Source of the DNA: Bacteroidales bacterium
GTDB lineage: Bacteria; Bacteroidota; Bacteroidia; Bacteroidales; UBA12077
Direction of reading: 5' to 3'
DNA length: 64,000 bases
NCBI GenBank assembly: GCA_016342685.1
Contig: JAEINU010000004.1
Coordinates: forward strand, 62,001 to 126,000
Part shown: piece by piece, positions 1 to 64,000 of the stretch
Position numbering within the stretch: position 1 is the stretch's first letter
Layout: each line of letters starts with the position of its first letter
Position numbers and translations under genes: made by a program
Notes under the pieces: generated by a model
Database searches by the model: none
Seen by the model: the letters and a program-made list of their open reading frames with translations, nothing else
What the model was told of the DNA's origin: nothing

Positions 1-1
1 A

Positions 2-811
2 TATATCGACCAAAGACAAACAACTGAAGAAATTGAAACTGCTTTAACAATTGAAAAAGATTCGTTACAATCGCATTTGGTTCAATTACGTGACGATTAC
101 GATGATTTAATGACAGATAACGATTCGTTAAATACTCACTTAACTGAAGAGAAAGAGAAAATTGACAACTTATTAGCTGAAATTAAAACCGTTAAGGCTA
201 CTAATTATTATAAAATTAAGCAATTACAAAACGAACTTGGAACTTTACGCACGGTTGCTAAAAGTTACGTTCGACAAATTGATTCGTTAAACACAATGAA
301 TCAGGCTTTAGTTGCTGAAAACGTTTTGGTTAAAAACGAAATTAGAGTTGCAAAAACTGCAAACGTGGAGCTTGAAGAGCAAAACAAGAATCTTTCTGGT
401 AAAGTTGAATTAGCAAGTACTCTAGGAACAAAAGATTTAAACGCATTCCCTATTAATAAAAGAGGAAAACAAAACCACAAAATTACTAAGATTGAAAAGA
501 TAAAAGTAAGCTTTACTATTAAAGAAAATATATTAGCTACTGCCGGAGAGCGTGATATTTATATCCGTATTGCTGGGCCAGACGATTATATTCTAGCAAA
601 ATCGGAGCAAGATTTATTCGAATTTGAAGGTCAGCAAATTGTATTCTCTGCAAAACGACCTGTTGATTATTTAAACAAAGATCTTGAAGTTATTATATTT
701 TGGGATAACAACGGAGCATTAATTACCGGTACTTACGAAGTTTATATTTTTGCAGATGGAAGCGAAATAGGAACTACTCAATTCCAAATTGAAGAAGGCG
801 GATTATTTTAA
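2..811 (+). CDS. coiled-coil protein, 5' truncated by window edge
   Basis: The reading frame is open from the first bases of the window, so the true start lies upstream; a TTG at 77 is only an internal codon. The visible part has about 150 residues of heptad-rich, highly charged coiled coil (many E, K, L, N), followed from roughly codon 165 by a compact beta-rich C-terminal domain ending in GGLF. Proteins of this design are widespread in Bacteroidota and are often labelled 'chromosome partitioning protein' without experimental support, so I assign no function. There is no visible membrane segment. The gene ends at a strong hairpin shared with the convergent response-regulator gene. Confidence 0.8.
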   Translation, partial: YIDQRQTTEEIETALTIEKDSLQSHLVQLRDDYDDLMTDNDSLNTHLTEEKEKIDNLLAEIKTVKATNYYKIKQLQNELGTLRTVAKSYVRQIDSLNTMNQALVAENVLVKNEIRVAKTANVELEEQNKNLSGKVELASTLGTKDLNAFPINKRGKQNHKITKIEKIKVSFTIKENILATAGERDIYIRIAGPDDYILAKSEQDLFEFEGQQIVFSAKRPVDYLNKDLEVIIFWDNNGALITGTYEVYIFADGSEIGTTQFQIEEGGLF

Positions 812-829
812 TCCATAAAAAACATATTA

Positions 830-863
830 AAAAAAGGAGCTCAATTGCTGAGCTCCTTTTTTA
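830..863. terminator. bidirectional intrinsic terminator
   Basis: A 9-bp perfect stem (AGGAGCTCA / TGAGCTCCT) closes a 5-base loop. It is flanked by A-runs on the left and T-runs on the right, so it can terminate both the plus-strand coiled-coil gene and the minus-strand response regulator, whose stop codon it touches. Confidence 0.9.
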
Positions 864-1613
864 TTTATCTATCCACTCTTTAAAACTCTTAACCCTCTCT
901 CTACTTACTACAATGTCTTGATTTTCGTTCCATTTACTAATTTTTAATTCCAATCGGCTAGTCGAATAACTTATAACATCATTAATAGAATCAATATTTA
1001 CAATAAAATTTCTGTTAACTCTAAAAAATTTCTCGGGATTTATTAAATCTTCAAGCTGACCCAAAGAATAATCAACAGCTATATTTCTTCCATCAGAAGT
1101 AAAAATAAATACATTTCGCTCGCAGATATAAAAACAATTTATATCGCTTGTTAATATTGATTTATAGTGCAATCCCACTTTTATGAAAAATCGTTCTTTG
1201 AATTTTTTACTAATATTCCTTACCAGATTATCTAAAACCTGCGTATAATTGGTTTGCTTAAATAGCGTATTGTATTTTTTTATAGCTCGTTGTAGATCTT
1301 CATGTTTAAATGGTTTCAGCAAATAATCAATGCTGTTAACTTTAAAAGCTTCAATCGCATATTCGTTAAAGGCTGTTGTAAATATTATGGGTTTTTGGAT
1401 ATTGATAGATTCAAAAATTTCAAAACAAACACCATCATTTAATTGAATATCCATAAAGATTAAATCTGGGTGAGAATTTGAATTAAACCAGTTAATTGAA
1501 TCTTCAACTGTTTCCAATATCTCAATTATTTCAATCTCGGGATTTATTTCCTCAAGCAAAGCTATTAGCTTTTGCGCTGCCAATTTTTCATCTTCAATAA
1601 TTAGTGCTCTCAT
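861..1613 (-). CDS. LytR/AlgR-type response regulator (REC + LytTR)
   Basis: The 250-residue protein has an N-terminal receiver domain with acidic pocket E7-D8, phospho-acceptor D55 in LIFMD, T80 and K100. It is followed by a C-terminal LytTR DNA-binding domain from about residue 140, with the typical ending pattern of an NRNFIVN segment and a VSRERVKSFK helix. It should be phosphorylated by the adjacent histidine kinase and bind direct repeats in target promoters. Its start codon shares one base with the stop codon of the kinase gene, showing translational coupling. The target genes are not evident from this window. Confidence 0.95.
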   Translation of the reverse strand: MRALIIEDEKLAAQKLIALLEEINPEIEIIEILETVEDSINWFNSNSHPDLIFMDIQLNDGVCFEIFESINIQKPIIFTTAFNEYAIEAFKVNSIDYLLKPFKHEDLQRAIKKYNTLFKQTNYTQVLDNLVRNISKKFKERFFIKVGLHYKSILTSDINCFYICERNVFIFTSDGRNIAVDYSLGQLEDLINPEKFFRVNRNFIVNIDSINDVISYSTSRLELKISKWNENQDIVVSRERVKSFKEWIDK

Positions 1614-2638
1614 TATTGCTTTTGTTTTATCGGAATAGAAACAATAAACTCATCTCTATTCTCACTTACAATTAATTCGCGATTTAAAATTAGTTTTATT
1701 CGTTCATTTAAATTCTTCAATCCTGTTTTAGACGAACTTTCCAAATTTGTTTTTTGTTGCAAATTATTACTAACAATTAAGCACTCAGAATCTTCGAATA
1801 TTTTAATCTTTAAGGGTGTATTTCGGGTTGCCGAATTATGCTTTAAGGCATTCTCTAATAAAACCTGCACAGATACCGGAACAATAAAATAATTCTCGGG
1901 GTTTTCTATTTTGATATCTAACAATATTTTCTCCTCGTCGCGAATTTTTTGCAACTCGAAATAATCTTTTACAAAATCTAATTCAGCATCCAGTGGAACA
2001 AGATGCTTATCTTCGTTTAATAAAATATAACGATATACCTCTGATAACTTATTTGTAAAACGATCTGCCTTTACCGGATCAATATTAATTAGTGAAGAAA
2101 GGGCATTTAAACTATTAAATAAAAAATGCGGGTTTACCTGATTTTTTAATGTTTGATATTTAAAAATTAATAGTTTCTCTCGTAATTTCTGCTCTCTCGA
2201 AACTCCTTTTCTCCATAAGACATAAAAAAAGATAATAGAACTTACGAATATCCATGGGCCCAAAGCTTTTAAAGCATGTAAAAGATCGCTAAAATTTAAT
2301 TCATAGATTATACTTGCATTACTTTTAGATTGCCACAAATACTCCACAAGGCTTATTACAATTGTAGCAATAAACAACGCCCCAATCCAAAATAAGATGA
2401 CAGCAGGAATAATTTTTCGAGCAATTTGCTTTTGTGATTTTAAAGCAAAATACCTAAAAAATAAAATTCCAAAAATTGCGCTAAGATATGCTGTAAAGAA
2501 GATTATAGTAAATAGAAGAGATGTACCAAACAAACGAACGTTACCATATAATACTAGGCTAGTAATTATTGCAAAAAGGAAACTTCCTAATAAATACGTT
2601 AGTGTAAACTTTATGATATGTGACACTCGAAACTCCAT
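1613..2638 (-). CDS. LytS-family sensor histidine kinase
   Basis: The protein has 341 residues. Four hydrophobic membrane helices lie between residues about 10 and 140 (roughly 11-31, 40-62, 76-98 and 127-142), with no periplasmic sensor domain. Then comes a His_kinase (PF06580-type) domain with phospho-acceptor H171 in NPHFLFNSLN. The HATPase domain follows, with N-box QVLLENALKHN (258-268) and G-box KTGLKNLNERI (304-314). The gene is the first of a two-gene operon with the LytTR regulator. The signal is likely sensed in or at the membrane, but the ligand cannot be read from the sequence. Confidence 0.95.
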   Translation of the reverse strand: MEFRVSHIIKFTLTYLLGSFLFAIITSLVLYGNVRLFGTSLLFTIIFFTAYLSAIFGILFFRYFALKSQKQIARKIIPAVILFWIGALFIATIVISLVEYLWQSKSNASIIYELNFSDLLHALKALGPWIFVSSIIFFYVLWRKGVSREQKLREKLLIFKYQTLKNQVNPHFLFNSLNALSSLINIDPVKADRFTNKLSEVYRYILLNEDKHLVPLDAELDFVKDYFELQKIRDEEKILLDIKIENPENYFIVPVSVQVLLENALKHNSATRNTPLKIKIFEDSECLIVSNNLQQKTNLESSSKTGLKNLNERIKLILNRELIVSENRDEFIVSIPIKQKQ

Positions 2639-2658
2639 AATATAAAATTAATCAATTT

Positions 2659-3483
2659 TTATTGTATTTTTTTTAAAGTAATCTTTCGAATAGTATTTGC
2701 GCTTTGCGCATTCTCTTGACCAGGAAATTTTATTTCCATAATAACATCCTCATTCATCATTGCATATTCAATCTGCTTATCTTCAAGCGAAACATAAACA
2801 TAACCCCAATAATGACTTCGTCCTTTTATATCGATAAAATCATTTTTAATCATTAAGGGATTATTCATTGCAGTATATTCAATTATGGCACAAATTTCAT
2901 TATTTATTTTGCTTATACCGTTCCAATTTAACCGGATATCTTTATTTTCGAAAGTACCTGATCCTGCCAGATCAACTTCGGTATTTGCACTTTTAGCGAC
3001 AAACTCTACGTTCAGTTTTAATGAATCAAAATACTCCCAGGCAAAAACTTCAAACGCCATCATATCCCAAACCAAATTTTGCAGCTGCGTGGTATTTGAA
3101 GAAAATACAGGAAATGATTCTGGGTTCAACATTTTTGTGGATGGAACGTAACTAAAATCCTCCATCGAATTCATCTTTCTTGATTCATAAAAACCCTGTT
3201 CATCAGAATTTCGATTCGAAATAAAAACATTGTTCCATTTAACCTTCTCGTCCTTTAAGCCATTGGTATATTCTCCCAGTATTTGCGTTTCCTTTTTAAA
3301 ATTTCCAAACATATCAAAATCGATATAATTTACTGTCATCAGATACTTTTGCTGAATACCTTTATCCAGCTCAAGATCTTTTGGTAATTCCAATAAATAA
3401 TTTACTTGATCGGATTTGGTCTGTGCAGAAGAACTAATTGCAAGAAATGCAGATACGATCATTAATAAGATTCTTGTTTTCAT
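2659..3483 (-). CDS. secreted protein of unknown function
   Basis: The 274-residue protein starts with a clear Sec signal peptide (hydrophobic residues 5-18, then SSSAQ, so cleavage near residue 20). The mature part is rich in beta-prone segments and has no motif I recognise. It contains no cysteine cluster or lipobox, so it is probably periplasmic or surface-associated. The gene lies 20 bases upstream of the histidine kinase on the same strand and may be transcribed with the two-component pair, which would make it a candidate accessory or target protein. That link is inferred from position only. Confidence 0.75.
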   Translation of the reverse strand: MKTRILLMIVSAFLAISSSAQTKSDQVNYLLELPKDLELDKGIQQKYLMTVNYIDFDMFGNFKKETQILGEYTNGLKDEKVKWNNVFISNRNSDEQGFYESRKMNSMEDFSYVPSTKMLNPESFPVFSSNTTQLQNLVWDMMAFEVFAWEYFDSLKLNVEFVAKSANTEVDLAGSGTFENKDIRLNWNGISKINNEICAIIEYTAMNNPLMIKNDFIDIKGRSHYWGYVYVSLEDKQIEYAMMNEDVIMEIKFPGQENAQSANTIRKITLKKIQ

Positions 3484-3599
3484 AATGTTGTTTTTAAGTT
3501 AAAATCTAATTCAAAGAAATAGCATGAAGACAAGAAAGTAAAAATTAAGTTGCAGAGTTGTTAAATTTAATGTCTGAGTTGCATTGAAATGTCGAAGAA

Positions 3600-3640
3600 G
3601 AAAAAAGCTCTAACGAATCGATATCGTTAGAGCTCCTTTT
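3600..3640 (-). terminator. intrinsic terminator after cysH
   Basis: A 10-bp perfect stem (GCTCTAACGA / TCGTTAGAGC) with a 7-base loop is followed on the minus strand by a T-rich run. A T-run also follows on the plus strand, but no plus-strand gene needs it. Confidence 0.88.
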
Positions 3641-3641
3641 T

Positions 3642-4367
3642 TTATTTTACCGGTCTGTTATGTAAACCACATTCTTTTTTCTCAGGTTGTTCCCACCACC
3701 ATCTTCCGGCACGAACATCTTCACCGGGTTTTATTGCCCTTGTACATGGCTGACATCCAATACTTGGAAAACCTTTATCGTGTAATTCATTGTATGGAAC
3801 ATTATTCTCTTTAATATAGTTCCAAACCATATCTTCCGACCAATTAATTAAAGGATTAATTTTGAATAGATTATGCTGTTCGTCCCATTCAACCAATTGA
3901 TTGTCGAATCTAGTAATAGATTGGTCGCGACGTAACCCGCAAATCCATGCTTCTAATCCTTTAAAAGCTCTATGTAAGGGCTCTTTCTTTCTTAAGAAAC
4001 AACACATTTCTCTGTTTTCAACACTTTTATAAAAATGATTGATGCCTTTTTCTTCGACCATTGCTTCAACCTTAGTGTGATCAGGAAAGTATACTTTTAT
4101 TTTTATATCATAATGATCGCTTGTCTTTGCAATCAAATCATATGTTTCCGGGAAAAGTCTTCCTGTATCTAGAGTAAAAATATTGGCGTTTTTATTTATT
4201 TTACAGATCATATCGGTTAAAACCTGATCTTCGGCTCCCAAACTAGATGCAAAACCAACCTTATTATCACATTTATCAATAAAATATTTTAAGACCTCTT
4301 CGGGTAATTTGTCTTTTAATTTATCCGTTAATTCTTTTGCTCTTTCCTTATTATCTATCGTTCCCAT
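3642..4367 (-). CDS. cysH: 4Fe-4S adenylyl-sulfate (APS) reductase
   Basis: The 241-residue protein belongs to the CysH family, which reduces activated sulfate to sulfite with thioredoxin. It has a PP-loop-type SLGAEDQV motif (42-49), CGLRRDQS near residue 143, the cluster cysteines CC at 122-123 and CQPC at 205-208, and the catalytic ECGLH at 232-236. The two cysteine pairs indicate an iron-sulfur APS reductase, not an E. coli-type PAPS reductase, which lacks them. No cysD, cysN, cysI or sat lies nearby, so here it is a single gene with its own terminator. The start is the first ATG and the length is normal for the family. Confidence 0.93.
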   Translation of the reverse strand: MGTIDNKERAKELTDKLKDKLPEEVLKYFIDKCDNKVGFASSLGAEDQVLTDMICKINKNANIFTLDTGRLFPETYDLIAKTSDHYDIKIKVYFPDHTKVEAMVEEKGINHFYKSVENREMCCFLRKKEPLHRAFKGLEAWICGLRRDQSITRFDNQLVEWDEQHNLFKINPLINWSEDMVWNYIKENNVPYNELHDKGFPSIGCQPCTRAIKPGEDVRAGRWWWEQPEKKECGLHNRPVK

Positions 4368-4561
4368 TTTCCTAAAATTTAAGCCGCAAAATTATAAAAA
4401 TAATTTCCATAATTTCAATTATCAAAACCGTATTTGACTAATGAAACAAACTAATAACATTTTGCCTACATATATTGTTTAATTGGGTTTTATAAAGATT
4501 AGCAATTTGACAATACGCCATATATTTTATAAGTTTACTGGTTCGTTTTTATTTAAAACAG

Positions 4562-6232
4562 ATGATTATGATACAAGAAAACTTTATTAAATATATAGAA
4601 ACCAGCTTAAAAGAAAACTGGGACATTCCTGCTTTAACCGATTATAAAGGTGACAGCTATAAATACAAAGATGTAGCTCGTAAAATTGCTCGTATTCATA
4701 TTATGTTTGAAGAATGCGAAGTTAAAAAAGGAGATAAAATTGCTTTAATTGGCAAAAACTCTGCTAACTGGGCAATGACTTACCTGGCAATTATTTCATA
4801 TGGAGCAACTGTAGTTCCAATTCTTCCGGATTTTCATTCTAACGACATTCATCATATTGTAAATCATTCAGATTCAATTGTGCTTTTTTCTGGAGATCCT
4901 ATCTGGGAAAACTTGGATGAAAAGAGCATGCCTAATTTAAGAGCAATTTTCTCGCTAACCGATTATAGATTATTAATAGAAGGCAAGAGCGAAAACATTA
5001 AAAACATTTATGAAAAACTTGACACTTTGTATGAAGAGCTTTATCAAGGAGGAATAACTCCTGAAAAATTGTCTTTCGACGAAGTATCAAATGAAGAAGT
5101 TGGTGTTTTAAATTACACCTCGGGAACAACAGGGTTTTCTAAAGGAGTTGTATTGCCATTAAATAGTTTAGCTGCTAATATTCGATATGCCCGAAAAAAT
5201 CTTCCTTTAGACCCTGGTGATAATGTAGTTTCATTTCTTCCTTTAGCACATACATTTGGTTGCGCTTTTGAATTTTTATGGCCATTCTCGATCGGTTGTC
5301 ACATTCATTTTTTAACCCGAACACCATCACCAAAAATAATTATTCAAGCATTTCAGGAAGTACAACCTACAATAGTTATTAGTGTTCCTTTAATTCTTGA
5401 AAAAATTTATAAAAAACAAATTCTTCCTTTGCTTGATAAAACATCAATGAAGCTACTTTTAAGTATGCCAATTATTGATAAGGCGATTTATTCTAAAGTT
5501 AGAAAAAAACTCACAGATGTTTTTGGAGGAAATTTTAAAGAAGTAATAATTGGTGGTGCAGCATTAAATAAAGATGTTGAACTTTTTCTTAAGAAAATAG
5601 GATTCAATTTCACAATAGGCTACGGTATGACAGAATGTGGTCCATTAATTAGTTACGCAAATTGGGATAAAGCCAAAATTGGTTCAGCAGGAAAACTTGT
5701 AGACACACTTGAAATTAAAATTGACTCTGAAGATCCTTACAATGCAGTTGGTGAAATAATGGTTCGTGGCGAAAATGTTATGTATGGTTACTACAAAAAC
5801 GTTGAAGCAACAGAAAATTCAATTGATAAAGAAGGTTGGCTGCATACCGGAGATTTAGGCATAATAGATGAAGACAATTACGTTTATATTAAAGGTAGAA
5901 ATAAAAGTATGCTTCTTGGTCCTTCGGGAGAAAATATTTATCCAGAAGAAATAGAAGCGAAACTAAATAACTTGAACTATGTTCAGGAATCTGTAGTTAT
6001 AGAACAAAACAATCGATTAATTGCATTGGTATATCCTGATCTTGATATGGTAAATGCAGATAAAATAAGTGAATCGAAGTTAATCGAGATAATGGAGGAA
6101 AACAAAAAAGTGGCTAATTCTAGCTTAGCAAAATACATGCAGATAGCTAAAATAAAAATCTATCCTGAGGAATTTGAAAAAACACCGAAGCGCAGTATTA
6201 AGCGGTTTTTATACGCTTCAACCGAGATATAA
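4562..6232 (+). CDS. AMP-forming acyl-CoA ligase (FadD-like)
   Basis: The 556-residue protein is an ANL-superfamily adenylating enzyme. The phosphate-binding motif YTSGTTGFSKG lies at 185-195, the adenylate motif YGMTECG at 354-360, and TGDLG followed by a KGR hinge lies near 430-446. It probably activates a medium- or long-chain fatty acid to its CoA thioester for membrane lipid synthesis or breakdown. Unlike most family members, the C-terminal domain does not show an obvious PxTxxGK catalytic lysine motif; instead it ends in EKTPKRSIKRF, which supplies the expected basic residues. Either ATG at 4562 or 4568 could be the start. The convergent TetR gene could be its regulator, but no shared operator was found. 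Confidence 0.88.
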   Translation: MIMIQENFIKYIETSLKENWDIPALTDYKGDSYKYKDVARKIARIHIMFEECEVKKGDKIALIGKNSANWAMTYLAIISYGATVVPILPDFHSNDIHHIVNHSDSIVLFSGDPIWENLDEKSMPNLRAIFSLTDYRLLIEGKSENIKNIYEKLDTLYEELYQGGITPEKLSFDEVSNEEVGVLNYTSGTTGFSKGVVLPLNSLAANIRYARKNLPLDPGDNVVSFLPLAHTFGCAFEFLWPFSIGCHIHFLTRTPSPKIIIQAFQEVQPTIVISVPLILEKIYKKQILPLLDKTSMKLLLSMPIIDKAIYSKVRKKLTDVFGGNFKEVIIGGAALNKDVELFLKKIGFNFTIGYGMTECGPLISYANWDKAKIGSAGKLVDTLEIKIDSEDPYNAVGEIMVRGENVMYGYYKNVEATENSIDKEGWLHTGDLGIIDEDNYVYIKGRNKSMLLGPSGENIYPEEIEAKLNNLNYVQESVVIEQNNRLIALVYPDLDMVNADKISESKLIEIMEENKKVANSSLAKYMQIAKIKIYPEEFEKTPKRSIKRFLYASTEI

Positions 6233-6235
6233 AAA

Positions 6236-6262
6236 AGGGAGCGCTATTTAAAACGCTCCTGA
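6236..6262 (-). terminator. short terminator at convergent gene ends
   Basis: A GGAGCG / CGCTCC hairpin with a 10-base AT loop is followed on the minus strand by six T. It overlaps the stop codon of the TetR gene and probably ends that transcript. There is no T-run on the plus side. Confidence 0.6.
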
Positions 6263-6886
6263 AACCATCTTAATGTCTTGTGGTTTATTTTTTATTGTTT
6301 CTAATTTATTTAGACCAGAAACAGTTGCAACTGATCTTAAACAATAATAAAATACTTCCTTTTGTAAAATCTGATGATCAAATTTAACATTCCTAATTAT
6401 AGTGGTTTCAGGAAAGTCTATTAGTGAATTTCTCAAGATATAACTAAATACTCTTGCATTTATTTTTGAGAGAATATGGTTATCCCATTGAGCCTCAATA
6501 ATAACTTTCACGCTTACATTATCAATTAATGCTCCCATAAAATCATTATAATTAGTGTGTAACTCAGGATAATGTTTCTTAAAACTCCAATAAGTAATCG
6601 TATTAACTTCATTTAGGAATTCTGTGAATTCATTGTAAATTTCAAATAATTTTTCCAAACTATCTATGTCCTGATTTTGGATCCTTTTAAATCTTATTTC
6701 AAGTTGCTCTTTTGACTGTTGCAATAAATAATTAATCAAATCTTTTTTACTATCGAAATGTATATACAAAGTTTTTTTTGATATACCCGCCTCACGAGAA
6801 ATATCATCCATTGTTACACTTTTCAAACCATATAAATTAAATAGCTCACCCGCCTTCTTAATTATATAATTCTTTTGTGATTCCAT
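6248..6886 (-). CDS. TetR/AcrR-family transcriptional regulator
   Basis: The 212-residue protein has the standard TetR N-terminal helix-turn-helix at about residues 25-46 (TMDDISREAGISKKTLYIHF). A variable alpha-helical ligand-binding region follows. It lies downstream of the RND efflux operon on the same strand, separated by an unusual nested inverted repeat, and convergent with an acyl-CoA ligase. Either neighbour could be its target. No TetR-like operator in its immediate upstream region could be picked out, apart from the large inverted repeat at 6921-6989. Confidence 0.9.
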   Translation of the reverse strand: MESQKNYIIKKAGELFNLYGLKSVTMDDISREAGISKKTLYIHFDSKKDLINYLLQQSKEQLEIRFKRIQNQDIDSLEKLFEIYNEFTEFLNEVNTITYWSFKKHYPELHTNYNDFMGALIDNVSVKVIIEAQWDNHILSKINARVFSYILRNSLIDFPETTIIRNVKFDHQILQKEVFYYCLRSVATVSGLNKLETIKNKPQDIKMVSGAF

Positions 6887-6920
6887 ATTAGAAATATTTT
6901 AAAATTAGCTTGCAATTTTT

Positions 6921-6989
6921 AAACAGTCGTGTCGGAACGATAGATTTACTAAATCTACTTGGGGGGGGTGTTCCAACACGAATCTGTTT
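6921..6989. repeat. nested imperfect inverted repeat with a G8 run
   Basis: The outer arms are about 18 bases each (6921-6938 and 6970-6989). They pair except for one mismatch and a two-base bulge. An inner perfect 7-bp hairpin (TAGATTT / AAATCTA, 3-base loop) lies at 6941-6957, followed by eight consecutive G at 6961-6968. It separates the efflux operon from the TetR gene, both on the minus strand. It could be a terminator, an RNA structure or a regulator-binding region. Confidence 0.6.
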
Positions 6990-7030
6990 TACAAAAACCA
7001 TTATAAATACATTAGATTCTCATCAAATAT

Positions 7031-7324
7031 TTAAACTGTCTTTTCGATATCCCAGACGAAAGCTCTAATTCCCACTTCTTCGTTTACTGAATTCAGTTTC
7101 CCAATTTTTTCAAGGATAACGTCAACTTTATCATTATCGACCATTGTTATTGTACCAGAATTGATTTCGGGCCAAGTGTGCGAATTCATATGTGGATCAC
7201 CATTTATTGTTCCCTTACCCATCATCTCGGGCCATTTTGAAAACCCACGCACACCCAATTTTTCCAACATATACTCTATTTTTTCGCTATGTGCCTGATT
7301 ATATATTATAAATACTGCTTTCAT
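7031..7324 (-). CDS. PG0541-family transporter-associated small protein
   Basis: I place the start at the ATG at 7324, giving 97 residues beginning MKAVFIIYNQ; a longer frame runs back over the end of the permease gene but would add 38 residues of non-homologous-looking sequence. The compact alpha/beta pattern (a beta strand, a helix with SEKIEYMLEKLG, then GFSKWPEMMGKG) resembles PII-like ferredoxin-fold proteins. Small proteins of this type follow RND permease genes in Bacteroidota and are called PG0541-type. The biochemical role is unknown; sensing of a small ligand or metal for the pump is plausible. It is the last gene of the efflux operon, 19 bases after the permease. Confidence 0.75.
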   Translation of the reverse strand: MKAVFIIYNQAHSEKIEYMLEKLGVRGFSKWPEMMGKGTINGDPHMNSHTWPEINSGTITMVDNDKVDVILEKIGKLNSVNEEVGIRAFVWDIEKTV

Positions 7325-7343
7325 TTTTCTAACTTTTAAAACA

Positions 7344-10300
7344 TTACATATCCATAAACTTATACTGTGCTCTTGCCAATCTTTGTTCTTTTTTTCGTGT
7401 TCCACTAACCGCAAATAATCGGTAAGCAACAGGAACAAGAATCATTGTAATTATTGTTGAGAAAATTAATCCACCAATAATCGCTATTCCCATTGGACTC
7501 CACATTTCAGATCCATCCCCTCTACTTAAAGCTAATGGAAGCATCCCTAAAATTGTAGTCATTGCTGTCATAAGTACTGGCCTTAACCTTGACTTCCCAG
7601 ATAAAGTAATCGCCTCATCGAGAGAATGTCCTCTATCTCGCATTAGATTAATATAATCAACCAACACAATTGCATTTTTTACAACAATACCAATAAGCAT
7701 AATTGCGCCTAAGGCGGCAACAATACTTAATACAGTATCGGTAATATACAAGGCTATTATTACTCCAACAAAAGCAAATGGTATTGAGAACATAATTATG
7801 AGTGGCATTTTAAGAGACTCAAACTGTGATGCCATAACTATATACACTAAGATTAAACTTACTACCAATAATAATCCTAAGTCTGCAAATGATTCCTGTT
7901 GATCCTCGTATGCTCCTCCAACTTCAACAATTACGCCATCAGGAATATCAATTAATTCAAGATCATCTTTAATAATATTTGCCATTTCACCTAAAGAAAT
8001 TCCGTAAGGAGTTGTCGATACAGTAACAATTCTTTCTCGTCTTTTTCTTTCAATATTTGGTGGCGACCAGTACTCAACTACTTGTCCAATTTCTGATAAA
8101 CGAATATATTCTCCCATTGGATTTTGTATGGCGATATTCTCGATATCGCTAATAGAATTTCTTGAATCTTTATTGTATTGCACAACAATATCATATTCTT
8201 CACCTTCTTCTCTGAATTTACTAGCTGTTAATCCAGCTACCCTGTTTCTAAGAGCCGTGGAAACTGTATAAGTATTTAAACCATTTTGCGACATCTTATC
8301 CTGATCAAGCAATACTCTTAACTCGGGTTTAGATTTCTCACGACTTATTTTTATATCTTTTGCTCCTTCAATTTTCTCTAGCCTCTCAGAAATTACATTT
8401 GCAAGTTTTGTTGTGTTATCTATATCATAACCATAAATTATAACATCAACATTATTTGCACCTTCGGATCCCATACTATTTCCTAAGCTTACTTTAAAAT
8501 TAATTACCTCTGGAACAGTTGCTATTTCGTCTCTTATCACGTTTGCAATCTCAGAAAATGATCTGTCTCTCTCTCTTGCATCTGGTAAAATAACAGTAGA
8601 AGTTATAATGTTTGATCCTGTAGATCTAAAAATAGCGGTGATTCCCGCATCTTCATCAGTACCTGCCGAAGTACTTATTAGTTTTACTTCTGGAACTTTA
8701 GCATTTATCAAAGATTCTATTTCACGAGCAACTCGACTCGACTCTTCAACCCTTGTACCAGACTGCAATTCAACTTCTAATTTCAAAATTCCATCATCCT
8801 GAACAGGCATAAATTCTGTTCCAATATGCTTTGCTAAGAAAAACGAACTAAATAATATGATTAAAGAACCAACAACAATAATCTTCTTATTTTTTAACGA
8901 CCACTTTAATGTTCTTTCGTAGAAAGCATCTAGTTTGTCCAGCTTTGGAAGAATAATTCTATCCCAACTATACTTACCTGGTTTCTTTTTATTTTGTTTT
9001 AGCTTTAACAATTTTGAGCTTAACATGGGAGTTAGTGTTATTGCTGCAATTGTAGACGTAACAACGGTAATAGTAACAATCCAGCCCAGTGGTTTAAATA
9101 AAATACCTGCCATTCCACCAACCATTGTCATTGGAAAGAATACAGCAACAATAGTAAGTGTTGTTACAATTACTGCTAACCAAACTTCATTGGTAGCATA
9201 AATTGCCGCTTCGCGTGGACTAGCTCCTCGTTCTATATGCTTAGTGATATTTTCAAGTACAACGATAGCATCATCAACCACCATACCTATTGCTATTGAT
9301 AAAGCTGAAAGAGATATTATATTAATTGTATTTCCGGAACCATACAAATAAATAAAAGATACAATCAATGCAATTGGAATAGTCAGTACGATAATAAATG
9401 TTGCACGCCATCTACCTAAAAAGAATAAAACAACAACAACAACAAAAAACATGGCATACATTAATGTGCTTGTTAAGTTGTTTAAAGAATCTTTTATAAA
9501 TTCACTGGAGTCATAAATTGGAACCACATTTATATCTTCTGGCAAAGTTTTCTCCAATTCGGTCATTTTCTTGTTTACCTCATCGGCTATACGAACAGTG
9601 TTTGCACCAGATTGCTTCATGATCATCATGGTAACACTTTGCATACCATTTGCTCTCTGATCAATTGTCATTTCTTTAATTGAATCTCGCACTGTTGCAA
9701 CATCTTTTAGGTAGATATTCTTTCCACTTTGACTTCCGATAACAATATTTTTTATCTGATCTGATCTTTCGAACTCTCCTTGCACTCTAAGTTGGTAACT
9801 CATACGTCCCATATCAACACTACCCGTTGGCATGTTTAAATTCTCTGCTTGTAAAATCTGACCAAGTAACTCAACAGAAAGATTGTAAGCTTCTAATCTT
9901 ATGGGATCAACATTAATAGATATCTCACGTTTGGGAGTTCCCATTATACCAATAGTACCAACTCCCTCAATCATTTTTAGCGGATTGCTAATTTTATTAT
10001 CTAATAGTTTTTCTATTCCCTCATAACTTTCATCTGCTGTAAAAGCAAAAGCTATAACAGGCATCATACTCATATCAAATTTAAATAGAGTAGGTTCTTC
10101 TGCTTCTTCGGGCAATTTATCCTTTATTAAAGACAAGATATCTCTAATATCATTTGACGCCGCATCGAGATTAGTTCCAAATTCAAATTCAAGTGTTATC
10201 ACAGAAAAGTTATCTCGTGAAACTGAGTTTATTTCTTTTAAATCATCAACCCTATTCAGCGATTCTTCCAACACTTCCGAAATATTTGTTTCTATATCCT

Positions 10301-10469
10301 GAGCACTAGCACCTCCATATGTTGTAAATACTGTAATAGCAGGAATCTCAATCTCGGGCATTAAATCAATAGGTAATCGTGTAAGCGAAAAAACCCCAAA
10401 AACAATAATTGCTAGAAAAATCATTGCAGTTGTAATCGGTTTCTTTACCGCATTTCCATATATACTCAT
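7344..10469 (-). CDS. RND multidrug efflux permease (AcrB/MexB-like)
   Basis: The 1041-residue protein is an inner-membrane RND transporter of the hydrophobe/amphiphile type. It has the two-fold repeat of a membrane helix plus large periplasmic loop, and 12 predicted membrane helices. The proton relay acidic pair lies in GMVVDDAIVVLENI (near residue 400). The partner lysine lies in GIVVKNAIVLVDYI (near 929), as in AcrB rather than the heavy-metal CusA subgroup. It should export organic compounds using proton motive force with the adaptor and TolC-like channel encoded just upstream. The gene order is channel, adaptor, permease, small protein, with gaps of 6, 15 and 19 bases. Confidence 0.96.
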   Translation of the reverse strand: MSIYGNAVKKPITTAMIFLAIIVFGVFSLTRLPIDLMPEIEIPAITVFTTYGGASAQDIETNISEVLEESLNRVDDLKEINSVSRDNFSVITLEFEFGTNLDAASNDIRDILSLIKDKLPEEAEEPTLFKFDMSMMPVIAFAFTADESYEGIEKLLDNKISNPLKMIEGVGTIGIMGTPKREISINVDPIRLEAYNLSVELLGQILQAENLNMPTGSVDMGRMSYQLRVQGEFERSDQIKNIVIGSQSGKNIYLKDVATVRDSIKEMTIDQRANGMQSVTMMIMKQSGANTVRIADEVNKKMTELEKTLPEDINVVPIYDSSEFIKDSLNNLTSTLMYAMFFVVVVVLFFLGRWRATFIIVLTIPIALIVSFIYLYGSGNTINIISLSALSIAIGMVVDDAIVVLENITKHIERGASPREAAIYATNEVWLAVIVTTLTIVAVFFPMTMVGGMAGILFKPLGWIVTITVVTSTIAAITLTPMLSSKLLKLKQNKKKPGKYSWDRIILPKLDKLDAFYERTLKWSLKNKKIIVVGSLIILFSSFFLAKHIGTEFMPVQDDGILKLEVELQSGTRVEESSRVAREIESLINAKVPEVKLISTSAGTDEDAGITAIFRSTGSNIITSTVILPDARERDRSFSEIANVIRDEIATVPEVINFKVSLGNSMGSEGANNVDVIIYGYDIDNTTKLANVISERLEKIEGAKDIKISREKSKPELRVLLDQDKMSQNGLNTYTVSTALRNRVAGLTASKFREEGEEYDIVVQYNKDSRNSISDIENIAIQNPMGEYIRLSEIGQVVEYWSPPNIERKRRERIVTVSTTPYGISLGEMANIIKDDLELIDIPDGVIVEVGGAYEDQQESFADLGLLLVVSLILVYIVMASQFESLKMPLIIMFSIPFAFVGVIIALYITDTVLSIVAALGAIMLIGIVVKNAIVLVDYINLMRDRGHSLDEAITLSGKSRLRPVLMTAMTTILGMLPLALSRGDGSEMWSPMGIAIIGGLIFSTIITMILVPVAYRLFAVSGTRKKEQRLARAQYKFMDM

Positions 10470-10484
10470 ATTATTATTTTTCTT

Positions 10485-11549
10485 TTACTTACTAATTTCT
10501 ACTTCAATTCCATTAGCCAACTTCTCTTGGCCAGCCACAACAACAAGATCACCCTCATTTAACTCATTAGAATAAATTTCAACATTCTCGTTAAATCGAT
10601 TTACTATCTCTATATCAATCTTTCTGGCTTCTCCATTTTTATCAACAACATATATATATCTGTTATTGGTTCCATTTTGTTTTAATATTGTAATAGCAGG
10701 AACAACAATTGCTTCAACTTTATCAATACTTAAACTAACACGAGAAAACATTCCCGGACGTAAAATTTCATTCTTATTTTCAACGACCAATTCCACTTCA
10801 AAAGTTCTTGAGTTGGAATTAATAATTGGCGAAACTCGAAATACCTCTGCGGCAAATACTCTTTTTTTATAAATATCAGATGTTATATCTGCCTTCATAC
10901 CCTTTTTTACAACCGGATAATATTTCTCAGAGATATCAATTACAGCTTTAAGTGGATTAATTTGCATTATAGTAACTATAGCTGCTTTACCCACTTCTGT
11001 ATTTGGCACACCGGAAAAAAGTTCTCCACCCTCAAAATATTTAGCGGTAATAATTCCATTTATTGGAGATGTTAATTTTGTATTTTCTGACATGAAATTA
11101 ACATTTGCCTTTGCTAATTCGTAGCCATTTTTTGCGCTTTCGTATTGTTGCTCCGAAATACTGTTCAGATGATATAATGTATCAAGTCTTCTATAATTCG
11201 ATTCTGCATTTTCTAATTGCAATAAAGCAGTTTCCAATTGAGTATTGTCCATCATGGCAAGTAAATCACCTTTCGATACACGACTTCCAACTTCGACAGA
11301 AATACTTTTAATATGTCCTTGCGCTGCAGGAGCATAATGTACTTCTTCAAAGGCTTTTAGATTTGCCGTGTAATCAATTTTCCGATCAATAATTTTTTTA
11401 CTGATTTTCATAACCTTTACAGGTACTTTTTTTTGCTGATCAGCAATAACTTGGGATTCTTTATTGTTAGCTTCAGTTTTTGTACATGAACTAACAACAG
11501 ATGCTAATAAAATAGCAATTAATGGTATTTGTATTTTAAGTGTTTTCAT
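10485..11549 (-). CDS. RND efflux periplasmic adaptor lipoprotein
   Basis: The 354-residue membrane fusion protein has a lipoprotein signal peptide with lipobox VSSC and lipidated C22. After it come the first half of the barrel-sandwich (lipoyl) domain, an alpha hairpin around residues 115-150 with coiled-coil character, and the second lipoyl half with the SPINGIITAKYFEGG segment. Beta-barrel and membrane-proximal domains complete it. It links the permease to the outer-membrane channel across the periplasm. It lies between the channel and permease genes in one operon. The length is normal for the family. Confidence 0.95.
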   Translation of the reverse strand: MKTLKIQIPLIAILLASVVSSCTKTEANNKESQVIADQQKKVPVKVMKISKKIIDRKIDYTANLKAFEEVHYAPAAQGHIKSISVEVGSRVSKGDLLAMMDNTQLETALLQLENAESNYRRLDTLYHLNSISEQQYESAKNGYELAKANVNFMSENTKLTSPINGIITAKYFEGGELFSGVPNTEVGKAAIVTIMQINPLKAVIDISEKYYPVVKKGMKADITSDIYKKRVFAAEVFRVSPIINSNSRTFEVELVVENKNEILRPGMFSRVSLSIDKVEAIVVPAITILKQNGTNNRYIYVVDKNGEARKIDIEIVNRFNENVEIYSNELNEGDLVVVAGQEKLANGIEVEISK

Positions 11550-11555
11550 CTTTAA

Positions 11556-12944
11556 TTATAATCGTGTGTTTAAAATATCTATTTTTAATTGTGCTTGAAG
11601 TAATTCAAACATTGCTGCTGTATAAGAATTTTCAGCATTTAAATAACTTGCATGGGCTTGTGTTAAATCTAAACTAGAAAGAATCCCTTGCTTATATTTA
11701 TTTTCGAAGCTTTTGTACAGTTCTTTCGCTATCCGAACATTATCCCTTTGAGTTTGGTAGTTTTCGTAAGCATTATTCAAATTAACTTTTAAGTTACCTT
11801 CTTGTAAATAAAGCTGATCCTGAACCATCGATTTATTTCGCTTGGCTACATCCAGTTCTATTTTCTTTTGATTTAATTGCGATTGTCGCATTCCACCAGA
11901 AAAAATAGGGATTGATAAATTTAATCCCGCTACATGATTAGGACTCATATCCAATCCTGTAGTTTGTAATTTTTCTGTGTAACTGTAAAATCCAACTAGT
12001 GTAGGAGAGTATGCCCATTTTTGCAAGGCCAATTGTTTTTCTCCAATTTCAACTTGCCCATTAATTAATTGATAATCTACATTTTCATTAATATCTAATT
12101 CTTTTAATATTGATGATTCAAAATCAGATTTCTCCATTATTTCATCTAGGCTCTCATTAAGCACAATATTTAAGCTAGGTTCAATTCCCAACTGAAACTT
12201 AAGCATGCTATAACTCAAGGTAATATTCCTTTTAACCGAATTAGATGTATTTTTAAGTTGAGAAAGATTTATACTTAACTGATCAACATCAGTTTTTTCT
12301 GCCAGGCCTGCATTATACATATTGGCAGTATGATTATAAATACTTTCTATGTTTTTAATATTATCATTAATTATATTAAGTGAATGCTCGGTAATAAGAA
12401 TTATATAAAATGTATTAGTCACGGTTTCTTTTACCTGAAGTTCTGTTTTTAACAAACCCTTTTGAGATAATTCTTTTGCAATTCTTGCAGTTTGCAAACC
12501 AACCCAATACTGACCGCTAAATATCAACTGGTTTAATTGAACCTTTGCATTCGATTGATTTTTCATAACAATAGGTTCAGAATTAGTTGGAGAAAACATC
12601 TGTTCAATCATACTAAGAATTTCCTGATCACCTGCATCAATAACAGAATAATCAAGATCCGGGCTACTGGAAGATCCCATTCCTAAATCAAACTCAATTT
12701 CATAGTCAAAATAGGTCATAAAATCGAGGGTTGCACTAACCTGTGGTAAACCTTGCGACCTAGCTTCCTTAATTACTTCATCGGATATGGTGATATTATC
12801 CCTTGCATTTTGTATTTCTCTATTATGCTCAATGGCATAATGCCTTGCTTCATCTAGAGTAAATCCTGTTTTCTCCATCTGACCATATGTTAGCAAAGGG
12901 AAAAAAAGAGTTAAAATCACACCTGCTCTTCTTAGTTTTTTCAT
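11556..12944 (-). CDS. TolC-family outer-membrane efflux channel
   Basis: The 462-residue protein begins with a Sec signal peptide (residues 1-21, ending LTYGQ). It contains the two OEP repeats of TolC, with long helical stretches such as the region containing LDLTQAHASYLNAENSY near the C-terminus. The first repeat carries an acidic, serine-rich insertion (residues about 75-115) that is not typical and may form an external loop. It is the first gene of the efflux operon. A GTTCG-N8-CGAAC palindrome lies 22 bases upstream of the start codon and matches one in front of the neighbouring GbsR gene. Confidence 0.94.
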   Translation of the reverse strand: MKKLRRAGVILTLFFPLLTYGQMEKTGFTLDEARHYAIEHNREIQNARDNITISDEVIKEARSQGLPQVSATLDFMTYFDYEIEFDLGMGSSSSPDLDYSVIDAGDQEILSMIEQMFSPTNSEPIVMKNQSNAKVQLNQLIFSGQYWVGLQTARIAKELSQKGLLKTELQVKETVTNTFYIILITEHSLNIINDNIKNIESIYNHTANMYNAGLAEKTDVDQLSINLSQLKNTSNSVKRNITLSYSMLKFQLGIEPSLNIVLNESLDEIMEKSDFESSILKELDINENVDYQLINGQVEIGEKQLALQKWAYSPTLVGFYSYTEKLQTTGLDMSPNHVAGLNLSIPIFSGGMRQSQLNQKKIELDVAKRNKSMVQDQLYLQEGNLKVNLNNAYENYQTQRDNVRIAKELYKSFENKYKQGILSSLDLTQAHASYLNAENSYTAAMFELLQAQLKIDILNTRL

Positions 12945-12966
12945 TTTACTTCGTTTCGTTCGTTTT

Positions 12967-12984
12967 GTTCGCTTTTTAACGAAC
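12967..12984. promoter_or_regulatory. candidate GbsR/MarR operator before efflux operon
   Basis: GTTCG-N8-CGAAC inverted repeat, with an additional direct GTTCG half-site at 12958-12962. The arm sequence and 8-base spacing equal those of the palindrome before the regulator gene at 13495-13512. Confidence 0.75.
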
Positions 12985-13002
12985 CGTTGATTTAAAAAAA
13001 AT

Positions 13003-13476
13003 TTATGTTAAGTCATCATTTAATTTTTCCATTTTTGGAATATAAATGTTTAATTTCTCATCTACTTCTTTAAAATAATTTGCAATTCTAGAATCTTTAT
13101 CCTTCTTAAGTTCAACTGTTTCTTGCATCAACTTTTTAATTTTCTTTAACCATACAATAAAGTCTTTCGGTTCTCTATCCATACTAGCTAACTTAGTTCT
13201 GAAGTATCTTTTTCTATCACCAGGTAAGGTAATATATTCAATAGCATCACGCACCAAAAGATTTTTAATAGCTACACTAGCAGTGCTTTTACTAATATTT
13301 AGTTCATCAACAATTTCTTCAAACGTTAACAGTTCTTTATCCATAACTGAAAGAAGACCCGATACTCTAGCTGTAACAGGTTGATACCCCATCTCTTCAA
13401 GTAGTATTCCATATTGCTCAATTAGTTCTTTCTGACGAATAATTCTTTCTTCTTTTTTCATCACTTTTTTGCTCAA
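13003..13476 (-). CDS. GbsR/MarR-family transcriptional regulator
   Basis: The 157-residue protein has a winged helix-turn-helix at about residues 30-95, with recognition-helix sequence NISKSTASVAIKNLL and wing GDRKRYF. A C-terminal helical dimerisation region follows. This layout fits GbsR-like members of the MarR group. It lies directly upstream of the efflux operon on the same strand. Matching palindromes in front of it and in front of the tolC-like gene suggest that it controls both, most simply as a repressor relieved by an efflux substrate. Repression rather than activation is inferred from the close position of the sites to the start codons. Confidence 0.9.
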   Translation of the reverse strand: MSKKVMKKEERIIRQKELIEQYGILLEEMGYQPVTARVSGLLSVMDKELLTFEEIVDELNISKSTASVAIKNLLVRDAIEYITLPGDRKRYFRTKLASMDREPKDFIVWLKKIKKLMQETVELKKDKDSRIANYFKEVDEKLNIYIPKMEKLNDDLT

Positions 13477-13494
13477 ATATACATAGTTTTTTCA

Positions 13495-13512
13495 GTTCGG
13501 CAATTGTCGAAC
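13495..13512. promoter_or_regulatory. candidate autoregulatory operator of the GbsR gene
   Basis: An 18-base near-perfect palindrome, GTTCG-N8-CGAAC with core CAATTG and one mismatched pair, 18 bases upstream of the regulator's ATG. Confidence 0.75.
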
Positions 13513-13546
13513 CAAATAATTTAAAAATTCTTCTCATTTTTCTGTA

Positions 13547-13575
13547 AAAAGAGCGCCCACCACAGACGCTCTTAA
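13547..13575 (-). terminator. intrinsic terminator of the TetR-controlled operon
   Basis: An AAGAGCG / CGCTCTT stem with an 11-base loop is followed on the minus strand by TTTTTAC. It lies 40 bases downstream of the last gene of the operon that starts at 15338. Confidence 0.8.
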
Positions 13576-13614
13576 CCACCTTAAAACTGCTTTGAAAAGA
13601 ATAAGCCTTACGGC

Positions 13615-14214
13615 CTAGAAAAACATATTAATCCCTATTGCTAAGGAATATATAATCAAGCTATGATCTTCTTTTGCTATTGCATTATAGAAACCATAGT
13701 CTGCCACTGTATTAATTTCTGAATAAATATCCATCGAAGAAAAATACCTTTCCTCTTTAAACTCAAAATTTGATTTTAATCCTAAGTTAAGACATGCATA
13801 AATATTGTTAGGCCCATAATAACCTTCAGGGAATCTATCTGGAACACTCATATAAGAATTCTCTCCAGGCTCAAGACTAATAGAAAATCCTAATATTGGA
13901 CTAACATTATATTTCTTTGATATGTTAAACTCATAAATGCTAAATGTGTTTTTTATTGTAAATGTGTGAATAACAGCATCTCCGTGATGCTCTGGAACAA
14001 AACCATACATTATATCTGTTTGCGCAATCTCTCTCCACCAATTATAACCTAGTCCAATCGACATATAACCTATATTGCCAGCATACTGCAACTTAACAAC
14101 GTCAGGTTTATACCACTTTCTTTTCTCCTCAATCTCCATATTTTCTTGTGCAACCAGCCCAAAATGAATTGGTATGACCAACATAAATAATATGAGTCTT
14201 CTTCTACGTTTCAT
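13615..14214 (-). CDS. outer-membrane beta-barrel-like protein, unknown
   Basis: The 199-residue protein has a basic N-terminus (MKRRRRL) and a signal peptide ending near residue 22 (LVAQ). The mature part alternates aromatic and polar residues in short strands and ends in an aromatic residue pair (MFF), as outer-membrane beta-barrels commonly do. I recognise no specific family. It is the last gene of a three-gene operon, only 3 bases after the lipoprotein phosphoesterase gene. The two may therefore act together at the cell envelope. Confidence 0.7.
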   Translation of the reverse strand: MKRRRRLILFMLVIPIHFGLVAQENMEIEEKRKWYKPDVVKLQYAGNIGYMSIGLGYNWWREIAQTDIMYGFVPEHHGDAVIHTFTIKNTFSIYEFNISKKYNVSPILGFSISLEPGENSYMSVPDRFPEGYYGPNNIYACLNLGLKSNFEFKEERYFSSMDIYSEINTVADYGFYNAIAKEDHSLIIYSLAIGINMFF

Positions 14215-14217
14215 TTA

Positions 14218-15027
14218 TTAATATTTAATTGCTTCAATAACAATTTCATCTTTTTTAACAGTAACAATAACATATTCCTTATCTATTATTGCATCTGTAG
14301 CCATATAATTTACTCCATCGTTATAATACTCACTATAATGAAAGCGATGAATATGCCCATGTATTGATAAATTTACATTATAGCGATTCATAAGATCAGA
14401 ATATAATAACTCACTTTCATCATCGAACTGTGCATCGAAAGGAGGAATATGACATACAACAAATTTTTTCTCGTAATCTGCACCTTCTTCTAAATTCTCT
14501 TCTAACCAATTAAAATCCGGAGTTTTATTACTTTCCCAGAAAACATCATCCCAAAGAACAAATAAGCAATTATTATATTTTATAGTATAATTTCTATTAC
14601 CATACATTTCCTTATAGACATCTTCGCCATTAGATCTATAATCGTGATTCCCGATAGTAGTTAAATATGGTATTTTTAAATCATCCATTGTTTCATGAAA
14701 GAGTTCATACTCTTTTAGATAACCATGATCAGCAATGTCTCCATTTACAATTACAAAATCTATATCCTTACGTGAATTAACATTCACAACCGCTTCGTCT
14801 AGCTCATGATAACTATAATGCGAATCAGCAAATACTGCAAATTTGAATTCTTCCTTTCCTTCAGTCCCCTGTTCTAAAATTTCCTCTAGGTTTTCGATTC
14901 CGATATCTTTATATGAATCTTTTACATTTGCCGCGTATGGACTATATTCAAATATATCTTCGCAACCAGTAGAAAATAAAAAAGAAGCTATTAAAATATA
15001 CTTGAAAGCAATTGTAATTTTTTTCAT
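14218..15027 (-). CDS. lipoprotein metallophosphoesterase (calcineurin-like)
   Basis: I choose the ATG at 15027 because it places a lipoprotein signal peptide at the very N-terminus (lipobox STGC, C22) and is preceded by an AGAG-type ribosome site; a frame from 15069 adds 14 residues with no signal value. Dimetal phosphoesterase motifs are complete: D68 and H70 in FADSHYS, GDIADHG (96-102), GNHD (126-129), CHIPP near 190 and GHIHRFH near 225. It should hydrolyse a phosphomonoester or phosphodiester outside the cytoplasm, anchored by lipid. The substrate is unknown. It lies in an operon with an ACP-like protein and a barrel-like protein, a combination I do not recognise. Confidence 0.9.
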   Translation of the reverse strand: MKKITIAFKYILIASFLFSTGCEDIFEYSPYAANVKDSYKDIGIENLEEILEQGTEGKEEFKFAVFADSHYSYHELDEAVVNVNSRKDIDFVIVNGDIADHGYLKEYELFHETMDDLKIPYLTTIGNHDYRSNGEDVYKEMYGNRNYTIKYNNCLFVLWDDVFWESNKTPDFNWLEENLEEGADYEKKFVVCHIPPFDAQFDDESELLYSDLMNRYNVNLSIHGHIHRFHYSEYYNDGVNYMATDAIIDKEYVIVTVKKDEIVIEAIKY

Positions 15028-15095
15028 AATTCTCTGTATTTTTACTTTATATCTTTTTAATAAATACACTTGAATTCTTAAAAAGACCTATGCCT

Positions 15096-15338
15096 TTAAT
15101 TAGATAAACTTATTCTATTTTCTAAAAAGAAAATTGTATCAGAAATACGCTCCATTCTTAATACTTCATTATCTGGAATGCTAATAAGAAATTCCTTTTT
15201 AATGTTATTAGCTAATCCCATTAAATCTAGAATATCAAGATTGAGGTCAAAATAGTAATCAGAGCTATTTGAAATTAATGAACGCTCAATTCCATATTCA
15301 ATCAAAACCTTCTTTAATCTTTTTTCAATGCTTTCCAT
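15096..15338 (-). CDS. acyl-carrier-protein-like protein lacking the DSL serine
   Basis: The 80-residue protein aligns by eye with acyl carrier proteins. It has a helix I region, an acidic DLNLD loop, helix II LDLMGLANNIKKEF, then ISIPDNEVLRMERISDTIFFLENRI, matching the ACP ending IxIPDxE...IxTVxDxVxYI. The phosphopantetheine attachment serine of the DSL motif is replaced by isoleucine (D35-I36-L37; the codon is ATT). It therefore cannot be a normal holo-ACP. It may be a regulatory or scaffold domain, or a diverged partner-binding protein. It is the first gene of the operon under the TetR-like operators. Confidence 0.7.
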   Translation of the reverse strand: MESIEKRLKKVLIEYGIERSLISNSSDYYFDLNLDILDLMGLANNIKKEFLISIPDNEVLRMERISDTIFFLENRISLSN

Positions 15339-15355
15339 TTTACTAATTTTATTCC

Positions 15356-15367
15356 GACCGTTCGGTC
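15356..15367. promoter_or_regulatory. TetR-type operator before the ACP-like operon
   Basis: GACCGTTCGGTC palindrome 17 bases upstream of the ACP-like start. It fits an ACCG-N3-GGT pattern shared with sites at 15445 and 16089. Confidence 0.75.
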
Positions 15368-15444
15368 TGTTATTAATTATAAAAATTATTCCTTTGTTTA
15401 TAGTGTTTGTAATTTTATTATATTTTGCTGTATTTTCAGATACC

Positions 15445-15456
15445 TACCGGTTGGTA
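15445..15456. promoter_or_regulatory. second TetR-type operator in the same promoter region
   Basis: TACCGGTTGGTA, the same ACCG-N3-GGT core, between the TetR gene end and the ACP-like gene, about 106 bases upstream of the latter. Confidence 0.65.
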
Positions 15457-15479
15457 TGTATATTTTCAAATTTTTTTCC

Positions 15480-16082
15480 CTACTTTTTTATTATTTTATA
15501 TAACTGACTAAAAACTTTATCAAGATTGGAATATAGTCCGTCTGGGTCGCCGCTAAATATTGAATTAAGAGCTACACCGTCTTGCAACCATTGAAAATGA
15601 TTAGCTAAAATATCTACATCCAAGTCTTCTTTAACCTCTCCTTTTCTAATTCCATTCTCTACAACTTTTCTCCAAAAAGCTAATTCATATTTATTTGAAG
15701 CATCAATTTTTTTATGAAAATCCGGAGCGTAATGTGCAACATCCAACATTAACCTATAATATCCCATTCCTGATGATTCTTCACCCACATATGTACTTAC
15801 CGTTTTAGCCATTTTCTTTATATTATCGATATACATTTGCATGTAATCAAAAAATGATACTTCAGGATTAATAATCATTTCATTATTAAATGGCGAAATT
15901 GAAAAAAACAAATTGTCTAAAGTTTCCACAAACAATTGTTCTTTATTTTCAAAATAATGATAAAAAGCTCCTTTCGATAAACCTGTAGCTTTTACAAGCA
16001 TATTCATTGTAACTTCCTTATAACCTTTTTGTAGAAAAAGTCTAAAGGATGTTAATATTATATGTTCTTTTGTTGGACTCAT
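15480..16082 (-). CDS. TetR/AcrR-family regulator of the adjacent operon
   Basis: The 200-residue protein has a TetR helix-turn-helix at about residues 25-45 (TMNMLVKATGLSKGAFYHYF) and a helical C-terminal domain similar to the AcrR/YcdC-type C-terminal fold. It lies 141 bases upstream of the three-gene envelope operon on the same strand. Three related operator-like palindromes, one directly before its own start and two before the operon, indicate autoregulation and control of the operon. The ligand is unknown; an acyl or lipid compound would fit the ACP-like first gene, but this is inference. Confidence 0.9.
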   Translation of the reverse strand: MSPTKEHIILTSFRLFLQKGYKEVTMNMLVKATGLSKGAFYHYFENKEQLFVETLDNLFFSISPFNNEMIINPEVSFFDYMQMYIDNIKKMAKTVSTYVGEESSGMGYYRLMLDVAHYAPDFHKKIDASNKYELAFWRKVVENGIRKGEVKEDLDVDILANHFQWLQDGVALNSIFSGDPDGLYSNLDKVFSQLYKIIKK

Positions 16083-16088
16083 TAAACC

Positions 16089-16100
16089 GACCGTTTGGTA
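16089..16100. promoter_or_regulatory. TetR-type autoregulatory operator
   Basis: GACCGTTTGGTA, 6 bases upstream of the TetR start codon. It differs from the 15356 site at two positions. Confidence 0.72.
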
Positions 16101-16193
16101 TGCAAATATAATATGTATATTTAAAACAAAAAAATATTTGCTTAAAAATTTATCAATTGCAAAGATACTAAAGAATTTTCGATTTCTTATTTA

Positions 16194-16224
16194 TTGAATT
16201 ACCCTGTTTTTATTTATAACTTTG
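16194..16224 (+). promoter_or_regulatory. Bacteroidota-type promoter of ispD
   Basis: A TTG at 16194-16196 and TAACTTTG at 16217-16224 (consensus TAnnTTTG), spaced by 20 bases, 19 bases upstream of the ispD start. Confidence 0.7.
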
Positions 16225-16243
16225 AATCAGAAAAATAAGCAAG

Positions 16244-16918
16244 ATGAAAAGGTTTGTAATTATTGTTGCCGGAGGCTCTGGACAGAGAATGAAAAGTTCT
16301 TTGCCCAAGCAATTTCTTGAAATCAATAAAGAGATAATATTAATGAAAAGTATTCGTGCTTTTTATAATTACGACTCTGCATTAAATATAATTATTGCTC
16401 TACCGGCTGACCAAACAGAATATTGGAAAAAGTTATGTAATGAAAATGATTTTACTATATCTCACAAACTTGTTGAAGGCGGTTCAACACGGTTTCAGTC
16501 GGTAAAAAATGCTCTTAAAGAAATTGAAAGCGATGGTTTAGTAGCAATACACGATGGGGTTCGCCCACTTGTAAGTCAAGAAACAATTGATACTGTTTTC
16601 GAAATAGCTTTAACGAACGGGAATGCTATACCATATATCGATTGTGTGGATTCTTTGCGTCAAACCGAAATAAATTCTAACAAACCTATTGATCGGAATA
16701 AGATCAAATTAATTCAAACACCGCAAGCATTCGAATGTAAAACAATTCTTAAAGCATATAATCAAGACTGGCATGAATCATTTACCGATGATGCAAGTGT
16801 TGTTGAACAATTAGGTTTAAAGATAAATCTAGTTCCTGGTAATCGTGAAAACATCAAAATTACCAATCAAATTGATTTGATTATAGCAGAATCTCTTTCA
16901 AATTATTTATCTGAATGA
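16244..16918 (+). CDS. ispD: 2-C-methyl-D-erythritol 4-phosphate cytidylyltransferase
   Basis: The 224-residue enzyme makes CDP-methylerythritol from MEP and CTP in the non-mevalonate isoprenoid pathway. The nucleotide-binding N-terminus AGGSGQRMKSSLPKQFLEI (9-27) carries the family pattern GxGxRMxxxxPKQ. DGVRPLVS and QTPQAF are also present, with TDDASVVE near the C-terminus. The length is normal. The 3' end overlaps the convergent universal-stress gene by 16 bases. Another pathway enzyme, ispG, lies at 55.7-57.5 kb. A good -7/-33 promoter lies just upstream, so it is probably a single-gene transcript. Confidence 0.95.
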   Translation: MKRFVIIVAGGSGQRMKSSLPKQFLEINKEIILMKSIRAFYNYDSALNIIIALPADQTEYWKKLCNENDFTISHKLVEGGSTRFQSVKNALKEIESDGLVAIHDGVRPLVSQETIDTVFEIALTNGNAIPYIDCVDSLRQTEINSNKPIDRNKIKLIQTPQAFECKTILKAYNQDWHESFTDDASVVEQLGLKINLVPGNRENIKITNQIDLIIAESLSNYLSE

Positions 16919-18024
16919 AATACTAAAAATGGTATGTTCGTGTGAAATAGCACTTTCCTTGTAACGCTCGGATTTATCAGTTTTGTTATCAAACTCCTTT
17001 TGTGTGTTACCATGGATAGTATATCAATTTTCTTTTCACGAATAATATTCTGAATGCCCGTTAAAAAATCCTCTTCTTTCAACAATGAACATTCAATCTC
17101 ATAATCACTATACTGTTTTAACAATTTATCCTTAAGGCTTTCCATCTTCACTTTATCCCAAACATTCGTTTCTTCGGTGCCAATATGAACGCAATACAAT
17201 CTAATATCAAAAGGTGATAATATATACATTAATTTGGAAAGAGCTTTATAATCTGAGTCGTCGAAATTAGTCGTGTATAATATATTAATTGTAGCTATTC
17301 CCTGATAAAAAGAATCTTCGGGTATTACTAAGACCGGTACTTTCGTATCTTCTATAATCTTAGCTGTTACACTTCCGATTAAATCATTTTCTCGCTCGCC
17401 TTTACCACGAGTACCAATAATAATTACATCGGGTTTGTATTCTTTACTTTTTTCAATGATTTCCTCACTTGCTATTCCACGAACTAGCGTGTAATCAATT
17501 TTAACTCCTTCAATATTATCTTTTTCAATCTTTTCCTTTATATCTTTATAGAACTCCTCCATATTTGTTTTAGCCTTAACTTCTATTTCACGTATTACCT
17601 CATCCATATTTACTTGATAATAATAAGTATCGGTAAGTGGCATTGAGTTTACCACCGGATTATAATAAACATGCATTAGTTTAATTTCGGCGTTCAGCTT
17701 TTCAGCTAGACCAATAGCATATCGGCAAGCATTAACTGAATAATCACTAAAGTCAATTGGAACTAAAATTCGTTGTACACTCCTCGATTCACTTAACTCG
17801 TCGAGATAATCTTCTCTAAATTGTTCGCTCGTTTTCTCAACAATACGTAAGGCCTTCTCTAAATCCCGGGAATGAACCCTTACTTTTACACCTCCAGAAA
17901 TTACCGAATGAATAAGGTTTATATTTTTTAAGTGGCATTCTACGCCTTCGGCTTCTAGCCTTGTTCTTAATACCTCAGCTCTGGCGTAATTGTGAATTGC
18001 GATTGTTATTAGTTGGTCTTTCAT
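16903..18024 (-). CDS. DUF2007 + tandem UspA universal stress protein
   Basis: The 373-residue protein has an N-terminal DUF2007-like domain (1-70, ARAEVLRTRLEAEGVECHLKN). A complete UspA domain follows (about 85-236), with the ATP-binding pattern G-TRGKG-9x-GS at 204-218. A second, degenerate UspA-like domain without that pattern covers 245-373. DUF2007 is a small putative signal-transducing domain usually found alone, so this fusion is notable. It likely acts in the cytoplasm in stress response by binding ATP. The gene overlaps the ispD 3' end by 16 bases and has no other operon partner. Confidence 0.88.
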   Translation of the reverse strand: MKDQLITIAIHNYARAEVLRTRLEAEGVECHLKNINLIHSVISGGVKVRVHSRDLEKALRIVEKTSEQFREDYLDELSESRSVQRILVPIDFSDYSVNACRYAIGLAEKLNAEIKLMHVYYNPVVNSMPLTDTYYYQVNMDEVIREIEVKAKTNMEEFYKDIKEKIEKDNIEGVKIDYTLVRGIASEEIIEKSKEYKPDVIIIGTRGKGERENDLIGSVTAKIIEDTKVPVLVIPEDSFYQGIATINILYTTNFDDSDYKALSKLMYILSPFDIRLYCVHIGTEETNVWDKVKMESLKDKLLKQYSDYEIECSLLKEEDFLTGIQNIIREKKIDILSMVTHKRSLITKLINPSVTRKVLFHTNIPFLVFHSDK

Positions 18025-18077
18025 AACTCAATTTTTGCAAGTTATACCTAAGGAATTAACAACAACCAAGTAATAAA

Positions 18078-18860
18078 TTAACTAAATTCTCGTGCTCCTA
18101 TTTTATCAAAAAATAAATTAATAAAGGTTTCCATTTCTTTTGGTAAAAGTTGGACTAATTTAACAAAGTCGGGTTCTGTTTTCCTTTTAGAAACTAAATT
18201 ATTAACATCCTCTGGTGGTGCTGGAACAGTGCTTTTACCTACATAGGTTAACATTTGCCAGCTCTCTTGAAAATCTTTAAACATTGGGAGCAATTCGTAA
18301 GCAATAATTAATATTTTGCCACGATTAATACTATCGTTCTTTTTTAATTTATTTACTTGGTATTGTACCCATTCATTTGCAACCTGATATTTTACAATAT
18401 CCACTCTGCTAAAGGCTGCACCTAAGAGATTACTTTTGTAGGAATCGAAATTATACCAATAGTCTTCGAGCTCTTTATTTGGCGGACTATTTTCCCATTT
18501 TTTGCCTAAGTAATCGAGTGCATATAGAGCCATTATATGACATAATATCTCAATAAACCAACTACTTATTCTCGGATCGCAATAAATTCTACATAACTCT
18601 TGTGTAAATTGAAATGCGATTTGATTATAATTAATATCTGCTACATTTAAACCTATTTTATAAAAATCACGATTTAAAGGTCTGTAAAAAGTTGGGCCAG
18701 AAACTGTATCATTAACAATTTCTATTGGTTTATAACCTAAGGGCGGCCCAGCGGGAATTAATCTGCTAAATTCATCAACAATATCCTGTAAAACAATTAA
18801 CACTTTATCGTTTTGCTCGACACTATCGAAAACTTTGCTGTTGATGATCCATTTTTCCAT
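18078..18860 (-). CDS. conserved-looking cytoplasmic protein, unknown
   Basis: The 260-residue protein has no signal peptide or membrane helix. It is rich in tryptophan and tyrosine. The central part (FQFTQELCRIY, then WFIEILCHIMALYALDYL about 20 residues on) has the spacing of zincin-type peptidases, where HExxH is followed by a WFEE-like helix. Here the first histidine is glutamine and the second is tyrosine, so any such domain would be inactive. This relation is only suggestive. The neighbouring stress-protein gene is 53 bases downstream on the same strand, and the divergent asnS lies upstream. I do not recognise a family. Confidence 0.65.
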   Translation of the reverse strand: MEKWIINSKVFDSVEQNDKVLIVLQDIVDEFSRLIPAGPPLGYKPIEIVNDTVSGPTFYRPLNRDFYKIGLNVADINYNQIAFQFTQELCRIYCDPRISSWFIEILCHIMALYALDYLGKKWENSPPNKELEDYWYNFDSYKSNLLGAAFSRVDIVKYQVANEWVQYQVNKLKKNDSINRGKILIIAYELLPMFKDFQESWQMLTYVGKSTVPAPPEDVNNLVSKRKTEPDFVKLVQLLPKEMETFINLFFDKIGAREFS

Positions 18861-19041
18861 ATTAACTTAATTTAACTGGGTTAGGTGATATAATAAACTA
18901 CTTTCTGCTTGTGCAGGGTTTAGTAGTGGCAAGAAATCAATTTGTTATAATATACGAAATTAAAAGATCAAAATCAAGTTATTTTATAGCAAATTCAATT
19001 ATATATAAGCTACAATGTGTTTTATATCGATTGAAAAATAT

Positions 19042-19049
19042 TATTTTTG
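19042..19049 (+). promoter_or_regulatory. -7 element of asnS promoter
   Basis: TATTTTTG (consensus TAnnTTTG), 25 bases upstream of the asnS start. No clear TTG -33 element is seen. Confidence 0.5.
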
Positions 19050-19074
19050 TGTGATTAAATATATTACTTGAATT

Positions 19075-20520
19075 ATGGAACAAAGAAGAAGCTTTATTAA
19101 AGATCTACTGCAATCGACAGAGGTTGACAGAGAGGTAAATGCAAAAGGTTGGGTAAGAACCAAGAGAGGAAATAAACAAGTAGCATTTGTTGCTTTAAAT
19201 GACGGATCAACCATTAATAATATTCAGGTTGTAGTTGATATGGCTAATTTTGACGAGAATTTAATCAAAGATATAACAACCGGAGCAAGCTTAAGTGTTA
19301 CTGGAACCCTTGTAAAATCGATGGGACAAGGACAAAGCGTAGAAATACAAGCAAAAGAAATAGAAATCTATGGCACAGCTGATTCTGAAACATATCCTTT
19401 GCAAAAAAAGGGACACTCCTTGGAGTTTTTAAGAGAAATTGCACATTTAAGATTTAGAACAAATACTTTTGGAGCGGTTTTTAGAATAAGACATGCTATG
19501 GCTTTTGCTATTCATAACTATTTCAATGATCGAAATTTTTATTACTTACACACTCCTATTGTGACTGGATCAGATGCCGAAGGTGCTGGAGAAATGTTTA
19601 GAGTTTCGACTTTCGAGCCAGGAAAAGAGCCGAAAACAGAGGAAGGTAAAATTGATTACACAGAAGATTTCTTTGGTAAAGAAACCAATTTAACCGTTTC
19701 GGGACAATTAGAAGCAGAGCTTGGAGCAACCGCTTTATCGAATGTATATACCTTTGGTCCAACATTTAGAGCCGAAAACTCGAATACTCCTCGCCACTTA
19801 GCCGAATTTTGGATGATAGAACCAGAAATGGCTTTTTATGATATTCACGATGATATGGATTTGGCCGAAGATATGCTTAAATATCTGGTTAAATATGCTT
19901 TAGATAACTGTATTGATGATCTGAAATTTCTTGAAAATCGATTAATAGAAGAGGAGAAATCAAAACCTCAAAATGAAAGATCGGAAATGCCACTGATCGA
20001 GAAATTACAATTTATCCTTAATGATGATTTTGTAAGATTAACATATACAGAAGCAGTTGATATTCTAAAGAACTCTAAACCTGCGAAAAAAGGAAAATTC
20101 CAGTTTCCAGTTGAATGGGGAATCGATTTACAATCTGAGCATGAGCGTTACTTAGTTGAAAAACATTTTAAAAAACCAGTAATCTTAATAGATTACCCAC
20201 GAGATATTAAGGCGTTTTACATGAAACAAAACGACGATGGGAAAACTGTTCGTGCAATGGATATTCTTTTCCCTGGAATTGGTGAAATTATTGGAGGTTC
20301 GCAAAGAGAAGAAAATTACGATAAACTTTCAGCCAGAATAAAAGAAATGGGTATTCCAGAAAAAGATATGTGGTGGTATTTAGAAACTCGTAAATTTGGA
20401 ACAGTACCTCATAGTGGCTTTGGTTTAGGTTTCGAAAGACTCGTTCTTTTTGTTACAGGCATGTCTAACATAAGAGACGTAATACCATTCCCTAGAACAC
20501 CAAAAAATGCGGAATTTTAA
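19075..20520 (+). CDS. asnS: asparagine--tRNA ligase
   Basis: The 481-residue class IIb aminoacyl-tRNA synthetase has an N-terminal OB-fold anticodon-binding domain (about 15-105). The catalytic core contains motif 2 [21 protein letters not shown] and motif 3 [10 protein letters not shown] near the C-terminus. The sequence [12 protein letters not shown] and the long [17 protein letters not shown] segment mark asparagine rather than aspartate specificity. It is slightly longer than the E. coli enzyme. It is followed after 34 bases by rpoN on the same strand, and the two are likely co-transcribed. Confidence 0.97.
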
Positions 20521-20554
20521 TTACATTTAAGCAGACTATTTAGTAGTATAGGAA

Positions 20555-22012
20555 ATGTTAAAACAAAGTTTACAACAGAAGTTATTACAAAAGCTTTCTC
20601 CTCAACAGATTCAAATGATCAAGTTGTTGGAAATACCGACTATTCAACTTGAACAAAGAATAAAAAAGGAGTTAGAAGAAAATCCTGTGCTAGAAGAGGG
20701 TAAAGAAGAGGAAGAATTTCCGGACAATCAAGAAGATGAGATTTCCGAAGATAATCTGGATGACAACATGGACGAATTTTCGTTAGATGATTATATTAAC
20801 GAAGAAGATATTCCTTCTTATAAATTATCAGCAAACAATTACTCAAAAGACGATAAAAAAGAAGATATACCATTTTCAATTGGTATATCTTTTCATGAGC
20901 ATCTTCAAAATCAAATAGGTTTAAGAAATCTAAACGAAAAAGAAGAAATTCTTGCCCTTTACTTAATCGGAAATCTTGACGATGACGGCTATGTTCGTAG
21001 AAAACTAGAAGCTGTTGCAAATGATTTAGCTTTTTCTCAAAATGTTGAAACCAACGAAGATGAGTTATTAGAAATTCTACGAATAGTACAAGACCTTGAG
21101 CCTATTGGCGTTGGTGCAAGAACTTTGCAGGAATGCTTATTGTTACAAATAGAAAATAAGAATCAGGAAATACCTGTAATAAAATTAGCTCGTAAATTAC
21201 TAAAATACTATTTTGATGAGTTTACAAAAAAACATTACGAAAAAATTATTACCCGTTTAAATATAACGGAAGAAGAATTAAAAGAATCGATAAATGAGAT
21301 TTTAAGACTTAATCCAAGGCCCGGTAATAGTTTTTCGGATTCGTCGAGAGTTATACAAACACTAGTTCCTGATTTTATGCTTGACAATAAAGAAGGAGAT
21401 TTACAACTTACTTTAAATTCTAAAAACGTACCTGAGTTAAGATTAAGTTATACTTATACAGAAATGCTTCAGTCGTATACTAGTAAAAGTAAGAATGAGA
21501 AAACAAAAAGCGATAAAGAAGCAATTACTTTTGTAAAACAGAAACTTGATTCTGCAAAATGGTTTATTGATGCCATTAGACAAAGACAAAACACCTTATT
21601 GCTGACCATGAACGCAATAATTGAGTATCAATATAAATACTTTTTGGATGGTGACGAATCGATGCTAAGACCAATGATTTTGAAAGATATTGCCGAAAAA
21701 ACAAATCTTGATATTTCAACAATTTCTCGTGTTGCTAACAGTAAATACATTCAAACTCATTTTGGAATTTATGCCTTAAAATATTTCTTTTCGGAAGGAT
21801 TACAAACAGATTCTGGCGAAGAGGTTTCTACAAGGGAAATAAAATCAATACTTAAAGAATGTATTGAGGCCGAAAATAAGAAAAAACCACTTACGGACGA
21901 TAAATTAACCGAAATCCTAAAAGAAAAAGGATATAAAATTGCTCGAAGAACAGTAGCTAAGTATCGCGAACAACTAAATATTCCAGTAGCCAGATTAAGA
22001 AAAGAATTGTAG
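20555..22012 (+). CDS. rpoN: RNA polymerase sigma-54 factor
   Basis: The 485-residue protein has all three sigma-54 regions. The glutamine/leucine-rich activator-interacting region I is at 1-50 (LQQKLLQKLSPQQIQMIKLL). An acidic linker follows at about 50-85. The core-binding domain is in the middle, and a helix-turn-helix plus the RpoN box ARRTVAKYRE (463-472) recognises the -24 promoter element. It directs transcription only with an enhancer-binding ATPase activator, which is not encoded in this window. A possible -24/-12 promoter is seen at 39332-39347. The gene lies in an asnS-rpoN-membrane-protein operon. Confidence 0.97.
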   Translation: MLKQSLQQKLLQKLSPQQIQMIKLLEIPTIQLEQRIKKELEENPVLEEGKEEEEFPDNQEDEISEDNLDDNMDEFSLDDYINEEDIPSYKLSANNYSKDDKKEDIPFSIGISFHEHLQNQIGLRNLNEKEEILALYLIGNLDDDGYVRRKLEAVANDLAFSQNVETNEDELLEILRIVQDLEPIGVGARTLQECLLLQIENKNQEIPVIKLARKLLKYYFDEFTKKHYEKIITRLNITEEELKESINEILRLNPRPGNSFSDSSRVIQTLVPDFMLDNKEGDLQLTLNSKNVPELRLSYTYTEMLQSYTSKSKNEKTKSDKEAITFVKQKLDSAKWFIDAIRQRQNTLLLTMNAIIEYQYKYFLDGDESMLRPMILKDIAEKTNLDISTISRVANSKYIQTHFGIYALKYFFSEGLQTDSGEEVSTREIKSILKECIEAENKKKPLTDDKLTEILKEKGYKIARRTVAKYREQLNIPVARLRKEL

Positions 22013-22015
22013 AAG

Positions 22016-22624
22016 ATGAATAAGACCTTCCCGAAAATTTTGTCGATACTATTGCATCCTCTACTTTTTCCAAGTATTGGAATTCTGATTTTATTTAATT
22101 CTGGTTCAATTCTGGAGTTTCTTCCTTTTGAGGCAAAGAAAATTATTCTTTTAATTGTCGCGTTAAGTACTATAATACTTCCATTAACATTTGTCCCTTT
22201 TTATATTTATCAAAAAATCATTAAAAATGTTCAAATGGATCATTCTAAAGAAAGGTTAATTCCTTTTTTTGTTACGTTTGTTCTTTATACTTTCTGTTAT
22301 TATTTATTAATGCGATTAGGTGCACCTCAAACTATTGCTAATTTTATTCTTGTAGGTGCAGTTTCCGTATTAGTGCTTTTTGGAGTTTCTTTTAAATGGA
22401 AAATTAGTGCTCATATGGTCGGAATTGGTGGACTAACAGGAGCACTTATTGCCATATCGTTTATTTTATATGTTAATCTTGACTATTTTATAATGGCAAC
22501 AATAGGTCTTTCTGGCCTTTTAGGATATTCTCGCTTAAAACTAGATAAACATGAACCTTACCAGATATATTTAGGATGGATTATTGGTATTTTTATTTCA
22601 TTATTTATTTTGCTATTATTCTAA
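22016..22624 (+). CDS. PAP2-like integral membrane protein
   Basis: The 202-residue protein has five to six hydrophobic helices. Motif-like pieces resemble the lipid phosphatase (PAP2) signature, in order: SKERLIPF (compare K-x6-RP), ISAHMVGIGG (compare PSGH) and SRLKLDKHEPYQIYLG (compare SR-x5-H-x3-D, with Gln in place of Asp). It may dephosphorylate a lipid such as undecaprenyl or phosphatidylglycerol phosphate, but the replaced residues make activity uncertain. The start is 4 bases after the rpoN stop, so it is translationally linked. Its 3' end overlaps the convergent glycosyltransferase gene by 9 bases. Confidence 0.7.
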   Translation: MNKTFPKILSILLHPLLFPSIGILILFNSGSILEFLPFEAKKIILLIVALSTIILPLTFVPFYIYQKIIKNVQMDHSKERLIPFFVTFVLYTFCYYLLMRLGAPQTIANFILVGAVSVLVLFGVSFKWKISAHMVGIGGLTGALIAISFILYVNLDYFIMATIGLSGLLGYSRLKLDKHEPYQIYLGWIIGIFISLFILLLF

Positions 22625-23686
22625 TTCTTTAATTGCTTTTTGTAACAAATTCTCATTATTCTTTTCTCTAAAATTAGGCTGTTTTATCTTCGAAACAACT
22701 ATTCTACTTAGCTTAAACTTATCTTGAGTGTAAGACGTAAAATAATCCTTTTCTGTTAAATATGTTGCCAAATACTCTTGCTCAGTTTGTCCAGGTGTAG
22801 GAATAAGAATTGCCTTTTTGTTTTTTGAAATTAAATCCATTACTGAACTATATCCCGATCTACAAACTACTATTTCAGATTGATCTATGAGCTTATTTAA
22901 TTCGTTTGTTTGAAGTAAATCGAATTTGGGAATCGAATAATCTAAGACAGAATTCTCGTAAGTTCCCCGAACAATGGCAATTCGCAAATTACTCTCTTGA
23001 ATCTGAAAATAAATAATTTCTTCGAGCAAACTTCTTTGTGGTTCTGGTCCTGATAAAACAAATACGATGTCGAATAATGTTTCTGGTGCCTGATAGTGAT
23101 TGAAAATAGCAAATCGAGATAACAATCCAATATATTTTCCATTCTTCAACTTCCGTTTTGGGTGAGAAAGATCTCCGGCTAAATTTTTTTCTTCTTTTAA
23201 ATCAGGAATCCAACATTCATCATATTTATTTATTATAAAACGCACCAGTAGTCGATAAATAAATTCGAAAATCCTCAATCCTGAAGGAAAAATCACTCTT
23301 AACTGGTGTGTAATAAAAATACTTTTTACATTTTTGTTCCATAAGCCAAATCTATTATCAGAAATTACAATATTAAAGTTGTGCTTTTTTACTAATTGTT
23401 TAAGTTTAAAGTGCTCTTTGATTGTCCAAAAAAATATTCTAGGAATCAATGTGAGCATTTTAAATATTTGGGACTTTCTTTTAGAATATTTTACCTTAAA
23501 TCCCTCCAAATCAACACACTTTACGTCTGGAATTTCGTTGCCTAGGTATTTTAGTATTTTAGGACTACCAGCTACAAATACCTCAAAATCATTTTCAATT
23601 AATGCTCTTATGATATGGATGTCTCTGGATGCATGCCCCAAGCCCCAATCCAAAGGACAGACTAGTATTTTTCTTTTTTTATTCAC
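22616..23686 (-). CDS. GT-B glycosyltransferase (MurG/GT28-like)
   Basis: The 356-residue protein begins with a Rossmann strand followed by DWGLGHASRDIHIIRAL, the N-terminal pattern of GT-B enzymes such as MurG-like transferases. In the C-terminal half, VVCRSGYSSVMDLISKNKKAILIPTPGQTEQEYLA is the typical donor-binding region with the GxxS and E/Q residues. There is no membrane segment or signal, so it works in the cytoplasm on a lipid- or sugar-linked acceptor. No partner genes indicate the product. It is a single gene, convergent with and overlapping the PAP2-like gene. Confidence 0.85.
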   Translation of the reverse strand: MNKKRKILVCPLDWGLGHASRDIHIIRALIENDFEVFVAGSPKILKYLGNEIPDVKCVDLEGFKVKYSKRKSQIFKMLTLIPRIFFWTIKEHFKLKQLVKKHNFNIVISDNRFGLWNKNVKSIFITHQLRVIFPSGLRIFEFIYRLLVRFIINKYDECWIPDLKEEKNLAGDLSHPKRKLKNGKYIGLLSRFAIFNHYQAPETLFDIVFVLSGPEPQRSLLEEIIYFQIQESNLRIAIVRGTYENSVLDYSIPKFDLLQTNELNKLIDQSEIVVCRSGYSSVMDLISKNKKAILIPTPGQTEQEYLATYLTEKDYFTSYTQDKFKLSRIVVSKIKQPNFREKNNENLLQKAIKELE

Positions 23687-23798
23687 GAATAGATTTTACA
23701 ATCCAAATTTATTAAAGTTTCTGCGCATAAATAATTTTATTTAAATATTATTTAAATAAAGGCCTTATTCTTCTTAAGCATCAATAGTATGCTGATTT

Positions 23799-23814
23799 AA
23801 TGATAATTATCATT
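23799..23814. promoter_or_regulatory. Fur-like palindrome before hemerythrin gene
   Basis: The perfect 16-base palindrome AATGATAATTATCATT contains TGATAAT and ATTATCA half-sites like those of Fur-family boxes. It sits at about the -33 region of the promoter whose -7 element is at 23835. Confidence 0.55.
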
Positions 23815-23834
23815 TTATTTAAACTGCATGAGTT

Positions 23835-23842
23835 TATATTTG
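23835..23842 (+). promoter_or_regulatory. -7 element of hemerythrin gene
   Basis: TATATTTG (TAnnTTTG), 18 bases upstream of the ATG at 23861 and directly after the Fur-like palindrome. Confidence 0.55.
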
Positions 23843-23860
23843 TAAATAAATTTGATTATC

Positions 23861-24286
23861 ATGGAAAATAAAGTAAATCCGGAACCTTATAAATGGAAAG
23901 ATGCATACACCGTTAATATTAGTATTATTGATGAACAGCATAAGAAGTTTCTGGAGATTATTAATGAATTAAAAATAATAATCAATACCAATACTTGTAA
24001 AGAAAACGTTTCGAAAGTATTTTTCCAGATAGCATATTTAATTGATCATTACTTTCTTAAAGAAGAAATTTACTTTAAAGATTGTCAATATCCGAACTTT
24101 GAACAACATAAAATTGCCCACAATCAGTTTATTGACCGAATCATTCAATTTCAGAAAGACGTTGAGAATAATAAAGAAAATCTGTGTTTCGACATCTATA
24201 ACTATTTGGAAGAATGGTTTGACGAACACATACTTAAATACGACGTAGAAGCTGTAGCATTTCTTAAGAAGAGTGGAATTAGTTAG
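23861..24286 (+). CDS. bacteriohemerythrin-like diiron protein
   Basis: I use the ATG at 23861 (141 residues, MENKVNPEPY); a TTG nine bases upstream is a less likely start. Hemerythrins bind O2 or act as iron/oxygen sensors through a diiron site. Visible ligands are H27 (DEQH), H83 and H87 (HKIAH), and H123 plus D128 (EHILKYD). The usual H-x3-E ligand pair (HFxxEE) is altered to HYFLKEE: histidine is shifted by one residue to H63 and tyrosine stands at the normal histidine place before E68-E69. The diiron site may thus be changed. A Fur-like palindrome upstream fits iron-linked control. The 3' end overlaps the convergent amidohydrolase by 4 bases. Confidence 0.88.
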   Translation: MENKVNPEPYKWKDAYTVNISIIDEQHKKFLEIINELKIIINTNTCKENVSKVFFQIAYLIDHYFLKEEIYFKDCQYPNFEQHKIAHNQFIDRIIQFQKDVENNKENLCFDIYNYLEEWFDEHILKYDVEAVAFLKKSGIS

Positions 24287-25467
24287 ATCAGAACTTTAAC
24301 TTCACTTTTATTTGTAAGGTTCATTTTCGAAAAATTGAAATTTGTAATTAAATTTAAACCTGGAGTTTTTCCAATTGTAATACTTCCTATCTCGCTATCC
24401 ATTTTTAATGCTTTTGCCCCATTTACTGTAGCCCACTGAATAAGTTGTTCGAATGTTACATTTTCAGAATTTTCGGAAACTACTTTCATTTCTTCTAGAA
24501 TCGACAATACTTTATTTGAAGCCAAACTATCGGTTCCAATAGTAACTTTCTCTGGTTCATTTAGAAACATATCAAAATTAGGAAATCTATTTTCTATGTA
24601 TTTATTTGAGAGCGGACATAAACACCAGTAGGCGTTTTCAAAATTCTGATTTATCAAATCAAATTCCTCTTCGGATGTATAGGTGTTATGAACAAATAAT
24701 ATATTGCTATGTGAAGGTAAGTAAGGAATAATTGTTCGTACAGAACTTTCTCCTGACGCATTCCATTTATCCATATTAACTCCTAAGGAAATTAACTTTG
24801 TAATTAGACTCCCTGTTTTATTAATAAACATCTCCCTTTCTGATTCGGTCTCTTGATTATGAATACTAATAACCGATCGATTCTTTTCTGAATGATCTTT
24901 TATTAATTTAAACAATTCTATTGATACCGAGTAAGGCGCATGCGGAACAATTGAGGCCTTAAGATTATTTTTGAGGAAGTTTCTATATAGTTCATTGTTA
25001 TTATAAAATATTTCGGATGAATTTTCGCCTATTCCTATTGCTTCAACGAAGCTATAATAGTTTATTTCGCTTTTTTGCTTTATAGGAATGCTAATAGCTG
25101 TATTACATATATCACCAACGGCAACAATCCCATTACTCCTCATTATTTGATCATATAGATGAATGGATTTTACAGTTGCATTATCTTTCTTTTGCTTTTT
25201 ATACTGAAATATTTTGTTTAAAAATTCTGGCAATCCTAATTTCTCTGGAACAACATTTTTCAACTCGGACAGCTCCAAATGACAATGTGTATTAACAAAT
25301 CCAGGAACAATAACACCATTATAAAATTCGAGATTTCTGGACTCTTGCAGTTCTCCATATGTATCGATAACATTAAGAATTTTTCCAGAATCGTTAACCT
25401 CAACAATTCCGTTTTTTAATGGTGGCTGGCCAACACAATATATGTAGTTAGCAGAGAATCTACGCAT
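24283..25467 (-). CDS. amidohydrolase, cytosine deaminase/chlorohydrolase type
   Basis: The 394-residue metal-dependent hydrolase has the TIM-barrel motifs in order: FVNTHCHLEL (the HxH pair), HAPYS, SIHNQETESE, a CPLSN segment and IGTDSLASN with the catalytic aspartate. An N-terminal beta-sandwich half precedes the barrel. This subgroup contains deaminases of aminofutalosine, adenosine derivatives and guanine. Aminofutalosine deamination for menaquinone synthesis would suit an anaerobic or menaquinone-using Bacteroidota, but no futalosine-pathway genes are next to it, so this is a guess. It follows the DUF4296 lipoprotein gene by 4 bases in one operon. Confidence 0.85.
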   Translation of the reverse strand: MRRFSANYIYCVGQPPLKNGIVEVNDSGKILNVIDTYGELQESRNLEFYNGVIVPGFVNTHCHLELSELKNVVPEKLGLPEFLNKIFQYKKQKKDNATVKSIHLYDQIMRSNGIVAVGDICNTAISIPIKQKSEINYYSFVEAIGIGENSSEIFYNNNELYRNFLKNNLKASIVPHAPYSVSIELFKLIKDHSEKNRSVISIHNQETESEREMFINKTGSLITKLISLGVNMDKWNASGESSVRTIIPYLPSHSNILFVHNTYTSEEEFDLINQNFENAYWCLCPLSNKYIENRFPNFDMFLNEPEKVTIGTDSLASNKVLSILEEMKVVSENSENVTFEQLIQWATVNGAKALKMDSEIGSITIGKTPGLNLITNFNFSKMNLTNKSEVKVLI

Positions 25468-25471
25468 TTTC

Positions 25472-25837
25472 TTATTCTGAGGATTTATTTTTAATACCTT
25501 CTTCTTTTATTTTTGCTTCTTTTTCCGACAACTTGTTTAAAACCTCTTTATACATCGCATCATATTGATTGATATTTAAACTGTAATAATATATTGACGT
25601 GTCGAAATCGGTTCTAGTATATCCATACCTTGTAAAAACTTCATCGTACAGATTATTAGATTTTTGTCTCAAAATTTCTCTCCGAATCGTATGTACTGTC
25701 ATCATTCCATCAACCAAGTGTATATCGGCAATTATATCAATCATTTTATCCTGCGGAATAACATAATCAGGTGTTTTATCTGTTGAACAAGCAAATAAAA
25801 CGCTTAAAATCACTATAATAAATAATATTTTTTTCAT
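25472..25837 (-). CDS. DUF4296 lipoprotein
   Basis: The 121-residue protein has a lipoprotein signal peptide with lipobox LFAC (C17). The DUF4296 core follows: PQDKMIDIIADIHLVDGMM at about 28-46, then FTRYGYTRTDFDTSIYYY. A charged helical tail ends it. The domain is common in Bacteroidota and has no assigned function. It is probably anchored in the periplasm. It is the first gene of a two-gene operon with the amidohydrolase. Confidence 0.88.
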   Translation of the reverse strand: MKKILFIIVILSVLFACSTDKTPDYVIPQDKMIDIIADIHLVDGMMTVHTIRREILRQKSNNLYDEVFTRYGYTRTDFDTSIYYYSLNINQYDAMYKEVLNKLSEKEAKIKEEGIKNKSSE

Positions 25838-25872
25838 CTTTTTACTTTTTGCTAATTTAAAAGATTTAAATA

Positions 25873-25901
25873 AAAAAACCGGCCAAAAATGCCGGTTTTA
25901 T
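25873..25901 (-). terminator. intrinsic terminator of the PorP/adhesin operon
   Basis: A 9-bp stem AAAACCGGC / GCCGGTTTT with a 7-base loop, followed on the minus strand by an uninterrupted T-run. It lies 20 bases past the PorP gene stop. Confidence 0.88.
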
Positions 25902-25919
25902 ATTTTAGTTTTATTCTAA

Positions 25920-26831
25920 TTATTTTATTTTATTAAAACTATATCCTAGCATAACCTCTATTGTACCGTTTGATTGTTTACGAATATCAGATGTAATTAT
26001 ATCATAAGATATTCCGAATTTAAATTTGTTTTCGTAATCATATCCTAATATTACAGCAACAGCATCTGATGACCTATAGGATAAACACGCCCAAACCATT
26101 TTTTGATATGTTACCTTAGCACTTACATCAACTTGAAATTGATTTGGTAATGAAAACTTTATTAATGCTGAAGGTGAAACTGCAAAGTCTCTATTCAAAA
26201 TAAGAAAATACCCTCCCGACACATTAAAGTGTTGAACTAACCGACTTTCTCCTGTTGAGTTTGGAACTTCTGGGTGATCGTAATACTTGTTACCTAACAA
26301 ATGATGTGCTGACAATCCTACATAAAAAGAAGATGCATATAAATAAAATCCTACGCTTGCATCGGGAAAAATCTTTGATTCAACAGTATTAGGAATCACA
26401 GGATCTATAATATCATCATCGAGTTCCAACAAGGTACCATCAAGTTTATATTGCATAACGCCAATTGTTAAACCTCCCGATATTCTCATTGCATCATTTA
26501 CTGCTATATTATATGCATAAGTTGCACCTGCAAAAAATCGACTCTCAGCTCCAGTTACATCATTGTATATATAACCTCCATAACCCATATCCCTTTCTTT
26601 AAACGGACCATATCCAGCAATACTCATAGTTCTGGGTGCCTGATCAATATTTAACCATTGTATACGTGTATTTGCTCTAACTTGAAAATAGTTATATGCA
26701 CCAGCAACAGCAGGATTAACCAAATAATCGTTAAACATATACTGCGTATAAAAAGGTGATTGTTGAGCAAATGTTGCTTCGGCAATCAACCAAAAAGGAA
26801 TAACAAGTAGAATGTATTTCAATTTTCTCAT
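25920..26831 (-). CDS. PorP/SprF-family T9SS membrane protein
   Basis: The 303-residue protein has a signal peptide ending TFAQQ (about residue 23). The hallmark PFYTQYMFNDYLVNPAVAGAY follows (PxxxQYxxNxxxxNPAxAG). The rest is an outer-membrane beta-barrel ending in an amphipathic strand. PorP/SprF proteins attach or export a partner surface protein that carries a type B T9SS signal. Here the partner is the giant adhesin gene directly upstream, one base away in the same operon. The length and features are typical. Confidence 0.95.
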   Translation of the reverse strand: MRKLKYILLVIPFWLIAEATFAQQSPFYTQYMFNDYLVNPAVAGAYNYFQVRANTRIQWLNIDQAPRTMSIAGYGPFKERDMGYGGYIYNDVTGAESRFFAGATYAYNIAVNDAMRISGGLTIGVMQYKLDGTLLELDDDIIDPVIPNTVESKIFPDASVGFYLYASSFYVGLSAHHLLGNKYYDHPEVPNSTGESRLVQHFNVSGGYFLILNRDFAVSPSALIKFSLPNQFQVDVSAKVTYQKMVWACLSYRSSDAVAVILGYDYENKFKFGISYDIITSDIRKQSNGTIEVMLGYSFNKIK

Positions 26832-26832
26832 A

Positions 26833-29800
26833 TTATCTAACTATAGTTATAGGTCCGGTTAGTGCATTGGTAAAACCTGGTTCGTTTAGTAAAATTATGT
26901 AATAATAAGTACCACTTCCCAAATCTTTTCCGTTTTTAGTTCCGTCCCAACGTTTAGATTCATCACTATTGTCATAACCTTTTTGTTCAAAAACTTTCAC
27001 TCCCCAGCGATTGTATATGGTTACAACGTTATTTTTAAATTTCTCAATATGTTTTATTTTCCAAAAATCATTAATTCCATCACCATTTGGAGAAAATCCT
27101 CCGTTTGGTGTAATAGATGGAATATACTCTAAATAAATGCTAGAAGAATCTGAACACTCATCTGATGTAGCTATAACTTTATAGAATAAAGATTCTTCGG
27201 GATTTACTTCTGTTACCTGTTCATTTGGAGTTTTTAGATAAGTATCGGGTATCCATTCATAAGTTAATCCAATTGTCGTAGTATTAGCTGTTAAGTTTGT
27301 TTTAGTTACACCTTTTAAATAAATCGTATCATCAACAGCATTTCCATCCTCAACATCCAAAATGTCTAAATTAAAATCAGGAGTATAAGTTACATCTATA
27401 TTTTTTACTTCGTCTTTACAGTAATCATTATAAATTCTAATAATTTGAAGAGTTACAGATTTATCAATCTCCAAGTAAGAAGTAAATGGATTTACACTAT
27501 TAATTGCTCCCTTTTTTTGGCTTGCTACGTTATCTACTCCCAGAATCTGGATAAATATACTATCAGCAATTGTTCCATTATAAGTTCCATTAATAAATAC
27601 TGAATCATACCAACAAATGCTATTATCATCTAAAACCACATTAAATGAAGTTATATCATAACTTACATCTTCATTTACAGTAATTACTGAATCTTTAAAA
27701 CATCCATAAGTATCTTCAACTCTTAAATTATAATCACCTGCATTTAAATAGTCAAGTGTATCATTATCAACTGGTGTAAATCCTGCAGGCCCAGTCCATG
27801 TATATGTATATGATCCCGAACCTCCGTTAGGTTGAACAACTATATACCCTAAAGATTGCAACAAATCACGAGAAGCTGCATCAGGTACAACACAATACTT
27901 ATCTTTCGCCCAACCGTTTATTGTTAATAAATCTGGATCGAATAATTCAGCATTATCAATTACCTGACATGTATTTGCATCTGTAATGGTTACAGTATAA
28001 ATCCCTGCCCCTAAACCTGTAATTGTAGAAGAATTAACTCCTAAATCTGAATCCCCAGTACTCCAAGCGAAGTCATAAGGAGCCGTGCCATTCGTTGGAT
28101 TTGAGGTTATTTCCCCATTTGCAAAACCAGAACATGAAATTGTTTTAATTACGAAACCGGGATCTATTGCAGAAGGTTCGTTAATTGTAATTGTGGTATC
28201 TTTTTCACAACCCGATAAATCTCTTATCGTTAAAAGATAATCTGCTGGAGAAAGGTTCTTAATAGTATCTCCACTGGCAAACCACGTTGTTCCTCCATCA
28301 TGAGTATAACTTAAATTTGCGACACCCGTTCCGCCTGTAAATTCTAACATAATTTCCCCGGTTGTTCCTCCGTTACAGGAAGCATCCTTTACATAAGAAT
28401 TTGTTATTATAATTTCGTCAGGTTCTCCAACAACAACAGATCCTGTTGCACTACAAAAATGTTGATCTGTTACTCTCACATAGAATGTTCCTACGCATAA
28501 ATCAACAGTATCGTTAGTTTCAATTATAGTGCTAAAATCTGATAATGCACTCCACTCATAAGTGTAATTGCCTGCTCCTCCAATTGCTGTAGCAATAGCA
28601 GTGGCATCACACAATCCAAAACATGAAGTAGTTAATCCTGTTATTGGAATTGCATAATCTGTAATTGCATCAGGTCCAGCGCCAATTTTTTGTTTAATAT
28701 TCAGTCCTATACCTTTCTCTGCATATGTAACTGGCTCTAACAAACCATCAATATTATAATCTAAAAATGTTATCTCAGCTTCCTCTAAAACACCAGGCGA
28801 CCCCCAAGGGTGTGTATCTACAATTCTAATTCTCCATGCTCCATTTGCAGGATCTTGACCATGTAATTTATTTTTCCATTCACCATAGAATTCATAACGT
28901 CCTGATGTTGCGGCACATTCATCAATTACCATTATTGCAGATGTATCTTCAGGATCATTGTAAAACTCGTAATCGGCATCAAATAGCCATGAGCCCGAGA
29001 ATGGTAAAGCACATTTTGGCTTCAACTCAACAACAGAGTCTTTTGGTGAAACTAAATAAACACCTAGTGTCTTAGTGTATGAATGTCCTGTAATTTTAAG
29101 AGATACATTTATGTGCGTTGGTGTTGCCGCAACTGTTGAATCTATTAAGTACGGTGAAGGTTTTCCTATAGATACAATTAGTTCTGGCAAATAAGTCACT
29201 ATCAATGTGTCTGTTACATCTACACATGGCGCAATTCCTGTTGCAGAAATTACCAATTTTACTGATCCAATTAAAATATCGTTTGGTCCTGGTGTATAAA
29301 TTGGATCTATTTTAGTATTTAAATCAAATGATCCATCCCCTCCGTCAGTAGTCCACATTACTCCATTACAGAAAGAAGAGTCAGCATCTAAAATATGATA
29401 ATCTGATCCATAACATAATAAAGTATCAACGCCTGCATAAACTGTCGCTGATTCATGAACAGTTATTGCAACAGCATCGTTTGCGGTACAACCATTATCA
29501 TCAACTACTGTATAAGTGAAATTATAAATTCCTGCAGTTGATGTATTAAAAATCGGATTTTGAATATTTGGGTCATCCAATGGGGTTAAATCTACTCCTG
29601 ACCAAGTATGTGTTGCATATGGAACTGTTCCTCCTGATGGATTTCCATCAAGCAGAAAATCAACAGCTGTACATGTTTCAACTGGATCTGGAGGAAGAAT
29701 ATCCGCTATTGGATTTGGGAAAATTACCACCGTAACACTTGCATCCACGGTATTATTACAATCGCCTTCAAATCTTACATAATATGTTGTTGTTACTATA

Positions 29801-32800
29801 GGTGCAGCAATAGTTAAATCTTGTCCAGAACCAACATTTACAGTATAACCAGCATCTGAATACCATTCCGCTGTTGCACCAGTTCCTAAAGTTCCTCCAA
29901 CATAAGATAAAGTTATGTTTCCAAAAGTTCCTGCACAAAAATTATTATTATCAACTGTTGCAGATGTTGGAGCAACAGATTCTGTTTTTACAGTTACCGT
30001 TACCGAAGCAGCTGTAGTATTATTACAATCACCTTCAAATCTCACATAATAGGTTGTTGTTACTGCGGGTGCAGCAATAACCAAATTCTGACCAGAACCA
30101 ATATTTGTAGTAAATCCTGCATCAGAGTACCATTCTGCTGTTGCTCCGGTTCCTAAAGTTCCTCCTGCATGGGATAAAGTTATATTTGCAAAAGCTCCAG
30201 GACAGAAATCACTATTGTCAACAGATGCTATAACTGGTGCAACTGATTCTGTTTTTACTGTAATAGTAATATTAGCACAAGCTGTGTTATTACAATCTCC
30301 TTCAGCACGAACAAAATAATCGTTTGTTATTAAAGGTGTAACGTTAATCGTTGCTCCTGAACCAACTGGAGTTCCTCCACAACTTCCTGAATACCATTCC
30401 CAAATTGCTCCTGTACCCAATGACCCCCCTTGAACACTTAGATTAGCTGAAGTACCCGGGCAAAAATTATCATCATCCGTATTTATTCCGACAGGATCGG
30501 TTGATTGTGTTTTAATTGTAACAGTTACCGAAGCTTCGGTTGTATTATTACAATCACCCTCGAACCTTACATAATAGGTTGTTGTTACCGCCGGTGCTGC
30601 AATAACCAAATTTTGACCAGAACCAACATTTGTTAAAAAACCTGGGTCTGAATACCATTCAGCTGTTCCCCCAGTTCCTAAGGTCCCACCAACGTAGGAT
30701 AGTGTAATATTTGCAAAGGCGCCTGGACAGAAATTATTATTATCAACAGTAGCCGTTGTTGGCGCCACTGATTCTGTTTTTACTGTTATTATAACAGAAG
30801 TACATGCGGTTGTATTACAAGTGCCTTCTGCTCTTACATAATAAGTTGTTGTTGTTGTTGGAGAGACAGAAATTCCTGCTCCAGAACCTATAGATGTTCC
30901 TCCACAACTTACTGTATACCACTCCCAAGTTGCCCCTGTTCCTAAAGATCCTCCCACAACAGTTAAATTTGCAGTTCCTCCTGGACAGAAATTATCATTA
31001 TCGGTATTTATTCCAACAGGATCGGTTGATTGTGTATCTACATTTATTGTTATAGAAACACATGCTGTTGTATTACAAGTTCCCTCTGCTCTTACATAAT
31101 AAGTTGTTGTTACTACAGGTGAAACATTTAAGCTTGCTCCATTACCGACTGATACTCCACCACAACTTCCAGTATACCACTCCCATGTTGCTCCTGTTCC
31201 TAATGAACCTCCTTGAACCGTAAGGTTTGCAGTTCCACCAGGACAGAAGTTATTATTATCTGTATTAATTCCTGTTGGATCGGTTGATTCTGTTCTAATT
31301 GTTACCGTGATTAAGGCTGCCGTTGTATTATTACAGTCCCCTTCAAATCTCACATAATAGGTTGTTGTTACTGCAGGTGCAGCAATAACCAAATTCTGAC
31401 CAGAGCCTACATTGGTTGTAAATCCCGCATCGGAATACCATTCTGCTGTTGCTCCGGTTCCTAAAGTTCCTCCTACATAAGATAATGTGATGTTGGCAAA
31501 TGCACCAGGGCAAAAATCATTATTATCTACATTTGCTGCAACAGGTGCTATAGAGGATGTTTTTACCGTAATTGTTGTATTAGCACAAACGGTTATATTA
31601 CAATCTCCCTCAGCTCTAACATAATACGTTGTTGTTGCTGCTGGTGAAACATTTATTCCTGAACCAGTACCTACTGATATTCCACCACAACTACCTGTAT
31701 ACCATTCCCATGTTGCTCCTGTTCCTAGAGTTCCTCCCACAACAGTTAAATTTGCAGATCCCCCGGGACAGAAATTTGCATTATCAGAATTAATTGATAT
31801 TGGATCGGTTGATTGTGTTTTTATAGTAACTGTTACCGAAGATGCAATTGTATTATTACAATCACCTTCAAATCTTACATAATAGGTTGTTGTTATAGCT
31901 GGCGCTGCAATAACTAAATTCTGACCAGAACCAACGTTGGTTGTAAATCCTGCATCGGAATACCATTCAGCAGTTGCTCCAGTTCCAAGTAATCCTCCAA
32001 CATATGATAATGTGATATTTGCAAAAGCTCCGGGGCAGAAGTTACTATTATCTACATTTGCTGTAGTTGGGGCAATTGAATTTGCTTTAATGGTTAAATC
32101 CATATCATCATTAACACTGGCACAACTACCATTCCCATTTACTGTTAAGGTAAGTGTAACCAATCCTGTTTGACCAATTGCTGGAGTATATGTTGGATGA
32201 ATTTGAGTATCATCATCAAAATTTCCTGCTGCACCTCCATCATCCCAAAGTAAACTACTTGCATTACTTACAGATGCTACTATTGGTAAAACAGTAGATA
32301 AATCAATTGCCACTTCTTCACATGTTTCGGCATCGCTACCTGCATTAGCTAAAGGTGCAGGATAATCTGTAATCGTTATATCATTTCCTTGTTTCTGACA
32401 ACCATTAAAATCTACAGCGTAAGTCTCATATGTTTGAGCAATTAATCCCGTGAAAGAACCATCTTCATCATATGGTGGGGGAGCTAAAGGATACGTTAAA
32501 CCATTTGTTTGTCCAAACAAATAATAATCCATATCTCCAGTACCTCCTATTGCTGAGATATCAATTGTTCCATTGGATGCCCCACTACACTCATCGGTAG
32601 AGCTGTAGCTATCAAATGTAATCTCTCTTGGAATCTCACTATCGTTTCTTGGTGGTTTTATAAAAGGATAATCAACAAAAACCACTCCTCCTGCTCCGCA
32701 AAGATTTGCATCATCAATTTGCACTCTGTATATACCCTGGCCTATATTACTTAATGCCTGGGTTTTACCTGCGGCCCCAGGAATTATATCGAATGTACTT

Positions 32801-33978
32801 GTTCCTGTATTCCAAACTAACCATTGATAAGAATATGGTCCAGTACCACCAGTATGATTTGCAGTAAGTTCACCATCACTTCCATCAAAACAAGACAATG
32901 CATTAGTTACAGAAGGTGCGAGCGCCGTTAACTCCGATGGTTGTCCAACATTATATGTGTCACCAAACACGCCTCCACCCGTATGTTCAACACGAGCATA
33001 ATAATCAGCTGAAGTTAAACCCACAAAAGTATATATTGTATCAACTGTTACATGAGTGGTTGTTACAAGTGTAGTATTATTTCTAACAGAATAAGTATAC
33101 GGTTTTGTTCCGCCTTCAACAGAAATGGTTATTGCTCCACTGTTTCCGCCAAAACACGTAACGTCAGTTACAACAATAGGATAAACCACAAACGGAGCTT
33201 TCGCTCCTGCTTTTGCAACATTAACAGGTAAGTTTCCCGTTAATAAATTTGATTTTATATTATCAGTTTTTAGATATATAAAGAATTTTTCTCCCGAATA
33301 CTCTAGATTTTCTGTTTCTTCAAAATCCCATTTATTAACGGTTAATTCTGAATTCCCCAGTTTAATTGATCTTTCTTCATTACCACTACCAATCAACTCA
33401 TCACACTCAATGTTTTGATCGTTAGTAATAAATGATCCAGATTTTAATTGAATATTTCCATTGGTCGACAATTCCTTATTTAAAACATAATCACCGCTTT
33501 CGGAATCAATAATAATATTTGAATTTAAAACTGATTCGGCTTTTATAAAACCTCTGCTTGAAGATTTAAGAATTATATCGCCATAAAACTCATTTTCAAT
33601 TTTATCATTAATGTTAATTGATCCATTAACTTCTAATTCCACTTTTGTATTTGATTTGAATAAAAACGAACTGCTTTTTAAAACAGCACTCTGTTTTTCT
33701 GCAATCCATTGAAAGTCATTACAAACAGCATTTTCTTTTATCAATACGATTTCGTCATTTCGATTAAATGAATGATCATCGAAAATCACATTATTATTTT
33801 CAGTAGGTATGATATTCGCCGATTCTCCACCTGAGAATAAAGACCAATGACTTGGATCACTCCACTCTCCAGATCCATTTACCCAATACAAATTCTGCGA
33901 TAAGCTAGTTTTTACCGAACTAATTGAAATAAGTGCAGTAATAAATACAATAATAAATAATCTCATATTTTTTGACAT
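26833..33978 (-). CDS. giant T9SS type B repeat adhesin (2381 residues)
   Basis: The secreted surface protein has a signal peptide (1-28) and LYWVNGSGEWSDPSHWSLF at about 30-48, typical of Bacteroidota surface proteins. SprB-like repeats lie near 270, 360 and 463, and a PKD-like domain lies near 545-620. Nine Ig-like repeats of 86-90 residues occupy about 627-1418. A further Ig/PKD segment precedes a P/Homo B-like domain (about 1600-1743), which is followed by more SprB-like repeats (near 1780, 1865 and 1947). The C-terminal type B T9SS sorting domain starts at FSPNGDGINDFW (about 2297). It is probably anchored or displayed on the cell surface by the PorP/SprF protein encoded next. The design fits adhesion or gliding; the ligand is unknown. 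Confidence 0.93.
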   Translation of the reverse strand: MSKNMRLFIIVFITALISISSVKTSLSQNLYWVNGSGEWSDPSHWSLFSGGESANIIPTENNNVIFDDHSFNRNDEIVLIKENAVCNDFQWIAEKQSAVLKSSSFLFKSNTKVELEVNGSININDKIENEFYGDIILKSSSRGFIKAESVLNSNIIIDSESGDYVLNKELSTNGNIQLKSGSFITNDQNIECDELIGSGNEERSIKLGNSELTVNKWDFEETENLEYSGEKFFIYLKTDNIKSNLLTGNLPVNVAKAGAKAPFVVYPIVVTDVTCFGGNSGAITISVEGGTKPYTYSVRNNTTLVTTTHVTVDTIYTFVGLTSADYYARVEHTGGGVFGDTYNVGQPSELTALAPSVTNALSCFDGSDGELTANHTGGTGPYSYQWLVWNTGTSTFDIIPGAAGKTQALSNIGQGIYRVQIDDANLCGAGGVVFVDYPFIKPPRNDSEIPREITFDSYSSTDECSGASNGTIDISAIGGTGDMDYYLFGQTNGLTYPLAPPPYDEDGSFTGLIAQTYETYAVDFNGCQKQGNDITITDYPAPLANAGSDAETCEEVAIDLSTVLPIVASVSNASSLLWDDGGAAGNFDDDTQIHPTYTPAIGQTGLVTLTLTVNGNGSCASVNDDMDLTIKANSIAPTTANVDNSNFCPGAFANITLSYVGGLLGTGATAEWYSDAGFTTNVGSGQNLVIAAPAITTTYYVRFEGDCNNTIASSVTVTIKTQSTDPISINSDNANFCPGGSANLTVVGGTLGTGATWEWYTGSCGGISVGTGSGINVSPAATTTYYVRAEGDCNITVCANTTITVKTSSIAPVAANVDNNDFCPGAFANITLSYVGGTLGTGATAEWYSDAGFTTNVGSGQNLVIAAPAVTTTYYVRFEGDCNNTTAALITVTIRTESTDPTGINTDNNNFCPGGTANLTVQGGSLGTGATWEWYTGSCGGVSVGNGASLNVSPVVTTTYYVRAEGTCNTTACVSITINVDTQSTDPVGINTDNDNFCPGGTANLTVVGGSLGTGATWEWYTVSCGGTSIGSGAGISVSPTTTTTYYVRAEGTCNTTACTSVIITVKTESVAPTTATVDNNNFCPGAFANITLSYVGGTLGTGGTAEWYSDPGFLTNVGSGQNLVIAAPAVTTTYYVRFEGDCNNTTEASVTVTIKTQSTDPVGINTDDDNFCPGTSANLSVQGGSLGTGAIWEWYSGSCGGTPVGSGATINVTPLITNDYFVRAEGDCNNTACANITITVKTESVAPVIASVDNSDFCPGAFANITLSHAGGTLGTGATAEWYSDAGFTTNIGSGQNLVIAAPAVTTTYYVRFEGDCNNTTAASVTVTVKTESVAPTSATVDNNNFCAGTFGNITLSYVGGTLGTGATAEWYSDAGYTVNVGSGQDLTIAAPIVTTTYYVRFEGDCNNTVDASVTVVIFPNPIADILPPDPVETCTAVDFLLDGNPSGGTVPYATHTWSGVDLTPLDDPNIQNPIFNTSTAGIYNFTYTVVDDNGCTANDAVAITVHESATVYAGVDTLLCYGSDYHILDADSSFCNGVMWTTDGGDGSFDLNTKIDPIYTPGPNDILIGSVKLVISATGIAPCVDVTDTLIVTYLPELIVSIGKPSPYLIDSTVAATPTHINVSLKITGHSYTKTLGVYLVSPKDSVVELKPKCALPFSGSWLFDADYEFYNDPEDTSAIMVIDECAATSGRYEFYGEWKNKLHGQDPANGAWRIRIVDTHPWGSPGVLEEAEITFLDYNIDGLLEPVTYAEKGIGLNIKQKIGAGPDAITDYAIPITGLTTSCFGLCDATAIATAIGGAGNYTYEWSALSDFSTIIETNDTVDLCVGTFYVRVTDQHFCSATGSVVVGEPDEIIITNSYVKDASCNGGTTGEIMLEFTGGTGVANLSYTHDGGTTWFASGDTIKNLSPADYLLTIRDLSGCEKDTTITINEPSAIDPGFVIKTISCSGFANGEITSNPTNGTAPYDFAWSTGDSDLGVNSSTITGLGAGIYTVTITDANTCQVIDNAELFDPDLLTINGWAKDKYCVVPDAASRDLLQSLGYIVVQPNGGSGSYTYTWTGPAGFTPVDNDTLDYLNAGDYNLRVEDTYGCFKDSVITVNEDVSYDITSFNVVLDDNSICWYDSVFINGTYNGTIADSIFIQILGVDNVASQKKGAINSVNPFTSYLEIDKSVTLQIIRIYNDYCKDEVKNIDVTYTPDFNLDILDVEDGNAVDDTIYLKGVTKTNLTANTTTIGLTYEWIPDTYLKTPNEQVTEVNPEESLFYKVIATSDECSDSSSIYLEYIPSITPNGGFSPNGDGINDFWKIKHIEKFKNNVVTIYNRWGVKVFEQKGYDNSDESKRWDGTKNGKDLGSGTYYYIILLNEPGFTNALTGPITIVR
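29725..32100 (-). repeat. nine in-frame Ig-like repeats in two alternating types
   Basis: Read along the protein the order is A-B-A-B-B-A-B-A-A. Type A (about 90 residues) carries NFCPGAFANITLSYVGG and EWYSDAGFTTN and has two cysteines. Type B (about 87 residues) carries NFCPGGTANLTV and EWYTGSCGG and has four cysteines. Both share TTTYYVRxEGxCN. Copies within a type are almost identical in protein but differ at many synonymous positions. Confidence 0.92.
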
Positions 33979-34179
33979 GAGCTAAGTTTTTTGGCCAATT
34001 GTTAATAAAGTAATTACAATGTTAATAATTTTTTACGGTTTCATTGGACTAATTGTTTCAAAAATATTGCAGCAGGGGCATTTAAGAGGTGTTTTTTATT
34101 AACATTCAAAAATTGAGAATTGTTATTGAAGTGTCTAATTGTTAATAACTTCGTTGATTTCCGAAGGAATATATTGTTT

Positions 34180-35412
34180 TCAAATTCGGTCTAATTCTTG
34201 TACAACAAATTTTTTCGTAATATATCGCACTGGATACCAGGCAGCTACATATCCTATAGTTATAACCGTTACAAAAATTGTTACAAAATCTGTCCAAATC
34301 ATATTAATTGGATATGCATCAATAATAAACGATCCTGCAGTTCCTAACCTTACAAGTTTAAATTTTATTTGAAGCCAACAAATAAAATAACCTAGAAAAA
34401 GACCTAGAATAGCGCCTACAATTGTTATCAGCCAACCCTCGGTTAAAAATATTTTTCGAATTGTGTTAAGATTTGCTCCAAGGCTTCTAAAGGTTGCTAT
34501 ATCATCCTTTTTATCAATAATTAGCATTGTAAGAGACCCAATTATATTAAAGGAAGCTATAATGAAAATAAAGGTAAGTATTAGAAAAATATAAAATTTT
34601 TCTGATTTCATTATCTTATAAAAAGCTTCGTGTTGCTGATAACGATTCTTGACCAGATAATCGGACCCTAAAATCTCTTCTACTTTTTCTTGTGATTTTT
34701 TTAAGTCGAATCCAGACTTTAACTTTATTTCTAGCGCACTAAGTTCCGTTTTATAACTAAACAGTTTTTTTGCATAATCTAATGGCACTATAATATACTT
34801 TGTGTCAAATTCTTGTTGTATTCCAAACACTGCAGATGGAAATATATAATTTCTATTAAATGCATTCTTTGGATTTGATGAAATCTTTGCATCCCTCTTT
34901 GGCACAAAAATCACAATGGGATCAATATAATTTAAGTTGAGCGAAAGATAATATGCTACTCCTTGTCCTACAACCGCATATGGTTGCCCCTTACTTTTAA
35001 GAATAAAATCACCGACAACAAGCATTGTGTCAACCCCAGTAACTTTAGTATAGTTGTCGCTTACTCCTTTAACGGTTGCAATAAACTGCTGATCATCATA
35101 CTTTAACAGTGCTTGTTCTTCGAGACTTTCTGCGATTGATGATACAAATTCCTGATTACGTAAGGTTTCAATTCTTTCATCATCTGAAGAAAAAACTTTC
35201 CCGACAACTGCCGTTACTTTTATGTCAGGGTCGAAAGAATCGTTCATCGATTTCAATAAATCATCGAAACCATTAAATGCTGATAAAACGATAATTAATG
35301 CTGCAGTACTTATTGTTACACCAACTACCGAAATTAACGAAATAATATTTATTACATTTTTTGATTTCTTAGAAATCAAATATCGTTTTGATATGTAAAA
35401 AGGAAAATTCAA
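34180..35412 (-). CDS. FtsX/LolC-E-type ABC transporter permease
   Basis: The 410-residue protein has one N-terminal membrane helix (about 20-45) preceded by FPFYISKRYLISKKSKNVINIIS, the usual LolE/LolC N-terminus. A periplasmic MacB-like domain of about 220 residues follows, and then three helices of the FtsX domain (around 270-400). It should pair with an ATPase to extract lipoproteins or another substrate from the inner membrane, but no ATPase is adjacent. It ends an operon rbfA-methyltransferase-permease, an arrangement I associate with Bacteroidota. About 200 bases with no visible gene separate it from the adhesin start. Confidence 0.9.
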   Translation of the reverse strand: MNFPFYISKRYLISKKSKNVINIISLISVVGVTISTAALIIVLSAFNGFDDLLKSMNDSFDPDIKVTAVVGKVFSSDDERIETLRNQEFVSSIAESLEEQALLKYDDQQFIATVKGVSDNYTKVTGVDTMLVVGDFILKSKGQPYAVVGQGVAYYLSLNLNYIDPIVIFVPKRDAKISSNPKNAFNRNYIFPSAVFGIQQEFDTKYIIVPLDYAKKLFSYKTELSALEIKLKSGFDLKKSQEKVEEILGSDYLVKNRYQQHEAFYKIMKSEKFYIFLILTFIFIIASFNIIGSLTMLIIDKKDDIATFRSLGANLNTIRKIFLTEGWLITIVGAILGLFLGYFICWLQIKFKLVRLGTAGSFIIDAYPINMIWTDFVTIFVTVITIGYVAAWYPVRYITKKFVVQELDRI

Positions 35413-35415
35413 ATT

Positions 35416-36225
35416 TTATTTATATGCTTTAACAATTAATCCAGTTCCTGTTTTATGCTTACCGTTTGTATCGAAATAATTTAATATAAACGAAATAGGA
35501 TAGGTTATAATATAATAGAATGGTAAAATAACGAAAAATAATTTGCTGACATTTAACATAAGGATTGGCCATTTCATAGATAATTTCCAAGAAATTTTTC
35601 CTGGAGCTCCATAAGCATAACCGGCCTCTATATTGGTAAATCCTGCAAACTTAAGTTTTTCTTCTATCTCGCTAATATTGTAACCGTCGCGAACATGCTC
35701 ATCAATAAAAGAATGATCTTCGTCATCGTGAACATCCGACCCCCCCTGATCTGATGGAGTTGATATTAAAAGCATTCCACCCTTTTTTAAAGAATGATTG
35801 AAATTTTTAAAAACCTCAACATCTTCCAATATATGCTCCATTACATCAACACTAAGAATTAAATCATATTCGTCACTCTTCGAAAATTTTGTTAAATCGG
35901 CATATTCGAATTTTATATTCTCTGATCTGCCAATTTGCGTAAAGAAATTATTACAATCTTCTATTTGTTCTTTTTTTACATCTACTCCCAGTATGTTCCA
36001 TTTTTTCGATTGTTTCGACAAATAATAAGAATATTGTCCAAAGCCTGATCCCGCATCTAATATTGTTGCGTTGTTTCTATGACTTTTTTTCCAAGCTCTT
36101 ATGTTCTTTTTTATATGCCACGTTCGAAGTAAAAGCAAATCCAATAATCCATAAAATAATTTTCGTAAAAAAGGATTCTTATTAAACACTTTACCTAAGC
36201 TATATTTTATTGGATCGTACTTCAT
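35416..36225 (-). CDS. class I SAM-dependent methyltransferase
   Basis: The 269-residue protein has the SAM-binding motif ILDAGSGFGQYSYYL at about 56-70. The acidic end of strand 2 is GVDVKKEQ, followed by motif DLILSVDVMEHI and a SEHVRDG-like loop. Its C-terminal third contains a hydrophobic stretch (about 215-250) that may bind the membrane or a lipid substrate. The acceptor cannot be inferred. It lies 3 bases upstream of the permease gene and 31 bases downstream of rbfA, so it is probably in one transcript. Confidence 0.88.
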   Translation of the reverse strand: MKYDPIKYSLGKVFNKNPFLRKLFYGLLDLLLLRTWHIKKNIRAWKKSHRNNATILDAGSGFGQYSYYLSKQSKKWNILGVDVKKEQIEDCNNFFTQIGRSENIKFEYADLTKFSKSDEYDLILSVDVMEHILEDVEVFKNFNHSLKKGGMLLISTPSDQGGSDVHDDEDHSFIDEHVRDGYNISEIEEKLKFAGFTNIEAGYAYGAPGKISWKLSMKWPILMLNVSKLFFVILPFYYIITYPISFILNYFDTNGKHKTGTGLIVKAYK

Positions 36226-36256
36226 TTTCTAATCTTTAAGAGCAAATAAATCAGTT

Positions 36257-36592
36257 TTATTTTAATAGTTTGCCGATATTATCGATATAATCTAAGGAAT
36301 CATCAACAAAAAATGCCAATTCTGGTACTTTTCGTAACTGATGACGAACTCTTTTTCCGAGATCAAACCTGATTTGTCCTTCAATGCTACTTATATATTT
36401 TATAAACTCTTGCTTATCTTCAACGGGAAATAAACTTAAATAAACTCTTGCCACAGAAAGATCTGGCGAAATACGCACAGAAGTGACTGTCACCATTTTT
36501 CCCCTGAATAATGTGCTTGTACCTTTTTGAAAAATATCTCCTAAATCACGCTGAAGTAATCTCTCTATTTTATTTTGACGTGTCGAACTCAT
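36257..36592 (-). CDS. rbfA: 30S ribosome-binding factor A
   Basis: The 111-residue protein has the KH-like fold pattern of RbfA. It begins STRQNKIERLLQRDLGDIF; strand VTVTSVRISPDLSVARVYLS follows, and RVRHQLRKVPELAFFVDDSLDYIDNI closes the domain. RbfA helps 16S rRNA 5' end maturation in the 30S subunit. It heads an operon with a methyltransferase and an FtsX permease. The length is typical. Confidence 0.95.
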   Translation of the reverse strand: MSSTRQNKIERLLQRDLGDIFQKGTSTLFRGKMVTVTSVRISPDLSVARVYLSLFPVEDKQEFIKYISSIEGQIRFDLGKRVRHQLRKVPELAFFVDDSLDYIDNIGKLLK

Positions 36593-36731
36593 AATACCCT
36601 AATATTTATTTAAAAAGCTTTCAAAATTAATGAAGTTTAATGGAAAAAGTATCATCTCGATAAATTTAAGTCTTTTATTCCGATTTTAGAATAGCTAAAT
36701 TGCACTCATCCAAAATTATAAGAACAATATA

Positions 36732-37526
36732 ATGAATCTAATAAAGACTTTTTTCTCAAGTAAATTAAAACCTGCTAAAGTTGGAATAGCATTAAGTGGC
36801 GGTGGAGTGCGTGGAATAGCACATTTAGGCGTTTTAAAAGCTTTAAACGAAAAAAATATTTTCCCTGAGATTGTTTCTGGAGTTAGTGCCGGAGCCTTAG
36901 CTGGAATTTTCTATTGTGATGGATACCTGCCTGATGAAATTCTTGATATTTTTAATAAAACAAGCCTGTTTAATTTTGCCAAGCTTACCATCCCTCGAAA
37001 AGGATTTATGTCAATGAAAAAAGTTCATGAAATCTTAAAAAATAATATTCGTGCAAAAACATTTTCCGATCTCAAAATTCCATTTCATGTAACTACTTCA
37101 AACCTTAGCGATGGTAAAGTTGAATATTTTAGCAAAGGATCCATTATCGACAAGGTTATTGCTTCTGCAAGTATTCCTGTTTTATTTAAACCTGTTAACA
37201 TCAATGGAAATATATATGTTGATGGAGGAATTTTCGACAATCTTCCTATAAATCCTCTTAAAGGAAAATGTGATAAGATCATTGCATCCCATGTAAATCC
37301 ATTGGGAAAAGAAGTCGACCTTGACGGGATACTTGACGTAGCTGAACGAACTTTTCATTTGGCAATAGCCTCAAGCGTGCATGAAAACTCAAAACATTGT
37401 AATTTGTTTATCGAGCCCAAGGATTTAATAAATTATAGCTTGCTAAAGCTCGAAAACATTGATGAAATTTTTCAAATCGGATACGATTCAACCATCAAAA
37501 TTCTTAAATCAAATAATGATTTTTAG
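36732..37526 (+). CDS. patatin-like phospholipase
   Basis: The 264-residue protein has the patatin oxyanion motif GGGVRG (23-28), nucleophile elbow GVSAG (50-54, Ser52) and the catalytic DGG near residue 162 (YVDGGIFDNLP). No signal peptide is present, so it acts in the cytoplasm or on the inner leaflet, probably as a lipid acyl hydrolase. It is shorter than RssA-like proteins by only a little and lacks extra domains. The gene lies divergently from rbfA and 65 bases before cysS. Confidence 0.92.
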   Translation: MNLIKTFFSSKLKPAKVGIALSGGGVRGIAHLGVLKALNEKNIFPEIVSGVSAGALAGIFYCDGYLPDEILDIFNKTSLFNFAKLTIPRKGFMSMKKVHEILKNNIRAKTFSDLKIPFHVTTSNLSDGKVEYFSKGSIIDKVIASASIPVLFKPVNINGNIYVDGGIFDNLPINPLKGKCDKIIASHVNPLGKEVDLDGILDVAERTFHLAIASSVHENSKHCNLFIEPKDLINYSLLKLENIDEIFQIGYDSTIKILKSNNDF

Positions 37527-37561
37527 GATTAATATTTTAAAGATTTACATAATATTATTAG

Positions 37562-37569
37562 TAGTTTTG
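37562..37569 (+). promoter_or_regulatory. -7 element of cysS promoter
   Basis: TAGTTTTG (TAnnTTTG), 22 bases upstream of the ATG at 37592. No clear -33 TTG at the proper distance. Confidence 0.45.
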
Positions 37570-37591
37570 CATTTTGCTTTTAAATAAAATC

Positions 37592-39061
37592 ATGATGACT
37601 AAAGAATTACAGATTTATAACACACTTACAAGAAAGAAAGAAGTTTTTGAACCTATAAACGCACCTCTTGTGGGAATGTATGTTTGTGGCCCCACTGTTT
37701 ATAGCGATGTGCACCTAGGAAATTGTAGAACATTTATATCATTCGATTTAATTTACAGATACTTATCACATTTAGGTTATAATGTGCGTTATGTAAGAAA
37801 TATTACCGATGCTGGTCATTTAGAAGGAGACCGAGACGAAGGTGATGATAAGTTTGCAAAAAAAGCAAAATTAGAACAACTAGAACCTATGGAAATTGTA
37901 CAAAAGTACACTTTAGGTTTTCACGATGTGATGAGAATTTTTAACACTTTATCTCCCAGCATTGAACCAACTGCAACAGGTCATATTTCTGAGCAAATTG
38001 AAATGATTAAAGAAATTATTTCTAATGGATATGCATACGAAAAAGAAGGTACAGTATATTTTGATGTAGAAAAATACAGCAAAGAATATAATTATGGTCA
38101 ACTAACAAATCGCAAGTTAGAAGATCTTTTAGAGGGAACACGTGTACTCGGCGGACAAGACGAAAAAAAAGGACGGCTTGATTTTGCTCTTTGGATAAAA
38201 GCGAAAGCAGAAACTTTAATGCAGTGGCCATCACCTTGGGGATGGGGTTTTCCAGGATGGCATATCGAATGTTCTGCTATGAGCACTAAGTATTTAGGCG
38301 AAACATTTGATATTCACGGTGGAGGAATGGACTTACAAGCCACACATCATAGTAACGAAATAGCACAATCTCAAGCATGTAATCATACTGTACCGGTTAA
38401 ATATTGGATGCACACCAATATGCTAACCGTAAACGGAGTGCGCATGTCGAAAAGTGCTGGAAACGGTTTTTTACCAGGAGAACTATTTACAGGAAATCAT
38501 CCATTATTAGAGAGGGGATATTCGCCAATGGTTGTTCGTTTTTTTATGGCACAATCGCACTATAGAAGTACGCTTGATTTCTCGAACGAAGCACTTCAGG
38601 CTTCAGAAAAAGGATTCCAGAAATTAATGAAAGCTGGAGAAACTTTGAATAAATTAATCACAAACGCAGAATCAACAGTAAACATTAAAGAGTTAAAAGA
38701 GAAATGTTATACTGCGATGAACGACGATTTTAATAGTCCTATTTTAATCGCACACTTATTTGATGCTGTGCGAATTATTAACTTGATTAATGATGGTTCG
38801 GAAAAAATAAATCAAAGCGATTTAGATGAGTTAAAATCAATTTATAATACATTTGTTTTTGATGTTTTAGGATTTAAAAAAGAAGATTCAGAATCTACCA
38901 GCAACGATTTAACAGGTGAATTAATTGATATGGTTTTAAACCTTCGATTAGATGCTAAAAAGAATAAAGACTTTGCTACATCTGATAAAATTCGCGATGC
39001 TCTCACCGAAAAAGGTGTAAAAATTAAAGATACAAAAGACGGCTTTGATTGGGAATTGTAA
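37592..39061 (+). CDS. cysS: cysteine--tRNA ligase
   Basis: I use the ATG at 37592 (489 residues); a TTG 18 bases upstream lies inside the promoter region. The class I synthetase shows the zinc/substrate region MYVCGPTVYSDVHLGNCRTF (a HIGH-like motif), CSAMS and GGGMDLQATHHSNEIAQ. The KMSKS-type loop is RMSKSAGN, and a C-terminal DALR-like helical domain follows. It charges tRNA-Cys in the cytoplasm. A strong terminator follows 26 bases after the stop. Confidence 0.97.
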   Translation: MMTKELQIYNTLTRKKEVFEPINAPLVGMYVCGPTVYSDVHLGNCRTFISFDLIYRYLSHLGYNVRYVRNITDAGHLEGDRDEGDDKFAKKAKLEQLEPMEIVQKYTLGFHDVMRIFNTLSPSIEPTATGHISEQIEMIKEIISNGYAYEKEGTVYFDVEKYSKEYNYGQLTNRKLEDLLEGTRVLGGQDEKKGRLDFALWIKAKAETLMQWPSPWGWGFPGWHIECSAMSTKYLGETFDIHGGGMDLQATHHSNEIAQSQACNHTVPVKYWMHTNMLTVNGVRMSKSAGNGFLPGELFTGNHPLLERGYSPMVVRFFMAQSHYRSTLDFSNEALQASEKGFQKLMKAGETLNKLITNAESTVNIKELKEKCYTAMNDDFNSPILIAHLFDAVRIINLINDGSEKINQSDLDELKSIYNTFVFDVLGFKKEDSESTSNDLTGELIDMVLNLRLDAKKNKDFATSDKIRDALTEKGVKIKDTKDGFDWEL

Positions 39062-39085
39062 TCAATTACAACTTTTTAAAATATT

Positions 39086-39113
39086 TTAAAGTCGGCTAAT
39101 GCCGACTTTTTTA
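39086..39113 (+). terminator. intrinsic terminator of cysS
   Basis: A perfect 9-bp stem AAAGTCGGC / GCCGACTTT with a TAAT loop, followed by a T-run. Confidence 0.92.
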
Positions 39114-39228
39114 TTCGACAATTTTTAATTATTTACCAAACCAAAAAAATTATTATTCACACCTAGGTATTCTATAGTAATTGAATAGAGATAAGGCGGC
39201 AAATTTTAAGGATTTATAGAAACAGTTT

Positions 39229-39244
39229 TGTCCGATAACGGACA
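39229..39244. promoter_or_regulatory. palindrome TGTCCG-ATAA-CGGACA, possible enhancer site
   Basis: A perfect 6-4-6 inverted repeat in the 327-base gap between cysS and the small secreted gene. Its centre lies about 120 bases upstream of the transcription start expected from the possible sigma-54 promoter at 39332-39347, a usual distance for an enhancer-binding protein. Apart from this, the promoter and the cysS terminator, I see nothing else in this gap. Confidence 0.5.
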
Positions 39245-39331
39245 GGCGTGTAGTATTTTCGTTCAGAATTTACCTCGTTCCTATTCTGCGGAAATTTGCT
39301 TTGCTTCTGATTAACTGCAACTTAAATCCTT

Positions 39332-39347
39332 TGGCATAAAAAATGTA
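39332..39347 (+). promoter_or_regulatory. possible sigma-54 (-24/-12) promoter
   Basis: TGGCAT-N5-ATGTA compares with the consensus TGGCAC-N5-TTGCA. The -24 GG is intact, but the -12 GC is GT, so the match is moderate. It lies about 42 bases before the start codon at 39389. Confidence 0.4.
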
Positions 39348-39388
39348 ATTTCTTGCAAGGAAATTAACTTAAAGAAAGGGGCTTTTTT

Positions 39389-39706
39389 ATGAATTTCAGA
39401 ACTACAGTTTTATTAAAATCAATTTGTATATCTATCATTTTTACATTTAGTGCATATAATAATCCTGCACAGAACAAATACTCAGAAAATTCAATAAGGT
39501 CTTCGGATTTAACTGTTAAAAAAACATCTCAAACTTCCATACTTAATTTGATGCAATTAGATGATTCCAAAATTATTGAGGAAATTAGAACAATTGAGGA
39601 ATGGATGTTAGACGAAAATTTTTGGAAAATCAAACCTATAGATTCTCAAAACGATATAATAAGTGAAAAAGAGTGGATGAAAAAACACGATTTCTACATT
39701 TTATAG
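39389..39706 (+). CDS. small secreted protein, unknown
   Basis: The 105-residue protein has an N-terminal hydrophobic segment (about 8-22) that looks like a signal peptide. A serine/threonine/lysine-rich linker follows. The C-terminal part carries two similar elements, IEEWMLDENFWK and EKEWMKKHDFYIL. The EWM-D-FW pattern recurs in short secreted Bacteroidota proteins I have seen, but I know no function. An AAAGAAAGGGG ribosome-binding region precedes the ATG. A hairpin terminator follows 37 bases after the stop, so it is a single-gene unit, possibly under sigma-54 control. Confidence 0.7.
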   Translation: MNFRTTVLLKSICISIIFTFSAYNNPAQNKYSENSIRSSDLTVKKTSQTSILNLMQLDDSKIIEEIRTIEEWMLDENFWKIKPIDSQNDIISEKEWMKKHDFYIL

Positions 39707-39742
39707 TTTTTTCTTCGAATTTTAAAATCTCCATATATTCCC

Positions 39743-39772
39743 AACTGCCGCATTTTGTGGCAGTTTTATTAT
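39743..39772 (+). terminator. intrinsic terminator of the small secreted gene
   Basis: A 10-bp stem AACTGCCGCA / TGTGGCAGTT with one G-U pair and a TTT loop, followed by TTTATTAT. Confidence 0.8.
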
Positions 39773-39812
39773 ATGTCAAATTTTGCGTAAATTTCGGCAA
39801 AATTAAAGCTAG

Positions 39813-40802
39813 ATGTACAACTTTTCTGTTGATGATATTTTTTCGATTAAAAACGACAATCAATTTAATGAAATTGCTTTAAAAGTATTTAATTATCAGG
39901 CAGAGAACAATCCTGTTTACAAAAAATATTTGTTTCATTTAGGAACTAAAAGATCTGAAATTAATACTATCCATCAAATACCCTTTCTTCCTATTGAGTT
40001 TTTTAAATCTCATGAAATTATCACGGGAGAAAAAAAATCTGAAAAAACTTTTTTTAGCAGCGGAACTACAGGAATGAAACGCAGTAATCATCATGTTTCC
40101 GACATATCTATTTATGAAAAGAGTTTCTTAAAAGGATTTGAACAAAACTATGGAAAAACAGAAGATTATTGCATTTTAGCTTTACTACCGACATATCTCG
40201 AAAACGAAAGTTCGTCGTTAGTATATATGGTAAATAGCTTAATACAAAAGTCTAATCACCCCGAGAGTGGATTTTACTTAAATAACATAGACGAACTTGC
40301 TTTTAAACTTAACGTCCTCGATAAAAGTAATTCCAAAGTAATTTTAATTGGTGTATCCTACGCACTACTCGATTTAGCAGAACAATTTTCGATAAACCTT
40401 TCCAATACAATTGTAATGGAAACTGGCGGAATGAAGGGAAAAAGGAAAGAACTCACTAAAAAAGAACTACATCAGTTTTTAAAATCAAAACTAGGCGTAA
40501 ATACAATTCATTCTGAATATGGAATGACAGAGCTTTTATCTCAGGCATATTCTTCTGAAGAAGGAAAGTTTATGACTCCAGCTTGGATGAAGATTATCAT
40601 TCGCGACACATACGATCCTTTTTCTTTGCTCGAAAACGGCAAATCGGGAGGAATAAATATTATTGATTTAGCCAATATTAATTCGTGTTCGTTTATTGAA
40701 ACAAAAGATATTGGAAAAATTAACGAAGATACTAGTTTCGAAGTTCTTGGACGATTTGATTATAGTGATATTCGTGGCTGCAACTTATTGATTGCTGAAT
40801 AA
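39813..40802 (+). CDS. LuxE/PaaK-like acyl-protein synthetase
   Basis: The 329-residue protein belongs to the LuxE-like branch of adenylating enzymes. The phosphate-binding motif FSSGTTGMKRS lies at 81-91, ETGGMKGKRKELTKKEL near 208 and the adenylate motif HSEYGMTELL near 233. It lacks a separate small C-terminal ANL domain. LuxE forms acyl-AMP and transfers the acyl group to a cysteine of a partner; the present substrate is unknown. In Bacteroidota such genes occur alone or near polysaccharide or lipid genes. It is flanked by a terminator upstream and an interspersed hairpin pair downstream. Confidence 0.82.
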   Translation: MYNFSVDDIFSIKNDNQFNEIALKVFNYQAENNPVYKKYLFHLGTKRSEINTIHQIPFLPIEFFKSHEIITGEKKSEKTFFSSGTTGMKRSNHHVSDISIYEKSFLKGFEQNYGKTEDYCILALLPTYLENESSSLVYMVNSLIQKSNHPESGFYLNNIDELAFKLNVLDKSNSKVILIGVSYALLDLAEQFSINLSNTIVMETGGMKGKRKELTKKELHQFLKSKLGVNTIHSEYGMTELLSQAYSSEEGKFMTPAWMKIIIRDTYDPFSLLENGKSGGINIIDLANINSCSFIETKDIGKINEDTSFEVLGRFDYSDIRGCNLLIAE

Positions 40803-40818
40803 AAATAATTTTTTTATT

Positions 40819-40884
40819 GTCATTCTGAGCTTGTCGAAGAATGCACTATACAAATAATAACATTTCGACAGGCTCAATATAACA
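40819..40884. repeat. interspersed family A hairpins, inverted pair
   Basis: The first copy reads GTCATTCTGAGCTTGTCG-AAGAATG (stem CATTCT / AGAATG). A second, opposite-oriented copy starts at 40861 (CATTTCGACAGGCTCAATAT). This is the leftmost member of the family in the window. It separates the convergent LuxE-like and C1 peptidase genes and may also terminate both. Confidence 0.85.
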
Positions 40885-40904
40885 TATAAGATTTCCTTAG
40901 ATTA

Positions 40905-42017
40905 TTATAAATCTAACTTTTTCTTTAAATCCTTTGGAATAGCATTTTTATGAACCATAATTGCCACCGTATGCAAACGCATAAATTCTTCCGACATATT
41001 TAAAAAACCTCCAAACTCGTTACTTTCTGTTCCCCACGAATTTTTTGTTTTATAATACATAACATCATTCTGATCTTTAACCAAACCAACAATATGCATT
41101 AAATGATCGTCTGTTACATTAAAGTTATTGTATTGTGCTTGTCTAAAATCAGCATCGATTGCTTTCTCTTTAATTGGATGATTTAAATGACTTTTTTCTT
41201 TGTCAGTTTCATCATCAACAACAGCAACATTGTTTTTATGAGAAAATCCTTTGTCGCTCACATCACCATCCCAAACAAAAGTATATCCTTCCATTAAAGA
41301 AAACTTCATAATATCCATTAACTCATCTAAGTGCACATTGTAATACTGATCTTGAGACCAATTATCCGGAATAAGTAGGGTCGATTGTTTGTAATATGGC
41401 ATATCTGTATAAGATGTAAGCTCAACATAATCGTTAATATTAATTCCTAAATCTTTAGCATAAGTTTGAGGAGTATAAGATTTTCCATCAATTTCAAAAG
41501 ATTCTGGATCCTCGCCTAAATAAATATCCAGTATTGCATTAAAAGCATTATACCATACATTGCTAGGGTTTTTAGCTTTTAAAACACCATCTAAAAAACT
41601 TGTTAATACAGCACTTAGTTCATTATGATTATGCTTCTCCGAATCATACATGCGTCCTAAGTATACACTTTCTGGAACAATTCCATGATCCTTTATCTCG
41701 TTTAGAACATCATGTGCCTGACCTCCTTGGCTAAAATTTGATTTACCATGCGTTTTAATGTAATTACTTGCTTTTTGCTCGTAAGCTTTTTTTACAAAAT
41801 ACATCTCCGATAAATCATACTCCGGTTTTCCCATTCTTATTAATTCACTTTCTAAAAATGAAACCGTAGAATAACACCAGCAAGTTCCGGTTCTATCCTG
41901 ACTTTTAACAGTTGAAACACCTAAATCTACAATCGATTTAAATTCATAACTTTCATCTTGAGCATTTACGATTGAAACACTTAAAAGAACTACTACAATA
42001 ATTATTAATCTTTTCAT
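40905..42017 (-). CDS. secreted C1-family cysteine peptidase
   Basis: I choose the ATG at 42017, which starts a clean Sec signal peptide (MKRLIIIVVV to VNAQ, 1-20) one base after the preceding gene's stop; the longer frame from 42065 puts 16 residues before it. The 370-residue protein matches bleomycin-hydrolase/aminopeptidase-C-like C1 enzymes. Gln40 and catalytic Cys46 lie in QDRTGTCWCYS, the histidine in DHLMHIVG and the asparagine in TKNSWG. It should be a periplasmic or exported peptidase. It is last in an operon with yraN, mmcQ/yjbR and DUF502 genes. Confidence 0.9.
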   Translation of the reverse strand: MKRLIIIVVVLLSVSIVNAQDESYEFKSIVDLGVSTVKSQDRTGTCWCYSTVSFLESELIRMGKPEYDLSEMYFVKKAYEQKASNYIKTHGKSNFSQGGQAHDVLNEIKDHGIVPESVYLGRMYDSEKHNHNELSAVLTSFLDGVLKAKNPSNVWYNAFNAILDIYLGEDPESFEIDGKSYTPQTYAKDLGININDYVELTSYTDMPYYKQSTLLIPDNWSQDQYYNVHLDELMDIMKFSLMEGYTFVWDGDVSDKGFSHKNNVAVVDDETDKEKSHLNHPIKEKAIDADFRQAQYNNFNVTDDHLMHIVGLVKDQNDVMYYKTKNSWGTESNEFGGFLNMSEEFMRLHTVAIMVHKNAIPKDLKKKLDL

Positions 42018-42018
42018 C

Positions 42019-42606
42019 TTAGTTATTTTTATCATTATCATAATTCGCAACACCTCCCGATACAATAAACTTCATAACATCGGCTGGTGGAGCATCTATT
42101 TTCTTAACATTTTCAACCGGGACAATAAATAGTTCTCCTGAAAAATTATAGGAGTGTGGGAAGTAAACAGCTACTTTGTTTCCAGACACTCCCAATTTTG
42201 AAACATCCGTTTGAGTCAAGAAACCAAACTTCTCTAAATTTGAAATTGTATTTACCTTAACCAGAACTGGTTGATTAAATTTCTTCTCTTTTCCAACAAA
42301 GGCAGTTAATAAATCTTTAATGGATGTATATACTACCTTTATTAATGGAACTTTATTTACTATGTGATTTACAATTCGCTTAATTGGCCTTGCAATAATT
42401 GTTTTACCTAATAAACCTAATAATGCCACCAATAAAAAAACAATTAAAAGGCTTAAGCCTGGAATATTAATATTAAAATAATCCGTAACCAAAGGCTTTA
42501 AAAGTTCGTCTAAAACTACAAATGTTTTATAAAGCACAAATATTGTAATCCCTAAAGGGGCAAGGTAAATTAATCCTTGAAAAAAATATCCTAATAATTT
42601 CTTCAT
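42019..42606 (-). CDS. DUF502 membrane protein
   Basis: The 195-residue protein has two membrane helices (about 8-30 and 48-72). A soluble domain follows with PLIKVVYTSIKDLLTAFVGKEKKFNQPVLV, the core signature of DUF502. The domain is widespread in bacteria and plants and its function is not settled. It sits between the MmcQ/YjbR-like and peptidase genes, 29 bases and 1 base away, so all are probably co-transcribed. Confidence 0.9.
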   Translation of the reverse strand: MKKLLGYFFQGLIYLAPLGITIFVLYKTFVVLDELLKPLVTDYFNINIPGLSLLIVFLLVALLGLLGKTIIARPIKRIVNHIVNKVPLIKVVYTSIKDLLTAFVGKEKKFNQPVLVKVNTISNLEKFGFLTQTDVSKLGVSGNKVAVYFPHSYNFSGELFIVPVENVKKIDAPPADVMKFIVSGGVANYDNDKNN

Positions 42607-42635
42607 CTTATTGCTCTAATAGATTTTAAATATCC

Positions 42636-42989
42636 CTATAAATTACCTAGCTCTTCTTTTTGTTTCTTTGTAAGAGAATTAAAGATTAAATCGTATGAAT
42701 GATCTATCAACTCATAAATTAACTTTTCTGGAACACTACCTTCTACAATTATAGTATTCCAATGTTTTTTGTTCATATGATAACCCGGAATAATATGTTC
42801 TGGATATTCCTCGCGAAGTTTAATTGTTCTTTCCGGATCACATTTTAGATTAACTCTGAATTCGCCTTCAATATCCGTTAAGGCAAACATTTTAATCACC
42901 TTAAAAACCAATGTTGTTTCATCAAAAGGGAATCCTTCTGTGGTTCCTTTTTTCGATAAGCAATAATTTCTAAAACCTTCTATATTCAT
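42636..42989 (-). CDS. MmcQ/YjbR-family protein
   Basis: The 117-residue protein begins MNIEGFRNYCLSKKGTTEGFPFDETTLVFKV, the CyaY-like start of the MmcQ/YjbR family. YHMNKKHWNTIIVEGSVP and an ELIDHSYDLI helix complete the fold. Family members were proposed to bind DNA because of their fold, but a firm role is lacking. It lies 8 bases after the yraN-like gene. Confidence 0.9.
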   Translation of the reverse strand: MNIEGFRNYCLSKKGTTEGFPFDETTLVFKVIKMFALTDIEGEFRVNLKCDPERTIKLREEYPEHIIPGYHMNKKHWNTIIVEGSVPEKLIYELIDHSYDLIFNSLTKKQKEELGNL

Positions 42990-42997
42990 GATATTTA

Positions 42998-43366
42998 CTA
43001 AGTTATTAAGCTTGCTTGGAAAGCATCCTCAATATGTTCAATTATTGTTTCGTTCGACAACAAAGATACTCCAATAATATCAAAGCGTGTTTCAAAGTCA
43101 ATATTAAACTCCTCGATATAAGCCTCTGTAGCCTTTATTATAAACTTTTGCTTATTAATTGTAACTGCCTCTTTCGGACTTTCAAAATACTCACTTGTTC
43201 TGGTTTTTACTTCCACAACCACCAATAGGTTATTTTTTTCCGCAATTATATCAATTTCATTTTTTCTAAATCGCCAGTTTATATGCCTTATTTTAAATCC
43301 ATTATCGACAAGAAATTTATTTGCTATTTCTTCTCCCTTTTTCCCTACCAGGTTGTGTTCTGCCAT
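42998..43366 (-). CDS. YraN/UPF0102 nuclease-fold protein
   Basis: The 122-residue protein has the restriction-endonuclease-like core seen in Holliday-junction resolvases: G-K-GEEIANKFL near the N-terminus, then RKNEIDIIAEKNNLLVVVEVKTR with the D-x-ExK pattern (D44, E-V-K near 52-54). UPF0102 proteins are near-universal in bacteria and their role is not well established. It is the first gene of the four-gene operon ending at the C1 peptidase. Confidence 0.92.
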   Translation of the reverse strand: MAEHNLVGKKGEEIANKFLVDNGFKIRHINWRFRKNEIDIIAEKNNLLVVVEVKTRTSEYFESPKEAVTINKQKFIIKATEAYIEEFNIDFETRFDIIGVSLLSNETIIEHIEDAFQASLIT

Positions 43367-43463
43367 TTTTTTAATTACTTTTGTAACCTTATTAATCTTA
43401 AGCCTGTAAGATACAATAGGTTTTGCAATTTAATCGTTTTATAAAGATAATTTATTATCCATT

Positions 43464-44096
43464 ATGGTAAACCTTGTAATTAGTTTTATACTGTTACTGT
43501 TTCCTCCTTTCAATAATCTTGGAACATTCGAAGGTCGTATCGAACTGGTTCAAGAAACACATTATGAAAAATCTTATTTTACCTATTTTATAAAAAACGA
43601 TAATGTTAGAATTGATGAATTTGATAGCGATCATCTATTAATTCAATCCTTAATTATAAAAATCAACGATGAACAGGTTTATATATTATGCCCTTCTAAA
43701 AAACTATATACTCAATTAACTCTTTCTGATTCTAAAAAGATGACTAGTGATAATTTTAAAATTATTAAAACGGAAAATTCAAGAATTGTAAATGGTTTTG
43801 ATTGTTATCAATGGAGAGTAAAAAATATTGAGCGAAATACAGAAGCTGCATATTGGGTTTCTCAAAACAACTTTTACTTTTTCGAAGATTTAATAAAATT
43901 GCTTAACCGAACCGATAAAACGTTTGAGTTTTTTGAGATTATTCCTGATTCTCAAGGATTCTTTCCAATGTTAAGCGTCGAAAGAACACTCCTTCGAAAA
44001 GAAAAACTCAGAACTTATGTTGTAGCTATAAATAATGAAATCCTTGACGAATCGAATTTTATTATTCCTCCAGAATACAAGCCGGTAGAAAATTAA
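43464..44096 (+). CDS. secreted protein, DUF4412-like
   Basis: The 210-residue protein has an N-terminal hydrophobic signal or anchor (2-16). The rest is rich in beta strands, with FEGRIELVQETHY, then IKNDNVRIDEF and MLSVERTLLRKEKLRTYVV. This is the pattern of DUF4412/LolA-like lipid-carrier beta-sheets in Bacteroidota. Family assignment is by eye and only moderate. It probably acts in the periplasm. Its end overlaps the convergent LD-carboxypeptidase gene by 4 bases. Confidence 0.7.
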   Translation: MVNLVISFILLLFPPFNNLGTFEGRIELVQETHYEKSYFTYFIKNDNVRIDEFDSDHLLIQSLIIKINDEQVYILCPSKKLYTQLTLSDSKKMTSDNFKIIKTENSRIVNGFDCYQWRVKNIERNTEAAYWVSQNNFYFFEDLIKLLNRTDKTFEFFEIIPDSQGFFPMLSVERTLLRKEKLRTYVVAINNEILDESNFIIPPEYKPVEN

Positions 44097-44995
44097 GATT
44101 TAAAAATTACTTTATCTGCTTCCACATGGAGCTCCGATTTATTTCCTAAAATAAGAGCATAGTTATTATCTATATGTCCAACCGGGAAATCATAGCAAAC
44201 CGGGAAATCATATTCAGCAACTGCATCCCTAATAATTTCATAAGCCGACTTACCAAAAGGAATAGGATTGTCATTCATTTTTGTCATTCCTCCAACAATT
44301 AAGCCTTTTAGATTCTCAAGTTTACCACTGTATTTCATATTCATCATCATACGATCGATGTGGTATAAATATTCATCGAGATCTTCCAAAACCAAAATTT
44401 TCCCGTCTGTTTCAATATCGTATTTAGTTCCCGAAACACTAAATAAAACGGATAAATTCCCCCCTATTAAATCAGCAGAAACCACGCCATTTCGATTAAA
44501 TTCCTGTGGTTTTATCGTATAAATATTTTGTTCTCCAAACAAAGTCTTTTTCAAAGTTTTTACTGCTTCGTTTTCCGATAAATCCTTTGGGAAATTAAAA
44601 GGCATTGTCCCATGAATCGACTTAACACCAAGATTCTGATTTAAATGCGCATGTAAAGCAGTAAGGTCACTATATCCAATAATCCATTTTGGATTCTCTA
44701 AGAATTTTGTAAAATCCAATAATTTCAAGGTTTTTACTGTTCCATATCCTCCTCGAGCTGCAATAATGGCTTTAACTTTTGGGTTATCCATCATTATCTG
44801 AAGATCTTCCGCTCGTTGCTCGTCTGTTCCAGCAAATTGTCTGTTTTTTGAGAATAGATTTTTTCCAAGTATAACTTCCAAACCCCATCGTTCAAAAACT
44901 TTTATCGAAGCTTCAATTTCTTCCATATAAATTTTTCTTGCAGGAGCTACGATTCCAATTTTATCACCTTTCTTTAAAAATGCAGGAGTTATCAT
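44093..44995 (-). CDS. LD-carboxypeptidase (S66 family)
   Basis: The 300-residue protein has the S66 features. The catalytic serine is in WIIGYSDLTALH. A glutamate lies in LEDLDEYLYHIDRMM, and the histidine in FPVGHIDNNYALILG completes the triad. MITPAFLKKGDKIGIVAPAR is the typical N-terminus. These enzymes remove the terminal D-alanine from murein tetrapeptides in the cytoplasm during cell-wall recycling. No signal peptide is present, in agreement. It lies divergent from metG. Confidence 0.93.
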   Translation of the reverse strand: MITPAFLKKGDKIGIVAPARKIYMEEIEASIKVFERWGLEVILGKNLFSKNRQFAGTDEQRAEDLQIMMDNPKVKAIIAARGGYGTVKTLKLLDFTKFLENPKWIIGYSDLTALHAHLNQNLGVKSIHGTMPFNFPKDLSENEAVKTLKKTLFGEQNIYTIKPQEFNRNGVVSADLIGGNLSVLFSVSGTKYDIETDGKILVLEDLDEYLYHIDRMMMNMKYSGKLENLKGLIVGGMTKMNDNPIPFGKSAYEIIRDAVAEYDFPVCYDFPVGHIDNNYALILGNKSELHVEADKVIFKS

Positions 44996-45062
44996 TTACA
45001 TATCGATTTAAATCAATGTAAAACTAAGTAATATTTATATGATGAAAAAAAATATTCCTTTG

Positions 45063-45070
45063 TATATTTG
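45063..45070 (+). promoter_or_regulatory. -7 element of metG promoter
   Basis: TATATTTG (TAnnTTTG), 42 bases upstream of the metG ATG. Confidence 0.45.
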
Positions 45071-45112
45071 TGCGATATTCAAGCGAATCAATAATAAGAG
45101 AGCAATATAAAC

Positions 45113-47161
45113 ATGAAAAATCCAAAGCGCTATTTAATAACATCGGCATTACCATATGCCAATGGCCCACTACATTTAGGACATATTGCAGGTGCATATT
45201 TACCAGCTGATATTTATGTTCGATATTTAAAATTAAAAGGAAATGATGTAGCATTTATTTGCGGATCGGACGAACATGGTGTTCCAATTACTTTGCGAGC
45301 AAGAAAAGAAGGTATTCAACCACAAGACGTTGTTGACAAGTACAATGGAATGATTAAAAAGGCTTTTGAAGAATTCGGAATTGCATTCGATATTTATCAT
45401 CGTACTTCTGACCCATTACACCATGAAACGGCTTCGGAATTTTTCAAAAACATGTACGAAAAAGGTGAATTTATTGAGAAAGAAGAAGATCAATTTTTTG
45501 ACGAACAAGAACAACAATTCTTAGCCGATAGATATATTATAGGTACTTGTCCAAAATGCGGATTCGAAGAAGCTTACGGCGATCAGTGCGAAAAATGTGG
45601 AACCAGTTTAAGCCCTCGTGAATTGATCAATCCAAAATCTAAATTAAGCGGAAATAACCCTGTACTAAAAACCACAAAACATTGGTATTTAGATTTAGAG
45701 AAATATCAAGGCGAATGGTTAGAAGAATGGATAGATAGTCATAAATCTGATTGGAAATCGAATGTTCATGGACAATGCAAATCTTGGTTAAATGCTGGAT
45801 TACAGCCAAGAGCGGTAACTCGCGATTTAGATTGGGGTGTCCCTGTTCCCGTTGAAGGTGCCGATGGAAAAGTTCTTTATGTTTGGTTCGATGCTCCGAT
45901 TGGATATATTTCGGCAACAAAAGCATGGGCTAAAGAAAACGGAAAAGATTGGAAAGATTACTGGCAAAGCGAAGATTCTAGTCTGATACATTTTATTGGA
46001 AAAGATAATATTGTTTTTCACTGCTTGATCTTTCCTGCAATGCTTAAAGCTCATGGTGATTACATTCTACCAACAAATGTTCCAGCAAACGAATTTTTGA
46101 ATTTAGAAGGCGATAAACTTTCTACATCGAGAAATTGGGCTGTTTGGATTCACGAATATTTAGAAGATTTTCCTGAAAAACAAGATGTTTTACGTTATAC
46201 AATTTGCGCTAACTCTCCTGAGCAAAAAGATAACGATTTTACTTGGAAAGATTTCCAAACAAGAAATAATAGTGAGTTAGTTGCCATATTCGGAAACTTT
46301 GTAAATCGCACATTAGTTCTTACTCATAAATATTACGAAGGAATAGTTCCTGAACGTGGAGAACTTACTGATTTCGACAAAGAAACATTAGCTGAAATTC
46401 CAGCGATTAAAAAAAGACTTGAAAAAAGTATCGAAAGTTACCGATTCCGTGAGGCGATAAAAATTGCAATGGATTTAGCTCGTTTAGGGAATAAATATTT
46501 AGCCGATACCGAGCCTTGGAAAGTTATTAAAACAGACGAAGAGCGTGTAAAAACAATCATGAATATTTCTCTTCAGATTACAGCAGCTTTATCTGTTATA
46601 ATGGAACCATTTTTACCTTTCACGACAGTAAAACTTAGAAATTTCTTAAATATAGAAAAACTAGATTGGGAATCTGTTGGCAGCAGCGACCTAATTCCCG
46701 TTGGACATACAATAAATAAAGCGAGTCTTCTTTTCGAGAAAATTGAAGATGATGTAATCGAAAAACAAGTTCAAAAACTACTGGATTCAAAAAAAGCAAA
46801 CGAGTTGGAAAATAAAAAAGCCGAACCTGCAAAAGATAATATCACATACGATGATTTTGTAAAGATGGACATTCGTGTAGGAACGATCCTCGAAGCAGAA
46901 AGAGTTCCTAAAACCGATAAATTATTAAAACTTAAAATTGATACTGGGATTGACCAACGAACTGTTGTTTCAGGAATTGCAGTTGATCACAAACCTGAAG
47001 ATATTATAGGTAAGCAAGTAAGCATTTTAGTTAACTTAGAACCAAGAAAAATTCGTGGAATTGAATCGCAAGGAATGATTTTAATGGCTCAGGATGCAAG
47101 CGGAAAATTAAATTTTGTAATTCCAGATGATAAAACCACAAATGGTTCAGGAATAAGTTAA
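45113..47161 (+). CDS. metG: methionine--tRNA ligase
   Basis: The 682-residue synthetase has the class I HIGH-type motif [15 protein letters not shown] near residue 17. A zinc knuckle CPKCGF...CEKCG lies near 145-162, and the KMSKS equivalent KLSTSRNW is near 335. An anticodon-binding helical domain follows. The C-terminal tRNA-binding OB-fold of about 110 residues begins at [17 protein letters not shown] and dimerises the enzyme in many bacteria. It charges tRNA-Met. A run of interspersed hairpins fills the 375 bases downstream. Confidence 0.97.
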
Positions 47162-47176
47162 AGACAAATTGTTCAA

Positions 47177-47299
47177 CACTTCGACATTCTTCGACAAGCT
47201 CAGAACTTTCTCATGAGCGAAGCGAGTAATGACATTGCTGGTGTGAACTAAGATACAAAACAAAAAAGTTGTTCATATTTCGACAAGCTCAATATGACA
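47177..47299. repeat. interspersed hairpins, family A mixed with family C
   Basis: Family A pieces (CTTCGACAAGCTCA) occur at 47190-47203 and 47278-47299, the latter with an ATATTTCG...CGA..ATATGAC arrangement. Between them lies a third motif (CTTTCTCATGAGCGAAGCG, then AGTAATGACA), here called family C. They fill the space after metG together with the element at 47398. Confidence 0.75.
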
Positions 47300-47397
47300 A
47301 CTTTTTTTACATATAAATTATTGACTAAAGTAGCAACACATAAAACATTTAAAATAGAATCGAAATCGTAATACAGAGCTAGTAAAAAATAAAATTT

Positions 47398-47501
47398 GTC
47401 ATCCCCAACTTGATTGGGGATCTAATAATTAATTAAAATAACTTTAATATGGAGATTCCCTTTTTACTCGCTTCGCTCATGAGAAAGTTCAAGGGAATGA
47501 C
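47398..47501. repeat. interspersed family B element carrying a family C insert
   Basis: It starts GTC plus hairpin ATCCCCAA-CTTGA-TTGGGGAT and ends GGGAATGAC. A reverse-oriented family C motif (ACTCGCTTCGCTCATGAG) lies inside at 47466-47483. The whole has terminal inverted repeats GTCAT / ATGAC. With the previous element it leaves no room for a gene in the metG-sigma gap. Confidence 0.8.
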
Positions 47502-47536
47502 ATCAGTCTTTTTACTGACTTTTTTATAATTAGCAG

Positions 47537-48112
47537 TTGACAGAAGCAAACACGCATATAGGTTTTAAGATAGAATCGAAATCCGATTTCGAAATACTGT
47601 TCAATACTCATTACAGTAATTTATGTGCCTACGCCAATAATTTTCTAAAGGATGTTGATGCATCAGAAGAGGTTGTACAAGAAATTTTGTTCAAGTTATG
47701 GACGAATAAAGAAACGATTATCATTACAACATCTATTCAAAGTTACCTTTTTAGGGCAGTTCGAAATGCTAGCTTAAACGTAATTAAGCACATAGATATA
47801 CGCGAAGATTATAAAGTTCATAATGAATATGAAATGCAAAATGAACATTCTACGGAAGACGAAATGATTGTTTCTGAATTGGATCTGAAAATTCGAGAGG
47901 CTATTGATCAACTCCCGATGGAACGTAAAAAGGTTTTTTTATTAAGTCGATACGATGGATTAAAATATAAAGAAATTGCAGAGAAGTTAAATATCTCTGT
48001 TAGCACCGTAGAAAACCAAATGGTAAAAGCTTTAAAATTTTTACGTGCTGAACTTAAAGATTATCTACCATGGCTTATTTTATTTTTTAGTGATTTTTTT
48101 AAAAATGGATAG
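47537..48112 (+). CDS. ECF RNA polymerase sigma factor (FecI-like)
   Basis: The 191-residue protein has sigma-70 region 2 (FNTHYSNLCAYANNFLKD, then EEVVQEILFKLW) and region 4 (IDQLPMERKKVFLLSRYDGLKYKEIAEKLNISVSTVENQM). No ATG is available near the start, and a stop codon lies two codons upstream, so TTG at 47537 is the most likely initiation codon. It should direct transcription in response to an envelope signal relayed by the FecR protein encoded next. Two matching promoter-like motifs, at 48111 and 51610, probably mark its targets. Confidence 0.93.
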   Translation: MTEANTHIGFKIESKSDFEILFNTHYSNLCAYANNFLKDVDASEEVVQEILFKLWTNKETIIITTSIQSYLFRAVRNASLNVIKHIDIREDYKVHNEYEMQNEHSTEDEMIVSELDLKIREAIDQLPMERKKVFLLSRYDGLKYKEIAEKLNISVSTVENQMVKALKFLRAELKDYLPWLILFFSDFFKNG

Positions 48113-48141
48113 AGGTAAACTAATATTGGATTGTCATACTA
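48111..48141 (+). promoter_or_regulatory. ECF-type promoter before fecR
   Basis: AGAGGTAA-N12-TTGTCATACTA, directly after the sigma gene stop. It resembles other ECF promoters with a GGTAA-like -35 and GTC-containing -10. The same arrangement and spacing recur at 51610-51640. Confidence 0.7.
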
Positions 48142-48151
48142 ATGCAAATTA

Positions 48152-49180
48152 ATGAATAAAGACTCTGAACATATTGACGACAAATTGCTTTTACGCTTTC
48201 TATTAGGCGAAGCAAGTCAGGATGAAATGACACAGGTTCAAGAGTGGCTTCAATTATCTGAAAAAAACAGAAAAGTTTTGGACGATTATGAAGCTATTTG
48301 GTCTGAATCAGGTAAGCTTACGCCAAATCCTGTTGCTGTTGATATTCCTTCAGCGTGGATTAATATGTCTGAACGAATCGATAAATTTGAATCTAAAAAA
48401 ACGATAAAAACCATTCCTTTAAAATCTAAATTCATTAAAATAAGTTACAGCGCAGCTGCCATACTAATTATATTTATTGCCATATATCAGCTAATATTAA
48501 AGCCAACTCCTACATTACAAATAGCAAGTAACATCGAAGTTATTAAAAATACTCTTCCCGATGGAAGTCTTATTGCATTAAATTCTAACTCGACTATTTC
48601 TTATCCTAAAAAGTTTAATAAAAACGAACGACGAATAAAATTAGAAGGTGAAGCCTTTTTCGATGTTGAGCGAAACGAAGAAAAACCATTCATAATTGAA
48701 GCTGGCAATGCTTTCGTTCAAGTTCTTGGAACAAAATTCAATGTAAAGGCTTATGAAAATTCGGAGATCGAAGTTATTGTAACCGAAGGTCTGGTTAAAT
48801 TATATATTATTGATTCCGAAACATTAGATTCTTCTTCGATATTCCTAAAAGCAGGACAGAAAGGAATAATATCTATACAAGAAAATCGCCCTATTTATGT
48901 GTCTGAAAATATTCCAGACGAACTTGCTTGGATGGATTATACTTTAATATTTAAAGATACTGATCTTAAACGTGCACTTAGTTTACTCGAAGATCATTAC
49001 AATGTTAAGATTAAAGTAAGCGACAAACGCATACTTAATTGTCGGTTAACAACTACGTTCACAAATAATTCAATTGATGATATTATTGAAGTAATTGTGG
49101 CAACATTCGAGTTCGAATACACTAAAGAAAATAATACATATACTATAAAAGGAGATGGTTGCGAAGGAAAAGACATATAA
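48152..49180 (+). CDS. FecR-family anti-sigma factor
   Basis: The 342-residue protein has an N-terminal cytoplasmic anti-sigma region (1-100, DDKLLLRFLLGEASQDEMTQVQEWL) and one membrane helix (about 101-120). The periplasmic FecR domain follows (about 135-240, SLIALNSNSTISYPKKF, EGEAFFDVERNEEKPFIIEA). The C-terminal DUF4974 domain ends it (FKDTDLKRALSLLEDHYNVKIKV). It holds or activates the ECF sigma factor depending on a signal from an outer-membrane protein. It overlaps the following STN-domain gene by 26 bases, which suggests coupled expression. Confidence 0.95.
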   Translation: MNKDSEHIDDKLLLRFLLGEASQDEMTQVQEWLQLSEKNRKVLDDYEAIWSESGKLTPNPVAVDIPSAWINMSERIDKFESKKTIKTIPLKSKFIKISYSAAAILIIFIAIYQLILKPTPTLQIASNIEVIKNTLPDGSLIALNSNSTISYPKKFNKNERRIKLEGEAFFDVERNEEKPFIIEAGNAFVQVLGTKFNVKAYENSEIEVIVTEGLVKLYIIDSETLDSSSIFLKAGQKGIISIQENRPIYVSENIPDELAWMDYTLIFKDTDLKRALSLLEDHYNVKIKVSDKRILNCRLTTTFTNNSIDDIIEVIVATFEFEYTKENNTYTIKGDGCEGKDI

Positions 49181-51191
49181 TATAAAACCACTGATAATTC
49201 TTTTATCTCTTTTTATGATTTGCAGTTCTGCAAAATCACAAACAAATTATTTATATGAACGAATTACGATTTCTTTTAATGATATTCCTTTAGAAAAGGC
49301 TCTCGATCAAATTTCAGAAATGGGTAGTTTTACTTTTTCTTACAACTCAAAAAACTTCGACGAAAAAAGATTAGTTTCATTAGACATAGAAAACAAAACG
49401 ATAACAAAAACTTTGAACATCCTTTTTGAAAATACGGTTAATTTCAAAGTAGTCGGAAGTCATTTAATATTAACAAAAAAGAATCCTCCCAAATATTCCA
49501 ATCTTCAATATAAAACAAACGAATATAAAATTACCGGATATATTATTGATTCACAATCAGGAAGAAAAATTCAGGAAGCAACGATTTATGAAATAAACGG
49601 GAATATAGTTTCTTTATCAAACACCGAAGGTTTTTATTCCCTAACCGTTCCTACAGAACAAAATATAAATGGCTTTAGCTACAGCAAACAAGGCTATCTC
49701 GATACCCTTATTATTATCGAACCTTTATATAATAGTGAATTAAATATTTATCTAAATCCCTTAGAAAGTCCTCAGTTAAAAAGATTAGAAAGTAAATACT
49801 TTAAACTAGAAGATATTCATAACAGACAACTTGTAAATATCTTAGTACCAAAAAAATCAAAAACAATTTCCGACAATCTGATCATACACAATAAAAAACT
49901 AGCACAAATATCTTTCATTCCATATATTGGCACAAACCGTCAGCTAAGTGGTTCGGTAGATAATACCTTATCATTAAATGTAATAGCTGGATATTCTGGG
50001 GGTGTAAATGGATTTGAACTTGGCGGATTACTTAATATTGTTAAAAGAAATGTAGATGGTTCACAAATTGGCGGTTTTGCCAATATCGTAGGTGGCGACA
50101 CAAAATATTTTCAACTTGCCGGTTTTTTCAACTTGAATAGTGGTTCAGTAACCGGAACTCAAATTGGCGGTTTTAGTAATGTTGTTCTAGATACACTTAA
50201 TGGAGTTCAAATTGCAGGTTTCAATAATACCTTGCATGGATATATGAATGGTGTTCAAATATCTGGATTTAGTAATGTTACAACTCAAAATGCAGATGGT
50301 ATTCAGTTAACCTGTTTTGTAAATGTTGCTTTAAAGGATGTAAAACTAAGTCAGATAAGTGGTTTTGCTAACTACTGCGATAATGTTGATGGTGGGCAAA
50401 TAACTGGTATGGTCAATATTGCTAAAGGTGATGTAAACTGGGGACAAATAAGTGGTTTTGCAAATTATGGCAAATCGGTTACGGGATTACAAATGTCGGG
50501 ATTTGCAAATATTTCTGCTAATAAAGTTTCGGGAGGTCAATTAGCTGGAGGACTTAATTATGGAAAAAGCGCAGAAAAATATCAAATTAGTGGACTAGTA
50601 AACATTGCAAAAGAAGAAATAGATGGTGCGCAACTTGCAGGATGTATAAACTATGCTAAAAAAGTTAATGGTTATCAGATTGGATTCTTTAATGTTTCAG
50701 ATACTATTGAAAGCGGAATGCCAATAGGTATTATATCTTTTGTTAAAAAGGGATTTCATCGATTTGAAATTTCTACGAATGAAGTGTTTAACTTAAATGG
50801 CGCTTACAAATTAGGTGTTAAGAAATTCTATAACACATTTCGTTTCGGGTTAAATTTTACTGATAAAATCTATGTGGGATATGGTGTAGGAACACAAATA
50901 AATTTTGGCGAGAAATTTAATCTTAATTTAGAATACACTTCCGATATAATATTTGACAAGTCATTTAAAATATTAGGTGAAATAGATAAACTATCCTTAC
51001 CTATTGATTACAAAATAAATAAACATATAAATATTTTTGGCGGACCTACCTTTAACCTTTCTTTAATGAAAGAAACAACAAATAATACTTTTACTTCAAT
51101 AGCTCCATATACATTTTATACCGACACATATTCTGAGAGACAAGCAAATGTTTGGATAGGAGGAATTTTAGGTCTTTCCTTTACCTTATAA
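49155..51191 (+). CDS. STN-domain LA_2272-type surface-repeat protein
   Basis: The 678-residue protein has a signal peptide (9-28). An STN domain lies at about 36-105 (ISFNDIPLEKALDQISEMGSFTFSYNS), and a carboxypeptidase-like regulatory beta-sandwich at about 125-200. About 15 short repeats of 18-21 residues with the core Gx-QI-GF-N (roughly 280-575) follow, then a beta-rich tail that should be an outer-membrane barrel. The STN domain normally belongs to TonB-dependent receptors that signal to FecR. Here it is joined to a protein without a TonB plug or receptor barrel. The start ATG overlaps fecR. The LA_2272 family name is from memory. Confidence 0.85.
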   Translation: MVAKEKTYNIKPLIILLSLFMICSSAKSQTNYLYERITISFNDIPLEKALDQISEMGSFTFSYNSKNFDEKRLVSLDIENKTITKTLNILFENTVNFKVVGSHLILTKKNPPKYSNLQYKTNEYKITGYIIDSQSGRKIQEATIYEINGNIVSLSNTEGFYSLTVPTEQNINGFSYSKQGYLDTLIIIEPLYNSELNIYLNPLESPQLKRLESKYFKLEDIHNRQLVNILVPKKSKTISDNLIIHNKKLAQISFIPYIGTNRQLSGSVDNTLSLNVIAGYSGGVNGFELGGLLNIVKRNVDGSQIGGFANIVGGDTKYFQLAGFFNLNSGSVTGTQIGGFSNVVLDTLNGVQIAGFNNTLHGYMNGVQISGFSNVTTQNADGIQLTCFVNVALKDVKLSQISGFANYCDNVDGGQITGMVNIAKGDVNWGQISGFANYGKSVTGLQMSGFANISANKVSGGQLAGGLNYGKSAEKYQISGLVNIAKEEIDGAQLAGCINYAKKVNGYQIGFFNVSDTIESGMPIGIISFVKKGFHRFEISTNEVFNLNGAYKLGVKKFYNTFRFGLNFTDKIYVGYGVGTQINFGEKFNLNLEYTSDIIFDKSFKILGEIDKLSLPIDYKINKHINIFGGPTFNLSLMKETTNNTFTSIAPYTFYTDTYSERQANVWIGGILGLSFTL

Positions 51192-51207
51192 TTTTTAATT
51201 TCTATAT

Positions 51208-51443
51208 ATCATCCCCTCCCGTTATTTATCGGGATGATTGGGAATCTCATAACATAATTATAAAAATTGAGATTCCGGGTCTTCGCCCGGAATGGCATAT
51301 CACATACTTATGGTTTTTGTTCTCTTCTGCTATAAGAATTATTCCTCAATATGAAATCTCTTTACGATAGATTCCCGCTTTATTCGCTAAACTCATGAAA
51401 TAAGTTCGCGAGAACTTTTCTCACGATTGAAATGAGTAATGAC
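51208..51443. repeat. degenerate interspersed elements after the STN gene
   Basis: The region carries several related hairpins: CCCG...CGGG-type at 51216-51236, ATTCCGGG / CCCGGAAT at 51272-51293 and a family C-like stretch with ATGAGTAATGACA at 51431-51444. None encodes a plausible protein. Confidence 0.65.
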
Positions 51444-51456
51444 AATATACTTGGAT

Positions 51457-51526
51457 GTCATTTGGCACTTGATGCAAAATCTAATTATAAAATAAATAAT
51501 AGATTTCCGATTTCTCGGAAATGACA
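51457..51526. repeat. interspersed family B element, complete
   Basis: It runs from GTCATTT to AAATGAC with inner hairpins (CTTGA loop on the left, ATTTCCGA-TTTC-TCGGAAAT on the right) and an AT-rich centre. With neighbours it fills the 600-base gap before the second surface-repeat gene. Confidence 0.82.
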
Positions 51527-51609
51527 ACTTCTTGCATCCATCTAAAACCCCAATAATTAAGAGCTTTTCAATATTATATAAAAAACTTCATTTTTTTTTG
51601 ATTTCGAAT

Positions 51610-51640
51610 AGAGGTAACTCAAAATTGGGTTGTCATACTA
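51610..51640 (+). promoter_or_regulatory. second ECF-type promoter, matching the one before fecR
   Basis: AGAGGTAA-N12-TTGTCATACTA, identical to the 48111 site in both boxes and spacing; the spacer also shares ATTGG. It precedes the second surface-repeat gene. Confidence 0.75.
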
Positions 51641-51817
51641 TTGAATAAACATATTAAAGAAATTTAAAACAGAATAAAAATGAAAACAAATAAAAATCAA
51701 ATCACAGACAATAAATTAGAAATGAATTTCTACCCAAGAAGTATATTAATATTTGCCTATTTCGCATTAATGGCAAAGCAACAAGAAGAAAAACATTTAA
51801 AAAGAAAGACAAATAAA

Positions 51818-52990
51818 ATGAAATCATTAAGTATAATAACACTAATAATGCTCCTGTTTTCATTTGGAAATAGAGCATCTGCACAAGAAATGCACGATAC
51901 TACTACTCGCCCATTTCAAATAAGTTTTGTAACGCCACTTGGAACAAATGGATTAGATGCCTCGAACATCACAAATAAAGTTTCCATAAATATTTTGGCA
52001 GGATATAATGGAGGTTTGGATGGCTTTGAATTTTCAGGATATGGAGGTATGCTAAAAAATAATATGACAGGAACTCAGATTGCCGGATTTGGAAACATTG
52101 TTAAGGGAACAGGATCAGGATTTCAGGCATCAGGATTTTTCAATTATACACACAAATACTTTAGTGGATTACAAATTTCAGGATTTTCTAATATTGTAAA
52201 TAGTAATGCAACCGCATGGCAGATATCTGGATTTGGAAATGTAGTAACAGACAAATTAACAGGTGGACAAATTGCTGGATTTTCAAATTACTCAAAAGGA
52301 AATACTGTAGGTCAGGCAAGTGGATTTACAAACATAAACAATGGAGATTTGGAAGGATTTCAAATTGCAGGTTTTGTAAATATTAATACAGAAAAAGCTG
52401 AAGGTATGCAAGTTGCTGGTTTTATAAATTATACTCGCAAGCTTAAGGGTGTTCAAATAGCTCCATTTAATTATGTTGATTCTTTAGAAAAAGGAACACC
52501 CATAGGAATATTTTCTATTGTGAAGAATGGATATAAAACCTTTGAAATTAGTTCAAATGAAACATTATATGGTGTAGTAAGCTATAAAACAGGAACAAAA
52601 AAGTTCTACAATATCATCTCTATTGGTGCTAGTTATAAAAATGATATGGTACTCTGGGGTTGGGGTTATGGTATAGGAACAATAAAGCAGTTAAAAAATG
52701 ATTGGGATCTGGCTATCGAACTACTATCATATAAAATTAACCAAGATGAATGGTTTACTGAAACCTTAAATCAAAATAATAAACTACAGTTAACTACTTC
52801 AAAGAAAGTTTCAGAAAACCTAAATGTATTTGGTGGCATAAGTTGGAATGTCAACGTTTCTGAAACCAAAGATCATAATGGAAATGATTATAAATCTACT
52901 ATCTCTCCATGGAATATTTTCGATGAAACTTATGGAAACGACACCAATGTTAAAATGTATCCAGGTTTTACTGTAGGTATAAGATTTTAG
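51818..52990 (+). CDS. second LA_2272-type surface-repeat protein
   Basis: I choose the ATG at 51818, which gives 390 residues, follows an AGAAAGAC ribosome site and starts a signal peptide ending ASAQ; the frame is open back to an ATG at 51680, which would add 46 residues including another hydrophobic stretch. About ten repeats with core GxQIAGFxN fill roughly residues 60-215. The flanking segments before and after the repeats (GTNG...NILAGYNGG and GTPIGIFSIVKNGYKTFEISSNE) match the STN-domain paralogue, so the two genes are related. This copy has no STN or regulatory domain. It lies behind its own ECF-type promoter. Confidence 0.85.
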   Translation: MKSLSIITLIMLLFSFGNRASAQEMHDTTTRPFQISFVTPLGTNGLDASNITNKVSINILAGYNGGLDGFEFSGYGGMLKNNMTGTQIAGFGNIVKGTGSGFQASGFFNYTHKYFSGLQISGFSNIVNSNATAWQISGFGNVVTDKLTGGQIAGFSNYSKGNTVGQASGFTNINNGDLEGFQIAGFVNINTEKAEGMQVAGFINYTRKLKGVQIAPFNYVDSLEKGTPIGIFSIVKNGYKTFEISSNETLYGVVSYKTGTKKFYNIISIGASYKNDMVLWGWGYGIGTIKQLKNDWDLAIELLSYKINQDEWFTETLNQNNKLQLTTSKKVSENLNVFGGISWNVNVSETKDHNGNDYKSTISPWNIFDETYGNDTNVKMYPGFTVGIRF

Positions 52991-53021
52991 TGCAAACGAC
53001 TGTCTAAAATGTTAGAAAAAT

Positions 53022-53149
53022 GTCATTACTCACTTTGTTCGTGAGAATAGTTCCCTTGAACTTTCTCATGAGCGATGCGAGTAAAAAGGGAATCTCTTAT
53101 CAATACTTAAACAACCAGACATGAGATCCCCAATCAAGTTGAGGATGAC
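53022..53149. repeat. interspersed elements, families C and B
   Basis: A family C inverted pair (TCATTACTCACTTTGTTCGT and CTTTCTCATGAGCGATGCGA) is followed by a reverse family B hairpin (GATCCCCAATCAAGTTGAGG, then ATGAC). It fills the space between the second surface-repeat gene and the TonB receptor gene. Confidence 0.8.
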
Positions 53150-53198
53150 AATAAAAAACATTTTAAATTAATATCGGGATCAATAAAATTAAATCGTC

Positions 53199-55565
53199 AT
53201 GAAAGAGTTAAATAAAATTATAAAAATAACATTACTGCTTTTTATAACAATTGGAACTAATCAAGTGTACAGTTCAACTATGCAGTCACAAACTATTCGC
53301 GGTCAGATTATCGACCAAGATTCTAAAACACCCTTAATTGGAGCAAATATTATACTTATTGGAAGTAATCCTGTTGAAGGAACAAGTTCTGATCTAGATG
53401 GATATTTTCGTTTCGATCAGGTAAAGGTTGGCCGAGTATCCTTAAAAGTAACTTGTATGGGTTATGAGGAAAAAATAATATCCAACTTATTGCTTGTATC
53501 AGGAAAGGAAATTGTTTTGGAAATTGAGCTTATTGAATCATTAATAAAATTAGAAGATGTAATAATTACCGCTAATGGCCATAAATCAGAAGCATTAAAT
53601 GAAATGGCAACAGTAAGTGCAAAAGCTTTTTCTGTTGAAGAAACCAAACGTTATGCAGGATCGCTAAATGATCCTGCTAGAATGGTTTCAAGCTATGCAG
53701 GCGTTACTGGCGATGCTCTGGGGAATAATGATATAGTAGTACGTGGAAATTCCCCAAAAGGAATATTATGGAGATTAGATGGAATTGAAATTCCAAATCC
53801 AAATCACTTTGCAAATGATGGTTCAACAGGTGGGCCAATAAATGCTCTCAATAGTACTATGCTAAATAATTCTGATTTTTTTTCAGGTGCTTTTGCTCCA
53901 GAATATGGAAATGCATACTCAGGTGTTTTCGATATGAAATTAAGAAATGGTAATAATGAAAAGCGTGAATACTCAACATCTTTAGGAATACTTGGAATGG
54001 AAGCAACTGTAGAAGGACCCTTTAATAAAAACTTTAACGGATCATACCTTATCAACTATCGTTATTCATCTCTTGATATGCTTGATAAAATTGGCATTGT
54101 AAACTACTACGGAGTTCCAAAATATCAAGATCTCTCTTTCAAATTTCATATCCCAACAAAAAAAGCAGGAACTTTTCAATTACTTGGTTTTGGTGGATTA
54201 AGTACTATTTATCAGGAAGATTTTGATAAAGAAATCGAAGATTCTCTAACTCGAACTTCCGATTTTGGTGCAGATGTGGGGTTCGTGGCATTAAAACATA
54301 TTTATCCGATTAACGAAAAAACATTTATTACAAGTTACATTTCGGCATCTGGAACTAAAAATGATAATGATTACAATAAAAGACATGACAATGGAAATTG
54401 GTATCTAGCTTATCATGACAAGTTTACTAATTCTACAATGCGTGTTTCGACAAATATTAACACAAAAATAAATGCTCAACATCGAGTTAAATTTGGATTA
54501 ATATATTCTGATTTAGCATACAATATGTTTGCGAAAGAAGACATGCTTGGTTCTGGTATGTTTAATACAGAACTTAATACTAATGGTCGAACTGGATTAA
54601 TTCAAGCTTATGCAAATTGGAAATATAGAATTCAGGAAGATTTAACATTAATTACCGGTGTTCACTACATGCACTTCCTTTTAAACAATAGCAACTCTTT
54701 GGAACCAAGATTGGGTTTAGATTGGGAATTTGCTCCAAAACAATCCTTTAGTATAGGATTTGGTGTGCACAGTAAAGTAGAAAGTATCTCAAGCTATTAT
54801 GCTACAGTTGAAAATCCAGACGGAACTATATCTACTCCAAATGAAGATCTGGGTTTATCGAAATCAATACATTCTGTTGTTGGATACTCAAACCGAATTA
54901 GCAAAAATGTAAACTTAAAAACAGAAATTTACTACCAACATTTATATGGTCTTGCTGTGGAAAATGATCCAAATAGTGCGTTTGTATTAAATAATATCCG
55001 TGGTGGATATACCAACAGAGATTTGGTTAACGAAGGTGTTGGCCACAACTTTGGTTTAGAGTTAACTTTAGAAAAGTTTTTTGCTGATAACTACTATTTT
55101 CTAATTACTGGATCCTTATACGATTCAAAAATTAAAGCATTAGACGGCGAACTTCGCAACTCACGATTTAATGGAAATTATGCTGGAAATATATTATTCG
55201 GAAAAGAATTCAAAATTGGTAAATCATCAAAAAATAAGAACCTCGGAATTAATACCAAGATATCTTTAATCGGTGGACATCGCTACACGCCTCTGGATTT
55301 GCAAGAGTCAATTAATGAGGGTCATAGTATATATCAAGAAGATAAATTCTTTGAGAAAAAAGCGGATGATATTTTTATTACAAATTTAGCATTAACTTAT
55401 AGAAGAAATAGAGAAAAAACAACTCATGAAATTAAAATCGATGTACAAAACGCAACAAATAATCAAGCTTTTGTAACAGAATATTATAACGATATGAATC
55501 AAGAAATTGAACGAGCATATCAATTAGCAATTATGCCCACAATTATTTATACAATACAGTTTTAA
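53199..55565 (+). CDS. TonB-dependent receptor without STN domain
   Basis: The 788-residue protein has a signal peptide (about 8-25). A carboxypeptidase-like regulatory domain follows (32-120, RGQIIDQDSKTPLIGANI), then a TonB-box-like region DVIITANG. The plug is at about 140-260 (NDIVVRGNSPKGILWRLDGIEIPNPNHF), and a 22-strand-type beta-barrel ends in ...TIIYTIQF. It imports a ligand through the outer membrane with TonB energy. The N-terminal STN domain expected in FecR-linked receptors is missing; it is present instead in the surface-repeat protein encoded upstream. The ligand is unknown. No SusD partner follows. Confidence 0.94.
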   Translation: MKELNKIIKITLLLFITIGTNQVYSSTMQSQTIRGQIIDQDSKTPLIGANIILIGSNPVEGTSSDLDGYFRFDQVKVGRVSLKVTCMGYEEKIISNLLLVSGKEIVLEIELIESLIKLEDVIITANGHKSEALNEMATVSAKAFSVEETKRYAGSLNDPARMVSSYAGVTGDALGNNDIVVRGNSPKGILWRLDGIEIPNPNHFANDGSTGGPINALNSTMLNNSDFFSGAFAPEYGNAYSGVFDMKLRNGNNEKREYSTSLGILGMEATVEGPFNKNFNGSYLINYRYSSLDMLDKIGIVNYYGVPKYQDLSFKFHIPTKKAGTFQLLGFGGLSTIYQEDFDKEIEDSLTRTSDFGADVGFVALKHIYPINEKTFITSYISASGTKNDNDYNKRHDNGNWYLAYHDKFTNSTMRVSTNINTKINAQHRVKFGLIYSDLAYNMFAKEDMLGSGMFNTELNTNGRTGLIQAYANWKYRIQEDLTLITGVHYMHFLLNNSNSLEPRLGLDWEFAPKQSFSIGFGVHSKVESISSYYATVENPDGTISTPNEDLGLSKSIHSVVGYSNRISKNVNLKTEIYYQHLYGLAVENDPNSAFVLNNIRGGYTNRDLVNEGVGHNFGLELTLEKFFADNYYFLITGSLYDSKIKALDGELRNSRFNGNYAGNILFGKEFKIGKSSKNKNLGINTKISLIGGHRYTPLDLQESINEGHSIYQEDKFFEKKADDIFITNLALTYRRNREKTTHEIKIDVQNATNNQAFVTEYYNDMNQEIERAYQLAIMPTIIYTIQF

Positions 55566-55582
55566 TTTTTCTTTTGATTCCT

Positions 55583-55643
55583 ACACTTCGACAAGCTCAG
55601 TGTGACATTAACATATTGTCATCTTGAGCCTGTCGAAAGATAG
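55583..55643. repeat. interspersed family A hairpins, inverted pair
   Basis: CACTTCGACAAGCTCAGTG, then TGACA, and the facing copy GTCATCTTGAGCCTGTCG-AAAGAT. It lies between the convergent TonB receptor and ispG genes and may terminate both. Confidence 0.85.
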
Positions 55644-55670
55644 ACAAAATCTAAATTTTAATATAATTAA

Positions 55671-57530
55671 CTAATCTTCCCAATCTCCATTATCCTTAAT
55701 AAGCTGAACAAGTTCATCAACAGCATTTTCCTCGGGAATGTTTTTCTTTACTACTTCCTTGTTTTTATACAGAGTGATTTTTCCTGGCCCTGCTCCTACA
55801 TAACCATAATCTGCATCGGCCATTTCGCCTGGACCATTAACAATGCAACCCATGATTCCAATCTTAAGATTTTTAAGATGCGATGTCTTTTCTCGTATTA
55901 TTTGAGTTGTTTTCTGTAAATCGTAAAGTGTACGACCACATCCGGGACATGAGATATATTCTGTTTTTGTTGTTCGAACTCGGCTTGCTTGCAAAATACC
56001 AAAAGAAGTATTTACACTACTTTCCTCATTAATAGCACCTTCATTATCAATCCAGATTCCATCACCAAGCCCATCCAAAAACAAACCTCCAAAATCACTT
56101 GCCGATTTCAATTGCAAATCCTCTAAATCTTTTTCTTTATATGATCTTTTTACAATAACAGGATTTTTACACTCGGCACTGATTAATTTAAAAAATGCAG
56201 CTCTTTGATCTGCAAAACCATTCTTGTTATTTGTTTCGAGAACAAAAACGATGTCTTGTCGACTTTTAATTTTCTGAAGATCTTCTATTTGCAAATCATT
56301 GTTATGTATTTTAATAAAATTTATTCCCGATGATTGCTTATCCGAGAAATAGAAATTATTAATTGATGTGAACATTGGATAGATGTAACTTTCATCAAAA
56401 TCTTGCTGCTCCCATGTTGTTTCATCAACAATAAATTTATAATCCTTATTCAGGTTTCCATAAAACAACTTATCAGGAATATATACAAATTCCGGTTTTA
56501 GCCCATTGTCAATTTCTGATTTACCGACAACAACAGGAACATTGTTACCCCCAATATTTAAAACTTGTGTTGATTTTCTTTGGGTATATTCAAAAAAGTT
56601 CATTGCAATACTATCTTGCTCTTTTATTTCTTTATGATCCGTTCTTTCAGAAAAATAATCAACTAACTTTTTAGCAACCGGAATTTCTTTTTCAGGTGCT
56701 TCGGTAAGTGAAACACGAATCGTATCACCAATTCCATCGGCGAGTAATGCACCAATTCCTACTGCCGATTTTATTCTACCATCTTCACCTTCGCCAGCCT
56801 CTGTAACGCCTAAATGCAATGGGAAATTCATTTTCTCTTCGTTCATTTGAGCAAGCATTAAACGATTTGCCTGAACCATTACCCGTGTATTACTCGATTT
56901 TAGCGAAACAACAATATTCAGAAAACCCTCACGAACACAAATGCGCAAAAACTCCATCGCCGATTCAACCATTCCATTTGGAGTATCGCCATATTTACTC
57001 ATTATACGATCCGAAAGCGAGCCATGATTTACGCCAATTCGAAGAGCCGTATTATTCTTTTTACAAATTTCAATTAAAGGAATTAATTTTTCTCCTATTT
57101 TATTGATCTCTGATTGATATTCTATATCGTTAAATTCAAGCCTTGAAAAATCAGCTCGTTTATCCACAAAATTTCCTGGGTTTATTCTCACTTTCTCAAC
57201 CAATTCTGCAGATGCAAATGCAGCTTTTGGATTAAAATGAATATCTGCTGCAAGAGGCGTGTCAAATCCTGCATCACGAATTCCACTTTTAATGTTCTTT
57301 AGGTTTTCAGCTTCGGCAACCCCCTGAGCAGTTATACGAACCAAATCGCCACCAGCTTTAATAATACTAAGCGACTGACTAATTGTTTCCTCTGTTTTTA
57401 GTGTGTTCGTACTTGTCATGGATTGGATTTGAATAGGATTATTTCCCCCTATTTTAATATTTCCAATCTGAACTGCTTGTGTTTTAAATCTATTGTATTG
57501 AAATAAATTAATGTAGTTTTCGTACTTCAT
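55671..57530 (-). CDS. ispG: (E)-4-hydroxy-3-methylbut-2-enyl-diphosphate synthase, long form
   Basis: I use the ATG at 57530 (619 residues, MKYENYINLF); the open frame continues upstream through interspersed repeats and is not credible. IspG reduces MEcPP in the MEP isoprenoid pathway. The TIM-barrel starts VQIGNIKIGGNNPIQIQSMT. The 4Fe-4S cysteines are in CPGCGRTLYDL and MGCIVNGPGEMADADYG at the C-terminus. The extra central domain (about 270-480) is that of the long bacterial/plastid-type enzyme found in Bacteroidota. A short degenerate copy of its first codons lies upstream beyond a repeat cluster. Confidence 0.95.
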   Translation of the reverse strand: MKYENYINLFQYNRFKTQAVQIGNIKIGGNNPIQIQSMTSTNTLKTEETISQSLSIIKAGGDLVRITAQGVAEAENLKNIKSGIRDAGFDTPLAADIHFNPKAAFASAELVEKVRINPGNFVDKRADFSRLEFNDIEYQSEINKIGEKLIPLIEICKKNNTALRIGVNHGSLSDRIMSKYGDTPNGMVESAMEFLRICVREGFLNIVVSLKSSNTRVMVQANRLMLAQMNEEKMNFPLHLGVTEAGEGEDGRIKSAVGIGALLADGIGDTIRVSLTEAPEKEIPVAKKLVDYFSERTDHKEIKEQDSIAMNFFEYTQRKSTQVLNIGGNNVPVVVGKSEIDNGLKPEFVYIPDKLFYGNLNKDYKFIVDETTWEQQDFDESYIYPMFTSINNFYFSDKQSSGINFIKIHNNDLQIEDLQKIKSRQDIVFVLETNNKNGFADQRAAFFKLISAECKNPVIVKRSYKEKDLEDLQLKSASDFGGLFLDGLGDGIWIDNEGAINEESSVNTSFGILQASRVRTTKTEYISCPGCGRTLYDLQKTTQIIREKTSHLKNLKIGIMGCIVNGPGEMADADYGYVGAGPGKITLYKNKEVVKKNIPEENAVDELVQLIKDNGDWED

Positions 57531-57589
57531 ATGAATGTATTCTGATAATGAAGGTAAAATTAATAAAAAGCTTGAAATAGTTGTCAATA

Positions 57590-57785
57590 TTTCGATAAAC
57601 TCAATATGACAACTCCTTATTACTGTCATGATGTCCCGATAGCCATCGGGAGCCGAAGTATGTAGGCCTAAATGACCAAACAAAAATAAGAGGCATTCCC
57701 GTGAACTTTTCTCATGAACAAAGTGAATAAAACAGAAATCTCAATAAAGGAAAGAAGAGATCTCCGATCGAGTCGGAGATGACAA
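57590..57785. repeat. interspersed elements between two copies of the ispG start
   Basis: A family A-like copy (ATTTCGATAAACTCAATATG), a CCCGATAGCCATCGGG hairpin, a family C-like piece (ACTTTTCTCATGAACAAAG) and a reverse family B hairpin (ATCTCCGATCGAGTCGGAGAT). They lie between the functional ispG start and its degenerate upstream copy. Confidence 0.8.
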
Positions 57786-57787
57786 TC

Positions 57788-57838
57788 CTAACTTTTAACA
57801 TTGTTATGAAATAAATTGATGTAGTTTTCATTTTTCAT
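57788..57838 (-). pseudogene. degenerate duplicate of ispG codons 1-16
   Basis: On the minus strand an ATG at 57838 opens MKNENYINLFHNNVKS followed by a TAG stop. The functional ispG begins MKYENYINLFQYNRFKT. The DNA similarity covers about 45 bases and seems to reach weakly into the upstream leader (a shared TTTTACC about 30 bases before each ATG). It lies 308 bases upstream of the true start, with interspersed repeats between the two copies. Confidence 0.75.
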
Positions 57839-57892
57839 GTAGAAAAAGCTTTTTACAAAGTGGTAAAAAAAAGAATAACTTATAATTTTTTA

Positions 57893-57962
57893 ACACACTT
57901 CGACAAGCTCAGTGTGACATAATATTTTATGAAACCTGTCATGCTGAGCTTGTCGAAGCATG
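57893..57962. repeat. interspersed family A hairpins, inverted pair
   Basis: CACTTCGACAAGCTCAGTG, then TGACA, and facing GTCATGCTGAGCTTGTCG-AAGCATG (stem CATGCT / AGCATG). It lies between the ispG leader copy and gldA. Confidence 0.85.
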
Positions 57963-58026
57963 TTTACTTAAGCTTGTAACTTGCAGCATATTTATATATT
58001 TTCGTAAACAATAAAATTCAAAAGTT

Positions 58027-58938
58027 ATGTCGATACAAGTTAAAAACTTAACCAAAATATACGGAAAACAAAAAGCTGTTAACAATGTCAGTTTTGAGAT
58101 AAAAACAGGAGAAATTGTTGGATTTGTTGGGCCAAATGGTGCAGGAAAATCAACTACAATGAAAATCCTTACTGGGTTTATTCCTCAAACATCGGGAGAA
58201 GCCAAAATAAACGATCTCGACCTAATTGAAAATTCGCTAGAAATTCGTAAAAATATTGGATATCTACCAGAAAACAATCCACTTTATTTGGATATGTATG
58301 TAAAAGAATATCTTGCTTTTGTGGCTGGTATTTATAAGTTAGGTTCGAAAACAAAAGCAAGAGTCGAAGAAATAATCAAACAAACAGGATTAACTGTTGA
58401 GCAAAATAAAAAAATTGGAGCTTTATCAAAAGGATATAGGCAACGGGTTGGATTGGCACAAGCACTTATTCATGATCCTTCGATACTAATTTTAGATGAA
58501 CCTACTTCGGGTCTGGATCCAAATCAGATAATTGAAATTCGTAATTTAATTTCGAAAGTTGGTAAAGAAAAAACCGTAATGCTTTCAACGCATATTATGC
58601 AAGAAGTTGAAGCAATTTGTGATCGTATTATTATTATTAATAAAGGCGAAATTGTTGCTGATGATTCTATAAAATCAATTCATAAACATTCTAAAGATCT
58701 ATTAATTACAGTAATTGTTGAGTTTGATAAAGAACCAGAATTAAAGAAATTAGAAGAAATTGAATTGGTTCACAAAGTAGCAAAGATTGATGAAAAGAAC
58801 TGGTTATTCCAAAGTTCATCAACAGAGGATATCCGACAAAACATATTCAACTTTGCTGTTAAATCTGGACTTGCTGTTTTATCAATGCAGAAAAAGGAAA
58901 AAAGTTTAGAAGAAGTTTTTCAGGAGTTGACCCAATAG
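58027..58938 (+). CDS. gldA: GldA-like ABC transporter ATP-binding protein
   Basis: The 303-residue ATPase has Walker A GPNGAGKST (35-43), Q-loop region near 78-90 (IGYLPENNPLYLDMYV), signature LSKGYRQRVGLAQAL near 138 and Walker B ILILDEPTSGLDPNQ near 160. A C-terminal extension of about 90 residues follows. The overall sequence and the LPENNPLYLDMYVKEYL segment are those of the gliding-motility subunit GldA, which works with GldF and GldG in gliding Bacteroidetes; gldF/gldG are not in this window. A decayed second copy of its 3' end follows the gene. Confidence 0.85.
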   Translation: MSIQVKNLTKIYGKQKAVNNVSFEIKTGEIVGFVGPNGAGKSTTMKILTGFIPQTSGEAKINDLDLIENSLEIRKNIGYLPENNPLYLDMYVKEYLAFVAGIYKLGSKTKARVEEIIKQTGLTVEQNKKIGALSKGYRQRVGLAQALIHDPSILILDEPTSGLDPNQIIEIRNLISKVGKEKTVMLSTHIMQEVEAICDRIIIINKGEIVADDSIKSIHKHSKDLLITVIVEFDKEPELKKLEEIELVHKVAKIDEKNWLFQSSSTEDIRQNIFNFAVKSGLAVLSMQKKEKSLEEVFQELTQ

Positions 58939-58950
58939 CGGTTGCCTTTT

Positions 58951-59022
58951 GTCATCTCCAACTTAATTGGAGATCTTATTCTATTTATATCAAGATGAGA
59001 TTCCCTTTAGCAAGGAAATGAA
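58951..59022. repeat. interspersed family B element between gldA and its duplicate end
   Basis: It starts GTC plus hairpin ATCTCCAA-CTTAA-TTGGAGAT and ends with a degenerate right half (GAGATTCCCTTTAGCAAGGA, then AATGAAC). It lies directly between the gldA stop and the decayed copy of the gldA 3' end. Confidence 0.8.
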
Positions 59023-59037
59023 CGTTTTAATCCATTT

Positions 59038-59176
59038 AAGAAAAAACTGACCGATCCAAAGTTTATCAGCAGAGGATATCCACCTAATATTTTCAGTTTT
59101 GGCGTTAAATCTAATCTTGCTGTACTTTCAATGCAGAAAAAGTTTAGAAGAGGTTTCTCAGGTACTCACAAAATAA
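59038..59176 (+). pseudogene. decayed tandem copy of the gldA 3' end
   Basis: The stretch matches the last ~130 bases of gldA with a one-base frameshift and an 8-base deletion: CCAAAGTTTATCAGCAGAGG, then ATATCC, and later TTTCAATGCAGAAAAAG. It reaches the stop codon: the copy ends CAG GTA CTC ACA AAA TAA beside gldA CAG GAG TTG ACC CAA TAG. It is too short and broken to encode protein. Confidence 0.82.
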
Positions 59177-59196
59177 TCAAGTAAAACTAACTAAAT

Positions 59197-59262
59197 GTCA
59201 TTCCGCACTTGATGCGGAATCTATTTAAAATAAATAATTAGATTCCCGCTTTCGGGAATGAC
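59197..59262. repeat. interspersed family B element, complete 66-base copy
   Basis: GTC plus ATTCCGCA-CTTGA-TGCGGAAT on the left, an AT-rich centre, and GATTCCCG-CTTT-CGGGAATGAC on the right. Terminal inverted repeats GTCATTCC / GGAATGAC. A clean example of the family. Confidence 0.88.
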
Positions 59263-59287
59263 AAATCAAAATTTAATTTCCTTGAAA

Positions 59288-59347
59288 AAGGGAATCTTTT
59301 TATAAGATATTGCGATTCCCTAGATTCCCAATCTAGTTGGGAATGAC
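59288..59347. repeat. interspersed family B element, reverse hairpin
   Basis: The right end carries ATTCCCAA-TCTAG-TTGGGAAT followed by GAC, and the left part AAAGGGAATC is degenerate. From here to metK only the metK promoter is seen. Confidence 0.72.
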
Positions 59348-59446
59348 AATAAGATATTTGTACCACTACTTTTTTGATTTAATAATATTATCTAAAAGCT
59401 TTTTTTCTTTTTTGATAATTGATAAATAATAATTATTTATTGAACG

Positions 59447-59478
59447 TTGGTAATTGTTAACTGAAATCATTATTTTTG
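59447..59478 (+). promoter_or_regulatory. Bacteroidota-type promoter of metK
   Basis: TTG at 59447-59449 and TATTTTTG at 59471-59478 (TAnnTTTG) with a 21-base spacer, 39 bases upstream of the ATG. The leader is too short for a SAM riboswitch. Confidence 0.68.
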
Positions 59479-59517
59479 GTCGTTTTTATTTTTAATCATT
59501 ATAAATTAAATTCTATT

Positions 59518-60780
59518 ATGGGATATTTATTCACATCTGAATCTGTCTCTGAAGGTCATCCTGACAAGGTTGCTGATCAAATATCGGATGCTTTATTAGA
59601 CGAATTTTTACGTCGCGATCCTGAGTCAAAAGTTGCTTGTGAAACACTAGTAACAACTGGCTTAGTAGTATTAAGCGGAGAAGTTCGTACGAATGCATAT
59701 ATCGATGTTCAGGAAATTGCCCGAAGAGTTATTAAACGAATTGGTTATACCAAGCAAGAGTATCGATTTGATTCAGAATCCTGTGGTGTTATTTCTACTA
59801 TTCACGAACAATCACCTGATATCAATCAAGGAGTTGTACGTGAAAAAGAAGAAGATCAGGGTGCTGGCGATCAAGGAATGATGTTCGGTTATGCTAGCAA
59901 AGAAACTGACGATTACATGCCTATTTCATTGGTTTTATCGCATGTTTTATTACAAGAACTTGCTAAAATCAGACGAGAAGGTAAAGAAATGACTTATCTA
60001 CGTCCGGATTCAAAATCTCAAGTAACTATTGAGTATAACGATAATAATGAGCCACTTAAAGTTCATACCATTGTTGTTTCGACACAACATGATGATTTTG
60101 ACGAGGAAAAAGCAATGCTCGAAAAAATTAAGAATGATGTAAAAACTATTCTAATTCCAAGAGCAAAAGCACGTTTCACTGAGAGAGTTCAGAATCTTCT
60201 TACCGATGATTACATTTTACATGTAAATCCAACAGGTAAGTTTGTAATTGGTGGACCTCACGGAGATACTGGTTTAACTGGGCGTAAAATTATAGTTGAT
60301 ACTTACGGAGGAAAAGGTGCTCACGGTGGTGGTGCATTCTCAGGAAAAGATTCATCTAAAGTTGACCGTTCTGCTGCTTATGCTGCTCGTCATATTGCAA
60401 AAAACATTGTTGCTGCAGGAATTTCAGACGAAGCTTTAGTTCAAGTTGCATATGCTATTGGTGTTGCGGAGCCTGTTGGATTGTATATCAATACTCATGG
60501 AACATCGAAAGTTAATTTAACCGATGGTGAAATTGCTGAAAAGATCAATACTATATTTGACATGCGCCCTGCTGCAATAGTAAAAAGATTTGGTTTGAAA
60601 AATCCAATTTTTGAAGAAACAGCAGCTTATGGTCATATGGGACGTGATTTTAAAACGAAGAAAGTTGAAATTCTTGAAGGTAGCAATGGACATGAGAAAT
60701 CAGTTCAAAAAGAAGTTGAATTCTTTGCATGGGAAAAACTAGACTATGTAGAGAAAATTAAGTCTGCATTCGGAGTTTAA
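59518..60780 (+). CDS. metK: S-adenosylmethionine synthetase
   Basis: I use the ATG at 59518 (420 residues, [17 protein letters not shown]); a longer frame starts inside the promoter. MetK makes SAM from ATP and methionine. Motifs are [16 protein letters not shown] (the first ATP/Mg region), [12 protein letters not shown] (signature hexapeptide region) and [16 protein letters not shown]. The length is slightly above the E. coli enzyme, as in other Bacteroidota. It is a single gene with a clear promoter and terminator. Confidence 0.97.
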
Positions 60781-60798
60781 CATTTTCAAAATATAGAT

Positions 60799-60837
60799 TA
60801 AAAGCCATATTCAATTTGATGTATGGCTTTTTTTTAT
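60799..60837 (+). terminator. intrinsic terminator of metK
   Basis: A 10-bp stem AAAAGCCATA / TATGGCTTTT with a 12-base loop and a T-run. Confidence 0.9.
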
Positions 60838-60864
60838 TTATTTCGGGATAAATAACCCAAACCT

Positions 60865-62013
60865 ATGATTAAGATTGTAACAATTATCGGCGCTCGCCCA
60901 CAAATAATTAAAGCTGCTGCATTAAGTAGAGCAATTAAAAATTCATTTTCGGATAAAATTCAAGAAGTTATTGTTCATACTGGTCAGCATTACGACCACA
61001 ATATGTCTGAAGTTTTTTTCGAAGAACTTGGCATACCAAAACCGAACTACAATCTGAATATAGGATCTTTAAGTCATGGAAAGCAAACGGCCAAAATGAT
61101 TGAAGGGATTGAGGAAATTCTAATTACAGAAAATCCACAAGCAATTGTTTTATATGGAGATACCAATTCAACTTTAGCCGGAACAATAGCAGCATCTAAA
61201 ATTCACGTGCCTATTGTTCACATTGAAGCCGGATTACGCTCTTTTAACAAGAAAATGCCCGAAGAGATTAACCGAATAATGTGTGATCACACCTCAACAC
61301 TGCTTTTTTCCCCAACACAAACTGGAATTAAAAACTTGCAAAAAGAAGGTTTTGATCTTGGCAACAAAGCACCAATTTCTAATGATAATCCTGGCGTTTT
61401 TCATTGCGGAGATATTATGTTTGATAATTCTCTATACTTTTCTGATATCGCAGAACAAAAATCAGATATCCTATCAAAGTTTAATTTATCTAACTCCAAT
61501 TATATTTTATCGACTTTACACAGAAATAATAACACGGATGACCCTGAACGATTAACCGCTATTTTCTCATCTTTAATTAAAATCTCAGAAAAACATCACC
61601 TTAAAGTTATCTTGCCACTTCACCCAAGAACCAAAAAAATCCTTGCTAAAAACTTATCGAAAGATGTTTATGATAAGACGATCAATTCTGAATTTATACA
61701 AATTATTGAACCGGTATCATTCTTAGAGATGATACAATTAGAAAAAAATGCATCTCTTGTTATGACAGATTCTGGTGGTGTTCAGAAAGAAGCATACTTT
61801 TTTAACAAACCTGTACTTGTTTTAAGATCTGAATCGGAATGGATAGAAATAATAGAAGTTGGTGCCGGTATTATTTGCGACGCAAATGAGAATAAAATTC
61901 TAGATTCGTTCCAAAAATTATATCAAAATAAAGAATTAAAGTTCGATTCTATTTTTGGTGATGGAAAAGCCGCTGAATTTATTTGTCAGAAAATGCTTGA
62001 AAATTTTAGCTGA
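60865..62013 (+). CDS. wecB: UDP-N-acetylglucosamine 2-epimerase (non-hydrolysing)
   Basis: The 382-residue protein begins with the GT-B-like Rossmann start VTIIGARPQIIKAAALSRA, followed by HTGQHYDHNMSEVFFEELGIP. HIEAGLRSFNKKMPEEINR and TDSGGVQKEAYF near the C-terminus are the active-site signatures. It converts UDP-GlcNAc to UDP-ManNAc for capsule, O-antigen or exopolysaccharide. With the upxY- and wza-like genes downstream it marks the start of a polysaccharide locus extending beyond the window. Confidence 0.94.
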   Translation: MIKIVTIIGARPQIIKAAALSRAIKNSFSDKIQEVIVHTGQHYDHNMSEVFFEELGIPKPNYNLNIGSLSHGKQTAKMIEGIEEILITENPQAIVLYGDTNSTLAGTIAASKIHVPIVHIEAGLRSFNKKMPEEINRIMCDHTSTLLFSPTQTGIKNLQKEGFDLGNKAPISNDNPGVFHCGDIMFDNSLYFSDIAEQKSDILSKFNLSNSNYILSTLHRNNNTDDPERLTAIFSSLIKISEKHHLKVILPLHPRTKKILAKNLSKDVYDKTINSEFIQIIEPVSFLEMIQLEKNASLVMTDSGGVQKEAYFFNKPVLVLRSESEWIEIIEVGAGIICDANENKILDSFQKLYQNKELKFDSIFGDGKAAEFICQKMLENFS

Positions 62014-62103
62014 AGTAATTTCCAACTAAATTAATCAATGCTTTTTAAATCTTAGAAGCTAAAAATTTCCTACTTTTAACTATCATTTATATTAGGGGCT
62101 GTC

Positions 62104-62598
62104 GTGGAAAAAAATTGGTACGCTTTATATACGAAATCACGTTCAGAAAAAAAAGTTAATCTAGAACTTACGAATAAGGGCATTGAATCCTATCTCCCCT
62201 TAGAAAAAAAACTAAAAATTTGGAGCGATCGAAAAAAATGGGTTGATGAACCTTTTATACGATCGTATGTTTTTGTACATATAGAAATTGATGATTTTCA
62301 TAATGCCTTAAACACCCCAGGAGTGGTTAGTGTAATTAAATTTGGTGGAAAACCTGCCAAAGTGCAAGATGATCATATAAAGATTATTCAAAAGATACTT
62401 TCAAGTAACGAGGAATTCGAAATTAGTACTGAAAGTTTTGAGCAAGGAGAGAAAATTGAAATTACGAGAGGCAGTATGAAAGGTTTTTTTGGAGAAATGG
62501 TTCATCACTTAAATAAATATAAGGTTTTGATTCGCATTTCATCAATAAATCAGAACCTATTAATAAGAATAAATCCTTCTTTTTTAAGAAAGGTTTAG
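62104..62598 (+). CDS. UpxY-type NusG-family transcription antiterminator
   Basis: The 164-residue protein begins at a GTG codon (62104; no ATG is nearby) with WYALYTKSRSEKKVNLEL, the NusG N-terminal domain. FIRSYVFVHIE and TPGVVSVIKFGGKPAKV are typical, and a C-terminal KOW-like segment (GEKIEITRGSMKGFFGEM) follows. UpxY proteins prevent premature termination of polysaccharide operons by acting on the leader. Here the next gene lies 414 bases downstream, behind several hairpins. It is single between wecB and the export gene. Confidence 0.9.
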   Translation: MEKNWYALYTKSRSEKKVNLELTNKGIESYLPLEKKLKIWSDRKKWVDEPFIRSYVFVHIEIDDFHNALNTPGVVSVIKFGGKPAKVQDDHIKIIQKILSSNEEFEISTESFEQGEKIEITRGSMKGFFGEMVHHLNKYKVLIRISSINQNLLIRINPSFLRKV

Positions 62599-62708
62599 TT
62601 AATTTTGAATAAATTGCCCTTAACTCAATTGGGGCAGGAACTTTAGGCTTTTTCGGACACTAAAAAATGTGACTGAAGAAGCGGAGCTATGCCAAGTTCA
62701 AATGTAAA

Positions 62709-62881
62709 GTCATGCTGTCCCGATAGCTATAGGAAATCGAAGTATGAATAGTAAAACAAAAAGTTCTCCCTGTCATTTCCTACTTGACAGAAAATCATAC
62801 AAAAAAACAATGTCATACTGAACCTGTCGAAGTATGAATAGTAAGAACTAATAATTAACCCTTCGACAAGCTCAGGGTGAC
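62709..62881. repeat. interspersed elements between upxY and the export gene
   Basis: The region holds a CCCGATAGCTATAGG-type hairpin and a degenerate family B start (GTCATTTCCTACTTGACAG). Family A copies follow: one with stem CATACT / AGTATG, and reverse CCCTTCGACAAGCTCAGGG. A short tail GTATGAATAGTA occurs twice. In this 414-base gap I see no gene. Confidence 0.78.
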
Positions 62882-63012
62882 AATAAAATTTATTCTTAGA
62901 AAAAATCTTATTTTCAATTCTTAAAAAAACAAGAATAAATAAAAAGTAGTAATTTGTTAATTGAAGTATTGTCAATTGGTCATTGTTAATTGAAAACAGT
63001 AAAAACAAAGAA

Positions 63013-63798
63013 ATGAAAGTAAAAATAAAGCACATTATTATAATAGCACTTGCAACTTTTATGCTGGCTTCATGTAATTCTTACGAGAAACTTACATATT
63101 TACAAGATATTGAGGAAACAGGAACATCTTCAGTTTTCGAAAAAAATAAACCAGGATATCAAATACAAGCAGGTGATTTGCTTTATGTTCAGATAATTAC
63201 AGAGAATCAGGAAATCAATCAATTATTTAATCCATTTACTTCACAGGCATCATCCCAAAATTTAAGAGCTGAAAGTATGTTTTACACAAGCTATTTGGTA
63301 AATGATTCAGGTTATATTGAAATGCCTTTATTGGAAGAAATTTTTGTTTCTGGATTAAATATAGATCAGGTGCAAGATTCAATTAAACAAAGAGCATATC
63401 GGTTCTTAAAAAATCCACAAGTGATTGCCAAATTAGCCAGTTTTAAATTTACTGTTTTGGGCGAAGTTAAGGCACCTGGAGTAAAACAAGTTACTGCCAA
63501 TCAGGTTAATATAATGGAAGCATTGGCCTATGGAGGAGATATTTCTTATAATGGAAATCGAAAAAAAATATTGTTATTAAGGCAAAGCGATCAGGGAACA
63601 CAAACCTATCGACTTAATCTTGCTAAAGGAAATATTATCGATTCCGAAATGTATTACATTATGCCAAACGATATTATTTATGTTGAACCATTAAAGTCAA
63701 CTTTGTTTAGAGAACAAGCTTCCGATTATGTTTTTGTAATTAGCGCATTGTCTTCGACATTAACTGCAGTTGCACTAATTCTTAATTTGATGAAATAA
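63013..63798 (+). CDS. Wza-like polysaccharide export lipoprotein
   Basis: I use the ATG at 63013 (261 residues), which starts the signal peptide; the earlier ATG at 62983 adds ten polar residues. Lipobox LASC (C20) is followed by NSYEKLTYLQDIEE. The polysaccharide export domain contains YQIQAGDLLYVQII, and a SLBB-like domain contains FTVLGEVKAPGVKQV. Near the C-terminus a hydrophobic segment (about 235-258) could be an outer-membrane helix as in Wza. It forms an outer-membrane channel for polysaccharide, and its inner-membrane partner (Wzc-like) is expected downstream of the window. Confidence 0.92.
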   Translation: MKVKIKHIIIIALATFMLASCNSYEKLTYLQDIEETGTSSVFEKNKPGYQIQAGDLLYVQIITENQEINQLFNPFTSQASSQNLRAESMFYTSYLVNDSGYIEMPLLEEIFVSGLNIDQVQDSIKQRAYRFLKNPQVIAKLASFKFTVLGEVKAPGVKQVTANQVNIMEALAYGGDISYNGNRKKILLLRQSDQGTQTYRLNLAKGNIIDSEMYYIMPNDIIYVEPLKSTLFREQASDYVFVISALSSTLTAVALILNLMK

Positions 63799-63813
63799 AG
63801 GTGTTAAAAATTT

Positions 63814-64000
63814 GTTATCCTAAGCTTGTCGAAGGATGGATAGTAAATTTTTAAGAGAAGGAATGGTCATACTTCGACAGGCTCAGTATGACAATAAAAC
63901 ACTAAGTATTTAATATGTTAACAAATGTCTTCACACTTCGACGAGCTAAGTGTGACAAAAAAATTTGCAAGAAATGTCATCCTGAGCCTGTCGAAGGGTG
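63814..64000. repeat. interspersed family A hairpins at the right edge
   Basis: Four copies with different stems: ATCCT / AGGAT, CATACT / AGTATG, CACACT / AGTGTG and CATCCT / AGGGTG around the loop GAGCYTGTCG. The cluster runs to the window end. No gene is seen after 63798. Confidence 0.85.

Follow-up and report, generated by a model that had tools for sequence, protein, structure and literature searches.

The window analysed here, the whole 64,000-nucleotide stretch of a Bacteroidales genome, carries short tagged hairpins of two families, A and B. A scan of its first 40.8 kb found zero A or B copies, bar one chance-like match at 27220. An array of A hairpins at the right end reaches a nuclease gene just beyond the window. 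Features are given below in whole-stretch coordinates.

40819..40843, +: family A hairpin, stem CATTCT/AGAATG; tags-outward dimer with 40859..40883
40859..40883, -: family A hairpin, stem TATATT/AATGTT, loop GAGCCTGTCGA
47274..47298, -: family A hairpin, stem CATATT/AATATG
47398..47421, +: family B hairpin ATCCCCAA-CTTGA-TTGGGGAT, TGTC tag
51457..51480, +: family B hairpin ATTTGGCA-CTTGA-TGCAAAAT, one position unpaired
51503..51525, -: family B-like hairpin ATTTCCGA-GAAA-TCGGAAAT
53126..53149, -: family B hairpin ATCCTCAA-CTTGA-TTGGGGAT, one wobble
55582..55606, -: family A hairpin, stem CACACT/AGTGTA; forms a dimer with 55618..55642, tags facing inward
55618..55642, +: family A hairpin, stem CATCTT/AAGATA, loop GAGCCTGTCGA
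57586..57610, -: family A hairpin, stem CATATT/AATATT, paired-change loop GAGTTTATCGA
57760..57783, -: family B hairpin ATCTCCGA-CTCGA-TCGGAGAT
57894..57918, -: family A hairpin, stem CACACT/AGTGTG; forms a dimer with 57938..57962, tags facing inward
57938..57962, +: family A hairpin, stem CATGCT/AGCATG
58951..58974, +: family B hairpin ATCTCCAA-CTTAA-TTGGAGAT
59197..59220, +: family B hairpin ATTCCGCA-CTTGA-TGCGGAAT
59324..59347, -: family B hairpin ATTCCCAA-CTAGA-TTGGGAAT
62812..62836, +: family A hairpin, stem CATACT/AGTATG, loop GAACCTGTCGA
62857..62881, -: family A hairpin, stem CACCCT/AGGGTT
63814..64000: left end of the nuclease-gene hairpin array, A hairpins 63814-63838 (+), 63868-63892 (-), 63932-63956 (-) and 63976-64000 (+)
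64461-64769, +: single-domain GIY-YIG nuclease gene, 102 aa (outside the window; starts 461 bp past its right end)

The A stems named in the initial annotation were found as CATTCT (40819, +), CATGCT (57938, +), CATACT (62812, +; 63892, -) and CACACT (57918, -; 63956, -), and its 8-bp B hairpins at 47398 (+), 58951 (+), 59197 (+) and 57783 (-). For the gene at the B hairpin 57760..57783, other B stems, mostly fully paired, lie upstream of the same gene in some related species.

Hairpin architecture and stem covariation

Both families follow one plan: a TGTC tag, eight stacked positions, and a CTTG-type loop. Family B combines a TGTC tag with an 8-bp stem and a loop that is mostly CTTGA. Family A has a fixed tandem G.A/A.G mismatch at stem positions 6-7; of 170 hairpins chosen regardless of the mismatch, 133 keep it together with a closing pair that is paired or wobble. 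The initial annotation had counted GAG...CGA as part of the A loop; the apical part is indeed loop, but GAG...CGA is the tandem mismatch closed by a G-C pair, and the distance from tag to loop is therefore equal in A and B. GTC is exact in 156 and the preceding T is present in 159 of 174 A elements, a tag within one mismatch having been a selection criterion; the first stem pair is A-T in 158 of 174, and the second pair is variable.

The exact A loop GAGCTTGTCGA occurs 107 times genome-wide (reversed control, 2), and the window holds 13 matches to the loop GAGCTTGTCG with at most one mismatch, where 1.23 are expected and 0 of 100 shuffles equalled that number. GTCA-tagged 8-bp hairpins, some of them chance and some A-type, stand at 49 of 1108 GTCA sites (4.4%), as opposed to at most 1.3% for the 23 other letter orderings. 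Dimer orientation was counted for family A: in the source genome 37 dimers have tags inward, 23 tags outward and 11 the same direction, and in 80 named-record loci 33 have tags outward and 19 inward.

Covariation was measured on 174 A elements (145 with distinct arms and loop), selected by loop and tag from 337,849 bp of the source genome (the window and 49 further stretches). Over five stem pairs, 91.1% of cells are Watson-Crick; when the 3' arms were re-dealt 1000 times the mean was 67.6% and the maximum 71.4%. All four pair types are present at stem pair 3. The result was replicated with 146 elements from 80 loci of other Bacteroidia (81.8% versus 52.3% re-dealt, maximum 57.1%). The hairpins reported initially, with A stems that change in pairs, are thus borne out by both loop count and covariation.

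Change at individual loci was followed in 43 hairpin pairs from matching gene neighbourhoods of related species. Stems were identical in 17; one pair had changed on one arm in 10 (Watson-Crick to G.T in 7 of these) and on both arms in 2, one of which gave a mismatch; at least two stem pairs differed in 14. Fully paired differences therefore lie mostly between subfamilies of copies and were not caught mid-change. The earlier claim that pairing is kept therefore stands across copies, whose stem letters vary while pairing stays, and is only partly upheld locus by locus.

Pairing could in principle be maintained mainly by arm-to-arm correction (template switching in the hairpin), which would make protein recognition unnecessary. 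Nearly complete pairing in the stems of different subfamilies, and seven related-locus pairs that differ at exactly two base pairs, each altered on both arms, are as correction would predict; such correction should, however, also erase the tandem G.A/A.G, which is kept at the frequency given above, and the recent single changes are mostly uncorrected, G.T in the proportion just noted. This explanation is considered improbable.

Still less probable is retention of the hairpins as RNA structures, either terminators or mRNA 3' ends. Copies do favour the 3' ends of genes (55 convergent, 95 tandem and 9 divergent, versus 8027, 23289 and 6403 intergenic bases), and some dimers lie inside a terminator-like palindrome, GAGGNTGTCCAAAAAG...CTTTTTGGACANCCTC. 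However, 69 copies have the tag strand sense and 81 have it antisense, an orientation unlike that of intrinsic terminators, and copy number runs from 0 to 95 within one genus. The ratio of G.T to A.C on the tag strand is 15:2 in copies sense to the neighbouring gene and 17:5 in antisense copies of the source genome; selection on RNA predicts the reverse for the latter. The G.T excess recurs in four congeners (27:8, distinct) and is absent in other Bacteroidia (18:24) and in named-record loci (10:18).

GIY-YIG nuclease genes are linked to the hairpins

The initial annotation had thought a small enzyme gene carrying the hairpins worth seeking, and the gene found encodes a GIY-YIG nuclease. It is the sole GIY-YIG match of the source genome (E 1e-8) and sits in a tandem array of A hairpins, which continues beyond the window as 166-bp tandem units (L481 904-1499; window coordinate = L481 position + 62963) reaching the gene. 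The ATG start codon stands 6 nt after an A hairpin tag, and the following A hairpin contains the TGA stop within its tag complement. On the upstream side the closest hairpin is '-', with a '+' hairpin 128 nt away. Around this gene A copies show the densest crowding seen: of the 107 copies, 100 have listed places, and 18 of these fall within 31 kb, against 1.30 expected; the best crowding on any other contig is 10 of the listed places. All four proteins tested contain the PF01541 domain (60.5-68.1 bits; curated cut-off, 22.6). In domain and similar length the nuclease resembles the UPF0213 single-domain GIY-YIG proteins (PDB 1zg2, 1ywl; Bacillus yazA), with E 5e-18 to 1zg2; unlike it, the Bacillus subtilis yazA locus (between trmNF and rsmI), taken as a contrast, has no tagged hairpins.

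For a flank test, GIY-YIG genes were found by protein similarity alone. Among high-scoring genes 14 of 36 have A or B hairpins on both sides with tags outward, and among lower-scoring ones 3 of 22; the control counts are 10 of 228 ORFs in A-bearing source-genome loci, 1 of 78 neighbour ORFs and 0 of 38 RAYT genes (Fisher p for 14/36: 5e-8, 1e-7 and 8e-6). Among 30 GIY-YIG genes from genomes of the class, A-type hairpins stand on both flanks in 12 of 16 from genomes with at least three A copies (one with a variant loop) and in 0 of 14 from genomes with fewer. Flanking hairpins are mostly tags outward, '+' before the gene and '-' after it, and 8 of 58 genes end 24 nt inside the 3' hairpin. Inverted flank similarity exceeded all 100 shuffles for 26 of 53 GIY-YIG genes and 2 of 99 neighbours, and some nucleases have other hairpins. 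In the GIY-YIG tree, 19 of 19 A-labelled rows fall in one clade and 9 of 9 B-labelled rows in the other.

At 16 plasmid GIY-YIG loci, CGTC hairpins stand on both flanks in nine (including Azospirillum, Rhizobium, Sphingobium and Neisseria), on one flank in two and on neither in five; the 5' '+' hairpin is at 23 nt in 5 of the 16, and the tail is mostly cca, with some cta, ccg, ccc or ttg. The Azospirillum lipoferum cassette lies between sufB and sufC, a site that is without it in A. ramasamyi, A. oryzae and Azospirillum sp. B510. For hairpins alone, copies stand beside the orthologue of window 55674-57683 in the source species and four congeners and are lacking in 13 others with a match, weaker evidence than the cassette since some of the 13 are truncated there and the neighbouring gene differs in some.

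Across genomes, a GIY-YIG match at E ≤ 1e-21 is present in 19 of 29 with at least three A copies versus 48 of 198 overall (p 3e-7, from counts made by hand, with a cut set after the list was seen and kinship ignored). Against this stand the other 10 of the 29 class genomes, which have no match at E 1e-21: G014 (32 A copies), G058 (32), G060 (3), G148 (38), G181 (13) and G188 (11) have only lower-scoring matches, and G064 (12), G080 (44), G110 (4) and G164 (3) have none at 1e-8. A high-scoring gene without adjoining A occurs in G144 (7 copies), G005 and G194 (3 each), and in G036 (4) A flanks the gene on one side only. Within the source genus, the A-rich G204, G210, G214 and G215 have only lower-scoring genes, and G205 and G209 have high-scoring genes and zero A. 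The source genome has B copies, yet its sole GIY-YIG match belongs to the A clade. Among recurrent neighbours of A copies, a housekeeping ATPase (8 loci) exceeds the nuclease (6 loci).

GIY-YIG domains are known in homing endonucleases, of which the free-standing kind are selfish nuclease genes inserted among host genes. It is possible, though unlikely, that the gene is such a nuclease landing at tagged palindromes, and that the hairpins are spread by something else. Landing-site use of repeats would give similar flanks, but not readily the regular orientation and distances described above or the agreement of nuclease clade with hairpin type. A copies do persist in genomes without a clade-A gene; they nevertheless crowd around the source-genome nuclease gene, and no other mobile-type gene recurs beside copies among the clusters listed. 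Beyond the domain itself, the B-clade protein weakly matches a group I intron endonuclease model (E 9e-4, below the model cut-off), and the site that has hairpins and gene in S. meliloti has, as judged by eye, a lone CGTC-like hairpin in the relative K101. Unlike free-standing GIY-YIG homing endonucleases, the nuclease described here has terminal hairpins of its own and many gene-less copies genome-wide.

Relation to RAYT-associated and CGTC-tagged repeats

The hairpins follow REP logic, as first noted. With the RAYT-REP systems (REPtrons and REPINs), as outlined in PMC3733652 and PMC6006769, they share tags, dimers, many gene-less copies and a small gene of nuclease type flanked by hairpins of its own kind; they differ from those systems in having a GIY-YIG nuclease instead of an HUH/Y1 transposase, a TGTC/CGTC tag instead of GTAG/GTGG, and stems that vary widely in one genome.

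It is barely credible that a RAYT (Y1) transposase, the partner suspected initially, moves the hairpins as ordinary REP/REPIN elements. A Y1 match is present in 20 of 20 class genomes with at least five A copies (143 of 198 overall); G201 (86% complete), however, has 7 A copies without any Y1 match, and the genus members G202, G203, G211 and G212 have strong RAYT matches and zero A. A hairpins adjoin both RAYT copies of the source genome, yet these are framed by a different hairpin, and the both-flank count of zero for RAYT genes elsewhere came from 83 loci, in 38 of which a complete ORF could be set. At 54 Y1 loci of other genomes, one single A-like hairpin was seen (L050), with a different loop. 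The TGTC tag is also not the GTAG of RAYT-associated REPs.

The CGTC-tagged REPs include Neisseria dRS3 and two Rickettsia RPE repeats (Di Nocera et al., 2013; PMC3733652). The text of that paper describes a C/TGTC tag, an 8-9 bp stem starting A-T, T-A, a 4-5 nt loop, predominantly head-head dimers and an unpaired CCA tail, in repeats of five phyla that "apparently lack a dedicated transposase", and left their mobilization open in 2013. Family B largely fits this description, sharing the tag, an 8-bp stem starting AT, a 5-nt loop and stem variation by complementary pairs; it differs in that CT mostly follows the source-genome copies, which have no CCA tail. Family A reaches an 8-9 bp stem solely when the tandem G.A/A.G, absent from the paper's text description, is counted as stacked, and because tags-outward dimers are not predominant in the source genome (23 versus 37 inward), A is filed as a variant of the CGTC REPs and not as a plain member. 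The description reports no linked transposase, whereas a GIY-YIG gene is framed by CGTC hairpins at 9 of the 16 plasmid loci, in some of the same taxa.

A candidate route of propagation

Families A and B are probably non-autonomous copies of CGTC/TGTC-tagged REPs, each tied to one clade of small (~100 residues) single-domain GIY-YIG nucleases, the genes of which often have hairpins of that family on both sides, and would be nuclease-driven mobile repeats. Movement by the nuclease, which we infer from this linkage, may proceed as follows. The nuclease would recognize the tag strand as a folded hairpin through its tag, tandem G.A and loop, so that the stem need only pair; it would nick or cut at the recognized hairpin, or where a palindrome is extruded at a new site, after which the hairpin unit, with or without the gene, would be copied into the break by repair or replication. 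New copies may often enter existing palindromes near gene ends. Subfamilies with different paired stems would arise because only copies that pair can be recognized again, and aged copies would decay, chiefly via G.T steps. If true, this explains why stem letters vary alongside a fixed tag, mismatch and loop, assigns a function to proteins that carry no annotation beyond "GIY-YIG nuclease family protein", and adds a second enzymatic route, besides RAYTs, by which bacterial intergenic space is filled with palindromes.

A broader proposal, somewhat less secure and still rather likely, is a class of mobile elements spanning phyla, in which tagged palindromes owe their spread to a single-domain GIY-YIG nuclease and not to a transposase. 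One enzyme family would then have produced the CGTC REPs (Neisseria dRS3 and rhizobial repeats among others), the GAG...CGA hairpins seen in Bacteroidota, Ignavibacteria, Nitrospinota and Cloacimonadota, and the GTCATTGCGAG type, with loop and nuclease clade co-evolving. Mobilization of CGTC repeats is now testable at the bench, with a nuclease gene framed by such repeats and absent at the same site in relatives. Samples of genomes whose nuclease has a different hairpin count rather against such spread: the hairpin of G194 has 0 copies in 120 kb; that of G128 has two loop matches in 82 kb, and that of G081 has five copies of its own kind in 140 kb, three of them forming one tandem.

Hairpin anatomy and paired stem variation

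Families A (loop GAGCTTGTCGA) and B (loop CTTGA) both occur in the window, as the initial annotation described; in the own genome GAGCTTGTCGA is counted 107 times and the reversed control twice.

G000:C4:62001-126000, the window, within an own genome of 4.77 Mb; GC 30-38% in 4-kb steps

Read outward from the tag, family A is laid out as TGTC-ATTCTGAG-CTTGT-CGAAGAAT and family B as TGTC-ATCCCCAA-CTTGA-TTGGGGAT, with an equal tag-to-loop distance. Among 170 hairpins selected on tag, loop core and outer pairs alone, with the inner positions ignored, 133 carry tandem G.A/A.G at the inner positions (closing pair Watson-Crick in 127, wobble in 6), 3 further have a tandem mismatch with other closings, and 18 are fully Watson-Crick there. 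In nearly all such hairpins the last loop letter is T for family A and A for family B. In a second A loop class, GAGTTTATCGA, C and G are jointly replaced by T and A, and the stems range similarly. From these counts and the second loop class, the fixed parts are the tag, the mismatch and the apical loop, and the outer 5-6 pairs need only pair. Folded as DNA by a programme that leaves G.A mismatches unpaired, A reaches modest energies (-2.9 and -4.4 kcal/mol) and B better ones (-7.4 and -8.2 kcal/mol).

The paired stem changes noticed in the initial annotation are borne out by 174 own elements picked irrespective of pairing (loop with at most 1 mismatch and tag with at most 1, or loop with 2 mismatches and exact GTCA; repeated 71-nt contexts taken out). 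Watson-Crick pairs make up 91.1% in this set, which includes at least one plainly spurious member with poly-A arms, versus 67.6% with shuffled arms (maximum 71.4%, 1000 shuffles). The corresponding values are 81.8% versus 52.3% for 146 elements of other Bacteroidia, and 84.3% versus 57.6% for 92 elements, query-identical ones excluded, from 80 named-record loci (80 used out of at least 108 stretches, some from two congeners).

Mismatches on the tag strand favour G.T over A.C, with 27:10 distinct cases in the own genome, where the test initially covered 5 stem pairs (to drop pair 5 as a rescue would be post hoc), and 27:8 across four congeners; class relatives (18:24) and named-record loci (10:18) show no such excess. 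In the own genome, tag-sense (15:2) and tag-antisense (17:5) copies alike show the excess, which there points to the tag strand, not the mRNA of a neighbouring gene, as the folded single strand. Hairpins of related species that share a gene neighbourhood form 43 pairs. Of their 12 single differences 10 are one-sided, and 7 of those 10 are changes between Watson-Crick and G.T; where two or more base pairs are changed (14 hairpin pairs), the two hairpins may have inserted separately into one intergenic region.

Candidate partners: GIY-YIG nuclease and Y1 transposase

Among the recurrent neighbour clusters listed for the own A loci there is no mobile gene. Once other genomes and phyla are added, a small GIY-YIG gene recurs within 1 kb of A copies at 6 loci, of which 4 were inspected individually (L358 and L388 lay outside this inspection); the most recurrent neighbour is a housekeeping ATPase (8 loci versus 6). 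The GIY-YIG gene has A on both sides in two Ignavibacteriaceae, one Nitrospinaceae, one Flavobacteriaceae, a Cloacimonadota record and the congener G216. A protein-only search at E 1e-8 gives matches for 110 of the 198 class genomes and for 21 of the 39 relatives, and exactly one in the own genome, at C4:126464-126745.

L481 1498-1806, coding frame of the own GIY-YIG gene; window coordinate 64461-64769, past the right edge

Upstream (5') of this gene lie 166-bp tandem units with three A hairpins each, starting in the window near 63.87 kb, and further A hairpins follow on its 3' side. The ATG stands 6 nt after a hairpin tag, and the stop codon TGA falls within the TGAC of the next hairpin. Own A copies crowd here: 18 of 100 listed places lie within 31 kb of the gene, versus 1.30 expected.

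Across genomes, A or B hairpins with tags outward stand on both flanks of 14/36 high-scoring GIY-YIG genes and 3/22 lower-scoring ones; the control figures are 10/228 ORFs in A-bearing own loci, 1/78 neighbours and 0/38 RAYT genes elsewhere. A strict scan for tagged hairpins, with the G.A mismatch disallowed, finds them on both flanks of 11/58 GIY-YIG genes and 0/80 neighbours. Inverted flank similarity exceeds all 100 shuffles for 26/53 GIY-YIG genes versus 2/99 neighbours, and is absent by this test from the other 27/53. Some GIY-YIG genes without A or B have other tagged hairpins, on a GAG...CGA plan.

L478, TGTCACTTC-GAGCGAAGTCGA-GAAGTG hairpin on both sides of the GIY-YIG gene
L526, GTCATTGC-GAGYGTARCGA-AGCAAT hairpin at the GIY-YIG gene

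In a tree of 56 proteins, drawn from a short alignment and with a B clade from the own genus alone, A labels are confined to one clade and B labels to the other. The hairpin label, assigned by the author from the flank analyses as A, B or other, changes 19 times versus 30.1 when shuffled (0/200 shuffles as low). The tree holds the 58 GIY-YIG rows minus 7, plus 5 named proteins; the rows left off (L499, broken; L505, L506 and L514, very long; L511, L521 and L522, a further short kind) include none with A or B at both flanks.

Hairpin structure, covariation, the link between nuclease and hairpin, the presence or absence of the cassette and, for this sample, clade specificity are shown by the data; on the proposed reading, the nuclease would recognise the tag-strand hairpin and drive its copying. 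Several findings speak against nuclease-driven copying: a high-scoring partner (E<=1e-21) is missing in 10 of 29 genomes with at least 3 A copies, four of them without any match at 1e-8, and likewise in four A-rich congeners; three genomes (G144, G005, G194) have a high-scoring gene without adjoining A; and copies of the cognate hairpin are weak or absent in samples of 2 of 3 other genomes. A homing-only alternative, in which the GIY-YIG gene uses tagged palindromes as landing sites and the hairpins spread otherwise, is considered rather unlikely, and copying by the nuclease is the preferred reading. Among the literature matches listed, a set that mostly leaves out subscription journals and preprints, none links GIY-YIG proteins to REPs as judged by title and start of abstract.

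The Y1 (RAYT) enzyme suspected in the initial annotation is rejected as the partner; in other genomes, none of the 38 RAYT genes has A or B on both flanks. Within the genus, A copy number ranges from 0 to 95 and RAYT presence does not track it. The own genome has two near-identical RAYT genes, one of which was checked and matches NF047646 at 100 bits.

L001, G000:C9:199256-199735, RAYT gene framed by its own hairpin TAGCACAAGCGRGACGCTTGCGCCA, A hairpins adjoining
L002, G000:C9:246797-247276, RAYT gene framed by its own hairpin TAGCACAAGCGRGACGCTTGCGCCA, A hairpins adjoining

At L001, an A hairpin pair with one truncated partner lies between two inverted TAGCACAAGCGRGACGCTTGCGCCA hairpins. Judging from motifs, the Y1 proteins of A-rich genomes are of several unlike kinds.

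Hairpins adjoin the orthologue of window 55674-57683 in the own species and in 4 of its congeners; 13 others that have a match show none, some of these being truncated there and the neighbour gene not always identical. A Y1-like gene, possibly a domesticated transposase, adjoins this orthologue in several congeners (G210:C64, G204:C43, G207:C46, G205:C367, G214:C122, G200:C28); all Y1 matches of the own genome are on a different contig from window 55674-57683.

Plasmid loci, CGTC hairpins and empty sites

The B-associated protein query matches 33 plasmid-collection records (Sinorhizobium, Azospirillum, Neisseria, Sphingobium, Rhizobium, Shinella and others) and the A-associated query 21. Of these 54 rows (50 records, 4 common to both queries), 16 were examined: 15 of the 33 B-query rows, picked for organism variety, and yazA of the A query as contrast. 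CGTC hairpins stand on both flanks at 9 of the 16, namely A. lipoferum, N. gonorrhoeae, Shinella (two), Rhizobium, Neorhizobium and Aeromonas, where the hairpin starts CGTC or TGTC-AT, and Novosphingobium and Sphingobium, with CGTC-GC and CGTC-AC, 8/9 paired. They are found on one flank only in S. meliloti and Photobacterium, and on neither at 5 of the 16 (Sinorhizobium C101, Rhizobium tumorigenes, Spirosoma, Planktothrix and the vertically placed Bacillus subtilis yazA). At the Planktothrix agardhii plasmid locus (L561), the GIY-YIG gene has an MmeI-type restriction gene on one side and DISARM drmA on the other.

Carriers of CGTC repeats include A. lipoferum, S. meliloti, S. chlorophenolicum and Neisseriae (PMC3733652); in the main text of this 2013 study no linked transposase is reported and the word GIY is absent (PMC3733652).

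In A. lipoferum the nuclease cassette, which has a pair of CGTC hairpins at either end, separates sufB from sufC. This gene pair is without the cassette in A. ramasamyi, A. oryzae and Azospirillum sp. B510, whose flanks are 95.7-96.6% alike to those of A. lipoferum. Between gltA and lpxB, S. meliloti has the GIY-YIG gene next to CGTC hairpins, and the gltA-lpxB site of Sinorhizobium K101 holds a lone hairpin, by eye.

Arrangement, distribution and other repeats

With ORFs called by length alone, 95 of the 174 own copies lie between tandem genes, 55 between convergent and 9 between divergent genes, 12 within an ORF and 3 at locus edges. Dimers of A in the own genome are tags-inward (37), tags-outward (23) or same-direction (11). 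The tags-inward gap peaks in the genus at exactly 20 nt (G215 13/18, G210 6/14, G204 5/9, G214 3/8, own genome 10/38), a gap found in 0/19 tags-inward dimers of the named-record loci; in G215 the spacer is also partly shared. That dimers are exact copies of one unit was rejected for the own genome, where spacer lengths are alike and spacer letters hardly so: likeness is 0.563 versus 0.519 shuffled (maximum 0.544), and in a second and third comparison 0.496 versus 0.478 (maximum 0.495) and 0.517 versus 0.492 (maximum 0.533). Partners have an identical stem in 2/60 dimers versus 8.2 expected (P 0.006, the dimers not being independent).

Some A dimers are enclosed by a longer terminator-like palindrome, GAGGNTGTCCAAAAAG...CTTTTTGGACANCCTC (L322, L326, L327, L097, L100, L119). 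Since L322 and L327 are near-copies by eye over about 130 bp, palindrome and dimer may move as one unit.

Among the matches listed, the exact 26-mer TGTCACACTGAGCTTGTCGAAGTGTG occurs in records labelled Bacteroidota, Ignavibacteria, Calditrichota, Nitrospinota, Zixibacteria, Sericytochromatia and Cloacimonadota, and also in bins that carry a Rickettsia typhi or a Burkholderiales label. The Burkholderiales bin is taken for misassigned; the Rickettsia typhi bin CAMDMO01, with many A hairpins (L368, L384, L387, L390, L400, L410, L414, L443, L460), is most likely a misassigned metagenome bin.

A further window repeat family with TCATGAGCGAAGCGAGTAATGACA, in direct/inverted layout at 47203-47236, 47452-47497, 51402-51451 and 53014-53096, is probably a long-looped tagged hairpin of yet another kind. 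At 57625-57662 and 62709-62746 the window has A-like hairpins with a further hairpin as their loop (TCCCGATAGCCATCGGGA flanked by GTCATGAT and AGTATG). Predicted protein ends such as HPSTSSG, LRQAQHD and LSLSKD are translated hairpins (L416, L138, L207, L192, L370), and such ends will pass for conserved tails in databases. The window ORF at 26833-33978 on the minus strand (2381 aa) has diverged 300-nt internal repeats at 29698-32097.
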